From assembly GCA_003024175.1 (NCBI GenBank), contig MDYQ01000007.1:186001-250000 (forward strand): a stretch of 64,000 nt of DNA. Reading direction: 5' to 3'. Positions 1 to 64,000 of this stretch are shown one piece after another (position 1 is the first letter of the stretch; every line of letters begins with the position of its first letter). The position numbers and the translations under genes were made by a program. The DNA is from Planoprotostelium fungivorum (taxonomy: Eukaryota; Evosea; Variosea; Cavosteliida; Cavosteliaceae). The notes below the pieces were generated by a model. It saw only the letters and a program-made list of their open reading frames with translations. It did no database searches and was not told the origin of the DNA.

Positions 1-1792
1 ATGAAGATGCTGCTGCCCACTCGACACAGGAACACGTCAAGCGATACCATTTCAGAATTCCTGACATCATCTGATACTTCAGAGAGTGGTTTTAAACTCT
101 GTATCATGGCTCTACAACACCACGATCGCCAGGTGAAATCTCCGAGAAATTTTGGAGAAAGAGATGCGAATTCTCCAGGTATTCCCGGTGGTGATGAGAG
201 TGGAGCAGATGTACAGCTGGCCACTACCTCTGTTCCGTGTACACATACATCCCTGCGAGGAATCAGAGAAGATATTCGTCACTGTCGACGGAACCATAGT
301 CGACATTCACGACAACATTTTTCCGGTCGTATTCGGATACGACCGCCCGGACATCGTGGGACAGGTGAAATTTCATCGAAATTTCCGTCGTTGAATTTTC
401 ACAGAATATTTCGGTTCTGTTCACGTCGAAGGAGGGATCACCGATGTTGGGAAAATCGGTATCACCTTATCAGTCTCCGATACTGCAGAAGTCCCCCACC
501 ATGGAGAGACAGAAGTGGAGCCGGCCGGGCACCTACTATGACGTCATACAGATGAAAGACGGATCACTGTGTGATGTCATCGTGGAGATCACCCAGGAAG
601 AGAAAGAAGGTATGTCGATCGTGATGATGATCATGATGGTGATGCTGATGGAAAAAACTAGGCCCGCGAGTGCTCGTCGGAAAAATCAAACGGAAAATGG
701 AATTCGTTCAGAAGAAAACCGATCCGACATCTACAACGAAAGTGGGCCACTGGATCATCCAAGAGACCATCGGCCAGGGATCCCACGGAAAAGTCAGGCT
801 GGGCATCCATTCTACAACGCGACAGAGAGTGAGACACCTCGTACGACATCGTTCTCAACTCCACAGGCTGCCGTCAAATCGGTCAAGAAGTCGAAGACGA
901 ACCCGGAAGAATTGGAGAAAATTCGCAGAGAAATCAGCATCATGAGATTGATCAGCCATCCCAACATCGTCCGGTTGATCGATTTGATGGAGGACGATCA
1001 CATCATCCACATCGTGATGTCTTATCATCCACAGACTCTACGACATCACCTGAAGAGTTACCCCGGGAGGAAGTGAGGCGTACGGTACGTACGTACGATA
1101 CTGACGGAATAGGTTCCCGGACGATCTCTGCCGACGTTATTTCGGTCAATTATTATCCGCCGTGTCACACTGCCACACGTACCACGTCATTCATCGAGAC
1201 ATCAAGGTACGCGAAATTTCATCGACATTTCACCTGATGACATCATCAGCACGAGAACATCCTCTTGAGTGAAGACACGCAAGACATTATCCTCATCGAC
1301 TTTGGTATGTCGAATTATGAGATGGAGACGAAATTTCTGTCGACTTTCTGTGGATCTCCTGCCTTCTGTGCCCCCGAGATGTTTCTGGCCAAGCAGTACA
1401 GAGGCCCAGAGGTAGACGTGTGGTCCATGGGTGAGAAATTTGGGGGAAATTTCGACTCGAAGTCGACGGGGCTGATTGTAGACAGGGGTGTGTCTGTACT
1501 CCATCGCTACCGGAGAATTACCGTTCGACAACGTCGGGGCTATCTTATCCGGTGAATACAATCGAAATGTGGAAATTCCCATTGGTGAGTTGTAGATGGA
1601 CATTCACATTCATTCGATATCGATCGTGTGATTCACGGTCACGTGATCCCATCCTGCATGGATCGAAGGAAGACGATGTGCTCAATTTTGACAGAGTTGA
1701 TGGATCTGCTGTCAAAGATGATGAAAGTGGACCCACAGGAGAGGATCAGCATAGAGGGTATACGCAATCACGGCTGGTTCGTCAGAGCTTGA
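1..1792 (+). CDS. PAS-domain serine/threonine protein kinase (PASK/CAMKL-like); 5' end may lie outside the window
   Basis: Protein kinase preceded by a PAS sensor. The first exons read into a PAS-like segment ([20 protein letters not shown], then VGQNISVLF, later [20 protein letters not shown]), joined across introns at about 136-178 and 355-395. The kinase domain starts near 750: glycine loop IGQGSHGKV, lysine in AVKSVKK (after an intron at about 828-865), HRDIKHENILL, DFGMSN, and a [11 protein letters not shown] activation segment, ending WFVRA and a stop at 1790-1792. All catalytic residues are present, so it should be active. PAS plus CAMKL kinase is the layout of PAS kinases, which tie metabolic state to phosphorylation. 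The window opens inside or at the start of the gene, so the true start is uncertain. Two copies of the dispersed TCTACAACG word are coding here (728-738 and 809-819, read as Ser-Thr-Thr). Confidence 0.8.
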
Positions 1793-2243
1793 AGCATTAT
1801 TTATTGAGAACGCATCGAAGGGTGTGATGATCTACACTGTTGTAATAGACGAACGTGATGGAATTGGCGTAATCATCACAAAATTCTTGCACTCCTGCAG
1901 ATGTGTCAGCGTATTCCTCTCTACCTAGAATAGTTATTGAAACCTGCCAAACGGTAGCCGCACTACCATCAATGAGATGATTGCCAACGATTTCTTCAAG
2001 GGTGGACCACCATTTTGAAGAATATCACTCTGATTGAGGTCCATCGAATTCTGGGAGCTCCCAGAATTCATCTGGTCGTGTTGTAAACACCCCAAGGTAT
2101 CTTCTGTCGCTATACCGCGTGGTGGTTGGCGCGCATGACATGCTAAGCGCCGCTTTGCGGCCTTTGGCTCGGGCAACAAAGCACTTCCGGAAGACGTGTT
2201 CATCATTACCAATCACATTTGAAGAGGACAACCAATTGGAGAA
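1793..2243. other. Intergenic stretch between the PAS kinase and the first ankyrin gene
   Basis: No convincing gene is seen. It holds a weak inverted copy of the dispersed palindrome near 1829-1849 (GATCTACACTGTTGTAATAG). A minus-strand open frame overlaps the start of the next gene, but it shows no domain or exon logic and is taken as a shadow. It probably carries the 3' end of the kinase transcript and the promoter of the downstream gene. Confidence 0.4.
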
Positions 2244-3400
2244 ATGCAGAACGGGATCATATCGAGTTACGACGTGACGAGGACCATCTTGAAGATGGTG
2301 ATAGGAGAGAGAAACCAGACGAGAGACAACCACTCAATGGACGTGATCCTCCAAACCACCGTTCTTCTTCATACCTGCAAGATCTGGAAAGACATCGGTG
2401 AGCTGTCGGTCTCCATCTCGTCATCTCAAATAAGTGCATACCTTCACCAATTCATTCGGCTACCAGCTTCTAATAGATGCATTCCCAAGAGGTCCCAACC
2501 TAGTGCGCATCCTCCTCCCTCTTGTGAAGCTGTCTAAAGATGAGGCATCCACAGTCCTTAGCAATGCCCATCTCAACGAGGCCTTTCTCAATGCATCAGA
2601 GAGAAATCATCTAGAGACAATGGAGTTACTCTTGTCTCATCCACGAGTGGATCCAACCGTCAAAGATAATAGCGCCATGCGTTCGAGTGGATCTGTTGAA
2701 GTGCCACAATAAGGCCGTCAGAGAAACATCGAACTCGAACCATTCGATGGTCGTACAAGATTTTATCACCCGCGATCGGGTGTGCCCTTCGACATGCCTG
2801 GCAGTAGCGTCCAGTTTGGGTTATCTATCAGTGGTGGAGCTGCTCTTGACCGATCCTTGCGTCGATCCATCGGCATCAAACAACGAGGCACTCATTCTGG
2901 CGTTCATCAGTGGTCATACAGGGGTCATAGACATGCTACTGGCACATCCTCGCTTGGATCTGGCAGCGGAAGACAATCATCTCATACGGAACTTGTGTAC
3001 ACGCCTACCACAACTGATAGGAAGACCAATGTACGAAGATCCTGACTTCTATTCCCATGAAGGAGACCAATCGTTCCTACTTGTGGATGCAGAGGAACTC
3101 AGCAAGATCATCCAAAACATAGCCAACAAGATCCTTCTGCTGTCATTGGCTCATGTTCAAGTTGATCCGTCAGCGAGGGACAACGAAGCCATCCGAAACG
3201 CATCGAAAGCCGGCTACTCTCAAGTTGTACGATTATTTATGAGTGATCCCAGAGTCGATCCTTCGGCACAGAACAACGAAGCTCTGAGGAACGCCACGAG
3301 AGAGGGATATGAGGAAGTGGTCAAAGTACTCCTCTCTGATCCCAGAGTGCAACTGATGAGTGAGATGGATGAAGTTAAAGAGGACGCTAAACTGCAATAA
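2244..3400 (+). pseudogene. F-box-like/ankyrin-repeat protein, frameshifted copy
   Basis: Member of a small local family with the gene at 21187-22494. Both begin with a similar 50-residue segment (here MQNGIISSYDVTRTIL and LLHTCKIWKDIG; there MSDGLISSSYDVTKVIL and LRLTCKSWKDIG) that resembles the end of an F-box. An intron at about 2399-2433 follows. Ankyrin-type repeats with the phrase LLLSHPRVDPTVKDN or LFMSDPRVDPSAQNN continue to the stop at 3398-3400. The frame changes near 2680: the repeat in one frame stops being homologous after NSAM and resumes in the next frame as RVDLLKCHNKAVRET. No GT-AG intron that I can draw fixes this, so a repeat-mediated deletion or a sequencing error is likely. 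AATAAA overlaps the stop codon. Function unknown; F-box/ankyrin proteins usually recruit substrates for ubiquitylation. Confidence 0.55.
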
Positions 3401-3673
3401 AATCGATATGCATCTCGTGTTTCACGTCTCGACTCGTCTTATTGGAACCGGAGGGAATCATTTACGCTTCGTCTCGATAGAACTGGTAGAAGAGAAAGAC
3501 GAACTCACTCTGCTGAAGTTGAATTTGATATTTTTCGTTTTTGTAAAACGCTGTCCGTCTACAATCCATACTCGAGGAAACTCCTCGAATCCGCGGAAGT
3601 TCCTCGAAATGGCTCGGATCTGTTTCTTCTCAGACCTTCTTCATAATTCACCAACTATCCTTTCTCTTCGATC

Positions 3674-4567
3674 ATGCTCATCTTCGTCACTGGTGGTACC
3701 GGCTTTGTGGGAACTCAAGTCGTCAAGCAACTATTGGGAGAAGGCTACCAAGTCGTAGGATTAGCTCGCTCTGACAAAGCGGCCGATGCACTCACCCGAG
3801 CGGGTGCACAAGTCCACCGTGGCAGGGTCGAAGATCTAGAGAGTCTTACATCGGGCGCCAAGATGGCCGACGCCGTCGTCCATCTCGCGATGAACCACGA
3901 GAACATCGAGAACCGATTCCCTGAGGCCGCACGGGAGGAACAGAACGCCGTAAGAGCCCTCGGTGAGGCTTTAGAGGGCACCGGCAAGCCCTTCGTGGTC
4001 ACGACCGGAATGCCTTCGAACGGTGACTCAGACCTCATCGAGACCGTGCTGGGTTTCTTACCCGAGCCTCTGGCCCCCCGCCTCATCGTGGACACCATCG
4101 TCATGTCCTTCGTGGACAGAGGAGTCAAGTCAATGATCGTCAGACTGCCTCCCACGGTGCACGGCAAGGGAGACGTCATCGGTTTCATACCGTGCCACAT
4201 TGACATCGCGAAACGCACCGGAGTTGCTGGATACGTGGGAGAGGGAAATGCAAAGTGGTCCGGTGTCAACGTTCAAGACGCGGCGAGACTCTACATCATC
4301 GCTCTTCAGAAGGGACGAGCTGGTGATCGCTTCCATGCGGTGAATCGCCTCACTTCGGTCAAGGAGATTGCAGAGAAGATTGGAGACAAGTTACAATTGC
4401 CCGTGAAGTCCATACCGAAGGAAGAGGCTGCCGCACACTTTGGACCTCTTTTTGGTCTTATGCAGCAGATGGACCAGAAGGTCAGCACCGAATTGACCAG
4501 GAAGACTGGATGGGAGCCCATCCACGGAAACATCCTGGAGAACATGGATACAGTCTACTTCGACTGA
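3674..4567 (+). CDS. NAD(P)-dependent epimerase/dehydratase-like SDR protein, intronless
   Basis: An uninterrupted 297-residue frame. The N-terminus is a Rossmann dinucleotide-binding motif, MLIFVTGGTGFVGTQVVKQL (GxxGxxG), followed by VVGLARSDKAADAL and the D/E-containing turn after strand 3. It keeps an extended-SDR layout (VVHLAMNHENIE, IVRLPPTVHGKGD, VNVQDAARLYIIAL), but the usual YxxxK catalytic pair is not evident, so it fits the atypical SDR group related to NmrA/epimerase proteins. Substrate unknown. It has no introns while its neighbours have many, which suggests a late acquisition, retroposition or bacterial/fungal origin. The spacer to the upstream stop is about 270 nt and probably holds the promoter. 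Confidence 0.8.
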   Translation: MLIFVTGGTGFVGTQVVKQLLGEGYQVVGLARSDKAADALTRAGAQVHRGRVEDLESLTSGAKMADAVVHLAMNHENIENRFPEAAREEQNAVRALGEALEGTGKPFVVTTGMPSNGDSDLIETVLGFLPEPLAPRLIVDTIVMSFVDRGVKSMIVRLPPTVHGKGDVIGFIPCHIDIAKRTGVAGYVGEGNAKWSGVNVQDAARLYIIALQKGRAGDRFHAVNRLTSVKEIAEKIGDKLQLPVKSIPKEEAAAHFGPLFGLMQQMDQKVSTELTRKTGWEPIHGNILENMDTVYFD

Positions 4568-4687
4568 GGAGATAAAGAACAAAGTAGATGTTTGTGATGG
4601 ATTGTCTAGAATAGGCCGACCATGTGTATGAACTTCAATCATCGACAGAGAGGAGCTTACTCGGTTGATTTATTACAATGAATGAGA

Positions 4688-5531
4688 TCAGATGAGCTGT
4701 TTCTGTTTTAGATGCTCGATGGCCATGTAGCAAGTCTGGACCGATGGTAGCATCATGTCACCCGACAATATGATACGATGAAGCTCATCCATAGTGACAT
4801 CTTTGTAGATCTGAATAGTCTCTGACATCACATTACCATCATCTCGTCACATCTGATCTCACCTTCAAGATCACGAGGAGGAGGTGATGGGTCATCCACT
4901 GGATCTAAGACTAAGAAGGGATAGAAGACGTTCGTTGACCACTTGAGCTCTCCGATTCCTAATCACTTTAGAGGTGACACGATGGCAAAGATGATTGACC
5001 TCGGTGACCTTCCGGTAATAAACTGATCCATTCTCCATCTTTCAGAAAGGCTTCCTCGGATAGTTCTGCACGAGCGGCAGCTATGACACTATAGAGGATG
5101 AGATCGCACATCATGAAGAACGGGAGACCTGTCGTGCTTCTTTGATTCGTAAGCACCTGCAGCTAGTGTGTATCTCTGAGATTGCATTCAGTGATGTCAG
5201 AATGGATGACGTTTCATCACCAGATCGTTTGTCCCCTGTGCATATTCTGCAAGGATTGTGGTTGTTTTCTATGATCGTCAGATCCTGACGTCACAGTGTA
5301 CCACCTTCTTCGTATCAAATGTGAAGACAGTCACAAAGATGGTCGTATTACCAACCACATCCCTGATCTCGATAAGCTGACTCGTCTGAAGATCCCTCAC
5401 CAACTGATCTGTCTCCCATCGTCAAACAGTGTCTCTCTCTTTCGGACTGTAAGGTATCTCTTGTACGATACAGTATCTTCCAATATCTTAAACTTTCCTT
5501 CTGAAGATAGAGAGAGATCCCTTGTGCTCAT
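4688..5531 (-). CDS. Nudix hydrolase (NDP-sugar / ADP-ribose diphosphatase-like)
   Basis: Spliced by eye on the minus strand from MSTRDLSLSSEGKFKILED (start at 5531). Exons read in order: a beta-rich N-terminus (VSYKRYLTVRKRETLFDDG), DVVGNTTIFVTVFTFDTKK, KTTTILAEYAQGTND, RYTLAA, then the Nudix box region ARAELSEEAFLKDGEWI, then ELKWSTNVFYPFLVLDPVDD, and a last exon ending MAIEHLKQKQLI. The Nudix box deviates from REUXEE (it reads AELSEE), so activity could be altered. The layout, with a TNVFYPFLVLDPVDDPSPP loop after the box and a C-terminal helix with MMLPSVQTCYMA, resembles sugar-nucleotide diphosphatases. It converges on the SDR gene with a spacer of about 120 nt. Confidence 0.7.
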
Positions 5532-5673
5532 CTTGTCCGTTCAATGATCTCAAATAATGTGTGATGGATGATGTTGGGCAGGTTGTGGATGTTCTAGAGA
5601 ACGAGTTCAAAATTTTAATAGAATTTGAAACATCACGACGATCAGCAACGTTTCGGAGCTATAAACAGGTAAC

Positions 5674-7958
5674 ATGAGGCGCTACCAGGTCCTCGTGTTC
5701 CTGATCGTCTGTTTGTTTTTAGTTCAATGGATGGCCAGAATCAATACGGGATATACTGCCAGCAGTAATGACGATACAATGGCGGTCGCTTCTCCTTCAG
5801 GTGAGATAACACACGAAGACTCCTTCTGATATGCTCCAGCTCAAGCAAGCAACGATCCGGTAGTGACACAACCACTTACAACAACTGCAGAAGAATTGAT
5901 GGGAGAAGTGAGATAGTCACTGTCCTTCCATGATGTTGATTTAGAGGCAGCCACATCCCATCCCAGAGATGATAGAATCGGCAAGGAGGAAGTTTGAACA
6001 GAGGAAACTCCTCTCTGAAAAGTACAAAGATCTGAGTTTCGCTCGTGAAGACTACAAGAGAAGGTAGCTGCTTGCCTCCCACTCTCAATCATTTTTAATC
6101 ATTGTCTTCCAGGTATAACCTCGATCCTCCGAGAGGCTTCGATAAATGGCACGCTTACATGGTATCTCAACTCCCAACCGATTCCGTGAACCTCATCGGT
6201 GGGGTCGACATCCATTTTCCAATCTCACACGAACACAGACTACGACACTCTCATGGACAATCTTCTCCCCTATCGAGCCATCCATCCCAAGCAGCTAAGA
6301 CGCAGGATCTGGGCCATGGACAAGCATGACATGATGACGACCATTGTCAAGGTCAAAGACGGCAACCGATTCAAAACAATCAATCATAATTCGAACGCTG
6401 TGGCCATCGGCGGAATCCAGACATTGCTTGACGCAGCTCTAAGTGCTTCTGGGGGAAGTCTGAAAGAATTAGAGCTGCTCTACAATCTATTGGACGAATC
6501 GAGAAGTCTCGTGGCTTATGACGTCGTGGAAAAATATAGACACGCTGCCAGACAGAAACAATGTGAGATGATCGTGATTACATGATCGCATGGAATTTTT
6601 TCACCATCATCATCACGATGCCGTGATCTCATGCGTCTTAGATCTCGCCAACGCAGACGATCCCGTACCGAAAGACGAGTGGTTCATGGGAGAGGACCCG
6701 AAAGATTTTGGAAAATACGATGGTGACATGATCGATCAGCCTCGACCGGTGGACATGATGACCCTGTGGAGGAAGACCCGCGACACGTGTCCCCCCAATT
6801 CTCCATCACGCAATGGAGACATCGATCCCATGGCTGGACATTATTTTCCGTGGGACAAGCCAGATTGGAAGTACGCCCCTCTACCCTTCACCGTAGCCGG
6901 ATTCATTCGAAATTTCACCGACAGCACCGACGTCTGCCTGCAGAACGACATACAAGCTTATTACGGCATGATCATACGGCCGGCAACGACAAAGGTGGTC
7001 GTCAACGACCTCTTTCCCTTCATGTCGCAGGCCATCATGAGCGGTTACAACGATATCTTACTGCCCAGCGGTCTCTACCACTACAACCAAGTCAGAAAGA
7101 CCGACAAGAGAGTGCCCTGGAACGACAAGAAGGGTGAGGAGAACGTCGACCGATGGATAATGAATGTCGACAGTTACGATGATGTGGAGGGGTAGCTCCA
7201 CTGGAGGCCAGGCGAGAAACGGAGATTGGAAGGGAATACAACGCGGCAGGTTGGTCTGCCGCCTCAACCGACAAGACAAATCGACAGAATCAGTCATTGT
7301 AGACACTCCCCTGGGCATGCAGAGCATCCACCTCCCGACTTCTACTCTAGACAAACTGGCCGACGTTGCCATCACAAACATCCTCCATTCAGACGATCTC
7401 GCCGCGAAGAACATGAAGGAGACACCCTGCCTGAGAGTCCATTCGGGTGGTATGCCCTTCGAGACCCTTCCAGAGTACAGATACCTCTTGGACGTGGACG
7501 GAAACAGCTTCAGCAGCCGATTCCAAGAGCTCCTGAGGATGAAGAGTGTCGTCATCAAGTCACAGTTGGTCTACGAATGGTTCACGAGCAGCGTTATCCC
7601 GTGGTATCACTACGTACCGATGAACATGAGATTCTCAGACACGTACGACATCGTCACTTGGTTCGAAGGTTTCTCGTCTCTCGTCAAGGAAGGAGGAGAG
7701 GGATTAGAACTGAGGGAGGCCGTCAGGATCTTGAAGGAGAAGAAGGAAGGAAAGAGTCAAGCGGAGGCGGTCGTCGCTCTGTCGGCGAAGCCTCATCTGA
7801 AAGAAGCCGAGGCCATCGCAGAGCAGGGAGCGCAGTTTGCCGCGGGAAATCTGAGGGGACAAGATGCAGTCATCTTCGTCTACCGACTTCTCATCGAGTG
7901 GGAGGAGATGCTGGACATCGGGGGGAAGGGAGGTGCCTCATGTGACTTTGGATGTTAG
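5674..7958 (+). CDS. CAP10/GT90-family protein O-glycosyltransferase, type II membrane protein
   Basis: Begins MRRYQVLVFLIVCLFLVQW, a short cytoplasmic tail plus signal anchor, so the enzyme should sit in the ER or Golgi lumen. After four or five short introns the CAP10 domain follows: a WDKPDWKYAPLPF segment, then MMWRGSSTGGQARNGDW, the WRGS-x-TGG signature of this family, which appears once the intron at about 7133-7172 is removed. Next come YRYLLDVDGNSFSSRFQELL and VYEWFTSSVIPWYHYVPM, which match the sugar-nucleotide-binding core of POGLUT/KDELC enzymes and fungal CAP10/CAP64 proteins. These families transfer glucose or xylose to protein Ser residues or build capsule polysaccharide. Which sugar is used here cannot be told. 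The next gene starts only about 110 nt downstream. Confidence 0.85.
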
Positions 7959-8068
7959 AGATAAAGAACGTGTGATATTCGGTCGAAATGAATTTATTTC
8001 GATTTTCGAACTTGGGTATTGTAGATGGTGGAACAGGATCAGATCACATCACATTGGAAGAATCGGAC

Positions 8069-9911
8069 ATGATGAAGATTCAGAGTCTTGTCAGACTCCG
8101 TCCAGTTCATCATAGAACGTTTCCTGCCATACATCGTCGTAATTACAACACAGAGGTCGACAATGCTTTGAACAGAGAGTCAGCGCACGCAACCGTCGGC
8201 TCAGAAGTTAATGGCTCACCATCATCAGGTAATCATGACGAATCAACCGTTTCTGATCGTGTACGAAGAAAAGGTGAAGGTACCCAAAAAGAAGGTTCTC
8301 CTCTTGACTGGCCCCACTGGTGGAGGAAAATCCTCTCTGGGCATGGATTATGCCAAACTCACAGGAAGTGAAATCGTATCTGCAGATGCCATCGCAGTCT
8401 TCAAAGGATGGACTATTGCTGCAGCTAAACCAACTGCACAAGATATGGCAGAGGTGAATTGCCATTTTCAACTGTTTGGAATCCACCAATCAATCCATCA
8501 ACCCATCGAAATCGTCTCGATGATCATGCACGGAGTGACCGAATATAGGTTCCTCATCACTTGGTCGACGTCGCAGAGTTCGGCGATGATTTCACCGCCA
8601 TCGACTTCAGAACACAAGCTCTCGCCGCCATCAATGTGAGTTCATCATCCCGACATCCATCTCACGATCGACAGAGCATCCACGACAAAGGAAAGATTCC
8701 AGTCGTCGTCGGTGGCAGCAACTTCTACCAGAGAGTTCTCCTCTACGGCCTCCACGAAGAATTACCTAAAGACACGAAGATGCTGCAGGAGCAGTACTCA
8801 TTAGACATGGCAAACGATCCAGATCTGCAGAGAAAGTGAGACCCTCGCGATGATGATGTTGATGATCATGATGATGATCACGATGTGATGCTGATGGTGA
8901 CACACTATCAGGTATTACGATCGTCTGTCAGAGATCGATCCCAGAGCAGCTTGGCACTTTGGTCCCGGTGATGCTTATCGCATCAGTCGTGCTCTCGCCG
9001 TTTGCGACGCCTCCGGTAGAACTTACTCCAGCTTCCGCAAAGGTGAAATTTCCCCGATTCTCCACCACTCTTCTACAACGTTCACGCCTCGACTGACTCG
9101 CGACAGAGATGAAAGAAGAAGATTTAGAATACGATTGGAGGAATTTGTTCGTCGTTTGGAGGAAAGTGACAGAGTTATCGAGAATAGAAGATCGCTGCGA
9201 GAAGATGATCATGGATGGACTCTTTCAGGAAATCATGGATTTCTTTCAACGGTTCGTCGAGCGTCCCAAGGAAGGAGGTGTGGGACGTGTGATGACGTGT
9301 GATGACGTCATACAGCGAATTTGAAGTATCCGTTGGGATGCATGGAGGCCGTGCAGTTTCTGTTGTACGGTGATTTTCAAGTGGATGCGTTCCAGAGATT
9401 CCTGGAATTATTCAAGACGAGCACCAGGTGAGATTCCGACTTTCCGACTCTTTCCAAATTTCCGACTCTTTCCAACTCTCTGCAGGCAACTGGCCAAATC
9501 ACAGAGGACCTGGGGTAGAGCGTCACCGATGACCTACTGGGTGCCTGCAGAGAAGATCACAGCACAAGACATCGATCGACTCGTGAATCTCCCTGCAGAA
9601 GAATTCCACCAACAGTTTTCGTCCGAAAATCAGGTATTTTATTTATATATTCTTACTCCGTCTACAACGTAACGCGAACTCGATGATGATGATGATGTTG
9701 ATCTGTATAGACGAGGATGAAGACGGAGGATGCCTTCGGAGCGAGAAAGGGATACAAATCGTTGGAGTCTAAATTCCAACTCACCAATCGATTCGTCGCG
9801 CAGAAGTTCTTAAACGGGCTCCAGAAGGAGATGAAGAAGTACCCGGACCACGTTTACACCGAGATGAGAAGGATGTTCCCCGAGGTAGTGGAGGTCAAGA
9901 GAACAGAATAA
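8069..9911 (+). CDS. tRNA dimethylallyltransferase (MiaA/TRIT1/IPT family), mitochondrial leader
   Basis: Transfers a dimethylallyl group to N6 of A37 in tRNAs that read UNN codons; relatives make cytokinin-like isopentenyl-adenines. The N-terminus MMKIQSLVRLRPVHHRTF is basic and acid-free, a good mitochondrial presequence. It is joined by an intron (about 8229-8270) to VKVPKKKVLLLTGPTGGGKS, the P-loop. Then come GSEIVSADAIAVFKGW, KPTAQDMAE, the substrate motif PHHLVDVAEF, and VVVGGSNFYQRVLLYGL, all MiaA hallmarks, followed by HFGPGDAYRISRALAV, GCMEAVQFLLYGDF and TRQLAKSQRTWGR (tRNA-recognition arm). It ends EVVEVKRTE with the stop at 9909-9911, and AATAAA overlaps that stop. I chose the start at 8069; an in-frame ATG at 7988 is possible. 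Eight or so short introns. Confidence 0.85.
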
Positions 9912-10220
9912 AGAATCTGAAAAGTCTTCATGTTGCAGTGTGATGGGATGTGATGATGAGTGACGAAGAGGAGACGGACGACGGGAAGACGTTTATTCTT
10001 GAGAAAGTGACCGCACTCGATCGCATGCATTGCGATCGTGATGAACTCAACAACAGATGGATCCATCATGATGATGGGACAGGAGGCATCCTCACGTATG
10101 TCCTGCAGCTCTCAGACAGTTGGCCAAGAAGGCAAACTCGTCCAATTTGTTCAACTTCCCGTTTCCCATCAGCACCCTACATCTCATGAGCCTCTTTGTA
10201 GATCGAGACTTTTAATTTTC
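9912..10220. other. Convergent intergenic spacer
   Basis: Lies between the 3' ends of the tRNA dimethylallyltransferase and RING genes. Short open frames on both strands show no domain or splice pattern. A run of GATGATG triplets is present, as elsewhere in this genome. I see nothing else. Confidence 0.4.
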
Positions 10221-10930
10221 TCACCAGTCTTCGTCTGGTTTCGATAGAGCAGACAGCTGAGCTCTACAGACAGGACAAGTCTGGCTCCTCTGTTTCCTGA
10301 TCTCTTTCACTTCTCTTGATGATGGATGTCAACTCACCATTCTTTCAGGCAGTCACTGCAGAACGCATGAGTGCATTGCAAGGCGATATCGGCCTTCTTT
10401 TCGAAACAGATGATGCAGTCTGTGTCGTTGTCCGCTGATAATGTGCTGGATGGTTAAGGATGTCGATCATGATTTAAGTCGAATGGGATAGGTGGATACG
10501 TTTCGACAATCTCTTGACAACCACTCGTTCTCATGGATGGATCTTGACTGCTCTTCATCATCTCCAGCAGTTGTACGTAGAAGATGGAAAACTGTTTCAG
10601 ACTGAGTATCTTTTTCGTACGCCCATCGACCTGTCGAACACTTAAGAGGTGATGTTATAGATCATCACGATGATCTTACGTTCGATCTCAATTGTATGTT
10701 CGCCAAGAGTTTCCAAAACGGTAGATTGTTGGTCTCCAAAAATTGGGGAAGGTGCGTGAGCTCCAGGTGACAAGATGCCTCGTGATGTTCTTTACTGAAG
10801 TATTGTGTCAAACTGCTGGTGGTCAGTGACTGCCAGATGAGGAGACGAACACTTCGTTGGCGATCGTGATGTGCGTCTTTAGATCTTCCATTGATTTGGG
10901 TAATTCGGGTGAACTGATTGTTGCTTCCAT
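10221..10930 (-). CDS. RING-finger protein, RNF141-like probable E3 ubiquitin ligase
   Basis: Read on the minus strand from MEATISSPELPKSMEDL. The middle exon, VDGRTKKILSLKQFSIFYV followed by QLLEMMK, resembles the region before the RING of animal RNF141. The C-terminal C3HC4 RING reads DTDCIICFEKKADIALQC, then THAFCSDCLKEW, and after an intron of about 40 nt KQRSQTCPVCRAQLSAL, so all eight zinc ligands (C-x2-C, C-x-H-x2-C-x2-C, C-x2-C) are present. The protein ends SKPDEDW and is about 190 residues. The junction between the first and second coding exons (near 10800-10850) does not give a clean GT-AG intron in the expected phase and may use a GC donor. Function is inferred: ubiquitin ligase. 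Confidence 0.65.
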
Positions 10931-11174
10931 TTCTGATGTTCTTCGATTCAATTGTTGATCGGATGATGATGGTGATTGAATATGTTTCTCTTCCCTCAGC
11001 GATTCACCGAAACGTTGCTCGTACCCTTCTTTCGTCAGCTGATGAGAACAGGCCTGTCACGCCAGTGTTTGTTTCTTTGGCTGTCTGGCTCGTTGTTTGG
11101 TGTGAAGAATGTGTACGGTTAACCGCGAAATCTGAGACGAGCAGAAGAACAGCAGCTCATCTCGATCCCTTCTC

Positions 11175-12841
11175 ATGAATCCCATCGTCAGGATCACTAG
11201 TGGAGGTATTCCACCTCGCATGCTATCTGCCGATCTGGCAGGTAGAGAGAGGCACACATTTGTTGCTGCCGTGGGATATAGGGGAGCGGGCTGGCACGAT
11301 TTCGGAGGTAAGTTGAATGTGAACATGCCATCTAACGTGATGATCTCAGCCATCGAGAGAACATTTCAACAGTGTCTGCTGCATTCCAAACAATTTGTCT
11401 TCCATCCGCACACGTGGTCAAAATGTTCACGAACAGATAAGGGAGTTTCTGCCATCAATAATGTCTTTTCCTTTCAGGTATCAATTGATGATCAGCCGAT
11501 CCACGATCTGAACCTTGATTGATCGTCGTTCGACATCATCTGACAATTTAAGGCAACGCGTCAACCTCTGAAAGAGAGTGTTGGTGATCTGTATGACATC
11601 ATTTCGAAACAACTACACAGCCACCTGAATCCATGTTTCACACTCTTCTCGTTACGTTCCACGACTTGTAAGATTGCACATTATTCATCAACCAAGCCTG
11701 ACGCGTCACCAGCTGAGTTCGAGGCCAGAAGCAGCTGTGAGAAGAGAACTTATCATTATCTCGTAGACATAGATTACTTGCTACCCAGAAACGTAAAGAA
11801 GGTGAAAGTTCATCGTTCACGATGGTATCTCATCATGATGCAGTCGCACATCGAAGAAGAGAAGAGAAAGATTGTGGATAGAATCAATCAATTGTGCCTC
11901 CATTTCATCGGCCGACACAATTTTGTTCACTACATCGACCGATCATCAGATGATGTGAGGCAACCCATTTGATTCCATTCTCTTCATGCAAACGTGATCA
12001 TCATCTGATCATCGTGTGTCATGCAGATCGATTACACATCGACGATCATGATCATCACATCAGACGCTGGTTGACTCTTGCAGAGAGAAGAAGAGAAGAG
12101 AAGTAGATCATTGGAAGACATGAGCAGCACGAGGACAGTACACTCCATGCGCTGCGTCGGAACCGTGGACAATTTTTTCGACATCGAGGTGATCCATTCT
12201 ACAACCCGCCAATCCGTGATATCTCACGCGAATGAAATCTGAGCGTTGTAGATCGTGGGTCGATCCTTCGCGAAGCATCAGATTCGGAAGATGATGGGAA
12301 TGCTGCTCATGGTCATCAAGCGTCAGATGCCAGATGATATCTTACCCGTGTCTCTCAAGACGTCTCAGAAGGTGAAGGTGTAGCTGATGTATGAATGGCT
12401 CATTGTAGACAGGTGCACACCCCATTAGCTCCATCAGAATATCTATATTTCGACCGTCCAGATTTCAAGGGGATTTACCGTGGCCTGATGGAGGTACCAT
12501 CTACAACGTTGTAGATGGTCGATTTACGTGCCACAGGTTCCAGCGGCGAGTAGAGAGCAATTTTTCAATCGTTTCATCCTGCCAGACGTCAAGGCCTATA
12601 CAGATCGCCCCATCGATACAGAACATTTCAAGGTGACGATCTACAACCGTGTAGATGATGACCCCACCAGGTACCGGTCAGGATAGAGAATCGAAAGAAG
12701 ATCCTGACGCAGATGCACCGTTGGGAGATGGAGATCGGTGGGTCATGTGATCGAGGCGACGTGATTGATGATGACTTAGGCATACCTGTCTCTGGAAACA
12801 CACCGCTCAAGTCTCTGTTGCCAAAGAAAGAAGAGACGTAG
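11175..12841 (+). CDS. tRNA pseudouridine synthase, TruA/Pus1 family
   Basis: Isomerises uridines in tRNA and possibly other RNAs. The fold is visible: TFVAAVGYRGAGWHDFGG, then AIERTFQQCLLHSK, then SKCSRTDKGVSAINN, which contains the catalytic aspartate in the SRTDKG motif. A later exon gives RTYHYLVDIDYLLP and HFIGRHNFVHYID, then GTVDNFFDIE, IVGRSFAKHQIRKMMGML (the conserved HQIR helix of TruA) and the C-terminus TPLKSLLPKKEET with the stop at 12839-12841. The overall order matches eukaryotic Pus1. Nearly every intron carries a half-site or whole copy of the dispersed CATCTACAAC/GTTGTAGATG palindrome, including the perfect copy at 12498-12517, so this gene is the best place to study that element. 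Confidence 0.85.
12195..12252. repeat. Split palindrome flanking one intron
   Basis: Within one intron of the Pus1 gene a 5' half (TTCTACAAC near the donor, 12197-12205) and a 3' half (GTTGTAG, 12245-12251, at the acceptor) face each other, so the intron RNA could fold with its two splice sites close together. Confidence 0.6.
12498..12517. repeat. Perfect 20-nt palindrome CATCTACAACGTTGTAGATG in an intron
   Basis: The perfect reference copy of the dispersed palindrome. It sits about four bases inside the 5' end of a short Pus1 intron. As RNA it would form a 10-bp self-complementary segment, or pair between molecules; as DNA it is a dyad-symmetric site. Confidence 0.9.
12638..12657. repeat. 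Near-perfect copy of the palindrome in the next Pus1 intron
   Basis: Reads GATCTACAACCGTGTAGATG, again just inside a GTGAC donor. Two consecutive introns of one gene therefore carry the same palindrome at the same place, which argues against chance. Confidence 0.85.
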
Positions 12842-14221
12842 ACACTTGAATCGAGTTTGAAATTTTCCCATCACGAACAACATGATGCAGCTTTCGAATG
12901 GAGACATGATCGACCGATGGTCACATAAAGAGGATGGTCGGTGTTGAATCTCATGACTCGTTGTGTGGTGAAAGTGGAGAGCGACCTCTTCGTGATGTGA
13001 CATCAGATGCCAATCATCACGGTAACATCTTTAGGATGAAGGCAGGGAGTGCGCGACAGAATGCTCAGGAGTTTTTTGCAGCGGTGAGCGATGAAGAGAT
13101 GAAGAGGTGTTGATGGTTTGTGTCAGGAGAAACATCGTAGCCGTTGCAAATAAAGAAGTTGAACTTTGTTGGCATCTGGGTATAGTCGAGAGTCAGAGCA
13201 AAGAGGAGAAAGACGAACGCGATCTCCTGCATCTGAGCGCACGTGTGTATCCACGTCGTGTCTGCACGAGTTGCTGTGCGGAACTTCAAGCCAGAGATTT
13301 ATCCTCAAGTGCTTGTGCATTCCCTATAGATTTATAGAGAATGACAGTTCCATCGTTCTGTAGAGTTTCTCAACCACTGCAGTTTGTTCGAGGATATAGG
13401 GAGAGAGATCTGCAAGATGACCGACAGCGGGATGTGAGCAAGCGTCACAGCAACAGCTGTGACAGATGACACGCTCAGTATGCCGCAGCCTGGCGGGCTG
13501 TTTTTATCCCATCATCTTCCTCCATCAGATATGTGTCTTTAACACCTGCACGCTCCATCCATCCCGCAGTATAACGCCTTCTCAGAGCTGTAAGGAATGA
13601 GCACAGCTTCTCTCTTTCTTATCAGTTGTCCAGACAGCATCAGATGTGTAACTTTAACAAGGGCATGCTCCATCACTCCTTCAGCATAGCATCTTCTCAG
13701 CATCGCCCACCACGCAGAGACAGTGTAAGTGACTGCATCTTCTCTATTGCTCAACACTACGGCCCCACTACACGCGTCGCCTCTACCTCCCGTGACAGCC
13801 AGGACCACCCAGAACACACCCGTTGTAGACGCGTCCACGCAGCACAGGTGCCAAACATGGCTCCTTCTGCCGTCTCTTCTGAATGTTGCACAGGTTGGAT
13901 CTCCTGACTATCAGGCAGAGGGGCAATTTATATGCCTTGTCACGTGGCATAGTGCGTTTAGAGGACTTGTCTGATGTCGATCGTCAAGAGATTGATAGAC
14001 TAGGAGCTCTTATCGAAGCAGACTCGTCGTGAGCCATTCCATTTTTGCCTCTTCTGCAGTCTAACTCTACTCAGTTCTCAGGCGTAAGGCGAAACAAGGA
14101 CACGACCACAAGTCTTGCAATAAATCACATTCACTCATCTTCTCTGTTACAAAGACTTCTCATACACTTCAGTTCCTCATACTCGTTTATCGTTCCGTCA
14201 GGCGTAGTTTATTTTCCAACA

Positions 14222-14507
14222 CACGGCAACACATGTCACATCGCATCACAAAATCACATCGTGTGATGAAGACGATCACGCACGATCCACCTTCATTGAT
14301 ACTATATCCAGGAATGGGTATTTGAGTATTGCATTCCATCGAATACTCACTCATTTAGGATGATACTCACTCACCAATACTCATTCTAGATATGATGCGG
14401 TACGTTCGTTCATCACATGACGGCAACACATGTCACATCACGTCACCAATCACACCGTGTGATGAAGACGATCACGCACGATCCACCTTCGTTGATGCAA
14501 TATCCTT
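14222..14507. repeat. Direct repeat X, two copies of about 87 nt
   Basis: Copies at about 14222-14309 and 14420-14507, offset by about 197 nt. They share CGGCAACACATGTCACATC, then a TGTGATGAAGACGATCACGC segment and a CCACCTTC-TTGAT end. The differences are a few substitutions and a small length change, so the duplication is fairly recent. Confidence 0.8.
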
Positions 14508-14779
14508 CGTCTTGTTGTTGGGCTCCTTCTCGGATGCACCTTCCTCTCTCAGGTGGGACGCCGTCTCATCGCACGTGCGATGACTACTGTCATGAGTATT
14601 TGAGTATCCCATCCTCGGGATACTCAAATACTCACTTAATAGGGGGGTCACTCACTTACTCCATTCCTGGCTATATCCTTCGTCTTGTTGTTGGACTCCT
14701 GCTCGGATGCATCTTCCTCTCAGATGGGACGCCGTCTCATCGCACGTGCGATGACTACTGTCGTGAGTATTTGAGTATC
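14500..14779. repeat. Direct repeat Y, two copies of about 107 nt with an internal palindrome
   Basis: Copies at about 14500-14608 and 14672-14779. Both contain TATCCTTCGTCTTGTTGTTG, then GGGACGCCGTCTCATCGC, and the perfect palindrome CATCGCACGTGCGATG (14568-14583 and 14738-14753), and both run into GAGTATTTGAGTATCC. Repeat X overlaps the start of the first Y copy, so the block is a disrupted tandem array. Confidence 0.8.
14593..14634. repeat. Perfect 18-bp inverted repeat (hairpin)
   Basis: Left arm TGAGTATTTGAGTATCCC (14593-14610), six-base loop, right arm its exact complement (14617-14634). Partial forms of the arm recur at about 14317-14330 and 14764-14778. The arm itself is an internal repeat of GAGTAT. 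This resembles the end structure of a small foldback or MITE-like element, but no target duplication was found. Confidence 0.8.
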
Positions 14780-14919
14780 CTGTCCGAAGGCATCTCAGAT
14801 CAGCGACACCACGTGTTGGTTGAATCAGAATCAGAATTTGTTTTGCTGACAAATGAGATCATGAACTGAGTTTTGTGACTGGGAAAAAGAAGAGATTTGC
14901 AATACATTTTTATTCATGA

Positions 14920-15395
14920 TCACCATTTGACTTCAGGATTGGATTTGAACTTGTCGTACTGCTCCTTGTTGTACCATGAGAGTTCCGTCTCTTCTTCTAT
15001 TGACAAAAGTTTAACTCGAGACGTTGAAAGAATATGACCCACCGATTCCTAAAGAAGAGAGGACTGCGCTATCATCACTCAATGTCCAATCATCATCATG
15101 TTCCAGATTGATGATCAGGTTCTGCGACTGCACATCATTTAGAAGATGTGAATAGGATCAGAATCATCACCTTCGCACCGTGAGCTTTCGAGTAGATCTT
15201 GAGTGTATCGAATGATGTAGTGAGAAACGGTTTGAACCCAGGAGTTGATGTGATCTTCTGTCGGATCGTCTCCTTCAGCTGCCCAACGGTGGTGTTGGAC
15301 AGGGACACATTTTGGATAATGAGGTTCTTAACGGTACGATATTCGAAAGAACGGATGACACGGATAGTGAGAATGACTCCCTCAGACTCTGACAT
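14920..15395 (-). CDS. UPF0538 family protein (C2orf76 homologue)
   Basis: Minus strand, three exons. Starts MSESEGVILTIRVIRSFEYR (15395) and continues TVKNLIIQNVSLSNTTVGQL, then DTLKIYSKAHGAK. After an intron comes SQNLIINLEHDDDWTL, then the last exon TELSWYNKEQYDKFKSNPEV with KW and the stop at 14920-14922. The order and the diagnostic phrases (VRLIRSFEHR, LKIxxxAH, ELSWxxxxxYxxYKxNP) match the conserved UPF0538 family, whose biochemical function is not established. It is divergent from the SbcCD gene with only about 117 nt between starts, so the two may share a promoter region. Confidence 0.85.
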
Positions 15396-15512
15396 GATGA
15401 TTTGATGATGTGGTGTGGTGTGTCTCACCCTTTTCCGAATTTTATGATCATCAGCGGTTGTAGAAGATGAACACGTGATCAGATCGCAGACATTATTCCA
15501 TTTCGACGACAC

Positions 15513-18500
15513 ATGTTGTCTGCAGTTTTATGGAGAACGGATGTCTCCCGTTTGAGGCCTGTTGAGTTCTCAAGTTGGAAATTCTTTCGAAGCATCAAAA
15601 CAAATGTCAATACGTCACGAAAGAAACAAGTCGAGAGCGATTCACATTCTATCACAAATGCAAAAGAATCTTCCAATGGCACTACGAACACAAAGAAGGT
15701 GATTACGATCCATGATCACATCATCAGGTCTGATGGTGTCATTTCACAGGCCAATCAGATAAAATCGAAGAAAACATCCATAGACAATGTCACAGCCTCA
15801 CCATCGAAATCATCATCCACGAGACAACACAAGCCACCGTCCCCATCATCATCCAAGGAAACCGACAAAAAACAACAAATCTCCAAGAGAGAAACGTCCC
15901 AAAGCAAAAAGAATGCCCTCACAACGACTCGCAGATCATCATCATCGAAAGCCGATGACGATCAGAAGACAAAAGACAAGGCGACCAAGACGCTGAAAGC
16001 CAAGAATGCTCCACAAAATTCCGAGAAAACCGACGGAAAAGTCATCGGAATATTCGGTGACATCCACTTCCAAGAGAGAGGTACGACCCACTTCGAGTCG
16101 AAATTTCCGCCGATTTTCACACACTCCAGGTCTCCAGCGCATCAAACGAACGGGCGATTGGATCATCGAAGAATTCGCCAAGCAGAAGGTTCGTCTACAA
16201 CGAGACAGAACCCCCCTGACTCTCTACAGGTGTCAGCCGTAGTCTGTCTGGGAGACGTATTAGACACGAGAGAGAACGTGTCAGTCATCGCTCAATCATC
16301 AGCCATCAGCTTCCTCAATAAGATGTCATCCACTCTGCGGGTGTGACGAATTATGACGTCTCAAGTGTCAATTTGACGTTCGTGATAGGTACCGCTTCAC
16401 ATTATTCTGGGAAATCACGACATGCATCTGAAGCATTCTCACGCGGTGACTTCTCTCGATTGTTTCAGTATGAATGGAATGCAATCACAGGACATCCATC
16501 TACACAGGTGTAGATCGATCTCAAACATCGCCAAATTCATCTTCTCACCCACTGAATTCGATACAATTGAATTTCATAATTCATACTGAACGGTCGATCC
16601 ACAGAGAATTGGGCGTTGTAAATGACATCTGTGGTATATCAGGTTTAATGATGCCTTACTACGAAGATCAATCTACAATCATCGATTATGTAGACAACAT
16701 CGTCAGGGAGAAGGGGTCAGAATGGACACGTCAGGTGGACCGAACATTCGTGCCGCTGTAGTGTGTCGCTGATACGTATAGAACCTCGTTGGGTTCGGAC
16801 ATCTGTCTGTGGAGGGAGCTTTTCAGCATTCGAAGAAAGAAGAAGTCAAATTGGGTGGAATCAGCGAGAGAAATTTCGATGGATTGAAGAGAACTTATTC
16901 CGGACATTTTCACGTTCCGCAGAACTTTGGAAGCAAATTTCATTACGTGGGAGCTCCTCTACAATTCAACTGTGAGTTTCAGATGATGATCTCATATATG
17001 ATATCGTCTGTGAATGGAGAAGGAGTCACGTGACATCGAAACTGATAGATGTTCAGTTGGCGATGCCGGGGAGACGAGAGGTATCGGACTGTATCACGTG
17101 AAGAAGGATCAATATCACTGGATCAGTAACCCATACTGTCAACAGTTTCTCATCGTAAGATATATTTCATCGAGTTTTCCACTGAATTTCTCAAGATGCA
17201 GTACAGTATGATGGAGAAATTCTTGGAAAATCCGAGCCGGTAATTTTCCGCATTGATTTCCCTCCTCTCTTCATCTACACCGTTGTAGATGGATCTGATC
17301 CTTTCATTTAGGATAAAAGATACATTCATATCGTTACGCTACACCGAATCGACTGACATGCTCTCTTTTCCACAACACCGCAAGAGACTATTGGAGGCAG
17401 GTGCCCTGGGTGTACAGCAGGTCAGTCAAATTTCTTCGAAATTTCTCATGAACGTTCCAGGAATCTCTCTTACGCAGAACTCTCAAGAAAAATTCCAGAA
17501 AAATGATTGGAAGGGAGACGGATATCTTATCTAACATTGAAAATTTCGTGAAAAATGTGAAAAATATTATCTCGAAGAGCAAAACAAAGAATCTGACCGA
17601 CCTCAAGAACTTTTTCGGTGAAATTTCTGTGATGGAGCGGATGATGACGTCATACAGGGGAGGAGGGTACGGTGGACCAAATGATTGGTCTGGGGAAGGA
17701 TATCGTACATATCGTGAACGATGAGAGGAACACGGCTAGGGAGGCCGATCGAGCTGGCCCCGTCTTCGTCGGAAATCTCCGCGAAATTTCAATGTCCAAC
17801 TTCATGGGTGTACAGGGTGTGTATTACCGTGCTTCTGAAATTTCACTGAAATTTCTGCATAGGAGAATTGAAGATTTCATTCGAAGAGATGAAAGATGGA
17901 ATCTGGGTGATGGAGGGAAAGAATGGATCGGGTAAATCGACCATCATAGAGGCACTCTCCTGGTGTCAATTCGGTGAATTCATCCGTTCCGACATGAACA
18001 AGGTGAGATCATCCATCTACAACGAGCCACGCATTCGTCTACAACGAGACATCTCACATTCGATTGAGCTTATTTCAGGACTTTGTCATCAACGACCAGA
18101 CGCCGAGTAAAGAGGCGGCATCGGTCACCGTGGAATACACCAACGGTTTCATCATCAAGAGATCCCGACGTAAAGGGAAACCCGACGTACTCCAGACGTA
18201 CCAGAGGGACCCAGATACCCAAGAGGTCATGGAGCTGTTGGACAACCAGAAGGGGGAGCTATCAAACACTCAGAAGACATTGAATCACATACTCGGCATC
18301 GATTTCTCTACGTATTCAAAATCGATCGTGCTGGGACAGGTGAGAATGTTCTGAGATATTTCTGGAGATTTTCTGTGAAATTTCTAAAGAATTTCGCAGA
18401 ACGTTTCGTTCAATTTTATTTCTGGCGGGAAAGAAGAGAGGAGGAAGGTATTGGAAGAGGCTCTGGGTGATGGTTCGTTGTAGATGAACCTTCGTCTCAT

Positions 18501-20515
18501 GAACTCAGGTTTGGAGAGAATCAATTTGTATTATGATTACGCACACACTCAGCGAAGAGAGGTGAGTTGCCATGAACAATTGATCCCGAATGATATTACA
18601 ACTTGCGATGAAGATATCATCACATCACATCACGATCAGATGATGGATGAGCTGATGGTTCATCAGATCGAACAAGAGTTGACACAAATCAACGTGAAGA
18701 GAGAATCATATGAGAGAGAACTCCACAATCTAGAGAGCATGACATCATCCACAAACGTGAGTCCATCATCCGTCGCATCTGATGATTCACTTTCAAATAG
18801 ATCGAACAGATCGAACATGAATTGAACGAGTTGAAAGAGAAGGTGAAATCGTTAGAGATGGAGCATCAAAAAAATACGGAGGGAACGAGACTCGAACTCG
18901 CGAACCCACCTCCTGACTCGTTCTCCCGCAAGTGGGTCATTTATTTCGATTTATTTTCATTTATTGTTCAGGGACAGGAGGGCGTTACAATCTCTCCTGA
19001 GAGAGGCACGACAGATGACCGAGTGAGATCCATCTACAGAGTTGTAGATGACTGAAGTCTTCAGAATGATCATGGAATTGAACGGACACGTACACAGAGA
19101 AGGAAGCAACTGCCCAACTTGTGGGCAAATCGTTCAAGATACCGAAAAGATGGAACAGAAGGTGACGTATTTTATTCTATTTTATTCTCATCAAATTGGG
19201 ACAGATCGCGACGATATTCGAGAAGGTGGTCAATGCCCTCGATACGGCGTCCCAATTGGAAGATTCACTGAAAATTTTGGGGGAGAAGCCCTGGAGACCT
19301 GAAGACCCACAGTGGACGTCCCAATTATCCATCATGATATCAGGTATGATATCATATCACCCCACACCCTCATGACGTCGTGACATCCCTCATGATATCT
19401 CACAGACGCTCTTGTGACATCAGAAACGATGGAGAGAGAAGAGACGAAGAGAGAGAAGGAATTTTCCGAGAAAAAGATGCAGAGGTTGAGGCTAGAGAAC
19501 GATCTCATGAGAGCAGATGCTTCGTTTCGATCGACTCTATCTACAACGATCAATCGCATCTCATCACTAGGTGATGTCCCAATCGAGTCCCAAATTCACA
19601 TCCCACAGAGGCCCAGAAGTCCCAAATTCGAGACCAGCACGAACAGCTCGTTTCCCGCCAAAACGAACTGAAGGAGAGACTGACCGCAGAAGTGGTTCGA
19701 GAGCCCGATCTACAACGCAGACACAGAGGCCTGTCCTTCTGGGAGATGGCATTCGACAAGAGGAGTAAGACGGGCATGGGTTTCTCTTCTCTAAGAGGTT
19801 ACGTCATGGAGGGTGCCGTGGCCTCTCTCAACGCCATCTGTGGAGAATACATGCAGACCTTGGGTACACCCAACCTCACCGTCACCTTCTCCTCTGATTT
19901 AGAGTTGGAAGAATCGTACGGAAAGAGGTGACATTCGATCACGTCTACATCGATCACGAACATCTTCCACGAACAGAGACACACTCATGTCTATATCGAT
20001 CACGATCATCTTCCACGAACAGAGACACACCCGTGTCTATATCGATCACGAACATCTAAAACTGACGGAAACCAGATCGGGTGGAGAGAGAAGAAGGACA
20101 GACCTGGTGACACTCTTTGCACTCTTTGAATTGGTCAGGCAGCACAGCCGACACCAGGCAGAGTACATGATCCTCGACGAGATATTCGACGCCCTCGACG
20201 CGGACGGTGACGTGTCACGATGTCTAAAGAGTGTGACGTGAAGTAGGTCTGAGCGCGGCGGAGGCGACCATCAAGATTCTGGCCGAGAAAGTGAATAAAG
20301 TGTTTGTCATATCACACAACCAATCGGTGATCGGTGAGTTCATCATCGTGATTGACGTCACGATGATGATGTGATTGGAGATCATGATGGTGACGATGGT
20401 GATAGGTTCTATGGATGTAGCGGGGAGGATCAGTTTCAAGATGAAGAGAGATGCAGGAGGGAAGGCAGAAGGTACAAGCTTCCGAATAGAGCCGGCCGGT
20501 GCGGTTGCCTTCTGA
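15513..20515 (+). CDS. Fused SbcD-SbcC (Mre11-Rad50-like) nuclease-ATPase with mitochondrial-type leader
   Basis: One continuous spliced frame encodes both subunits of the DNA-end-processing complex. The N-terminus MLSAVLWRTDVSRLRPVEFS is Arg/Ser-rich without acids at first, like a mitochondrial presequence, followed by about 130 low-complexity residues. The metallophosphoesterase (from residue about 177) has VIGIFGDIHF, CLGDVLDTRENV, IILGNHDMHLKHS, GFGHLSVEGAF and SGHFHVPQNFGSKFHYVG, covering the metal-binding motifs. Its C-terminal part runs in frame through VFVGNLREISMSNFMGV into the ATPase N-terminus WVMEGKNGSGKSTIIEAL (Walker A, about 17905-17955). Then come SIVLGQNVSF (Q-loop), coiled coil, a zinc hook NCPTCGQIVQ (about 19108-19137), more coiled coil, KRSGGERRRTDLV (signature), YMILDEIFDALDADG (Walker B) and VFVISHNQSV (H-loop). 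About 20 short introns. The eukaryotic norm is two separate nuclear genes; the fusion and leader suggest an organellar enzyme of bacterial or phage-like ancestry. Confidence 0.85.
16497..16515. repeat. Palindromic intron word, diverged copy
   Basis: CATCTACACAGGTGTAGATC, in an SbcCD intron of about 120 nt. Both arms are preserved with a shorter centre. Confidence 0.7.
17272..17291. repeat. Palindromic intron word
   Basis: CATCTACACCGTTGTAGATG, one mismatch from perfect, in the SbcCD intron at about 17240-17310. Confidence 0.85.
19031..19050. repeat. Palindromic intron word
   Basis: CATCTACAGAGTTGTAGATG, just inside a GTGAGATC donor of the SbcCD gene, upstream of the zinc-hook exon. Confidence 0.8.
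19944..20058. repeat. Tandem repeat of about 46-50 nt within an SbcCD intron
   Basis: About 2.3 copies of a unit containing TCGATCACGAACATCTTCCA and ACGAACAGAGACACAC. It lies in the intron that separates SYGKR from SGGERRR. Skipping 19929-20073 restores the ABC signature exactly in frame, which is why I treat the repeat as intronic rather than coding. Confidence 0.7.
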
Positions 20516-21186
20516 ATGTAAAATAAATATTGTCGCCGCTGGAGTCGTGATCTTCGGGTCTGGGAAGAGACAGCAACAGGTTACACCATGCGATGATGAT
20601 GATGATCGCAATACACGATCATCAGGTTGGGCGCGGTGTATCATCAGAAGAATGCGCACGCCACCCGAAAGCAGGTGCATCGTCATCAACATCATCGTCT
20701 GATGAGATGAAACAGGTGGCACTTATCGCAGTACAGTGGATGAAGCAAGCTCTGAGGTCCGTCTAACTTTGTTCTGAACCAACCTCACACGAAACAGTCG
20801 AGAAGGAGCGAAATTGTGATAAAGTGTCTGCCCTCATCTTTATGGCTTCGTCATCGTCTTTCCATCATCAGATATTTAGATATCGTTGTCTCAAAGATGC
20901 ATCGAAAGACGATCTCGCTTCGTGTGTAGACGAAAGAGAGAGGATAAAGAGGGTGTAGACGTCTCCTGTCAATATTTAGACGGTGCGATGGATTATCATC
21001 ACGATCGACGTCACTACGTGGGCTGTGGGCTGGTAACCATCCGCGTGTACTCTGCATATCAGACTGTTTCATCGTGGCACAATCCTGCTCTCACGAACGA
21101 CCAAGCCCCGATGGTGTATTTTATTCTGACTCCGTCTGACGCGAGATCAGATCCATCTTCTTTCCATCCAGCAGAGAAGACAACTG
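20516..21186. other. Intergenic region between the SbcCD and ankyrin genes
   Basis: No gene supported. One plus-strand open frame of about 100 residues (20886-21194) runs into the next gene's start and has no recognisable domain. Two GTGTAGACG words are present near 20930-20960. Confidence 0.35.
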
Positions 21187-22494
21187 ATGTCTGACGGTCT
21201 TATTTCCTCCAGTTACGATGTTACGAAAGTCATCTTGCACTTGGCTTTGCAGATCAAATCACCCGACACAAAGAGAAAACAGTTTGCCATCCTTCGCCTG
21301 ACATGCAAGTCGTGGAAAGACATAGGTGAGACAGTCGATAGAAGACAAGCCGTTCTGACGTTCTCAGTGGACAGCTTCACCGATTGTCTGTGCGATGCTG
21401 ATCTGCTTCTGGCAGTATGAAGAGGCAACGTGGAGTCGTTACGCTTCCTGTTGACTCGGGCTGAGCTGGACCCTTTCAGTAAAGACATTGGACTCCTCTG
21501 CCGAGCGTCAGAGGGAGAGTAGACTGAGATTGTACGACTACTCTTGGACGATCCTCGGATGGATCCGTCTGCAGGAGATAATGCCATCAAAATGGCAGCC
21601 AGATATGGTCGAACCAGTACTGTGCAGCTGCTCTTGTCCGACCCGCGTGTGGATCCATCAGCAGACGGCAATTATGCTATCTTCAACGCAGCCACTGATG
21701 GCCACACTGAGACAGTCAGGCTGCTCATGTCCGACCCGCGTGTGGACCCATCAGCAGACGACAATTGTGCTATCGGAAATGCAGCCGTTGATGGCCACAC
21801 TGAGACAGTCAGGCTGCTCATGTCCGACCCACGTGTGGATCCTTCAGCAGATGACAATTATGCTATCATAAACGCAGCCAGTGAGGGCCACACTGAGACA
21901 GTCAGGTTGCTCATGTCCGACTCACGTGTGGACCCATCAGCAAACAGTAATCGTGCTATCATATACGCAGCCAGTGAGGGCCACACTGAGACAGTCAGGC
22001 TGCTCATGTTCGACTCACGTGTGGACCCATCAGCAAACGGTAATCGTGCTATCATAAAGGCAACCAGTGATGGCCACACTGAGACAGTCAGGCTGCTCAT
22101 GTCCGACTCACGTGTGGATCCTTCAGCAGATGACAATCTTCCTATCATAAACGCAGCCAGTGAGGGCCACACTGCGACAGTCAGGCTGCTCATGTCCCAT
22201 CTTTGCGTGGATCCATCAGCACAATCCGACAGGGCCATCAGAGAAGCAACTCTGGGCGGTCACATCGAGACAGTCCAGTTGCTACTGGCCGACGACCGAG
22301 TCAATCCAAACAGCAACGACCTCATCCTCACGGCAGCCGCAGGAGGTCACGCCGACGTCACCGAGCTACTGTTGTCACATCTTCGCGTGAATGCATCTAC
22401 CCTACTGGACGAGGCCAAGAGAAGAGCGACTGAAGGAGGACACACGAAGGTGGTGCACGATTACAAGCGACAGAAGTTCAGTTCGAGAGAATAA
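21187..22494 (+). pseudogene. F-box-like/ankyrin-repeat protein with two in-frame stops; C-terminal ankyrin array intact
   Basis: Begins MSDGLISSSYDVTKVILHLA and FAILRLTCKSWKDI (F-box-like), then an intron at about 21328-21369. Downstream the ankyrin frame is clear, but it crosses a TGA near 21418 (between LLLAV and RGNVESLRFLL) and a TAG near 21520 (before TEIVRLLLDDPRM). From an ATG at 21544 the array is open for 316 residues: eight or nine 33-residue repeats with the phrase LLMSDPRVDPSADDN and AASEGHTETVR, ending KRQKFSSRE. The central repeats are almost identical at DNA level with a 99-nt period, so they expanded recently. Other genes use TGA and TAG as normal stops, so recoding is unlikely. 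It may be a decaying gene or be read as a shorter protein from 21544. AATAAA overlaps the final stop. Confidence 0.7.
21640..22210 (+). repeat. 99-nt tandem coding repeat (ankyrin units)
   Basis: At least five consecutive ankyrin units share long identical stretches such as GGCCACACTGAGACAGTCAG and GACTCACGTGTGGACCCATC with a 99-nt period. The near identity at silent sites points to recent unequal exchange or gene conversion. Confidence 0.85.
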
Positions 22495-23015
22495 AACAAA
22501 AGGAGCACGTCGAACGTGTGACCTCTCGTTTGGATGTCTAATTTTCGTGATTGAACAAGTGATTTGGTTTTTCTGGTTGTTTCCTTCTAACAGATAGTTG
22601 CCTTCAATGACAACCGATGCATCTTCTTTGTGTTGGATGGTCCAGTCATCGTTCTGCATTGTGTCATCTGTGATGCAAGACGAGAGACGCGGAGCATCTG
22701 AATGATTCGGATCATATAACATCGTAATCGGTGATCCAATCCACCTGCGAGATTGGACGAGAGCGCCACATCTTCACGCATGGATGTTCACGTCAATATG
22801 ATGCAGCGCTTGTCTCAAATAGACTCTCGCCAGCCGTCTCACTCGACGCCGAACTGGAGCATTGTTAAGAGAAGTCAAAATAGGTCCGTACTCTATTCAT
22901 TTTACACGTAATTGTAGTCTCCTCTTCCCATCATCCTCACGATCGACGTCGCAGCAGAGAGACAAGAATGCTTTTGAATAGAAGGTGGCAGAATGAGTGA
23001 GAAAACAAATTGTCT
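22495..23015. other. Intergenic region; one weak minus-strand frame
   Basis: A minus-strand frame starting at 22722 (MLYDPNHSDAPRLSSCITDD, later VVIEGNYLLEGNNQ) has protein-like composition but no known domain, and its end overlaps the ankyrin gene antisense. I leave it as a candidate only. The rest is the 3' flank of the PRMT5 gene. Confidence 0.35.
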
Positions 23016-25882
23016 TTATAAACCGATCCAGTAGCTTCTGCCGCCAACGTTGTGGATGGGAGAGACTTGAGGCGAGACGATGGACCACTCGTACCACACT
23101 TTGACGCGGTTGTTATTTCTCCACATGTGAACTGTGATGACATCATCCTTGGCCACGTACATGGGATCCTATACGATGTCACTCTGCGTCTAGATGATCA
23201 CATCTGATCGTCATCACGATCACGTCTGATCATCAGATCGTGATCACGATGATGACGTGTTGTTCTCACCCTGAGAGGGAAGTAAAGGGGGAACCAACTG
23301 AACATACCGGGAGAATGGTTGGCAGGGTTGATACCTGTCCACGTTTCAGCCCACTCCGTAACAAATCTTCCTCCCAAATCCATCTCCATTATGTTATCCA
23401 CTCACTCATGTAAACCGATCCGTACAAGAGAGAATTGAAGTAACCGGCGAGACCGTGAACGGTGGCACTCTGTGTGGCACGGAACGACAAGTTGATGTAC
23501 CTCTGGTTGTCGATGTACTCGTCACGATTGGGATGAACGAAAGTGAAACACTCTTGTGATTCTCCGAGTTGGTAGAAATTGTGCATCTTGACGACGTAGG
23601 GTGTCTCGTAGTGCTTCATCTCTTTGTAGGCTCTCACCTGAACGGGTGAGTGAGAATAAATCAGAATAAAATACCTCGTTCCACAATTTAGACGAAGATA
23701 TGGGTGCGAGGTAAGAAGTGTAAGACGCTGGGATGCTGATGCCACCCTCTATATCCTGCGTCAGACGCACGAACCAGACGTCCGGCTCACCCTTTAAGAA
23801 TCTCTGAGCTCCATCTAAACACTCGGGCGACAACTCATTATCACCGAAAGAACCCAACAACTCGGAAACTAAGACGTCGGCCAACTCGGGAGCGTTCCAC
23901 ACTCTGAAATTTCATCAGAATCGTGTATTCGTATCGAATTCTCGTCGAAATTTCATCACCTCATGTCCGAATCAACAATGGTCACTTGGTCTCCCCAGTT
24001 CATCGATATCCTCAAATTCTTCAACCTGAAGAATGTTCAGAGAATCTTCCATCTACAACGCTCACGTGATGATGGCGTTCGGGTTCTTCTCCACGGCGTA
24101 CACTTTCAGAGGACAACCGGCACGAACGGAAGCTCTGAGCGATGCCTTCACGAGAGGACCTCTACCTGCTCCCACCACCATCAGGACAATGTGTGTCCTT
24201 CCTTCCAGTTTCCCGCCATTTTTCATGTCCGTCAGACACTCGAAGACCGCATCCTCGTACCTACGTGGGAAGTCAGGGACGATTTCATTTTGGCGGGAAA
24301 ACGTACAATTGGTACTTGGTAGCGTCTCGTTCGAAGGTCTCATATGTTTGAGACTCCAAATTGTCCATCAGGGGCTGAAGTGGAGCTTGGAGGTAGTCGA
24401 GATAGGGCGTCATGAATGACTCATCGTAGGTAGGCTGTGGGCTCTTGCTGTACAAGAATTGTACGTACTGTCTGTAGGGTACGAAGCTGTTCTTGTGGCG
24501 TGCGGGACCGCTGAGGATGTATTGTATCTTGTACTGTATTTTCTTCAGTTTTTCTCCTTTTTTTCGTTTTCTACGCATGTATAAAAATTCTATTTCGAGA
24601 TCTTTCTCATTTTCAAATTGTACAGATAAACTTGATGTCTGAATCTGATGGAAAAAACATCTCTTCTATTGTTCTATACGTCTGATGTCTGATGTTCACC
24701 TTGAAGAACATTTGTAGGACTCTCTGGTGAGCTTTCGACAACACTGGGAATCCAGATTTGTTCGTAGTGAAGATTCGAGTTGGAATGATGACAGCTCTCA
24801 CTGGCTCACCCAACCAGCGGCTGATGACTCGCTCGTGGGGAACGTTCTCCGTCAATTCGAGAGCTGAAGGATAGGACATCAGTTCGTGGAGTTCATCATC
24901 GGATGGGATGTGATCGTCGATGATCATCGATGATGTGAAAGCGGTGCGATGATGAAAAGAGATGTGAAGATGGTGATGTCTCTGTGATGACGATGATGGT
25001 CGGCTCACCCACGCACAACTTGTCCGAATGCTCGCAGAGAGTTCTGAATGTGTTCCAGTGCTCCCACGGATCCTGCGTCGCCCTGTGGTTGTCTCCGAAC
25101 GTGATCTGCGTCTCGTCATCGTGCAGCATCTGCCATGTAGACATGAGAGGCACTCGCATCCACAGATTCATGTACATGAGACCTGGTTTAGGGTTTAAAT
25201 TGACATGCTGAGTGATTGGGAGGCCGATCACCTTGCAGCTTACGGTTGACGACTTGAGCGTAATTGGTGGAATTGTGAGTGGGCGTGGGGAGAATGAGAG
25301 CGGGTAAGTTGAGGTGAGAAGCCCAAGATAACTCTTGCAAGAGGACCTGGTCGTATGATTTAATGTGATGGCATATCATGCGATCGATCACCCTCTCGCT
25401 GTTCTTACGGTTGTAGACGTCCTTCGAGTCTAGATCGATCCAGGGAGAGATCTTTTGGGATCAGAAGTGACGAGAAGATTGTATGTTACCTTTCCAATGA
25501 TGAGTGAACCCCACTGTCCAGAAGACAACAACATGTCTGATCTGGCAAATGGCTCTTCCTCAACGATGGCACCTGTTCATCTGAGCACATGATACGATTT
25601 CGCGATCATAATCGAACACTCGAGAACAAAGAGAATTGGATCGAACGAAGAAGGCATCTTACCCTCGCTCATGTCTCTCTCATTTCTGGGATGTGCCAGA
25701 GGAACCGTAATGAAATCGAACTCTCTTCTGTACTCTTCCAACTGAGTGACCAAGTCGGGCACGCAGTTCAGCTCGACTCCAAAGTAGAGATTCTCCACGT
25801 AATTACCTCCATCGGTGATGTTCTGAGGGGCAGAGACATCTTCCTCTGTTGCCACCTGCGCATTCGAGTTCTTGGGAGGCAT
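23016..25882 (-). CDS. PRMT5: Protein arginine N-methyltransferase 5 (type II PRMT)
   Basis: Symmetrically dimethylates arginines on Sm proteins, histones and others, using SAM. Minus strand; starts [18 protein letters not shown], then [19 protein letters not shown] and [17 protein letters not shown], matching the N-terminal TIM-barrel of PRMT5. The SAM-binding motif is [20 protein letters not shown] with [13 protein letters not shown]. The catalytic double-E loop is [18 protein letters not shown]. The beta-barrel C-terminus reads [20 protein letters not shown], then [13 protein letters not shown] and the stop at 23016-23018, closely like animal PRMT5. About ten short introns; one (near 24050) carries the CATCTACAACG half-site. 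Confidence 0.92.
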
Positions 25883-26250
25883 GCCTTTCGATATCAGATT
25901 ACGATCCGAATGACATCTTTCTTCTCTTCTTTTTCGCGTTTCAAAAATTTGTGCACCAACCCCGCAGCACATCGACCTCACGACATGCGATCGAAAGACA
26001 TCACAACCGGCGCGGCTGTGCCCCACCGAAATCTCTCATTCTTCACGTGGTCTGCTGCTGGTGACAGCCCGCAGACCACTCAATTTGAAATTTCATTCTC
26101 TTATCTTACTTTCTGTGATATCTACTCCAACCTTCTCAGACACCCGTTACACTCACGCTTGATTACGTGAGTAGCTCAAATTTCACGCCTCTTGCCCTGT
26201 TGCTTCTCCTTCCATTTCTACTCTCACGAACCAACGACGAGACGATCACC
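25883..26250. other. Divergent promoter region upstream of PRMT5
   Basis: About 370 nt between the PRMT5 start and a small plus-strand frame. It is pyrimidine-rich near 26100-26230. No clear TATA or known site recognised. Confidence 0.35.
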
Positions 26251-26433
26251 ATGAGCAAGATCCAAAATCTGGTACAGGCAGTGTCCTCCAAGTCGGACAG
26301 CAACAAGATGAAGATGAAGAAGGAGGTACCACGCGACCTGTGTCTGAGGAAGTCAGCGACATACGACCCCAGCATCTTCTGTGAAGGTGCGGAGAGAGAG
26401 AACGATTGGGGTGTCAACCCCGCATGCATGTAA
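26251..26433 (+). CDS. Small hypothetical protein (60 residues)
   Basis: An ATG-started frame MSKIQNLVQAVSSKSDSNKM with a basic middle (KMKMKKEVPRDL) and Cys-containing end (SIFCEGAEREN, GVNPACM). The open frame extends upstream without an ATG through a leucine-rich stretch, so the protein could be longer if an upstream exon exists. No family recognised. Support is composition and position only: it fills the gap between PRMT5 and the transporter gene. Confidence 0.3.
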   Translation: MSKIQNLVQAVSSKSDSNKMKMKKEVPRDLCLRKSATYDPSIFCEGAERENDWGVNPACM

Positions 26434-26586
26434 AATACAAGTGAAAATAGAAGAGAACGAGACGTAATGAGGGACCTTCTTCTTTGACATTCATTCGTGA
26501 GATGATGCAGTGTTGCATATTCGAAGGGGGTGACTCTGAATGGCCACCCCGAGCTGAGAATTCCAGAATGTGAATTCGGTTCAAAA

Positions 26587-28509
26587 TCAAGAGAGGTTGT
26601 CGATTACATCCTTTGTTGGGATTTTGTCGGTGATGGGGACATCATCTTGAGATAACTTGTGATGCCGCGTCGACCGGTTCATCAGCCACAGACGGAATCG
26701 ATCGTAGATAGAGGGTCCCTTGTGATTCGTCAGCTCTGGGTGTGAAGACGTGAGGTGATGATGTGATGCGATGATGCTACGTTGATGATGTGACTCACCT
26801 CTTTGAATGAGACCCATTGCTTCACCAGATTCAAAACGGCAAGGGAACAGACCATGAAGATTCCAGTCGTGGTCAGAATGTTCGGAGAGTAGTCAAAGAA
26901 GAAGATGTCGAACATGGTTGCAAAGGGTACCTATTCATCATTCATTCCCTTCATACGATTCATCGTGAATCGATATGTAAGATGAAATCGTATACATCTA
27001 CAACATCTTCTCACGTCTTCGGATGATCGATGGCTCACCTGTAGATAACCCATAGTTGCCACGACTGCAGCCTTCTCGAGCTGTAAACTTCGACTGTTGC
27101 AGTACTGACCCATGAATGCAAATATTCCCATCAACAGCATCTGTCCCCACTGCATCCAATCTTGCGGCACGACGAATTGTCTCGTGATCAACGAGATGAT
27201 TCCCGCCAAAACTGCCGATACCATGGAGAACCAGGAGACGTTCTGTAGAACATGGATGTCTGATGATGTCATCTGATGAGATTTCACTGAGATCTCTCAC
27301 TGGCTCCCATGGAACGTACGAGACAGATGACAACGGCTGTCAGTATCGAATTGACACCGGCCAAAGTCAACCCGATGAGTCTCGTGTTATCTTCGATCTG
27401 GTGTGATGATGAGATGATGAGAATGATGTGATGACGAGATGATGAGATGATGTGATGATGTGATGATGTGACTATGTGACGGTGAGATGATGAGATGATG
27501 AGATGATGTGATGATGTGACTGATGAGAATGATGTGATGATGAGATGATGTGATGATAAGATGGTGTGCAATGTGTCAAAAGTGTGTGATGATCTCACAT
27601 CGGTGGCGTCATCGGGAGTGGGAAAGAGGAAGGAAGGCTTTGCAATGAGAATGACACCGACGAGGGACATGAAGGTACCGAAAGCGTCTAAGAGGTGCCA
27701 CCTGCGATTGTCACGCATGATCTCATCGATGATAATGAATGAAGACGATGCATGATGTGAAACGATCACGATGTTCCGGGAGGGTAATAAACGAACTCAC
27801 CTCTCTTTCAAGAAGATGGCGGCCAAAAGAGCGACAAACACTGGATCTGCCTCACCGTCAATCATCAAAGGTGAGCGGACGATTTTTGAAGATGTCCTCA
27901 CGTGTAAAAGCGATGACAACACACTCGCTGAGGGGTAACATCTTCACGGCGAAGAAGAGGGAGACGAACGACACGAAGCCGATGGTTCCTCTAGAGGCTA
28001 CGATCCACAAGATCCGACGCGATACATCGAAAGGTGTCTTCTTCTCTTGGACCCACAGCATGGTAATCGCGATGGCTCCTAATGATCTGATTGGGTAAAA
28101 TCATCTTCATCAACGGCCTACCTTGTATGATAGAACGAAAGAGGGCCACTTGGAATGTCGGTGTGTAAGCGGAAACTTTCTGGAAGATGTGAATCATCTC
28201 AGCTACGATGGCGACTGCTGGTCTCGCTTACCTTCACAGTGAATGTCATCAGGGAAAAGAAGAAGGCTGCCATCATAGCCAGGCACAGAGGCCATACTCG
28301 ATTCAAAATCTGCTTCCATTTTGGAACGTCGTGTATGAATACTTTTTCATCTGGCTGACGGGAACCTCTTGTCAGCCATCCAATCAAGTTAAGATGCAAA
28401 TCACCTTCATCTCCAAGGTTTCGATCTCATCCTCTGTCGTGAGGTCTTCTAGTTCGACATCGATGGTAACCTCTTCTTCCGTTGGCTCGGCTGTGCGACC
28501 CTTGTCCAT
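26587..28509 (-). CDS. EamA/DMT-superfamily membrane transporter (SLC35G/RhaT-like)
   Basis: Minus strand, starts MDKGRTAEPTEEEVTIDVEL, a cytoplasmic acidic tail. Hydrophobic helices follow, exon by exon: CLAMMAAFFFSLMTFTVK, FQVALFRSIIQG, SRGTIGFVSFVSLFFAVKML with PLSECVVIAFT, ADPVFVALLAAIFLKE, FGTFMSLVGVILIAKPSF, GLTLAGVNSILTAVVICLV, MVSAVLAGIISLITRQFVV, LLMGIFAFMGQYCNSRSLQL with AAVVATMGYLQ, and ILTTTGIFMVCSLAVLNLV, then a polar tail ending IPTKDVIDNLS. Ten helices in two halves and the QY-x-N-x-A-like half-repeat fit the drug/metabolite transporter fold. Substrate unknown. One intron (about 27395-27600) is filled with GATGA-rich repeats. Confidence 0.8.
27393..27600. repeat. GATGA/TGATG microsatellite-like intron filler
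   Basis: A run of GATGATGAGATGATGTGATG-type units about 200 nt long occupies an intron of the EamA transporter gene, making it several times longer than a typical intron here. Confidence 0.8.
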
Positions 28510-28737
28510 CGCGAGTTTGTTTGTGTGGGGGATCGCGTTCAATTCTCCGTTCGAAATCAGGAATCTTCCGAAATTTCGGACTACGCGTAAGGACAAAAAG
28601 GAACCGCTTTGAGAAGCACCAACCAAACACCAACAAATTTGTACGATTTATGAATCCATTCATTGTAGAACAGTGCTGACGTCAGCCTGTGTGACAGGAG
28701 CAAACTCAATCAAACCAAATCGAACAACAAGAACAAC

Positions 28738-29736
28738 ATGTCTGGACACGAGCACTGCTTGCAAGGTAAGCCCGCCGCGGGTCAGGCCGCAGGAACGAAG
28801 AGGGCAGTCGGTGAGAGCTCATCTTTATCGATCTGGTAGGACGGTAATTGACAACGATGCTTCAGGTGGACTTGACTCTTACGTCACGGATTCAATCGGA
28901 CACGAGTTCAAAGGAAAGGCTGTCATCTACCTTTACGATGCATTCGGAGTCGACTTCATCAACAATCAACTATTGGCTGATGAGTACGCTCAGGTAATGA
29001 AAACAATCACCTGCCCGAAATATACGAACATCTATGTCAAGTTGATATGAATCTCACATCAATTACAGGAGGCTAATGTCCGCGTCTATATCCCCGATCT
29101 CCTCCACGGAGATGTTGCCCCCACCTCTGTCTTTGATGGAACCCCATTCGATTTCGCTTCATGGGCTGCCAGACATCCCAAGGAGAAGGTGCAAGCTGAG
29201 CTCGAGGCTTACGTCAACACCCTCTTTAAGGAGGAAGGAGTGAGTGCCTCATGCATTACGAATGCAGACGCTGGCTGACCATGAGCAGGTGACCTCTTTG
29301 GCTTCTGTCGGTTTCTGCTGGGGTGCTCGTTATGCACTTCTGTTGGCCAGTGGCTCTCACGTCAAGGGTGCCGTAGCTGCTCACCCCAGCTTCCTTCAGG
29401 TACGTCATCGTCTTCAAGATCATGACCGTCTGACACACGTCCAAGCCCGCTGAAGTCGCTGCCATCACACAACCCACCCTCTTCCTCTGCGCCGAGACCG
29501 ACCAACAATTCCCCAGAGACACATTCAGAAAGGTGATCTCATATCACATCACATTCCATGTTCATCTTCCACAGGAATCCGAGGAGGTCTTGAAGAAGAA
29601 GGGAGTCGACACCAAGTTTATCGATTACGATGGAACACAACACGGTTTTGCAGTGAGAGCTGGCGATGCCATCGGCAAGGCCGCTCAGCTGTCGGCGAAG
29701 AACGAGGCCGTATCTTTCTTTCAACGTGTTCTGTAA
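28738..29736 (+). CDS. Dienelactone hydrolase family protein (alpha/beta hydrolase)
   Basis: Starts MSGHEHCLQGKPAAGQAAG; after an intron GGLDSYVTDSIGHEF and KAVIYLYDAFGVDFINNQL. Then VRVYIPDLLHGDVAPTSVFD and the nucleophile elbow SVGFCWGARYALLLASG with catalytic cysteine (G-x-C-x-G). The acid is in FLCAETDQQFPRDTF and the histidine in DGTQHGFAVRAGDA, completing the Cys-Asp-His triad typical of this family. It ends VSFFQRVL, and AATAAA overlaps the TAA stop. Dienelactone hydrolases open lactone rings in aromatic breakdown; many eukaryotic members have unknown esterase roles. Five introns. Divergent from the transporter with about 230 nt between starts. Confidence 0.88.
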
Positions 29737-30058
29737 TAAAACGACCACGTGAACGTTTGTTCATCATGATGCATGGGGTCAATTCTGTGACGAACTCCCA
29801 CAGCACCACGTGTACCACCCACTTTGACGGGATTTATCGTTCAGGACGCAGGAGCCAGCTCATCGACTACATCGAGCTCGACCTCACCTCTGTCGCGATG
29901 ATCATCGTCATTGTCTGCCCGATTGATCAAAGATGAGGGTGTCTCTTCTGTTCATCGACGAATGACAAGACGAAGGCGACGATCCAGTGTGACTAGGCTA
30001 CGCAGTGTCTATAGAAGGTTGAACAAGAGACAGATGTCTTTGTATGGGGTACATTTAT
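29737..30058. other. Intergenic spacer
   Basis: On the minus strand an acidic frame (RADNDDDHRDRGEVELDVVD, then ELAPAS) preceded by a possible splice acceptor could be a stray terminal exon near 29840-29960, but no partner exon is visible. Otherwise nothing is seen. Confidence 0.3.
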
Positions 30059-30655
30059 TTAAAACAAGACGGCCACGATTCCAAAAACGAGAATCAAGCT
30101 GATGACACGAGTTGCCGCGGCAGAGCTGGGTTCGGTTCCGTGCTTCAGAGCGTAGACGCCAGTCGTCTGACAGACTCCCTTCGTGTAGATTTCTCCTGAG
30201 AGTGCGCATGCGGTCTGATTGCATCCCTGGCCATAGGTCACAGAGACACTGACGTATCCCGCTCCACACGTAGAACCTCCCCATGATTCTGTAATCTGAT
30301 CGGACGGTCCAGGATTGACCGAGAATGTGGTGTTCTCTCCGGCACGGTAGAAGCTGCCGTTGGCTGAAATGCACTGCCCCGTGGTGTTGTAGCTGTTCGA
30401 TGTCTTTGAGGTACCAGAGCAGGTTCCTCCATTGTATAGCGCCACCGTGGCGATATCTCCGTCGAAAGAGACGTCAGATGAGCCCTTGGCATTCTGGTTG
30501 CTGGGAAGAGGATAGACAGAGCAGCCCTCTGGGCTAGCCGTGGCACGAGAGAGGATGGTGCAGTTGGCATCGGTGTAATAGTTAACCACCAGAGAGTGTG
30601 ACTGAACAATGGAGACGATGGACAGAACGCTGAGGAGCAGAGTGATCTTCACCAT
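30059..30655 (-). CDS. Secreted, probably GPI-anchored cysteine-containing surface protein, intronless
   Basis: A single exon on the minus strand. From MVKITLLLSVLSIVSIVQS (start 30655; an in-frame ATG at 30679 would add eight residues) there is a clear signal peptide. The mature part is Ser/Thr/Asn/Gly-rich with paired cysteines (YYTDANCTIL, GGTCSGTSK, GSTCGAGYVSVSVTYGQGC) and several N-glycosylation sequons (NTT, NCT, NGS). It ends with a hydrophobic tail after a small-residue site (PSSAAATRVISLILVFGIV), the form of a GPI-attachment signal. The stop is embedded in TTTAAATAAA. No family recognised; likely a cell-surface or coat protein. Confidence 0.75.
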   Translation of the reverse strand: MVKITLLLSVLSIVSIVQSHSLVVNYYTDANCTILSRATASPEGCSVYPLPSNQNAKGSSDVSFDGDIATVALYNGGTCSGTSKTSNSYNTTGQCISANGSFYRAGENTTFSVNPGPSDQITESWGGSTCGAGYVSVSVTYGQGCNQTACALSGEIYTKGVCQTTGVYALKHGTEPSSAAATRVISLILVFGIVAVLF

Positions 30656-30679
30656 GTTGCTCGTGTTAAAAATGAACAT

Positions 30680-31852
30680 AACGCTGAGGCAGCCGGCTTT
30701 GAAGCCTCGACGGCAGTTAACGAAGGTGCGCTGGAAGTTAACGTGGGAGTATTAGACAGCGCCGACCGTGTAGAAGTAGAAGTGGTCTCGTGGTATGACA
30801 CAGCCGCTCAACAACTTCTCAATTTGAATGATGACGACTAGAACCGTATAAACCCCGTCTAATGGAATGGTAGGGGAGGTTCACCCTCTTCGCTTTGTGA
30901 TCTACACTCGCACTATGGACGATGATTGGCAGTGATGGTGATCGGTTGGTTGTCCGAGCATCAAATGACGGTCGTTTCGAGGAAGTCATCGCATGCGAAA
31001 TAAAGTTTGATCGATCAATCGTTTTCAATCAACATCATCGAGAAGACTGCCCGTTGTGAATCATCGAGAGATTAAATGGAAGAACTACTAGAACAATCGA
31101 CTGTCCAGATGAGAAATGCACAACAAAAAGTTAGGGGAATGAGCACCCATCTGCTACCATAAGCATTGGCCTTCCTTCAGATCCATCTGAGAGTTGATTG
31201 ATGATTTAGTTTCTTTGTGATCGTACATCTGCTCTTAGTCACAACTCAACGCAGAAGATAGACATACACATTCTGTAGAATGCATCGTCCAACACCAGGA
31301 CCTCCGCATCGCCGCAGAGAAGGAAAGGGTCTGGCAGGCAGATTACGCCCCTGGAAACTTCTCATGCGGATCAGAGGCTAAGGATGTGCTGAGGTGACGA
31401 TATTTCTAAGAAGAGATAGAGAATATTACACATAGGATGAATATATGGAAGCAGCCCGGGTGGTGAGCAAGCGATGCCATTGATTGGATTTCTGTGTGAC
31501 CTAAAGTAGATGATAAAGGAAGCGGTAGAGGCGGCCCTGTGACGAAAGACATACTGCCTATGAGGAATACGAGTCCCAACAACAGCACCTGATGTACATG
31601 CTATACGTTCGTCAGGCATCTGAGGAGGAACTCACATGGATAAAGGACAAAGGAGTGCATCATCTACCAGTCACAGCTGTCCTCTATACAAGTTGTGGTC
31701 ATACTGTGTCCCCTCTCCACTGGAGCGAAGGAGATAGCTACACACACCAAAAGACAAAAGCAAACAGAACAGTTTCACAAACGAGTATCATCAAAGAGCT
31801 GTTCCTGGAAAAGTTGATCAATCCAACTCTTATTTCTCAGATTGCGGCGACG
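30680..31852. other. Long intergenic region, one weak membrane-protein candidate
   Basis: No well-supported gene. On the minus strand near 31406-31588 a frame reads a hydrophobic helix (LLLGLVFLIGSMSFVTG) and then HHPGCFHIFIL. This vaguely recalls small two-helix TMEM230-type proteins, but the exon structure cannot be closed. The 5' half is AT-richer and probably non-coding. Confidence 0.3.
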
Positions 31853-32366
31853 ATGGATCTCCTTCCATCAATTTTATGCTCTAAAGGTGAGAGAAAGGAA
31901 CACCTGAGTTGAACTCTCCGTGGTTTACGCCTTTTCTTCCGCGTTAAAGGTGAGAAGTGCTTCAGAAGAGAGCGTATACCACCTCAGTCACCATATTTCA
32001 ATCCCACAGACACTATGGAGATATCGGCTCTCGTCTGTCCTCACGATTACAGCCCTCGCCAGTCGTTCGAACGCCAGCATCGCATCTTCTACTTTGACGA
32101 CGCGACGGCGATGCATTCGAAATCAGAGACATTAGAAGGTGAACATAGATCAAGCGGAGAGGATCTGAAGAGTGGCAGGTTCGTCGTCTAGGATGACTTT
32201 CACGAGGCAGCAGATCGATGAACTGGTGGAGTTGTATGGGAGAACCACTTACCCCACTATGAACGAGAGACAGACGCTGGCCAGGAAGTTTAGAACGTCA
32301 CCAAGACGTATCCAAGTCTGGTTCCAAAATCGTAGAGCTCGACGAGAGAAGACACACGTTGTATGA
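31853..32366 (+). CDS. Small homeodomain protein
   Basis: Starts MDLLPSILCSK, skips an intron to DTMEISALVCPHDYSPRQ, then SFERQHRIFYFDDATAMHSK and, after another intron, the homeodomain SSRMTFTRQQIDELVELYG, TTYPTMNERQTLARKF and RRIQVWFQNRRARREK, ending THVV. The third-helix WFQNRRAR is the invariant recognition helix, so DNA binding is expected. The homeodomain lies at the very C-terminus, and the protein is only about 120 residues. The intron between 31887 and 32009 is longer than usual and might hide a micro-exon, since it has two AG sites. A transcription factor; target unknown. Confidence 0.8.
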
Positions 32367-32482
32367 TAATGAAGTAATGGATCGATGTAATCGTCTCCAT
32401 CTTCTCTTGTCATCCGAGCGTGTACCAAAGGGATGAGACAGACAAACTCCATCGATTCATATGAGACTAATGAGATGTGCAT

Positions 32483-35171
32483 TTAATCCATCATAGCGAT
32501 TTCATTATCTCGATGCAAACACCGCCCGACGTGTTGTGGCCAGTCCTTCTCTTGACACGCCCGACTGCAGTAGTAAGTCCCACATCTCCTTCCACACATG
32601 GTCAATTTGAAACCAAACTGGATCTTGCATGTGTTGCATTCTGTCGCTTCTTTTCTGGACGTCTGTTCTCGATCAGCCCCCGACATGATTACAGATGGAA
32701 AAGCGAATGCAAAAACAGATCGATCGGATGACGCATCGCACCGTCCTCATTCGGATGATATAGTCTGGAATGGGGTCGGTGCCGGCCAAGACAATGTCGT
32801 CTAGATGTTCGGTCTCCATGTCATCTTCTGGCTGCGTGACGACTAACTGATGAAGTCTCGAATACACGTGGGGCTGGCCGGCCGTACGACAGTGACCTCC
32901 CATCATGATGATGTTCGTTCCATCCGTGGACAATTGACAATCTACAACGCGTCAATTCGATTTCCCGCCAAATTTCTCCGTCTCATCAGATGCACTCACC
33001 GGCACGAATAGAAGGTTTGTCCCCCTTGACGTTGACGGCCGACCAACTTCCACCTCTTTTAGAAGGTATGTATCGTCCCACGTCATTCAAAAACTGTCTG
33101 TCCTTCTCCTTCTTCGAGTTGTGATCCACAAAGGTCACACCGCCAAAGACGTAAGCGGCACCACTGAGAGAGGCTCAATCGATTGTGCTGCCGGGGTGGG
33201 GAACTCACCGAAGGGTAACGGCGTGACCGCCGTGACGGGGCACGGGGGAATTAAAATTGATATTTAATCTCTTCCATTTGGGACGGGAATTGAGACTCTG
33301 CGTGTTGAGCCGCCAGAAGTCGTCGCAGAGGATCTCTTCATTGTTGGCACTCTTCTTCTGACCGTACATTACGTACAGATATCTACCCAAACACCATTGT
33401 AGATGGCCTCTCCTGGCATCAGGTCTAGGTCCACTGGAAAACTTTAAAATGAAATAAAACATCGGACCAACAAAATAAAAATCCGTAGAAAGATCGGATT
33501 ACAGCATTGTAGATAACACTCACTCGCAGTCTTCGGGTAAATATCGACTCCATTTTTCCGTCTTAAAGTGAAATTCCAACAGAATTCCGTTCAACTTTTG
33601 GTTCTCATCGCAGCCACCGTACACGAGCATCGATTGTCTCTCCACACAGATCGAAGCGCCGTGCTCGATCAGCGCGGGAATCTGCGAAATTTCAGAAGTG
33701 TACGAAATTTCGATGGATTCTCACCCTCTCTTTTCCCTTGGGATTTTCCATTGGGACCCACTGTCCATTCTTCGTTTCCATTTTCCACAATAGACTGTCA
33801 CCCTGTCGGCTGTAGTTGTCACACCTACCAAAGAGGTACACATTCAGACCTTTCCTCAATCAGTTCGTCTACAACGTTGTAGATGACTCACGGTATCCGA
33901 CCATGGTGCAAGAGTAACGGGGCAGGGGCTTCTGCTTGGATGTTGTGTGTTCGATCCATTTCGAGGAGTTTTCATCGAGTTTGCACGTCCAAGTTTCATC
34001 TAAAGAACGTCCACCGGACAGTGACGTACGACCTGGAGACGATCATTCGATGAAATTTCCCGAGAAATTTCTAGATATCTGACATCCACGCAATCTCGAT
34101 GAAATTTCGCGGGAGAATACGAGAACGGTTGAGCTCACCACCGAACAACCACAACTGACACGTCTGCTCGCTCTCATGAACGGCCACCATAGACATACCT
34201 GTCCTCCCACTCGGCTTACCCGCGGCAGCTGGAGGGTACATAGTCCACTTACCAGTGACCAGTATGTCTTCGTCTAAAACCAAATTGACCGGATTCACCC
34301 AATTCGAAACCATCGTCTCCGAGCTCGTCTACAACGGTTCAATGTTTCGTGCCGGACCAAACGTTCGTGCCCACCGGTGGTACGGGGGTGCTGAGTGTGG
34401 CGAGTTGTTTGCGGACGAGCTTGAGCTCTCCTTCTAAGCTCTTGTCTAACTGGTGATCGACGACAAATTTTTCAAAGTGGAGGTAACAGCGGAGGGCACT
34501 GGAGCGATTGCCGAGGTCTGAGAAAGCTTGGGCTCGCCGCCAGACGGCCTTGGCGAAGAACTTCTGTAGGTCCTGTGAAAGGGTGAGCGTGATGATGCAG
34601 ATGGTGATGAGAAGATGAGAGGAATGGCTTCGTGTTAGAGGTGATCGTGATGGAACTGAAGATGTGATGTAATCATCGATGGGGAGATGAAGAGGCAGAC
34701 CTTGGACCATGCGTCAGAAGGATCTGAGCGTAGCGGTACGAAATAACTCTGGATGACTTCATCACAATCGGTCAGGACTTTATCCAACATCTTGACGCGC
34801 AGCCAGCTGCACGAACGTCAGATTCAGACGTGATGTACACTTAAGGGCAGGATGTAGAAGATGGTGTGATTATTTTCTGATACGATCGTATGGATACTCA
34901 CCATTGGGCGCGGTTGGTCAGTGAGACAGTTCTCTGATTGAAAGAAGGAGAAGATGCTAATATCCGTGAGTACAGTGCGACGGCTTCCAAATATTGTTCG
35001 TTCTTGTACAAATTGTTCGCAGTTGCTTTCAATTCTCCAAGGAAGTCATCATCAGGTACCGATTGAACCTGATCTCGTGTCAATCATTTCATCTGTCCAT
35101 CTTCCATGATCCATCTTCACTTTGTGAATTAACAGAGATTCTATAGCTCGAGCGGTAGCTGATTGAGACAT
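32483..35171 (-). CDS. TPR-Kelch-MYND zinc-finger protein
   Basis: Minus strand. Starts MSQSATARAIESLLIHK, then TPR units (LKATANNLYKNEQYLEAVAL and VWRRAQAFSDLGNRSSALRC). Kelch-type blades follow: SMVAVHESEQTCQLWLFGGE, YLYVMYGQKKSANNEEILCD, WKRLNINF, VPRHGGHAVTLR, interrupted by many introns. The C-terminus is a MYND finger: ECNTCKIQF, MCGRRCGTYYCSRACQ, DWPQHVGRC, with the C/H ligands in order, ending NEIAMMD. MYND fingers bind proline-rich peptides, and TPR and Kelch are also protein-binding, so this is likely a scaffold or adaptor. Several introns carry the palindromic word, for example 33866-33885. Confidence 0.75.
33866..33885. repeat. Palindromic intron word
   Basis: CGTCTACAACGTTGTAGATG, one mismatch from perfect, in a Kelch-gene intron immediately inside its donor on the minus strand. 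Confidence 0.85.
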
Positions 35172-35283
35172 CGATTCGATTGGAGGATGATCGGATCTTT
35201 CACCGGATTAACTTTTCCAAGAAGCTTCGTTTCTACAAACTTTGATCCACACAAAACAGATCGAGAACACACAGCTTCGTATC

Positions 35284-38200
35284 ATGTCTACTAAACTCAT
35301 CGGTCTGGGCCTGCCGGTGAGTCCGGTGATTCATATCATCCTCCTCTGATAGACTTTCTTCAGACACGCAGAATGGCGCCTTCCATTGTGCCCAGGAGGT
35401 GAAGACGGTGGCAGTATCGATGCAGCGTCGTGAACGACTTTTAGGTATTACGCCACTGAGCAACCCAAGTATTTCAACAAGATTCTGATCGCCAATCGTG
35501 GTGAGATCGCCTGCAGAGTCATTCGTACGGCGAAGAAGCTCGGTAAGACCCACCTTTCTCTTCATCGAGATCGAATGGAAGATACGTTATGGGATATCAT
35601 GATTCACCTCCTCAGGTATCAAGACGGTCGCCATCCATTCTGAGCCAGACATCAACTCCCTCCATGTTCGCATGGCCGACGAGGCTTACTGTGTCGTGAG
35701 TCCCTCTCCCTCCCCCTCTTCTTCGTATCTCTCGATGCATCTCTCGATCGTCCCGTCATCACGATGATCTCCCTCTCCTTCTCTTCGTCTCCTCTCGTTG
35801 ACTCTATCAGGGACCAGCCGCCTCTAACGCGAGTTACCTCAACATGGACAAGATCATGCAAGTCATCAAAGAATCTGGAGCTGAAGCCGTCCACCCCGGC
35901 TACGGTTTCTTATCCGAGAACGCTAAATTCGCAAAGTTGTTGGAAGAGAACAAGGTCGCCTTCATCGGTGAGTACAAAAACCCATTTTCCCGCGCTTTTT
36001 TCCCCCTCAATCTCTCCTTCAGGTCCCAACTCGTTTGCCATGTCTGCCATGGGTGACAAGATCGAGTCCAAAAAGTTGGCACAGAAGGCCGGCGTCAACG
36101 TCATCCCCGGAAGATTAGTCGATATCTCCGGTGTCCCAGAGATGCTCCAGATCGCAAGAGAGATCGGTTACCCCATCATGATCAAGGCATCAGCCGGTGG
36201 CGGTGGAAAAGGTGAGTGTCGCAATCAAATGAAACGGTCGCAATCATTTGAAACGGTCGCATATATTTGAAACGGTCACGTGCCTCGTGTGAACGTTCGA
36301 TAGGAATGAGAATCGCGTGGGACGACAAGGAAGCCGAGGAAGGATATCGTCTGGCAAAACAAGAGGCAGCATCTTCTTTTGGAGACGATCGCCTCTTGGT
36401 GGAGAAGTACATCGACAATCCCAGACACATCGAAATCCAGATCATGGCCGACGGCCAGGGAACTACGGTAGAACTCGCAGAAATTTCGCGTTTGACACCG
36501 ACAGTTGTACTTCAACGAGAGGGAGTGTTCGATTCAGAGGAGAAACCAGAAAGTGTTAGAAGAGGCACCGTCTCCGTTCATTGATGAAGAGACGAGAAAG
36601 GCTATGGGCAAGCAAGCGTGCCAGCTGGCCGAGGCTGTGGGCTACAAGTGAGACAGAGGGTGATGACGTGTGATGACGTCATACAGGTCCGCGGGTACCG
36701 TAGAGTTCTTGGTGGATTCTCAACGAAATTTCTATTTCTTGGAAATGAACACTAGGCTGCAGGTGAGGAGAAATTTGACGTGGAACTGGCGTGAAATTGA
36801 CGTTTCTGACAGGTAGAACATCCCATCACGGAATACATCACGGGTGTAGACCTCGTCGAACTGATGATCAAAGTCGCCGCCGGAAACAAGTGATCGACCG
36901 TCTACAACGAGCCACTCCTGACCCTCCACCAGGCTCGAAATGACCCAGAGTCAAGTCGGTCTGAAAGGTTGGGCCATGGAGGCCAGAGTTTACGCAGAAG
37001 ATCCTCTCAGAAATTTCTTGCCTTCCATCGGCAGATTGAACGGCTACAGAGAACCCACGGAAACATTCAAAGACGGTAACACGAGAGTCGATTCCGGTGT
37101 CGTGGAGGTATTTATTTCGATTTATTGTTTGGATTTGGGACGGAATTGAGACGGAACAGGGAGACGACATTCAGATCCATTACGACCCTCTCATCTCCAA
37201 GTTGGTTACGTACGGTACCGATAGAAGAGAGGCCATCAAGAGGATGTCCGCCGTGAGTTTCCCGCCACATTTGAAATTTGAATTGAAACGAGCAGGCCCT
37301 GGACTCTTACGTCATCCGCGGAGTCAACCACAATGTTCCGTTCCTCCGTTCGGTGATGGAGCATCCCAGATACATCCAAGGAAATCTCTCCACCAAATTC
37401 ATCGCCGAAGAGTTTCCCGAGGGATTCAAAGGTCATCAGCTGACTGAGAGTCAGAGTGATGAGTTGGTCGTGACTGGTGAGTCACCTTCACGATCATCAT
37501 CTGATCGTGATCCGATCATTGTCTGATCACGATCACGATCACGATCGATCGACGATCGTCATTCATCATCGCGATCGTCTTGAGATGATGATGGACGTTG
37601 ACACGTATCACAGCTTCTCTGCTGCACTACAACAAGCAATTGAGAAACTACTCCCAGGGAGGTATCCACTCCGTACCCAAAGGTACCCACCCTCTCCACA
37701 CCTCAACTGACGCGTTGTAGATGCGACAAACTTTGTCGTCACCGTGGAGGGAAAGCAACACAAGATCACCCTCGAAGACGTCCAGAAATCCGGACACAAA
37801 TTGTCCGCCACCGTACGTCCATCTACAACGAGCCGCTCCTGATCCTCCCAGGTACACATCGATGGTTCCCGCCATTACAAGTCCTCCACAGAGACTCCAT
37901 TGTCCCAGCAGGTCATGCAGGTTGATCTGGAGACCACAGACAAGATCGTCCAGAACAGCGTCATCGTATCTCAGTTCATCTCTGCCATACCACACGGCTA
38001 CAGATTGCAGCACTACGGTTCCATCTATGACGTACACGTGGAGAGCAACAGAGAGACTGAGCTGAGGTCCTGGATGCCAAAGAAGAAGGTGGTCGATACG
38101 ACCAAGTTCTTGGCATCGCCCATGCCAGGTGAGGCCATCTCATCGTCACCCATTTTCGACTCGCGAGAACATTGGATCATCTTTTCTTCAAAATAAGAAA

Positions 38201-38520
38201 AGATGATCCTTTTTTCATTCACAAAATCAATTCAAAAAAATGTTCGAACATTTTACATTGCATATTCTTTGATAAATCTGACACATTTCCAGGAAGAGTC
38301 TTGAGCGTGAACGTGAAGGTGGGAGATGAAGTGACTGCCGGACAAGAGATCGCCGTTGTAGAAGCCATGAAGATGCAGAACGTCCTCAGAGCTTCACGTG
38401 ATGCTAAAGTGAAGAAGGTGATGGGACATGTGTTGAAACGACATAGACTGACGAGAGAAGGTTTCCGTTCAGGCCAACCAGGACGTGCAGCTCGATCAGG
38501 TCCTCGTCGAATTCGAATAA
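35284..38520 (+). CDS. PCCA: Propionyl-CoA carboxylase alpha subunit, mitochondrial, biotin-carrying
   Basis: Carboxylates biotin with ATP and bicarbonate for propionyl-CoA breakdown, with a separate beta subunit. The leader [20 protein letters not shown] followed by PRRYYATEQ is a mitochondrial presequence. The biotin carboxylase domain has [89 protein letters not shown] and [40 protein letters not shown] and [18 protein letters not shown] then match animal PCCA rather than pyruvate carboxylase or MCCA. The C-terminal biotinyl domain carries [19 protein letters not shown], with biotin on the lysine of MKM, and ends DQVLVEFE. About 17 short introns; two (36890-36932 and 37813-37851) are near copies of each other. 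AATAAA overlaps the stop. Confidence 0.93.
36890..36932. repeat. PCCA intron sharing sequence with another PCCA intron
   Basis: Contains TCTACAACGAGCCACTCCTG followed by ACCCTCCACCAG. The intron at 37813-37851 repeats this with two or three changes and a small gap. The sequence identity spans the acceptor. Confidence 0.85.
37813..37851. repeat. Second PCCA intron of the same family
   Basis: Contains TCTACAACGAGCCGCTCCTG followed by ATCCTCCCAG. Compare 36890-36932. Confidence 0.85.
38174..38211. repeat. 15-bp inverted repeat in a PCCA intron
   Basis: GGATCATCTTTTCTT and its exact complement AAGAAAAGATGATCC separated by six bases, in an unusually long PCCA intron (about 38130-38292). A TGTTCGAACA palindrome follows near 38242. 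It could shape the intron RNA or mark a small foldback insertion. Confidence 0.75.
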
Positions 38521-38634
38521 AAGGAGGAGATCATCGGATGATGATGTGTCACCGTTTCACTCTTTTCGAGCGACGAGATGCGAGATGGATCGAAATGTTT
38601 CGAAAAATCGACACGGATTGTAGATTTTCAGTCT

Positions 38635-42064
<3,430 letters not shown>

Positions 42065-42625
42065 GACTCTAGACGTGTTGATCAAAGGTCCTACATTTCC
42101 TCTCCACGGTCTGATTTCTTCAGTCAAAAAGGCACAACATCAAAGATTCACTCTATCTCTCCATCACTCCATATGACATTGACTAGTGGCATCATCTCCA
42201 CACGATGATGATCTGATGGATCACATCATTCGGGACTACGCGTTGTAGAGTGCTCAGACTTTCGCCCTCAATCTGCTGCCTGATCTAACAGCAAAACCGC
42301 ACCTAACCTAGAAATATTCATGTTTCCCTCAACGTTAACAAAGTGCCATGTTCCCAAGCCCTTATGCCCACACAGAACCTTTCGCGGTGAGAGAGAAGGA
42401 TCATGAGGGGACTGAACATTTTATCACACAACGGTACCCTACTCCATGCTCCAAATGTCTGTCAGGCTTTACAAAACTACCTTGACCGCCAAGATCTCCA
42501 TTTAAGCAGACGATAGGGGACATCTGGAGCTCAAATGCGGCAGGGCGTCGTACTTTTGAGATGACAAACTTGTCAAAGTCATTCAGTGGACAAAAGATAA
42601 ACCGACTGGAGCGACATAACAGAAG
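42065..42625. other. Divergent intergenic region between AFG2B and the receptor kinase
   Basis: About 560 nt. No gene seen. It holds a CGTTGTAGAG word at 42241 and GC-mixed sequence. Probably carries both promoters. Confidence 0.4.
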
Positions 42626-45373
42626 ATGCGACCATACTTCCTGCTCGTCTCATGCTTCTTGTCGACCTTCCTCTTTGTCTCATCTGATGAGGGCTTCGTG
42701 GCAGAGAATGGATTGAGCACAAAGTATTGCGGGTACACAACAAGTCGCATGCATGCCACAGGAAATTGGTTATCGCAAAGTCCATACAACCAGACGGGTG
42801 ATTGGGCTCCTGATTCTACCGCCATCTTGGTACCCCAACTTCAGTATGGTATCTTGTGTCTGTGGAGTCTCAACGTCACGGGTCTACCTCCAAACACGAG
42901 CTTCGATTGGAAGGTATGATGGATCATTTCATTCGGAACACAACAATGATTCACATCATCCAAGGTGGCCGCGAGAGGCGACTGGGCTGTTGGAAACTGG
43001 GGTTGTCCTAGTGCAGACAACACCACGATGGACTCAACAGTGAATTGTCAATTCACATCATCCTCTAATGGAACCATCACCCTGAACATGCTGACGAGTG
43101 GATCGAACAGTTCATTTTATCGCATCTACACGGGTCTCGTTCCTTTGTCTGAAGGTATGGATGACGGAAGCATTCCGCTCACTCATATGATCAGCCATCG
43201 TTGATCCTGCCACGATTTTGGGTAGGGGATCCAATTTAGAGCCCGTTACAGACGGTTGGAACAATCATCCTGCGTGTGGTTACACCAATGCGAGATACAA
43301 AGCCTCCGGTAGTTCTCATGCGAGAACCACCTTCATCTCACGTTCAAACCAGGTGATTGGACAGATATCCTCTATGGCACGGGAATATGGAACGCCGCCA
43401 GCACCTTTGGTAACATGACCGCCATGCTGAACTCGGGTGTCGAATGTCTTCTGTCCATCACACTTCAAGGCTTACCCGCCAATGCCACTTATTCGTGGAA
43501 GGTGATATCTCCTTCGTCTTCTCCTCTTCCACCACGTCACCTCGTCCATCCTCTACATCATCATCATCTCCATCTCAAAGACGTCGTAGGTGGTGGCAGG
43601 AGGAGATTGGAATTATGCCAATTGGGGTTGTGCGGCCGATGGAGTCTCCACCTTCGCTGCCTCAAATTGTAATTTCACCACCAACGCACGTGGTTCCATC
43701 GTGCTCAACATCATCACCTCCGGCAACGACACGACCTATCGCCTCTACACAACAGATGCCCCTGTGACCTCACCAGACAACTCTGTGAAGTCTCCGGAGA
43801 ATTTCCCCACTTGGGCGATTGCAGTCATCGCGGCGGTCGGTGCCGTGTTCGTCATCTCCATCATCATCGTCATCATCGTGGTGCGTAAGAAGAGGAACGA
43901 GAAGTCGAGGGAGAACGAGGAGACTGCCGACATCAGTCTACTGTCCAACGCGTTGAAGGTATTCTACATCGTTGTAGATGGACGATGACAATGATTTAGA
44001 TTGATTTCGATGAATTAAAGAATTCGAGAATAGTGGGAGAGGGAGCGTGAGTCACACGATATTCCGTCGATATATTAATTTATTTCATTTTATTCTCCTG
44101 ACAGAGACTCTCAGCTTCGGTGTCGTCAGCTTGTGCTGGTGGAGAAAGACACAAGTTGCGGTGAAACAGATGACGTCATCTAAGACCATCACGACAAAGG
44201 CGCTCCAAGAGTTCCTGGGGGAGGTGCAGATCATGCAGGTGATTCATTCGAGTTCGTTTCACGCGAGTCTGACGCAGGTTCAGAATCTCAGACCTCATCC
44301 AAACGTGGTACTATTCATGGGTGAGTAGAGAAATTCCTGATTACTCTATCTACAATGCTGATGTAGATAGGTGTATGCGTTCCCCCTCAGCCGTTCTGTA
44401 TCGTCACGTGAGGATTCTCACCTTTATTCTATTTTATTCTTTTTGGCTCACGCTCCTCAGTGAATTCTGTGACCGAGGCAGTCTCTTGAATTACCTTCGG
44501 TCAAGCCAAAACATTCCAGTTGAAGAACAATTCAGACTCATCAGTGGTATCGCACTTGGCATGTTACATCTACACAGCGAGAGGGTGAGCCGCTCTTCCA
44601 CACCACGAGACGTACTCAAACGTAACTTCAGATCGTACATAGAGATCTCGCAGCTAGAAATGTTCTCTTGTCGAAACATTTAGAACCTAAGATCGGAGAT
44701 TTCGGAATGTCAGTGAGATTCCTAATTCTCCGAATTCCGACCGCCATCATCTGGAATTCAAATTTCAAACAGGTCGAGATTGACTGAGGCCGAGAATAAC
44801 GCGGGAAAGACACAGAACGACATCGGACCGATCAAATGGATGGCACCCGTACGTAGACCCCTCCTCGAATAATCTCTGAATCTTCTCTGAAATATCTCAG
44901 GAGGCCATCAGTAGTCACGAATACTCCATCAAGTCAGACGTCTTCTCTTTCGGTGAAATTTCACCGCAATTTTCGAGAATATTCACAGGAATCCACAGGC
45001 GTTGTAGTGTGGGAGATCGTCCACCCCAAACAAGAGCCGTACGAGGACGAGACACTGATGACAGTGGCTATGGACGTCATCCAGGGTAAGAGGCTCACCA
45101 TCTCGGAGACTTGTCCTCCAAAGTTGGTCGCCCTCATGATCGGTAGGAGATGATGAAGCGGATGAGTCTAACTCTTTAAAGATTGTTGGCACGGGTCGCC
45201 TGAGATGAGACCGGACTTCATTCAGATCTGTGATCGATTGGGAAACAAGCAGGAAGAGCGTGAGCGGTGGTGATGACGGACGGTGAGAGCTGACGATGTG
45301 GACAGCGGCACCCACCATGGAGGCATCACCAAGTCATGGACACGAGTACGAACCGATGAATTTCGATCGTTGA
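42626..45373 (+). CDS. Receptor tyrosine-kinase-like transmembrane protein with two tandem ectodomain modules
   Basis: Signal peptide MRPYFLLVSCFLSTFLFVSS. Two related extracellular modules each have a CGYT start, a SLNVTGLPPNTSFDWKV or TLQGLPANATYSWKV strand, GDWAVGNWGC or GDWNYANWGC, and a final TSGSNSSFYRIYTG or TSGNDTTYRLYTT; many N-glycosylation sites. These resemble carbohydrate-binding beta-sandwiches, but the family is unassigned. One transmembrane helix follows (AIAVIAAVGAVFVISIIIVI), then KKRNEK. Kinase: IVGEGAFGVVSLCWWRK, VAVKQM, FLGEVQIMQ, LSEFCDRGSLLNYLRS, IVHRDLAARNVLLSKH, KIGDFGMS, GPIKWMAPEA, KSDVFSFGVVVWEIVHP. HRDLAARN and PIKWMAPE are tyrosine-kinase-style motifs, and all catalytic residues are present. 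The last exon after the intron at about 45260-45306 ends YEPMNFDR. Likely a surface sensor; ligand unknown. Confidence 0.85.
43961..43980. repeat. Palindromic intron word, diverged
   Basis: ATTCTACATCGTTGTAGATG at the donor end of the intron after the juxtamembrane exon of the receptor kinase. Confidence 0.7.
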
Positions 45374-45612
45374 TAAATTTGTTGTTTTTAGTGAGAAAAA
45401 GTGACGCACAGAAACATGATGTTTATACGGTGAAGCCTCATGGAGGTAACAGCATCTCCTCCCAATCATCTTCTTTTCTAAAAAGGGTCTTTGTCTGATA
45501 TATGTTCTATATGTCAGAGGGTGTTGGTGTGGGTCAACGTGGTGATTTGATTCTGTGAACATTTCGCATAGAAATGAAACGGATTGACTAAGATCACATC
45601 ATCGCGCTCAAA

Positions 45613-47262
45613 ATGCAGAACCAGGAAGGACCAGTTCTCCCGACCAAGAGAGAGAAGGAGGAGTTAGAGAAAAAGCATGACTTCTGGGACACTCAGCCCG
45701 TTTTACATCGTAAGCTGACGACTTTTGTATGTTGTGTCTAATATCTGATCCACCATTGAAGGTGGTGAGACAGCCGAAGAAGTAGGTCCCATCGACGCCA
45801 TCAAAACCGTCGATGAGGTCAGAAAGGAGCCATACAATCTTCCTGCAGGTTTCGAGTGGGCTGAGACAGACATCAGTCTCCCAGAGACGGTAGGATCTAC
45901 ACATCAGGCTCAACATTGAACCATATTACACAGATGGATGAAGTCTATGAGCTCCTCAACGGTCACTACGTAGAGGATGACGATCACATGTTTCGTTTCG
46001 ACTACTCTCGAGAGTTCCTTCGCTGGTTCGTCGTCCATTCTCCACCTTCCCATTCGTGTAAATGATATTCTTCCGTACTCTGACCGTCACCTCAGGGCCC
46101 TCACTCCTCCCGGGTATCTCAAGACATGGCACATCGGTGTCCGTGTGACGAAGACGAAGAAACTCATCGGTTACATTACGGCTATTCCAGCCCGCATCTC
46201 GGTCTACAAAAAGTGATACCCTCCATCATCACCTCTCATCCTCCATCAACTCATTCTCTCATCAGGGAGATGAATTTGGTCGAAATCAACTTCCTCTGCG
46301 TTCACAAGAAATTGAGAGACAAGAGACTGGCACCTGTTCTCATCAAAGAGATCACCAGACGAGTCAACCTCACGAACATCTGGCAGGCCGCCTACACTGC
46401 TGGAAGAACTATTCCCACCCCCATCGCCAGATGCAGGTGATGCATCATCATGTCTCTCCATCGAACACAACGACTCATCTTCACAGATACTGGCATCGAT
46501 CTCTCAACCCAAAGAAGTTGATCGACGTCGGTTTCTCTCATCTCCCCAACAAGATGACCATCACCACTGTCATCAAGCTGTACCGCCTGCCCGAGGTACA
46601 TTCCATTTCCCGTATTTAATCTTCCGTCTACAACGCTCTGACCGACAACAGAAACCTCACATCCCCAATATTCGACCTTTGGAGAAGAGAGACATCCCTC
46701 AGGCGACGAAGCTCTTATCAGACTACCTCCAACGATTCGATATTCATGCGACGTTCAACGAAGAAGAGTTTGCCCACTGGTTCACCCCTCAAGAAAACAT
46801 CGTCAACACTTACGTCGTAGAGGTGAGACGTCTCTGACGACATCTCGTCGCAAACGTTCGTGCCCACGCCACACAGAATCCTCAGACGAAAGAGATCACC
46901 GACTTGACCTCCTTCTACACCCTGCCATCTTCTGTTTTGGGACATCCCAGGTACTCTACACTGAAGGCCGCCTACAGCTATTACTCTGTGGCCAACACCG
47001 TCAGCATCACCGAGCTGATGAAGGACGCCCTCATCTTTGCGAGGTTGAACGACTTTGACGTCTACAACTGTTTAGACATCATGGAGAACGGCTCCGGAAC
47101 GAATCTGAAGGACTTGAAGTTTGGAAGGGGTGACGGAAACTTGCAGGTGAAGATCATCGTGATGATGATGGTGAGAGTGGACTGAAACGAGAGCAGTACT
47201 ACCTTTACAACTGGAGGTGTCCAGAGATCGTCAACAGCAAGGTTGGACTCGTTTTATTGTAA
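45613..47262 (+). CDS. NMT: Glycylpeptide N-tetradecanoyltransferase (N-myristoyltransferase)
   Basis: Adds myristate from myristoyl-CoA to N-terminal glycines. Starts [20 protein letters not shown], then [11 protein letters not shown] (NMT N-terminal signature FWxTQPV), [69 protein letters not shown], and the catalytic core [20 protein letters not shown] with [11 protein letters not shown]. Then [39 protein letters not shown] and the invariant C-terminus [21 protein letters not shown], whose terminal carboxylate is the catalytic base in this enzyme. Full length at about 420 residues. Ten or so introns; one carries CGTCTACAACGCTCTGACC (46625). Confidence 0.93.
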
Positions 47263-47644
47263 AACCGAGAATGAATCAAGATCATCGTTTCACATCGTCT
47301 TCGATCGTCTTTTGTGTGCCGATGACATCCACGATCTCTTTTTTCGTGCGTCAGTCACGGCACGCATGCGAAATAGGAGGAGTGTGGCCGATCTCCAAAG
47401 ACAAGAAGACCTCTAAAACTCACACTGCGATGCGAACCTCCGTCGGTGGATTCATCGGAATGCCGACGTCCTCGGGGAAGAGAAAGACACCCGCGCACAC
47501 CTCCACACGTCACCTCATCAACTCGCATGAGAGACACCGTCGTCAATATCATAATAGCTCTCTGTTCTCTCGTAAACGTTCTCTATTGTGATTTTGATGA
47601 AATGCGTTACGTTTCGTCGAGTTTTCGAAGATCGTTGTAATTCA
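47263..47644. other. Intergenic region between NMT and ceramide synthase
   Basis: Open frames occur on both strands but none shows a domain, good start or intron logic. No further signal seen. Confidence 0.35.
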
Positions 47645-49306
47645 ATGAAAACTGCAAGGTCGGCACACACCCCGGACGAAATGAAGTGAGTGAAGCGATC
47701 TGTGATGCTCTCTGACCTCTTTGTTTAGATCTAAGAACGGAGCGACACCTGATAAGAGTGATCCGAGTCACATGATTCACCCGATTAACATGCCACAGCG
47801 AGCAGTCCAGTGAATCTCTTGAGAAAGAGACAGACGGGATCAACACCCAAATCTTCTCCTCTTTTGACTCGCAGTGGAAGTGGCCTAAAGAGGAAAAGTG
47901 AGCCCGATTGTCGTTCGATTTCTGATAGAATGCAAGAGCCACAAACTTTCTTGGGTCAAATCGATGAGGCCACAAGTACCGGCTCCAGATTGGCCGACAT
48001 TCCCCTTCGTATATCTGCCGTGATGTTTGTGTTATACTGCCTCATGCCTTACGAAGACAATCTATTTCGACCATTCATCCGCTTATCTCACGAAGCTGGC
48101 TTGGTATGTGTTCGATCATAGCGGTCATTCTGAATGGACTCACTGATTCGATCTCGCAGAACGTCAAAGGAGACATGCTGTACGACAAGGGATGGAAAGA
48201 CGCCCTCTTTGTGGCTTACTACGTCATGATCTTCACGTGGCTAAGAGACATCGTAATGAAGAGGATTCTCCGTCCCATGGGCATCCGTCTTTCTGGTATC
48301 ATCCACGAGAACAAGGTATCACTTCATATGATCCAATCTGTCTAATGACGTGGGACAGATCCAACGATATGAGGAACAAGGTTATGCCGTCCTCTATTAC
48401 ACGGCTTCTACCGTGTTCGGATTGATTGTCATGTACCACGAAGACACTTGGTTTTTCAACACGAGACACTTTTGGGAGAACTATCCTCACATCTATAACA
48501 CCGCTCTATTCAAATCATATTACCTCTTACAACTCGCATTCTGGTTGCAGCAGGTACGACATCATCATCTCCATCTCATACACCATGTCTCAAACTTTAC
48601 AGGCCATCGTCCTCCTTCTCGGTCTCGAACTCGCTCGCAAAGACTTCACCGAACTCATCTGCCATCACATCGTCACCATCTCACTCATCCTCTTATCCTA
48701 CTACTTCAACTACACCCGAATCGGCAACGCCGTATTCCTCACCATGGACTCTTCTGACATTTTCCTCGCCCTGGCCAAACTTCTCAACTACGGCCCGAAG
48801 ACAAAGAAGGCCTCAGAGCCTGCCTTTGTCTTCTTCATCCTCGTTTGGTGTTACACTCGTCACTACCAGTTTGGGTGAGACATAGAGGATAGACTAAACC
48901 GTCACACTTTTCTTGATGGCTGATGTGATGCAGATGGTTGGTGATGGGAAGCACTTGGACTGAATACTACCCTGTGCTATTGACCAAGGGTGGCATCGAC
49001 GCCAGCCAAGGATGGTTCGCCGCCCCTTGGATTTTCTGGGTCATGTTCTCTCTCATGGCCATCCTCCAAGCTCTCTGTATCTTCTGGTTGTTCCTTATCT
49101 TGAGAATCATGGTTGTCTTCTTGTTGAAGGGAGGAGACAAGGCTTCCGATGACAGAGAAGACGATGAGGATCAGGGAGAGGTGACTTTATTTCGTTTTAT
49201 TGTTTTGGATTGGGACTCATCCGGGCAGGTCGTCAAAGAGCTGAGGGAGCCCCTGGCGGCGAACGTGAGGTTTTATTTCGATGAGTTTGGGACTGAAGAG
49301 CCGTAG
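47645..49306 (+). CDS. Ceramide synthase (TLC/Lag1 family)
   Basis: N-acylates sphingoid bases in the ER. Starts MKTARSAHTPDEMK, then by two introns to TSSPVNLLRKRQTGSTPKSS (removing 47758-47799 restores the frame). Membrane helices: SAVMFVLYCLMPYEDNLF, ALFVAYYVMIFTWLRDIVM, VLYYTASTVFGLIVMYH. The Lag1 motif region is LARKDFTELICHHIVTISLI with LLSYYFNYTRIGNAVFLTMD and SSDIFLALAKLLNY, including the two histidines needed for activity. The last helices, APWIFWVMFSLMAILQALCI and FWLFLILRIMVVF, are followed by an acidic tail ending FYFDEFGTEEP. No homeobox-like domain is present, so it is like fungal/plant types. Confidence 0.9.
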
Positions 49307-49627
49307 TTACCTGCGGAAGAGGAGGGACCCGACAAGTACCACGCCGTCAAATGTTGAGACTCCATCCCAAATAGACAGAATAAATGAAAAAGGAAAAGGA
49401 TTTATTGTTTATCGGACAAACGATCGCATTCAGAAGAAATGTAAACCTCTTTCTCTGTAAGAAATTTCCGACTGATGATCCCAGATATCCTACCACACGA
49501 GGACAAGACTTTTAACGCGCAGATCACGGTAACTTAACGCGATGATATGTCAACCGTCTGTGGATTCTTCTGCTCCCTCTTCCGCTGCATCCCAACGAGT
49601 GACAATTCATTCTCGACAAGTTAAGAG
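49307..49627. other. Promoter region of the cathepsin-like gene
   Basis: About 320 nt with no gene. Two TTAACGCG words occur at about 49510-49540, possibly a local promoter motif. Otherwise nothing recognised. Confidence 0.35.
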
Positions 49628-50784
49628 ATGAGCAAGCTTCTCCTCTTAACCCTCTTAGCCTTCACTGCCGCCCTCGCCATCGCCCAGTCGACTCCCACCG
49701 CCGGAGAGCACTGGTGGAGACGTCCCGTAGAGGAGCACGAAGATCTGCACCCCAGCAATGCAACCAAGGGACACTTCTTGAAGTGGGCCAAGAAACACAC
49801 AAAGACCTTCCACTCGACTGAGTTAGAGACTCGTTACAACCTCTGGAAAAAACAAGTCAAGAAGGTCCATGATATCAACAACAAGCGCACCACGTGGAGA
49901 GCTGGCATGAACAAATTTTCCGCCCACACTGAGGAGGAGTTGAAGAACCATTTGGGTGCTTTCTCTCTGCCTCCTAAGACGAACGACACTCGCCCAGCTC
50001 CAAAGAGGGTGAGACCGATGCATTTCCATCCTCTGCATCTCTGACCGATCGATTAGTTCAGACCCGATTGGATCGACTGGTCTCAGCGTTCTGCCGTCAC
50101 TTCCGTGAAGGATCAGGGTGGATGTGGTGAGTCTATTGTCTCACAATCTGTCGTTGCATCGGCTAATCAGCTCAGGTTCATGCTGGGCCTTCTCCTCTTC
50201 CGCTTCTCTCGAGGGAGGCAGAGCCATCGCGGGCCACGGTCTCATGGACCTCTCCCCCCAACACATCATCAGTGAGTCCAATTCTACCACCGACCATCAT
50301 CGACTCATCCTCTATAGACTGCGGAAACCTCGGTGCGTGCAACGGAGGTGATCCACTGGGTGCCATCCGCTGGGGCAGCCACAACATCGGCTCGTGGGGA
50401 GACGTTCCCTACGTTGGTTCTCAGCAGGGCTGCTCGGGCGTTCAAAGCCAAGTCAACTGCAACGGCTACGTCGAGTCTAGAAGTGGCTCTGATGAAGATG
50501 CCGCCAACGTCATTGCTGGTGGACCCACCTCCATCTGCTTCAATGTGATCAATGACTTCTTCTCCTACCGCGATGGTGTCTTCGCTCAAGATTGCCCTCA
50601 CGGATGCAACCACGCCGTGTTGGCCGTCGGCTACGCCCAGAACTGCCAGAACTCTGGTAGAGACTGTTACATCATCAAGAACAGCTGGGGATCTGGTTGG
50701 GGCAAGGGAGGTTACTTCCTCATCGAGAGATCGCAGAACATGTGCGGTATCGCTGATTACCTCGGCAGACCCGACCAGTGCTAA
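49628..50784 (+). CDS. Papain-family (C1A) cysteine protease, cathepsin L-like preproprotein
   Basis: Signal peptide MSKLLLLTLLAFTAALAIA. The I29 inhibitor prodomain follows (HFLKWAKKHTKTFHSTELET, then RYNLWKKQVKKVHDINN and GMNKFSAHTEEEL, an ERFNIN/GNFD-type layout). The mature enzyme begins near PDWIDWSQRSAVTSVKDQGG, then the active-site GSCWAFSSSASLEGG with catalytic Cys, NCGNLGACNGGDPLGAIRWG, catalytic His in GCNHAVLAVGYAQNC and Asn in IIKNSWGSGWGKGGYF, ending MCGIADYLGRPDQC. Catalytic residues are complete. Two or three introns. Expected in lysosomes/phagosomes for digestion of food proteins. Confidence 0.92.
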
Positions 50785-50875
50785 ATCTCTTTATAAATAG
50801 TTTTGAATGATGCACGATGTCTCATTGCTTGTGATGATGATGCCTCGACATCGAACATCCAAAAGTCGCTTTTGA

Positions 50876-55166
<4,291 letters not shown>

Positions 55167-55306
55167 TTGTGGAGGAACGAATAAATTCTTCTTTGTGGGA
55201 GTGATTCACACTTACAGACCATAAGCGATGACATTGAAATGAAATGGTGAAAAGAAGAGAATAGACCAATTTCGTTTCGTTATTGTTTATTGTACACGTT
55301 CGTAGT

Positions 55307-56188
55307 TCATTTGTCTTGCAGGATTTGGTTGAAGTTGATCACGCTGACTCCCGCCATCATGGCTTTGATGCTGAGCCCGTGATCTTCTGTGACCAGCGTC
55401 ACACGTTGTCCCTCCCTCATCTTTCGGTATGCGGCTGAGAGGATGATGTCGTCGTTGTTCTTCACGGCCAGTTCCGGGCTCTCCTCTTTCGATGACTCGA
55501 TGGTGATCCACGGATCTTGTTGGCACTCTCTGATGCAGTGGTGCAGTGATTGCAGAGTTCTGCGGGCGTCGAGGGCGAGTTGTTGCTTTTGGCTATTGCA
55601 GAGGCCGTAGAGTTCGTTCATTACGACCTGGCAGACGACAATGGAGGTGTTGGGTCTCTTCAATTGGTACAGTTGGTGGACATTGTGAATGAGGACGTTC
55701 GTATCCAGGACGTAAACGTGTCTTGACTCTGACGGTGTTATGCTGGGCTCAGTTGGAAGTGTCGCTGGCTGCGAATGGGCAGGTGAAGAGTTAAATGATT
55801 CGATGTCTGGAGTGCTCCGTTGTAAGAGCGTTGTTGACGTTGTCTGTGGCTTTGGCTTCTTCAGTGAGGTCTTTCTGGTGCTAATCTTCCTCTTTTGAAT
55901 TCCTCGTAGGGATTTCTGCTGGTTTCTAGTGTGATCAACACGAGAGGGAACATGATACGACATGTTTGAAGGTGCCAACTGCGTCTGCATCATGTTATGG
56001 AGTATCACAACATGATTCCAAACGTTATAACACGCTTCAGAACAAGTCCATTTCACGTCTCCATGATGGGGATCACGTCCTACGGCTATGGGATCACGGC
56101 ACTTATTGCGACAGACAAGACAAGCTTCGTCATACACAGACTGTATTCTATAGGGTGATGGTGTGGGATAGCTGGCTACGCTGACCAT
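55307..56188 (-). CDS. PIN-domain nuclease-like protein with N-terminal Cys cluster, intronless
   Basis: Single-exon minus-strand frame from MVSVASYPTPSPYRIQSVYD (start 56188). The open frame runs further upstream without an ATG. An N-terminal zinc-binding cluster reads CLVCRNKCRDPIAV and KWTCSEACYNVWNHV (C-x2-C...C-x3-C, MYM/FCS-like). A low-complexity Ser/Thr/Pro linker follows. The C-terminal PIN domain has HVYVLDTNVLIHNVHQLYQL, VVCQVVMNELYGLCNSQKQQ, NNDDIILSAAYRKM and VTLVTEDHGLSIKAMMAGVS, with the acidic residues (D, E, D, D) in place. This resembles the SWT1/PIN_4 class of RNA endonucleases involved in RNA quality control. It is intronless, unlike most neighbours. Confidence 0.8.
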   Translation of the reverse strand: MVSVASYPTPSPYRIQSVYDEACLVCRNKCRDPIAVGRDPHHGDVKWTCSEACYNVWNHVVILHNMMQTQLAPSNMSYHVPSRVDHTRNQQKSLRGIQKRKISTRKTSLKKPKPQTTSTTLLQRSTPDIESFNSSPAHSQPATLPTEPSITPSESRHVYVLDTNVLIHNVHQLYQLKRPNTSIVVCQVVMNELYGLCNSQKQQLALDARRTLQSLHHCIRECQQDPWITIESSKEESPELAVKNNDDIILSAAYRKMREGQRVTLVTEDHGLSIKAMMAGVSVINFNQILQDK

Positions 56189-56777
56189 GTGGTTCTCTCT
56201 TGTGTGATGGATAAAAAGTGATGTCTCCCTCGTCTTCTCTCTCTTTCTTTGAACCGGATAGCTTTCTTGGTTGTAGAAATTTCCAAGAACGTGCCACACA
56301 GTCGGTCCCTCTACAACAGTGACAATTTTGTATTTGATCGAATATGACTATGGATGTGATATCGATCCATTCAAAGCGTGTCGTGATTCCATGCAGAGAC
56401 CAGACACTTTGTCTTCCAAAGATGATATCGCAGAGAGGTGTCCAGTAGATGTGAAATTTGGCGTTTCACACCTGCTCTCACACACTGAGCGTTCCCGAAC
56501 GAAAGCATCCATAAGGACCTCTTTCTCTCACGAAAGGTTGTTCTATGCTTCTAAGTGCGATGTCGTTCCGTCCACTCTCCTTCCACACTCTATGCATCTC
56601 GTGCTCACCTCATCCTCCCCACGAATCACCAGCCTCTATGGATGTCTGTGTCTATATCTCACCTACTTAAAGTATTTCGACCGCTAGGATGACAGTGATG
56701 TCAGACACCAGCCGAAAAGGCCGACGCTGTGACAATCTACAAAGCCTTCGTCTTTGCAAGCAGGAGGGAGGACAGAG
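56189..56777. other. Divergent intergenic region between PIN and RhoGAP genes
   Basis: About 590 nt. A plus-strand frame (56319-56687) of about 120 residues has scattered cysteines but no domain and no good start. Probably promoters of both genes, possibly with an upstream exon of the PIN gene near 56280. Confidence 0.35.
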
Positions 56778-59700
56778 ATGAGCTCTCCACAGGTGCAACG
56801 ACCTTCTGAAGAGGATCGGGGAAAGACTAGAAGGAAGCTGCAGACCGTCGTCTCTGCACTGAGATTGACCAAGCAGAAATCCGAATCGAAGCCCATCACG
56901 ACCGTCCTCACACGTCTGAAGCCATCATATGCGTGGCTCTTCCCTGTGAGTCTATAGATATGTCGAACTGATATTGGACATCATCATTTTACCGATTTCT
57001 GAACGACATTGAACAGACGGATAAGCTTACGGTCCCTGAATGTGTGGAAGAATGGATCTCTGTTATATCGGAGAGAGGTCCCGCTGTAGAGGGTATCTTT
57101 CGCATATCAGCGCAGGCCTCTCGTCTCCGATCCCTCAGCGAGCAATATGAGAGGGGTTCGTATTCTATCTTACGTTTCATCTCTTCGTGATCACCCACAT
57201 CCTCTTAATCTGAGATGTCCATCAGGTGAAAGAGTGGATCTCTCGTCTTACACACAAGATATCGACGTACACGTTATCGCTGCTCTTTTGAAGACTTACC
57301 TCCGTGAATCGCCAGAACCATTACTCACATTCGATCTATACAATTCATTCATTGCTACTGATTGTGAGTCGAAGATGTTTGTCTCCTCCGATGTTAATCA
57401 TGCAACAGCGGTCAAAGAACATAAAGACAAGAGAGAGGCCATCTTCGCGCTCCTCAAGAGTCTACCTCCACCCAATTTCACCTTCTTCAAACATCTGACA
57501 ACCATGCTGTCTGCCATCGCTGCATCTTCAGATGTAAACAAGATGAGCTTTTCTAATCTAGCCATTGTCATCGGTCCAAACGTGATGCGACCGAAAGTGA
57601 GTCCATACGTTTACACACGTTTCACACGACTCACCATCGTCACAGATTCAGACGACCGAGTCCATCATCTCAGACACGAACACCATCAACACCATCGTCG
57701 AATTGATTCTCAGAGATTCAGAATTCTTCTTCGGTGGCGAATCAGGTGAATCCTCGATTCATCTTCCGATGTGACGTGATGAATGACATCATCATCAGGT
57801 CCCTCTTTAGAACACAGCAACAGCCAAGGAAGTCAAGAAGATGCAGACAACATACCCTCCATCGTCAAGAAGAGAATGCAATCCAAGCACTTGTCTAACG
57901 GCCCCGACGCTCTCGCCAAGATCTTGGACGGGTGAGCCCACTCCCTTCCACCCATTCTCCCAATCGGCTCGTTGTAGACGAATCTCATCTTTTCTCAGGC
58001 ACGATCCTTCCATTCCCATCACACCTACCCTACGCCGCCTGCACATGTCGACATCTTTCAGTGTCGACTTAGAGAACAAGGTCAAGTCACTGAACGAAGA
58101 GAACAAGTCACTCCAAAACAAACCGGAAGAAGATCTACCCAAATTCGAACTCAGATCTTCCGCGCCTTCCCAGCAACTCTCCAGCGTTCCCAAGACCCTC
58201 GTACAGATAACGGGCCGCAGCGCATCTGCGACGCAGATTCCAGTCGGAAGGCCACCTTCGGCCACCTTGTCCCCATCGGCTTCTCCCAAGTTCAAGCCAG
58301 GGAAGACGAGTGAGTCTGCCTCGTTGTAGATGGAAGAATGACGACGTCCCAGGGTCTCCCACTCTGACTTCTTCTCCTTCCTTCTTGAAGAAAACAGAGA
58401 AGAAGAAATCAGTCATCGACATTCTAAAGAGAAAGAAGGAAGACAAACCGAAAGATGCGGGGACGGAAGAGATACAAGAAGAAGAGAGGAGAAGGAGGAT
58501 CGCAGAGTTTGCAGAGCAAGAGAGAAAACTGTTGGAAGAGAGAGAAAGAGTTGAGAACGAGATGAGGGTAATGATGATGAGAGGGTGTGACGCAGATTCT
58601 GACACGATCGCAGAAACAAGATTGGGAGAGGATACAGGAGCATCTGAAGAAGATGAGGGAGGAGGAGAAGGGAAAATTCAAGGAAAATGTGGGGGGAAGT
58701 TTCCTCGTACTTTCCAAGCCGGTGGAGAAGCTGCCACCTGCCAAGCCACAGAAACCTTTCAATATGAGAGTGAGCCAGGAGTCTTCATCTACAACGAGAC
58801 AAGAGACACCATCTACAACGAGACTGGATGTACCATCTACAACGAGACTGGATGTACCATCTACAACGAACCAAGAACCAGCGATCACGGTCACACAAGA
58901 GACACCATCTACAACGAGCCAAGGAGTTTCGATCGACGCCGAACCAGAGATCCCATCTACAACGAGCCAAGAAGTCGTCACCGCCACAGAAGAATCTGAG
59001 GCTACTAAATTGAGTTCATCTACAACGATCCCAGGCCCCGTCACTGCACCAGAATCTCCAACTATTATTAGAGCCGCCACGGGATCCATCGATAACGGAG
59101 CCGTTCCCATCCTTCTATATACAACGAGCCAGGTCAACGCAACGGAAGACTCGAAGGATGCCGAAGAACCGGAAATTTCCGAGAAAGATCCAACCCCAGT
59201 GGAGAAGCACGTCACAACCATCGTCGAAATGGACGTACCAGAGGATCCATCTACAACGGACACGGAATCTATGACTTCAGAGAGGGACGAATCTACAACG
59301 AGCCACGAGAGAGAGCCACTGTACAGGAGCATGTCGACGTCGACAGTGGGAGCAGAAGATTCGCCGAAAGATCTGTCTACGAAGACCAGAGGATCCGATC
59401 TGTTGTACAGGAGTGTGTCGTCGCCCGTGATGGGACAACCCATGCAGAGGAGCTCATCTACAACGAGCCAATTGAGCGAGGAAGGAGAGACAGAAGAGAA
59501 GGAGAAAGAAAAAGAAGAAGAGGAGACAGAAGAAGAGAAAGAGAAACAGAGAGAGGAAGAGAAGGTGGAGACAGAAGAAGAGAAAGTATTCGAGAGGAGC
59601 GCATCTACAACGAGCGTCGAACACGTCTCCCAGAAGGAAGAAGAATCCACAAAGAAGGAAGAGGCCGTCGAATCTACAACTCTACGCGAAACATCCGAGG

Positions 59701-61872
59701 TACCTCCATCTACAACGGAGGACGACAGTGACCGCAATTCCGCCACGGAAGACGCTTCATCTACAACGATGGAGGACCGTGACAAGGAGAGAGGTGAAAT
59801 ATACTCGAAATTTCGCGGGAATCTCACGACCACAGACGAAGAGAAGATCAATCGACTGACTACGGCCATGATTGAAGAATTAGAGATCACACAAAATGCT
59901 CTGAAGAGGCTGCAAGATATTCTGTCGGTCACCGTTCAGACGAACAACATCCAGGGCATACTGGTCATCGCTAGATCTGTGCAGTCACTCAAGAAGGTAA
60001 GATGTCGTGAGAAATTTCTCGGAAAATTCTGACGGGGGTAGTACATGTTAGAAGGAGAAGACCCTTACATTCCCACACCAGAAGATAACGTGAAAGTGTT
60101 TCACTACAGAAAGGATAATCTCGACGATTCAGACATCCGCTTGAAGGTGATCTCATCTACAACGTTGTAGAGGGGCTCAAAATTTCGGGCAGGTGAAGAA
60201 GATCAACGAGGCCATTAACGTTGCCATTCGTTTTGTAGAAGACGAGACGTGTGCCTTGATCGATGAGACGGTGGAGAATATCAACGTGGTCAGCGAAGAG
60301 GTGTGTCCATCTACATCGTTGTAGACGAACTGATCCAAAAATAGATCGCCATGAGTAACGCGGTCGAAGTCATCCAGACCGTACGTCTCATTCAGAAGGT
60401 GAATTCGAAATTCAAATTTCCCGCCTCATTTCTGGCAGGTTGTAGATGCCCTCCAAGAGCCGGTCATCAGCGAAGAAACTTCCGAGAAATTGGAAAATTT
60501 GAAATCGGACGTTGTAGATTACCGCCAGAAGATTTCACTCAAATTAGAATCCGATCACCTGACAAAGAGGTTCCACTCTACAGATCAAAGTCTATGGATG
60601 ATCAGTCTCTTGCGTGTCATCAAGAAGGTGAAGAATGGTTCACTGGACGCACTCACTAACGGATGTAGATTTTCGATTTGAGTATGGACGAGCTGAGAAA
60701 CTTTGAAATGCCACAATTTGGGACGAGACCTTTGGCGCCAACGAGTCTCAATATGGAAGATCAACGGGCACAGAATCTGAACGGAATGGTCCGATTGGTC
60801 ATACAGAGCGTGAGTGACGTACGTAACGGGAGATCTCTGAGAGATTTCCAGGTGGAAGACAGCGTAGAGTACGTGTGGAAGGAGGTATCTACGACGAGAG
60901 ATCTCGCCACTGCCGTTACGACTTGTTTCAAATTGAAGATCATCCATCAGGTCGTCGTTCAACTGGCCGAGGTGAATTTGAATTTCAAATCTCCCGCCAG
61001 ATCTGTGACCCAGAGCAGGAGCCGAGGCCGGTGGTTATGAGAAGGTCAGCCTTCAGTCAATCGATGGATTCTTTACCCGTCAAGTGAGTATCTACAACAT
61101 TGTAGATAGACGTAAGATCGAGTATTCATTTTTCTCAGGAAATCATTCTCTCCCGCCCACAGTACGAGTGAGCCTCGATTTTCATTGAAATTTCAGCTTA
61201 CTATCCAGGTGTCAACAATCAGATGTCACCGGATCGTTTACGTAAATTGGGAGAGTTCACAGCGTCTGCGGCAGAGAACATCCTCCGTGAGATGTCTGAG
61301 CTGAAGATCTGTGTGCAAGAAGCACAGACGATAGAGGACTCTGTACGTTACAGCTCCATCGTGAGAAACATACAGAAGGTGAGAGGTCACATCATCATCA
61401 TCATCATCTTGAATCACCATCATCTATCATCACACATCACATCATCATGGCGTGTGCCAATGATATCATCATGACATGGATCACATGGATCACGTTCCAT
61501 CGTCCCATGCGTCATGATGAGGAACACTTGATGACGCAGAGAATAGGCATGGACGGACCCCAATCTAGACCCCAGCACCTTGACCGTCATGAGCCCACCT
61601 CCGTCCTCTAAACCAGTATCCGCAGAACATCTGGCAAAGGTGAGCACATCATCATCACAGTCCATCATCGACGACCATGGAGAGACATTCTAAAACGTGA
61701 CAGATACAATCTCTCAAAAAGTTGACGATCAACATGTTAGAGGACATAGAGGCAGCAGTCCAAGAGGTAGTCCGCAGGTCTAGAGCCGGTGCCTCTATAG
61801 AGGAGATGACCGCAGACACTCAGTTCATGAAGAAGATCAGATTGCTGATGGACAAGACGAACTCGAGTTGAA
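56778..61872 (+). CDS. RhoGAP protein with Ser-Thr-Thr repeat tract and C-terminal helical region
   Basis: Starts MSSPQVQRPSEEDRGKTRRK. The RhoGAP domain shows TDKLTVPECVEEWISVISER, AVEGIFRISAQASRLRSL (arginine finger in FRIS), IAALLKTYLRESPEPLLTFD, MSFSNLAIVIGPNVMRPK and TINTIVELILRDSEFFF, so it should stimulate GTP hydrolysis by a Rho/Rac-type GTPase. A coiled coil (VDLENKVKSLNEENKSLQN) and Ser/Pro linker come next, then a charged helix (IAEFAEQERKLLEERERVEN). An exon of about 1.4 kb (58600-59997) has repeated PSTT/STTS units whose DNA is the dispersed CATCTACAACGA word. The C-terminal third is alpha-helical (INRLTTAMIEELEITQNALK, VRLVIQSVSDVRN, MLEDIEAAVQEVVRRS), perhaps a vinculin/talin-like bundle, unassigned, ending LLMDKTNSS. 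About 15 introns. Confidence 0.82.
58786..59768 (+). repeat. Coding array of about 15 copies of the CATCTACAACG word
   Basis: Start positions of clear copies: 58786, 58810, 58834, 58858, 58906, 58954, 59017, 59248, 59290, 59455, 59602, 59707, 59758, plus variants near 59117 and 59670. All are on the same strand and in the same frame, giving Ser-Thr-Thr. Several extend to CATCTACAACGAGCCAAG, close to the intronic form CATCTACAACGAGCCACTC. Early copies form a local tandem of 24 nt. Confidence 0.9.
60154..60173. repeat. Palindromic intron word
   Basis: CATCTACAACGTTGTAGAGG, identical to the perfect palindrome except at its end, in a RhoGAP intron. Confidence 0.85.
60308..60327. repeat. Palindromic intron word
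   Basis: CATCTACATCGTTGTAGACG, in the next RhoGAP intron, again just after the donor. Confidence 0.8.
61089..61108. repeat. Palindromic intron word
   Basis: TATCTACAACATTGTAGATA: compensating changes at both ends (TA...TA in place of CA...TG) keep most of the dyad, which suggests selection for, or concerted change of, the pairing. Confidence 0.8.
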
Positions 61873-62057
61873 GACGAGACGTTGTCATCATTTTTGAATA
61901 AAGATGTAGAGATGAGCCGTTCTATCTTCTTTATACATTGTGATATGAGACGATGCATGTTCTCCCGAAGGGAGTTGAGGCGGGTATCTACAGACACGTG
62001 CGCGTGTGGCGTGTCTTAGACAAAGATGGAGTCGATGATTAGACGTGGATGATGTCT

Positions 62058-62675
62058 TCAGCTGGGTAATCGAGGTAATGCATCTGAGAAACAGAATTTC
62101 TGCCTTCCTCTATAGACATTGTTCTGTAATATCGTGCTCGAACGAGTTCGACACAGCGATCGACAAAGATCGAAGGTCCCCCCTTCAAATGATTCCATTT
62201 GTCTCCTCTTCGTCTTCTATCCGTTGTTAGAATATCTTGTCTATCGGAGACATCTCACGTTCGAACTGTCCATGCAACATGAGACACAGACTTCGTAGCT
62301 GTTGCAGCAATCATTCTCTCCACAACCTCCACACGTGAATCTCTCAGCGATGGAAGGACAACAACTCGAATTACTGAGGATTTCGTTCCATAGACACGTG
62401 CGACCTGTCCATCTGTAAATCCCAGCGACTGAATGTTCATAGACATCACCTGCATCATCGGTGACCCTTTGTCCATTTTCTACGGTATGTCTACATCTTC
62501 TCTTGTGTGTGTCCTCTTCATTACTGACATCCACCTCTGCCGCCTGAGGATCTCTCCCCACCCCATAGCTCGGATCGCTCATACGATGCATCGACAGTGT
62601 GATCATTCCCAGATATCCCACGGAGAACAGTACAAAGAGGGTCAGTAGCGACCTCTTGTATGATCGCGGGCGCAT
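62058..62675 (-). CDS. SPRING-like protein (C12orf49 / SREBP-regulating gene family)
   Basis: Minus strand; MRPRSYKRSLLTLFVLFSVG begins a signal anchor (start 62675; the open frame continues to 62759). The lumenal part carries the family's Cys pattern: RRCRHTVENGQRVTDDAGDV, SCCPSIAERFTCGGCGENDC and CNSYEVCVSCCMDSSN. After an intron comes the conserved tail ESFEGGTFDLCRSLCRTRSS, then ILQNNVYRGRQKFCFSDALP, ending RLPS with the stop at 62058-62060. This matches animal SPRING, a Golgi protein needed for site-1 protease maturation and SREBP activation, in both the CCxxC clusters and the CRTxS...xNxY...KxC end. The tail exon requires a different frame from the first exon, as expected for a spliced gene. 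Confidence 0.8.
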
Positions 62676-62780
62676 GTTCTGTATGAGGAAATGCCGGTTT
62701 TCGTTCTTGTTTTTAATACGAGATCCTTCAGATCTGTGCCCACTCTCCGATCTATCCACACGTCACAGGCTTCCCTGTCT

Positions 62781-63373
62781 TCATGCGGTAGTCTTCACAG
62801 AAGCGTCTCTCTCCCCCACGTCTAAGGCGACGAGAAAGCGTGAGACCATGTTGTACGACGCGATGGTGGCAGTGAGTTCGACAATGTGACGATCATCGAA
62901 GTGGGATCGGAGGTGAGAGAAGATGGAGTCTGGCACACGGATGGAGGTAGTCATCGCATCGGTATAGACGAGGGCGGCTTTCTGTTTTTCAGACAGAGGC
63001 GATGTTTCTGTGTGAGGGTGAGACAATGTGGTATTGAGACGATACGATGGGAGACGAGATTTGATTCACCTGATTGAAAAGATCGAATCGATTCTAACTG
63101 AGGTTCGGTCAAACCTGCTGCTCTACCTTCTTCCACGTGTTGATCCCACTCATATGATGCTTCATTCAGAATGGCTATGCGAAGGATGGCAAGCTCTCTG
63201 ATATCAGCGGATAGAACCAAACCTGTGCGGATTGTGCCCATCATTGAGTTCCATCCTTGAGCCAGAGGAATGCTGTGAAGGAGGGTTCGATCGAGATCTA
63301 ACAATTCGCCACCTCTTCTCTTTCGAATGACTTCTGTGACTGGATCCTGAGGTTCTACGTATGGCAATCGCAT
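62781..63373 (-). CDS. Carboxymuconolactone decarboxylase/AhpD-like protein
   Basis: Two exons on the minus strand. MRLPYVEPQDPVTEVIRKRR, then GGELLDLDRTLLHSIPLAQG with WNSMMGTIRTGLVLSADIRE, then LAILRIAILNEASYEWDQHV and EEGRAAGLTEPQLESIRSF. After an intron of about 65 nt: ETSPLSEKQKAALVYTDAMT, SIFSHLRSHFDDRHIVELTA and TIASYNMVSRFLVALDVGER, ending ASVKTTA. The conserved REL-x-IL, N-x-xYEW-x-QH and final IA-x-YNM-x-RF motifs define the CMD family. It lacks the CxxC pair of AhpD peroxidase-type members, so a hydrolase or decarboxylase-like role is more likely; substrate unknown. Confidence 0.85.
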
Positions 63374-63737
63374 GATGATGGCTGTTGAAGTTTGTTTCCA
63401 AGATTGGGGTGTAAAACAAATCGTAAAACAGGACAGTGCTTTTCTTCGTAGAGGATGATGGTGCACCTGCTCTATACCTTTCCTCCTTCTTCGTAATTGA
63501 TTTTCCTTCAACAAGAGAATGGGCATATCTTGGCATCTCTCGCCAATCTGATGCAACGCATGCGATGCAGATGAAACGGAATGAGGATGGTGAAACATGT
63601 GACGTAACAGAGGGAAAACAGCGGACGTCTATGTGATGTGGGATGGTCTCTTCAGATGGGGCTGTTGATGTTTGACATCTTTCTGTTGTGTCAAAATATT
63701 TCCAGCAAACAGGACAATAGCATCCTCATCTCAAAGG
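63374..63737. other. Divergent intergenic region
   Basis: About 360 nt between the CMD-like gene and the last gene. Minus-strand frames continue upstream of the CMD start without an obvious start codon. No recognised site. Confidence 0.35.
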
Positions 63738-64000
63738 ATGTTGGGCCTACTGTGTCTGTGTGTATTGGCTCGTTTGGGAGATGGATTTCATATGGGCAAC
63801 ACCTCTTTAATGGGAACCATCGATTGGACCAGCAACACGCTTGCATTTCAGCTGGCTCCTCCGATCATCGCTTACATAAATGCCTCCGGTTTCTATATTG
63901 CAGTGAGAAACGGTATAGGATAGCTCATTCGCCAACATCTTCAGAACTACACCAAAGGGTTTCAAAGTATCGCCGTATACCCTCCGGCTGGGTCGTCTGG
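63738..64000 (+). CDS. N-terminal part of a secreted or membrane protein, cut by the window edge
   Basis: MLGLLCLCVLARLGDGFHMG is a signal peptide, followed by NTSLMGTIDWTSNTLAFQLA and PPIIAYINASGFYIA. Skipping an intron at about 63903-63944 leads in phase to NYTKGFQSIAVYPPAGSS at the end of the window. N-glycosylation sites are present. It may be another receptor-type ectodomain. Family unknown; incomplete. Confidence 0.55.

Follow-up and report, generated by a model that had tools for sequence, protein, structure and literature searches.

How new introns originate is a long-standing question. The window studied here (the whole stretch of DNA analysed, 64 kb of contig C461 of Protostelium aurantium, which NCBI labels Planoprotostelium fungivorum) poses it in a specific form: why does one short word, often arranged as a palindrome, recur in the introns of unrelated genes on both strands? 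Tiny introns that appear to have been copied in either orientation among unrelated genes suggest that introns spread here as small DNA elements. The introns considered are our own gene-model calls, GT-AG only, with 225 predicted in the window and a set of 487 confident short introns. The NCBI protein agrees with the junction of predicted intron 36890-36932; in gene 55307-56299, the segment 55875-56141 is a single long intron in our model but coding sequence in the NCBI protein.

Abundance and distribution of the word

The 11-mer CATCTACAACG occurs 4478 times genome-wide against 30 for the reversed control, the dyad TCTACA-N4-TGTAGA 1800 times against 7, and the 20-mer palindrome, with up to three mismatches, at 1736 sites against 1; the excess first seen in the window is thus real and extends well beyond it. 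The 8-mer CTACAACG reaches 5.0 per kb in the 487 confident short introns (43 sense, 66 antisense), compared with 4 sites in 30.7 kb of intergenic DNA (0.13 per kb) and 6 in 19.1 kb of long-intron sequence (0.32 per kb). In the window it was observed 54 times where a dinucleotide model expects 0.9, and with 29 copies of the 11-mer in 64 kb (17 outside exon 58614-59793) the window lies above the genome-wide average of 0.12 per kb. The sequence-only reading put the word in about forty introns, which is somewhat high: of the 225 window introns, 18 hold the exact (C/A)TCTACAACG or its complement, 25 the 8-mer CTACAACG/CGTTGTAG, and 34 the 10-mer with at most one mismatch.

Introns contain 98 exact 11-mers, and 80 of the 84 one-mismatch sites differ at positions 0, 1, 8 or 10, only 4 elsewhere. 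Where two words stand head to head with no more than 20 nt between them, the gap is exactly 4 in 52 of the 56 pairs, and direct repeats are 22-23 nt apart in 34 of 100 among the pairs listed. Single half-sites outnumber dyads, which are present in 31 of 90 confident word introns. Eleven of the twelve dyads reported earlier are exact, the one at 44346 being a looser match; ten of the eleven are intronic in the gene models, only three of these with high confidence. They lie as follows (no strand assigned to the dyads themselves):

12498-12517: full 20-mer dyad CATCTACAACGTTGTAGATG, intron 12372-12536, low confidence
12640-12655: dyad TCTACA-N4-TGTAGA, intron 12633-12670, low confidence
16499-16514: dyad; the predicted exon that holds it is weak and may be an overlooked intron
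17274-17289: dyad, intron 17240-17311, low confidence
19033-19048: dyad, intron 19023-19064, low confidence
33868-33883: dyad, intron 33850-33891 (minus strand)
39210-39225: dyad, intron 39192-39234 (minus strand), low confidence
43963-43978: dyad, intron 43959-43999, low confidence
60147-60192, plus strand: dyad intron with a copy at locus L082 on contig C455
60310-60325: dyad, intron 60301-60344
61091-61106: dyad, intron 61084-61138, low confidence

A longer form had also been described at five sites; all five are in predicted introns (18003-18078, 36890-36932, 37813-37851, 39567-39603 and 39838-39875), and the full 19-mer CATCTACAACGAGCCACTC occurs at just one of them (39848-39866).

Word introns (66) and other introns (400) show no difference in donor strength, acceptor strength or length. 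No difference was found in the phase of word introns (p 0.17), and no clustering of them by gene was seen (chi-square 90.8, 82 degrees of freedom). By quintile of intron rank they number 16/183, 17/154, 35/170, 34/152 and 28/200. A promoter transcription-factor site is rejected on the intergenic density (0.13 per kb) and the lack of a gene-start concentration of word introns, and a viral or prokaryotic origin on zero exact matches of the palindrome in viral and prokaryote collections and zero matches of the pattern of family A1 (below) in viral contigs. No Rfam family matched the window above its gathering score.

The word also enters coding sequence, which the earlier reading had missed. One exon holds 12 of the window's 29 exact 11-mers and 13 10-mers:

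58614-59793, plus strand: coding exon with 13 copies of CTACAACG; TCT-ACA-ACG in 13 of 14 Ser-Thr-Thr

Outside this repeat exon, TCT-ACA-ACG encodes 10 of 19 Ser-Thr-Thr where 0.26 is expected. Strict criteria keep only 12 of 78 exon word sites, of which the repeat exon contributes 6. The codon excess by itself thus overstates the exon signal, and introns missed by the models explain some of the exon cases.

Near-identical introns in unrelated genes

Family A1 consists of introns that are almost the same in sequence yet lie in unrelated genes, on both strands. Genome-wide, 152 places lie within three mismatches of the 23-mer CTACAACGAGCCACTCCTGACCC, and the control gave 0. At the 43 places examined, 42 introns are called, 31 on the word's strand and 11 on the opposite one, and the host exons are unrelated by eye except at one paralogous pair (L070/L072). 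The similarity extends from CTACAACG to CCCAG, reaching the acceptor in same-strand copies; towards the donor it sets in some 4-5 nt ahead of CTACAACG, the sequence at the donor itself being variable. GCCACTCCTGACC follows CTACAA in 40 of 42 places, in a search that left out places with T nine bases upstream. Linked variants define subfamilies (8 exact CTACAACCCGCCACTCCTGACCC, 5 exact CTACAACGAGTCACTCCCGACCC); the CTACAACGAGTCACTCCCGACCC subfamily is the inverted one, and on our reading its changes create a reverse-strand branch point and abolish the forward one. In L070-L076, 7 of the 11 introns on the opposite strand, branch point and acceptor are made of the word's own bases. The word had been said to lie just inside the donor or at the acceptor, which is right for many copies, and in A1 the two placements follow from the orientation of the element.

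Further introns of note in the window, beyond the dyads listed above, are:

36890-36932, plus strand: A1 introner-like intron of the gene for propionyl-CoA carboxylase alpha, almost matched by introns of unrelated genes; junction agreeing with the NCBI protein
37813-37851, plus strand: second A1 introner-like intron of the same gene
37683-37720, plus strand: intron ending in TGACGCGTTGTAG at the junction, branch point and acceptor from the inverted word
32942-32999, minus strand: intron whose acceptor is the inverted word
34329-34374, minus strand: intron whose acceptor is the inverted word
52763-52894, plus strand: intron with the antisense word near the donor and again as acceptor
58310-58352, plus strand: intron with the antisense word near the donor
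18003-18078, plus strand: intron with two direct word copies 22 nt apart
39838-39875, minus strand: intron with the full 19-mer
60399-60438, plus strand: intron lacking the main word; another gene, at locus L083 on contig C18, has a near-copy
36648-36686, plus strand: family C intron (TGATGACGTG units), near-copies elsewhere
9278-9315, plus strand: family C intron

Copies are not restricted to A1. The inverted acceptor module is found at 395 places with up to two mismatches (control 1), and a second family comprises 627 near-copies of a 21-mer, both counted by sequence match alone. Dyad intron 60147-60192 is copied from donor to acceptor at L082 (84% match) and intron 60399-60438 at L083 (94% match); besides self and acidic-repeat matches (query 1670-1809), the search with this stretch gave one match in the coding repeat and one in each of these two introns. 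Near-copies elsewhere exist for 5 of the 23 introns in the two gene stretches searched. Demonstrable copies are nevertheless few among word introns (152 A1 places against 4478 11-mers). Aligning introns for families, as had been suggested, gave few long matches in an all-against-all comparison of 810, the best dyad pair having 28 nt in common, 8 of them beyond the dyad. The earlier idea of an introner-like seed is supported for a subset, namely the near-copies of the 23-mer, the copied dyad intron and the second family.

Proposed origin of the word introns

We propose, as an explanation that the evidence slightly favors, that the word is the recognition piece common to a set of introner-like elements, each roughly 40 nt long, which insert as DNA in both directions. 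The word would mark very small introner-like introns, mostly 37-46 nt, whose copies enter exons as DNA in either orientation. In a forward copy CTACAACG begins some 8-16 nt inside the intron, branch point and acceptor (CTGACCCTCCCAG) being brought by the copy; in an inverted copy the word itself can serve as the acceptor module, TGACTCGTTGTAG, ending at the junction. The dyad is two head-to-head words with a fixed 4-nt centre. Arrival by DNA insertion is what we infer from these copies; the common word would be the target of a putative DNA-acting protein, and the many word introns without further similarity would be older or recombined members. A sharp word with a nearly invariant TCTACA amid differing surroundings is not predicted by simple decay of old copies, although the 69 two-mismatch sites, where permuted words give 18, would allow a degree of decay.

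A1 has the at least four similar introns in non-homologous genes that are asked of introners, and its 31 same-strand and 11 opposite-strand copies display the allowed, optional trait of both orientations. MITE-type elements are marked by target-site duplications and terminal inverted repeats. Neither was found in A1: no clear duplication in 27 same-strand and 11 opposite-strand copies at 16 offsets (largest within-locus value, 0.33 against 0.19 and 0.64 against 0.47, respectively), and no terminal inverted repeats by inspection. Nor is A1 confined to the coding strand in the manner of fungal introner-like elements, its inverted copies being called introns in the gene models.

Alternative explanations

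The strongest alternative, which we nonetheless regard as unlikely, is that the word is the site of a putative dimeric DNA-binding protein acting in gene bodies (control of chromatin, recombination or silencing), selection retaining it in short introns since coding sequence can seldom accommodate it. The earlier proposal of a DNA-binding or recombination site is compatible with the nearly invariant TCTACA, with the word's occurrence on both strands, with the constant gap inside dyads and with the 22-23 nt direct repeats; a second intron word behaves alike, with GAAATTTC pairs at 11 or 22 nt, and exons carry the word at the nucleotide level, as the Ser-Thr-Thr codons indicate. Against it, the word is scarce in intergenic DNA and long introns, it is mutated to CATCTATAACG in one P450 duplicate, few exon sites survive the strict criteria, half of them in the repeat exon, and no such protein was identified.

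A broader version joins the two and seems to us a shade less probable again: introns largely built from a few palindromic, helically phased DNA words, read in gene bodies by putative DNA-binding proteins, with mini-introners of about 40 bp, spliceable both ways, spreading the words. Further intron words are GAAATTTC, TGACGTCA, GTACGTAC and TCACGTGA, and at least one of the five word classes, main word included, is present in 178 of the 487 confident short introns. Spacings of exactly 11 or 22 nt occur in 36 of 50 among the GAAATTTC pairs listed, as in this intron:

365-404, plus strand: family B intron, GAAATTTC units 11 nt apart

Identical 5-mers 10 or 11 nt apart are found in 74 and 69 of the 487 introns, against about 36 in dinucleotide shuffles; with word introns removed the figures are 41 and 36 of 295 against about 28, and this shrinkage indicates that periodicity is mostly a property of the words. 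In nematode introns, periodic A/T clusters (PATC) likewise recur with a phase close to one helical turn. Family B, with GAAATTTC every 11 nt, resembles them, whereas the main word is no A/T cluster and sits in introns of about 40 nt.

Spread through RNA, excised introns being reverse-spliced as proposed for fungal introner-like elements, is improbable. The lack of clear target-site duplications and of visible terminal inverted repeats would suit it, as would a similarity that stops at the acceptor in same-strand copies, but it should yield sense copies only, and the 11 of 42 called introns on the opposite strand disfavor reverse splicing alone.

Still less credit can be given to a pre-mRNA hairpin (CATCTACA/TGTAGATG) that brings the splice sites together, as the sequence-only reading had entertained. 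Dyads can fold (intron 60147-60192, z -2.8), and 45 of 130 word introns contain a six-base stem where shuffles give 4.4, yet 112 of 642 introns that lack the word contain one too, where shuffles give 27.0. The variable flank of 45 intron dyads comprises 30 A-T, 8 G.T, 5 A.C, 2 others and 0 G-C, and no compensated stem pair was found among them, a comparison of low power because the arms are almost invariant. Half-sites outnumber dyads; five other folds gave z of -0.93, -1.38 (part of a long intron), 0.78, 1.00 and 0.16, three non-dyad word introns folding no more stably than shuffles; and donor, acceptor and length are the same with or without the word. Flank covariation, the folding of six introns or intron parts and splice-site strength together lead us to reject the hairpin as the main role.

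Least probable of all are splicing signals alone, strong branch-point, acceptor or enhancer words arising repeatedly in convergent introns: the inverted word, like TGACGTCATCAG, matches the local branch-point rule (TGAC 9-10 nt before AG) and the 8-mer is commoner antisense (66 against 43), but introns of unrelated genes are identical well past the splice signals and have linked variants, the sense word lies away from both splice sites, and site strength does not differ in word introns.

Significance and comparison with known systems

If confirmed, the insertion of introner-like elements proposed here would be the first introner-like system known to us in an amoebozoan, judged from a limited literature search on introners in Amoebozoa, whose one match concerned direct repeats close to splice sites. 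At 40 nt the elements would be unusually small, and their sequence would produce an intron whichever way round it lay. Since simple reverse splicing should not generate inverted copies, such two-way elements would allow DNA and RNA routes of intron gain to be cleanly told apart. The presence of the shared words on both strands points to an activity at the DNA level, directed at short introns, which no system known to us explains.

Three published systems come close. The introners of Gozashti et al. 2022 (PMC9860276) are likewise near-identical introns in unrelated genes; opposite orientations are allowed by the method, most families fit DNA transposition, and splice sites are partly element-borne. 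Protostelium is not named in the main text of that paper. The introns described here differ in their size of about 40 nt, with no clear target duplication and no terminal inverted repeat seen, and in one short word that is common far beyond any family. Amoebophrya introner elements (PMC7789003) share inverted repeats of 8-20 nt inside repeated introns and resemble non-autonomous elements, but those repeats pair the intron ends, non-canonical introns are the class in which the elements are defined, and their boundaries are overlapped by direct repeats. Here our gene finder calls GT-AG introns only, the dyad lies inside the intron around a 4-nt centre, and the boundaries yielded no direct repeat. 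Fungal introner-like elements and symmetrical stwintrons (PMC8469720) resemble the present introns in duplication-free insertion and in intron symmetry; the fungal symmetrical sequences are reported to work only on the coding strand, whereas here 11 of 42 copies are called introns in the inverted orientation.

Genome-wide excess of the word

The intron word, an 8-mer CTACAACG with an 11-mer form CATCTACAACG, and its dyad, in which two words stand head to head, are in an excess that is neither due to chance nor local. The 11-mer occurs 4478 times in the genome (30 for the reversed control) and TCTACA-N4-TGTAGA 1800 times (7 for the control). The sequence-only reading had placed twelve dyads in introns, eleven of which lie exactly where it put them, and its proposed palindrome is enriched well beyond the window: the 20-mer with up to three mismatches is found 1736 times genome-wide versus once for the control. 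This compact amoebozoan genome (36.9 Mb, 471 contigs), labelled Planoprotostelium fungivorum at NCBI, is actually Protostelium aurantium according to a passage in PMC10639083.

Gene models were made by a purpose-written gene finder trained on the sequence alone, which predicted 958 introns across 264 kb. Of these, 538 are flanked on either side by strong coding exons; their median length is 46 nt and their donor consensus GTGAGT. In predicted introns, TGAC mostly lies 9-10 nt upstream of the acceptor AG. An exact palindrome was the selection criterion for 17 of the 20 fetched stretches, a bias that does not apply to the window or to L005-L007. Two genes were compared with NCBI proteins. For the propionyl-CoA carboxylase gene (35284-38520), our model departs from the protein only at the last junction. 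Here a metagenomic relative, 84% identical, is gapless at all three word-intron positions; its contig has no introns, since 2153 bases code for 716 residues, and is probably a transcript. Our model of the gene at 55307-56299 is wrong in one long intron. Elsewhere in the window, a tandem repeat at 21627-22221 (93-bp unit, 6.4 copies) codes for ankyrin-like repeats, and the single-exon oxidoreductase gene at 3674-4567 matches bacterial plasmid genes at no more than 45% identity, a possible transfer.

Location and sharpness of the word

The 487 confident introns no longer than 120 nt contain CTACAACG or its complement 109 times (66 antisense, 43 sense), or 5.0 per kb, where an order-2 model expects 0.4 in total; the density is 0.73 per kb in coding exons, 0.32 in predicted long introns and 0.13 in intergenic DNA. 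The core TCTACAAC occurs 54 times in each direction in these introns, dyads being counted for both. Of the 90 confident word introns, 31 have a dyad-like pair; the sites also comprise 24 single antisense, 21 single sense and 18 acceptor-terminal ones. Among the 83 genes that have four exons or more, 51 carry the 8-mer. A coding exon at 58614-59793, in what we read as a RhoGAP-like gene, holds 13 copies of CTACAACG in a single frame, TCT-ACA-ACG coding 13 of 14 Ser-Thr-Thr.

The exact 11-mer has 98 intron sites and its one-base variants 84, of which 80 vary at position 0, 1, 8 or 10 (numbered from 0); two-mismatch sites number 69 versus 18 for permuted words. The word is sharp and the flanks outside it are at background level, so it is conserved, or copied, largely by itself. 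In L031 and L032, an inverted pair of gene copies on C52 that we read as P450-like, about 1.2 kb is identical and is followed by a few per cent divergence, as after recent gene conversion; within one intron, one of the two carries a mutated word.

Other words and their phasing

GAAATTTC, TGACGTCA and GTACGTAC are also strongly enriched in confident short introns, and TCACGTGA is slightly in excess (11 versus 6.9 expected from the order-2 model). Close pairs of GAAATTTC number 261 genome-wide (control 0); among 50 pairs listed, 21 are spaced exactly 11 nt apart and 15 exactly 22 nt. Direct pairs of CTACAACG peak at 22-23 nt (34 among 100 pairs listed), with 9, 11 and 7 at 21, 24 and 33 nt, several of these in apparent coding repeats. 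Phasing of this kind would point to a substrate of double-stranded DNA. Short tandem word arrays, mostly of period 17 or 23 nt, lie at C8:38995-39104, C105:28229-28291 and C49:132864-132961. The family C 21-mer GATGACGTGTGATGACGTCAT has 627 near-copies (control 0), and five further copies were judged by eye only.

Introns of other repeated units in the window
365-404, 17421-17460, 33682-33724, 36468-36504: GAAATTTC introns, some with an 11-nt repeat and a variable 3-nt linker
9278-9315, 36648-36686, 40906-40946, 54844-54884: introns of TGATGACGTG-like units

Near-identical introns in two orientations

Two searched stretches yielded near-copies for five of their 23 predicted introns (36648, 36890, 37813, 60147 and 60399). 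With 36023-38417, introns 36890-36932 and 37813-37851 recur elsewhere at 89-95% identity. With 57799-61378, the match spans donor to acceptor both for the dyad intron 60147-60192 and for 60399-60438, which is without the main word; the latter, AATTCGAAATTCAAATTTCCCGCC, is near-identical at L083, in a gene resembling glycerol-3-phosphate dehydrogenase.

Introns 36890-36932 and 37813-37851 belong to a family of tiny introns, A1, which consist of a donor followed by TCCATCTACAACGAGCCACTCCTGACCCTCCCAG, and a 23-mer within them has 152 near-copies genome-wide (control 0). We examined 43 places, 35 newly fetched and eight from earlier searches. The gene finder put 42 in introns (four called longer than 50 nt), 31 on the strand of the word and 11 on the opposite one, and read only L059 as coding; seven of the 11 were fetched for a GAGTCA variant, so that 11/42 is no frequency estimate. 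CTACAA precedes the A1-specific part GCCACTCCTGACC in 40 of 42 places, and the word is far commoner without this part than with it. L070 and L072, with identical exon flanks, are paralogues.

Most of the same-strand copies use CTGAC and CAG. In L070-L076, which are inverted (for example GTGAGAGGGTGGGGGAGGGTCGGGAGTGACTCGTTGTAG), the word end supplies both branch point (TGAC) and acceptor (TTGTAG); by our reading, two variant bases create the inverted branch point and abolish the forward one. Near-copies of this inverted module, GGGAGTGACTCGTTGTAG, stand at 395 places (1 for the control). In the remaining inverted copies (L047, L048, L054 and L057) the branch point and acceptor lie past the word.

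Origin of the word introns

The phenomenon is a real one, and both large and unusual. With moderate confidence, we assign the word introns to introners, as a variant form. A1 copies would have been inserted as DNA, since inverted copies are called introns, and the word, being common to so many introns, would be a shared recognition piece. The main rival is that the word is a putative selected DNA-binding word; the two may both be true together. A1 copies examined on both strands have no clear target-site duplication. The variant differs from DNA-transposon-type introners, in that no clear target duplications and, by inspection, no terminal repeats were seen, and from fungal-type introners in strand.
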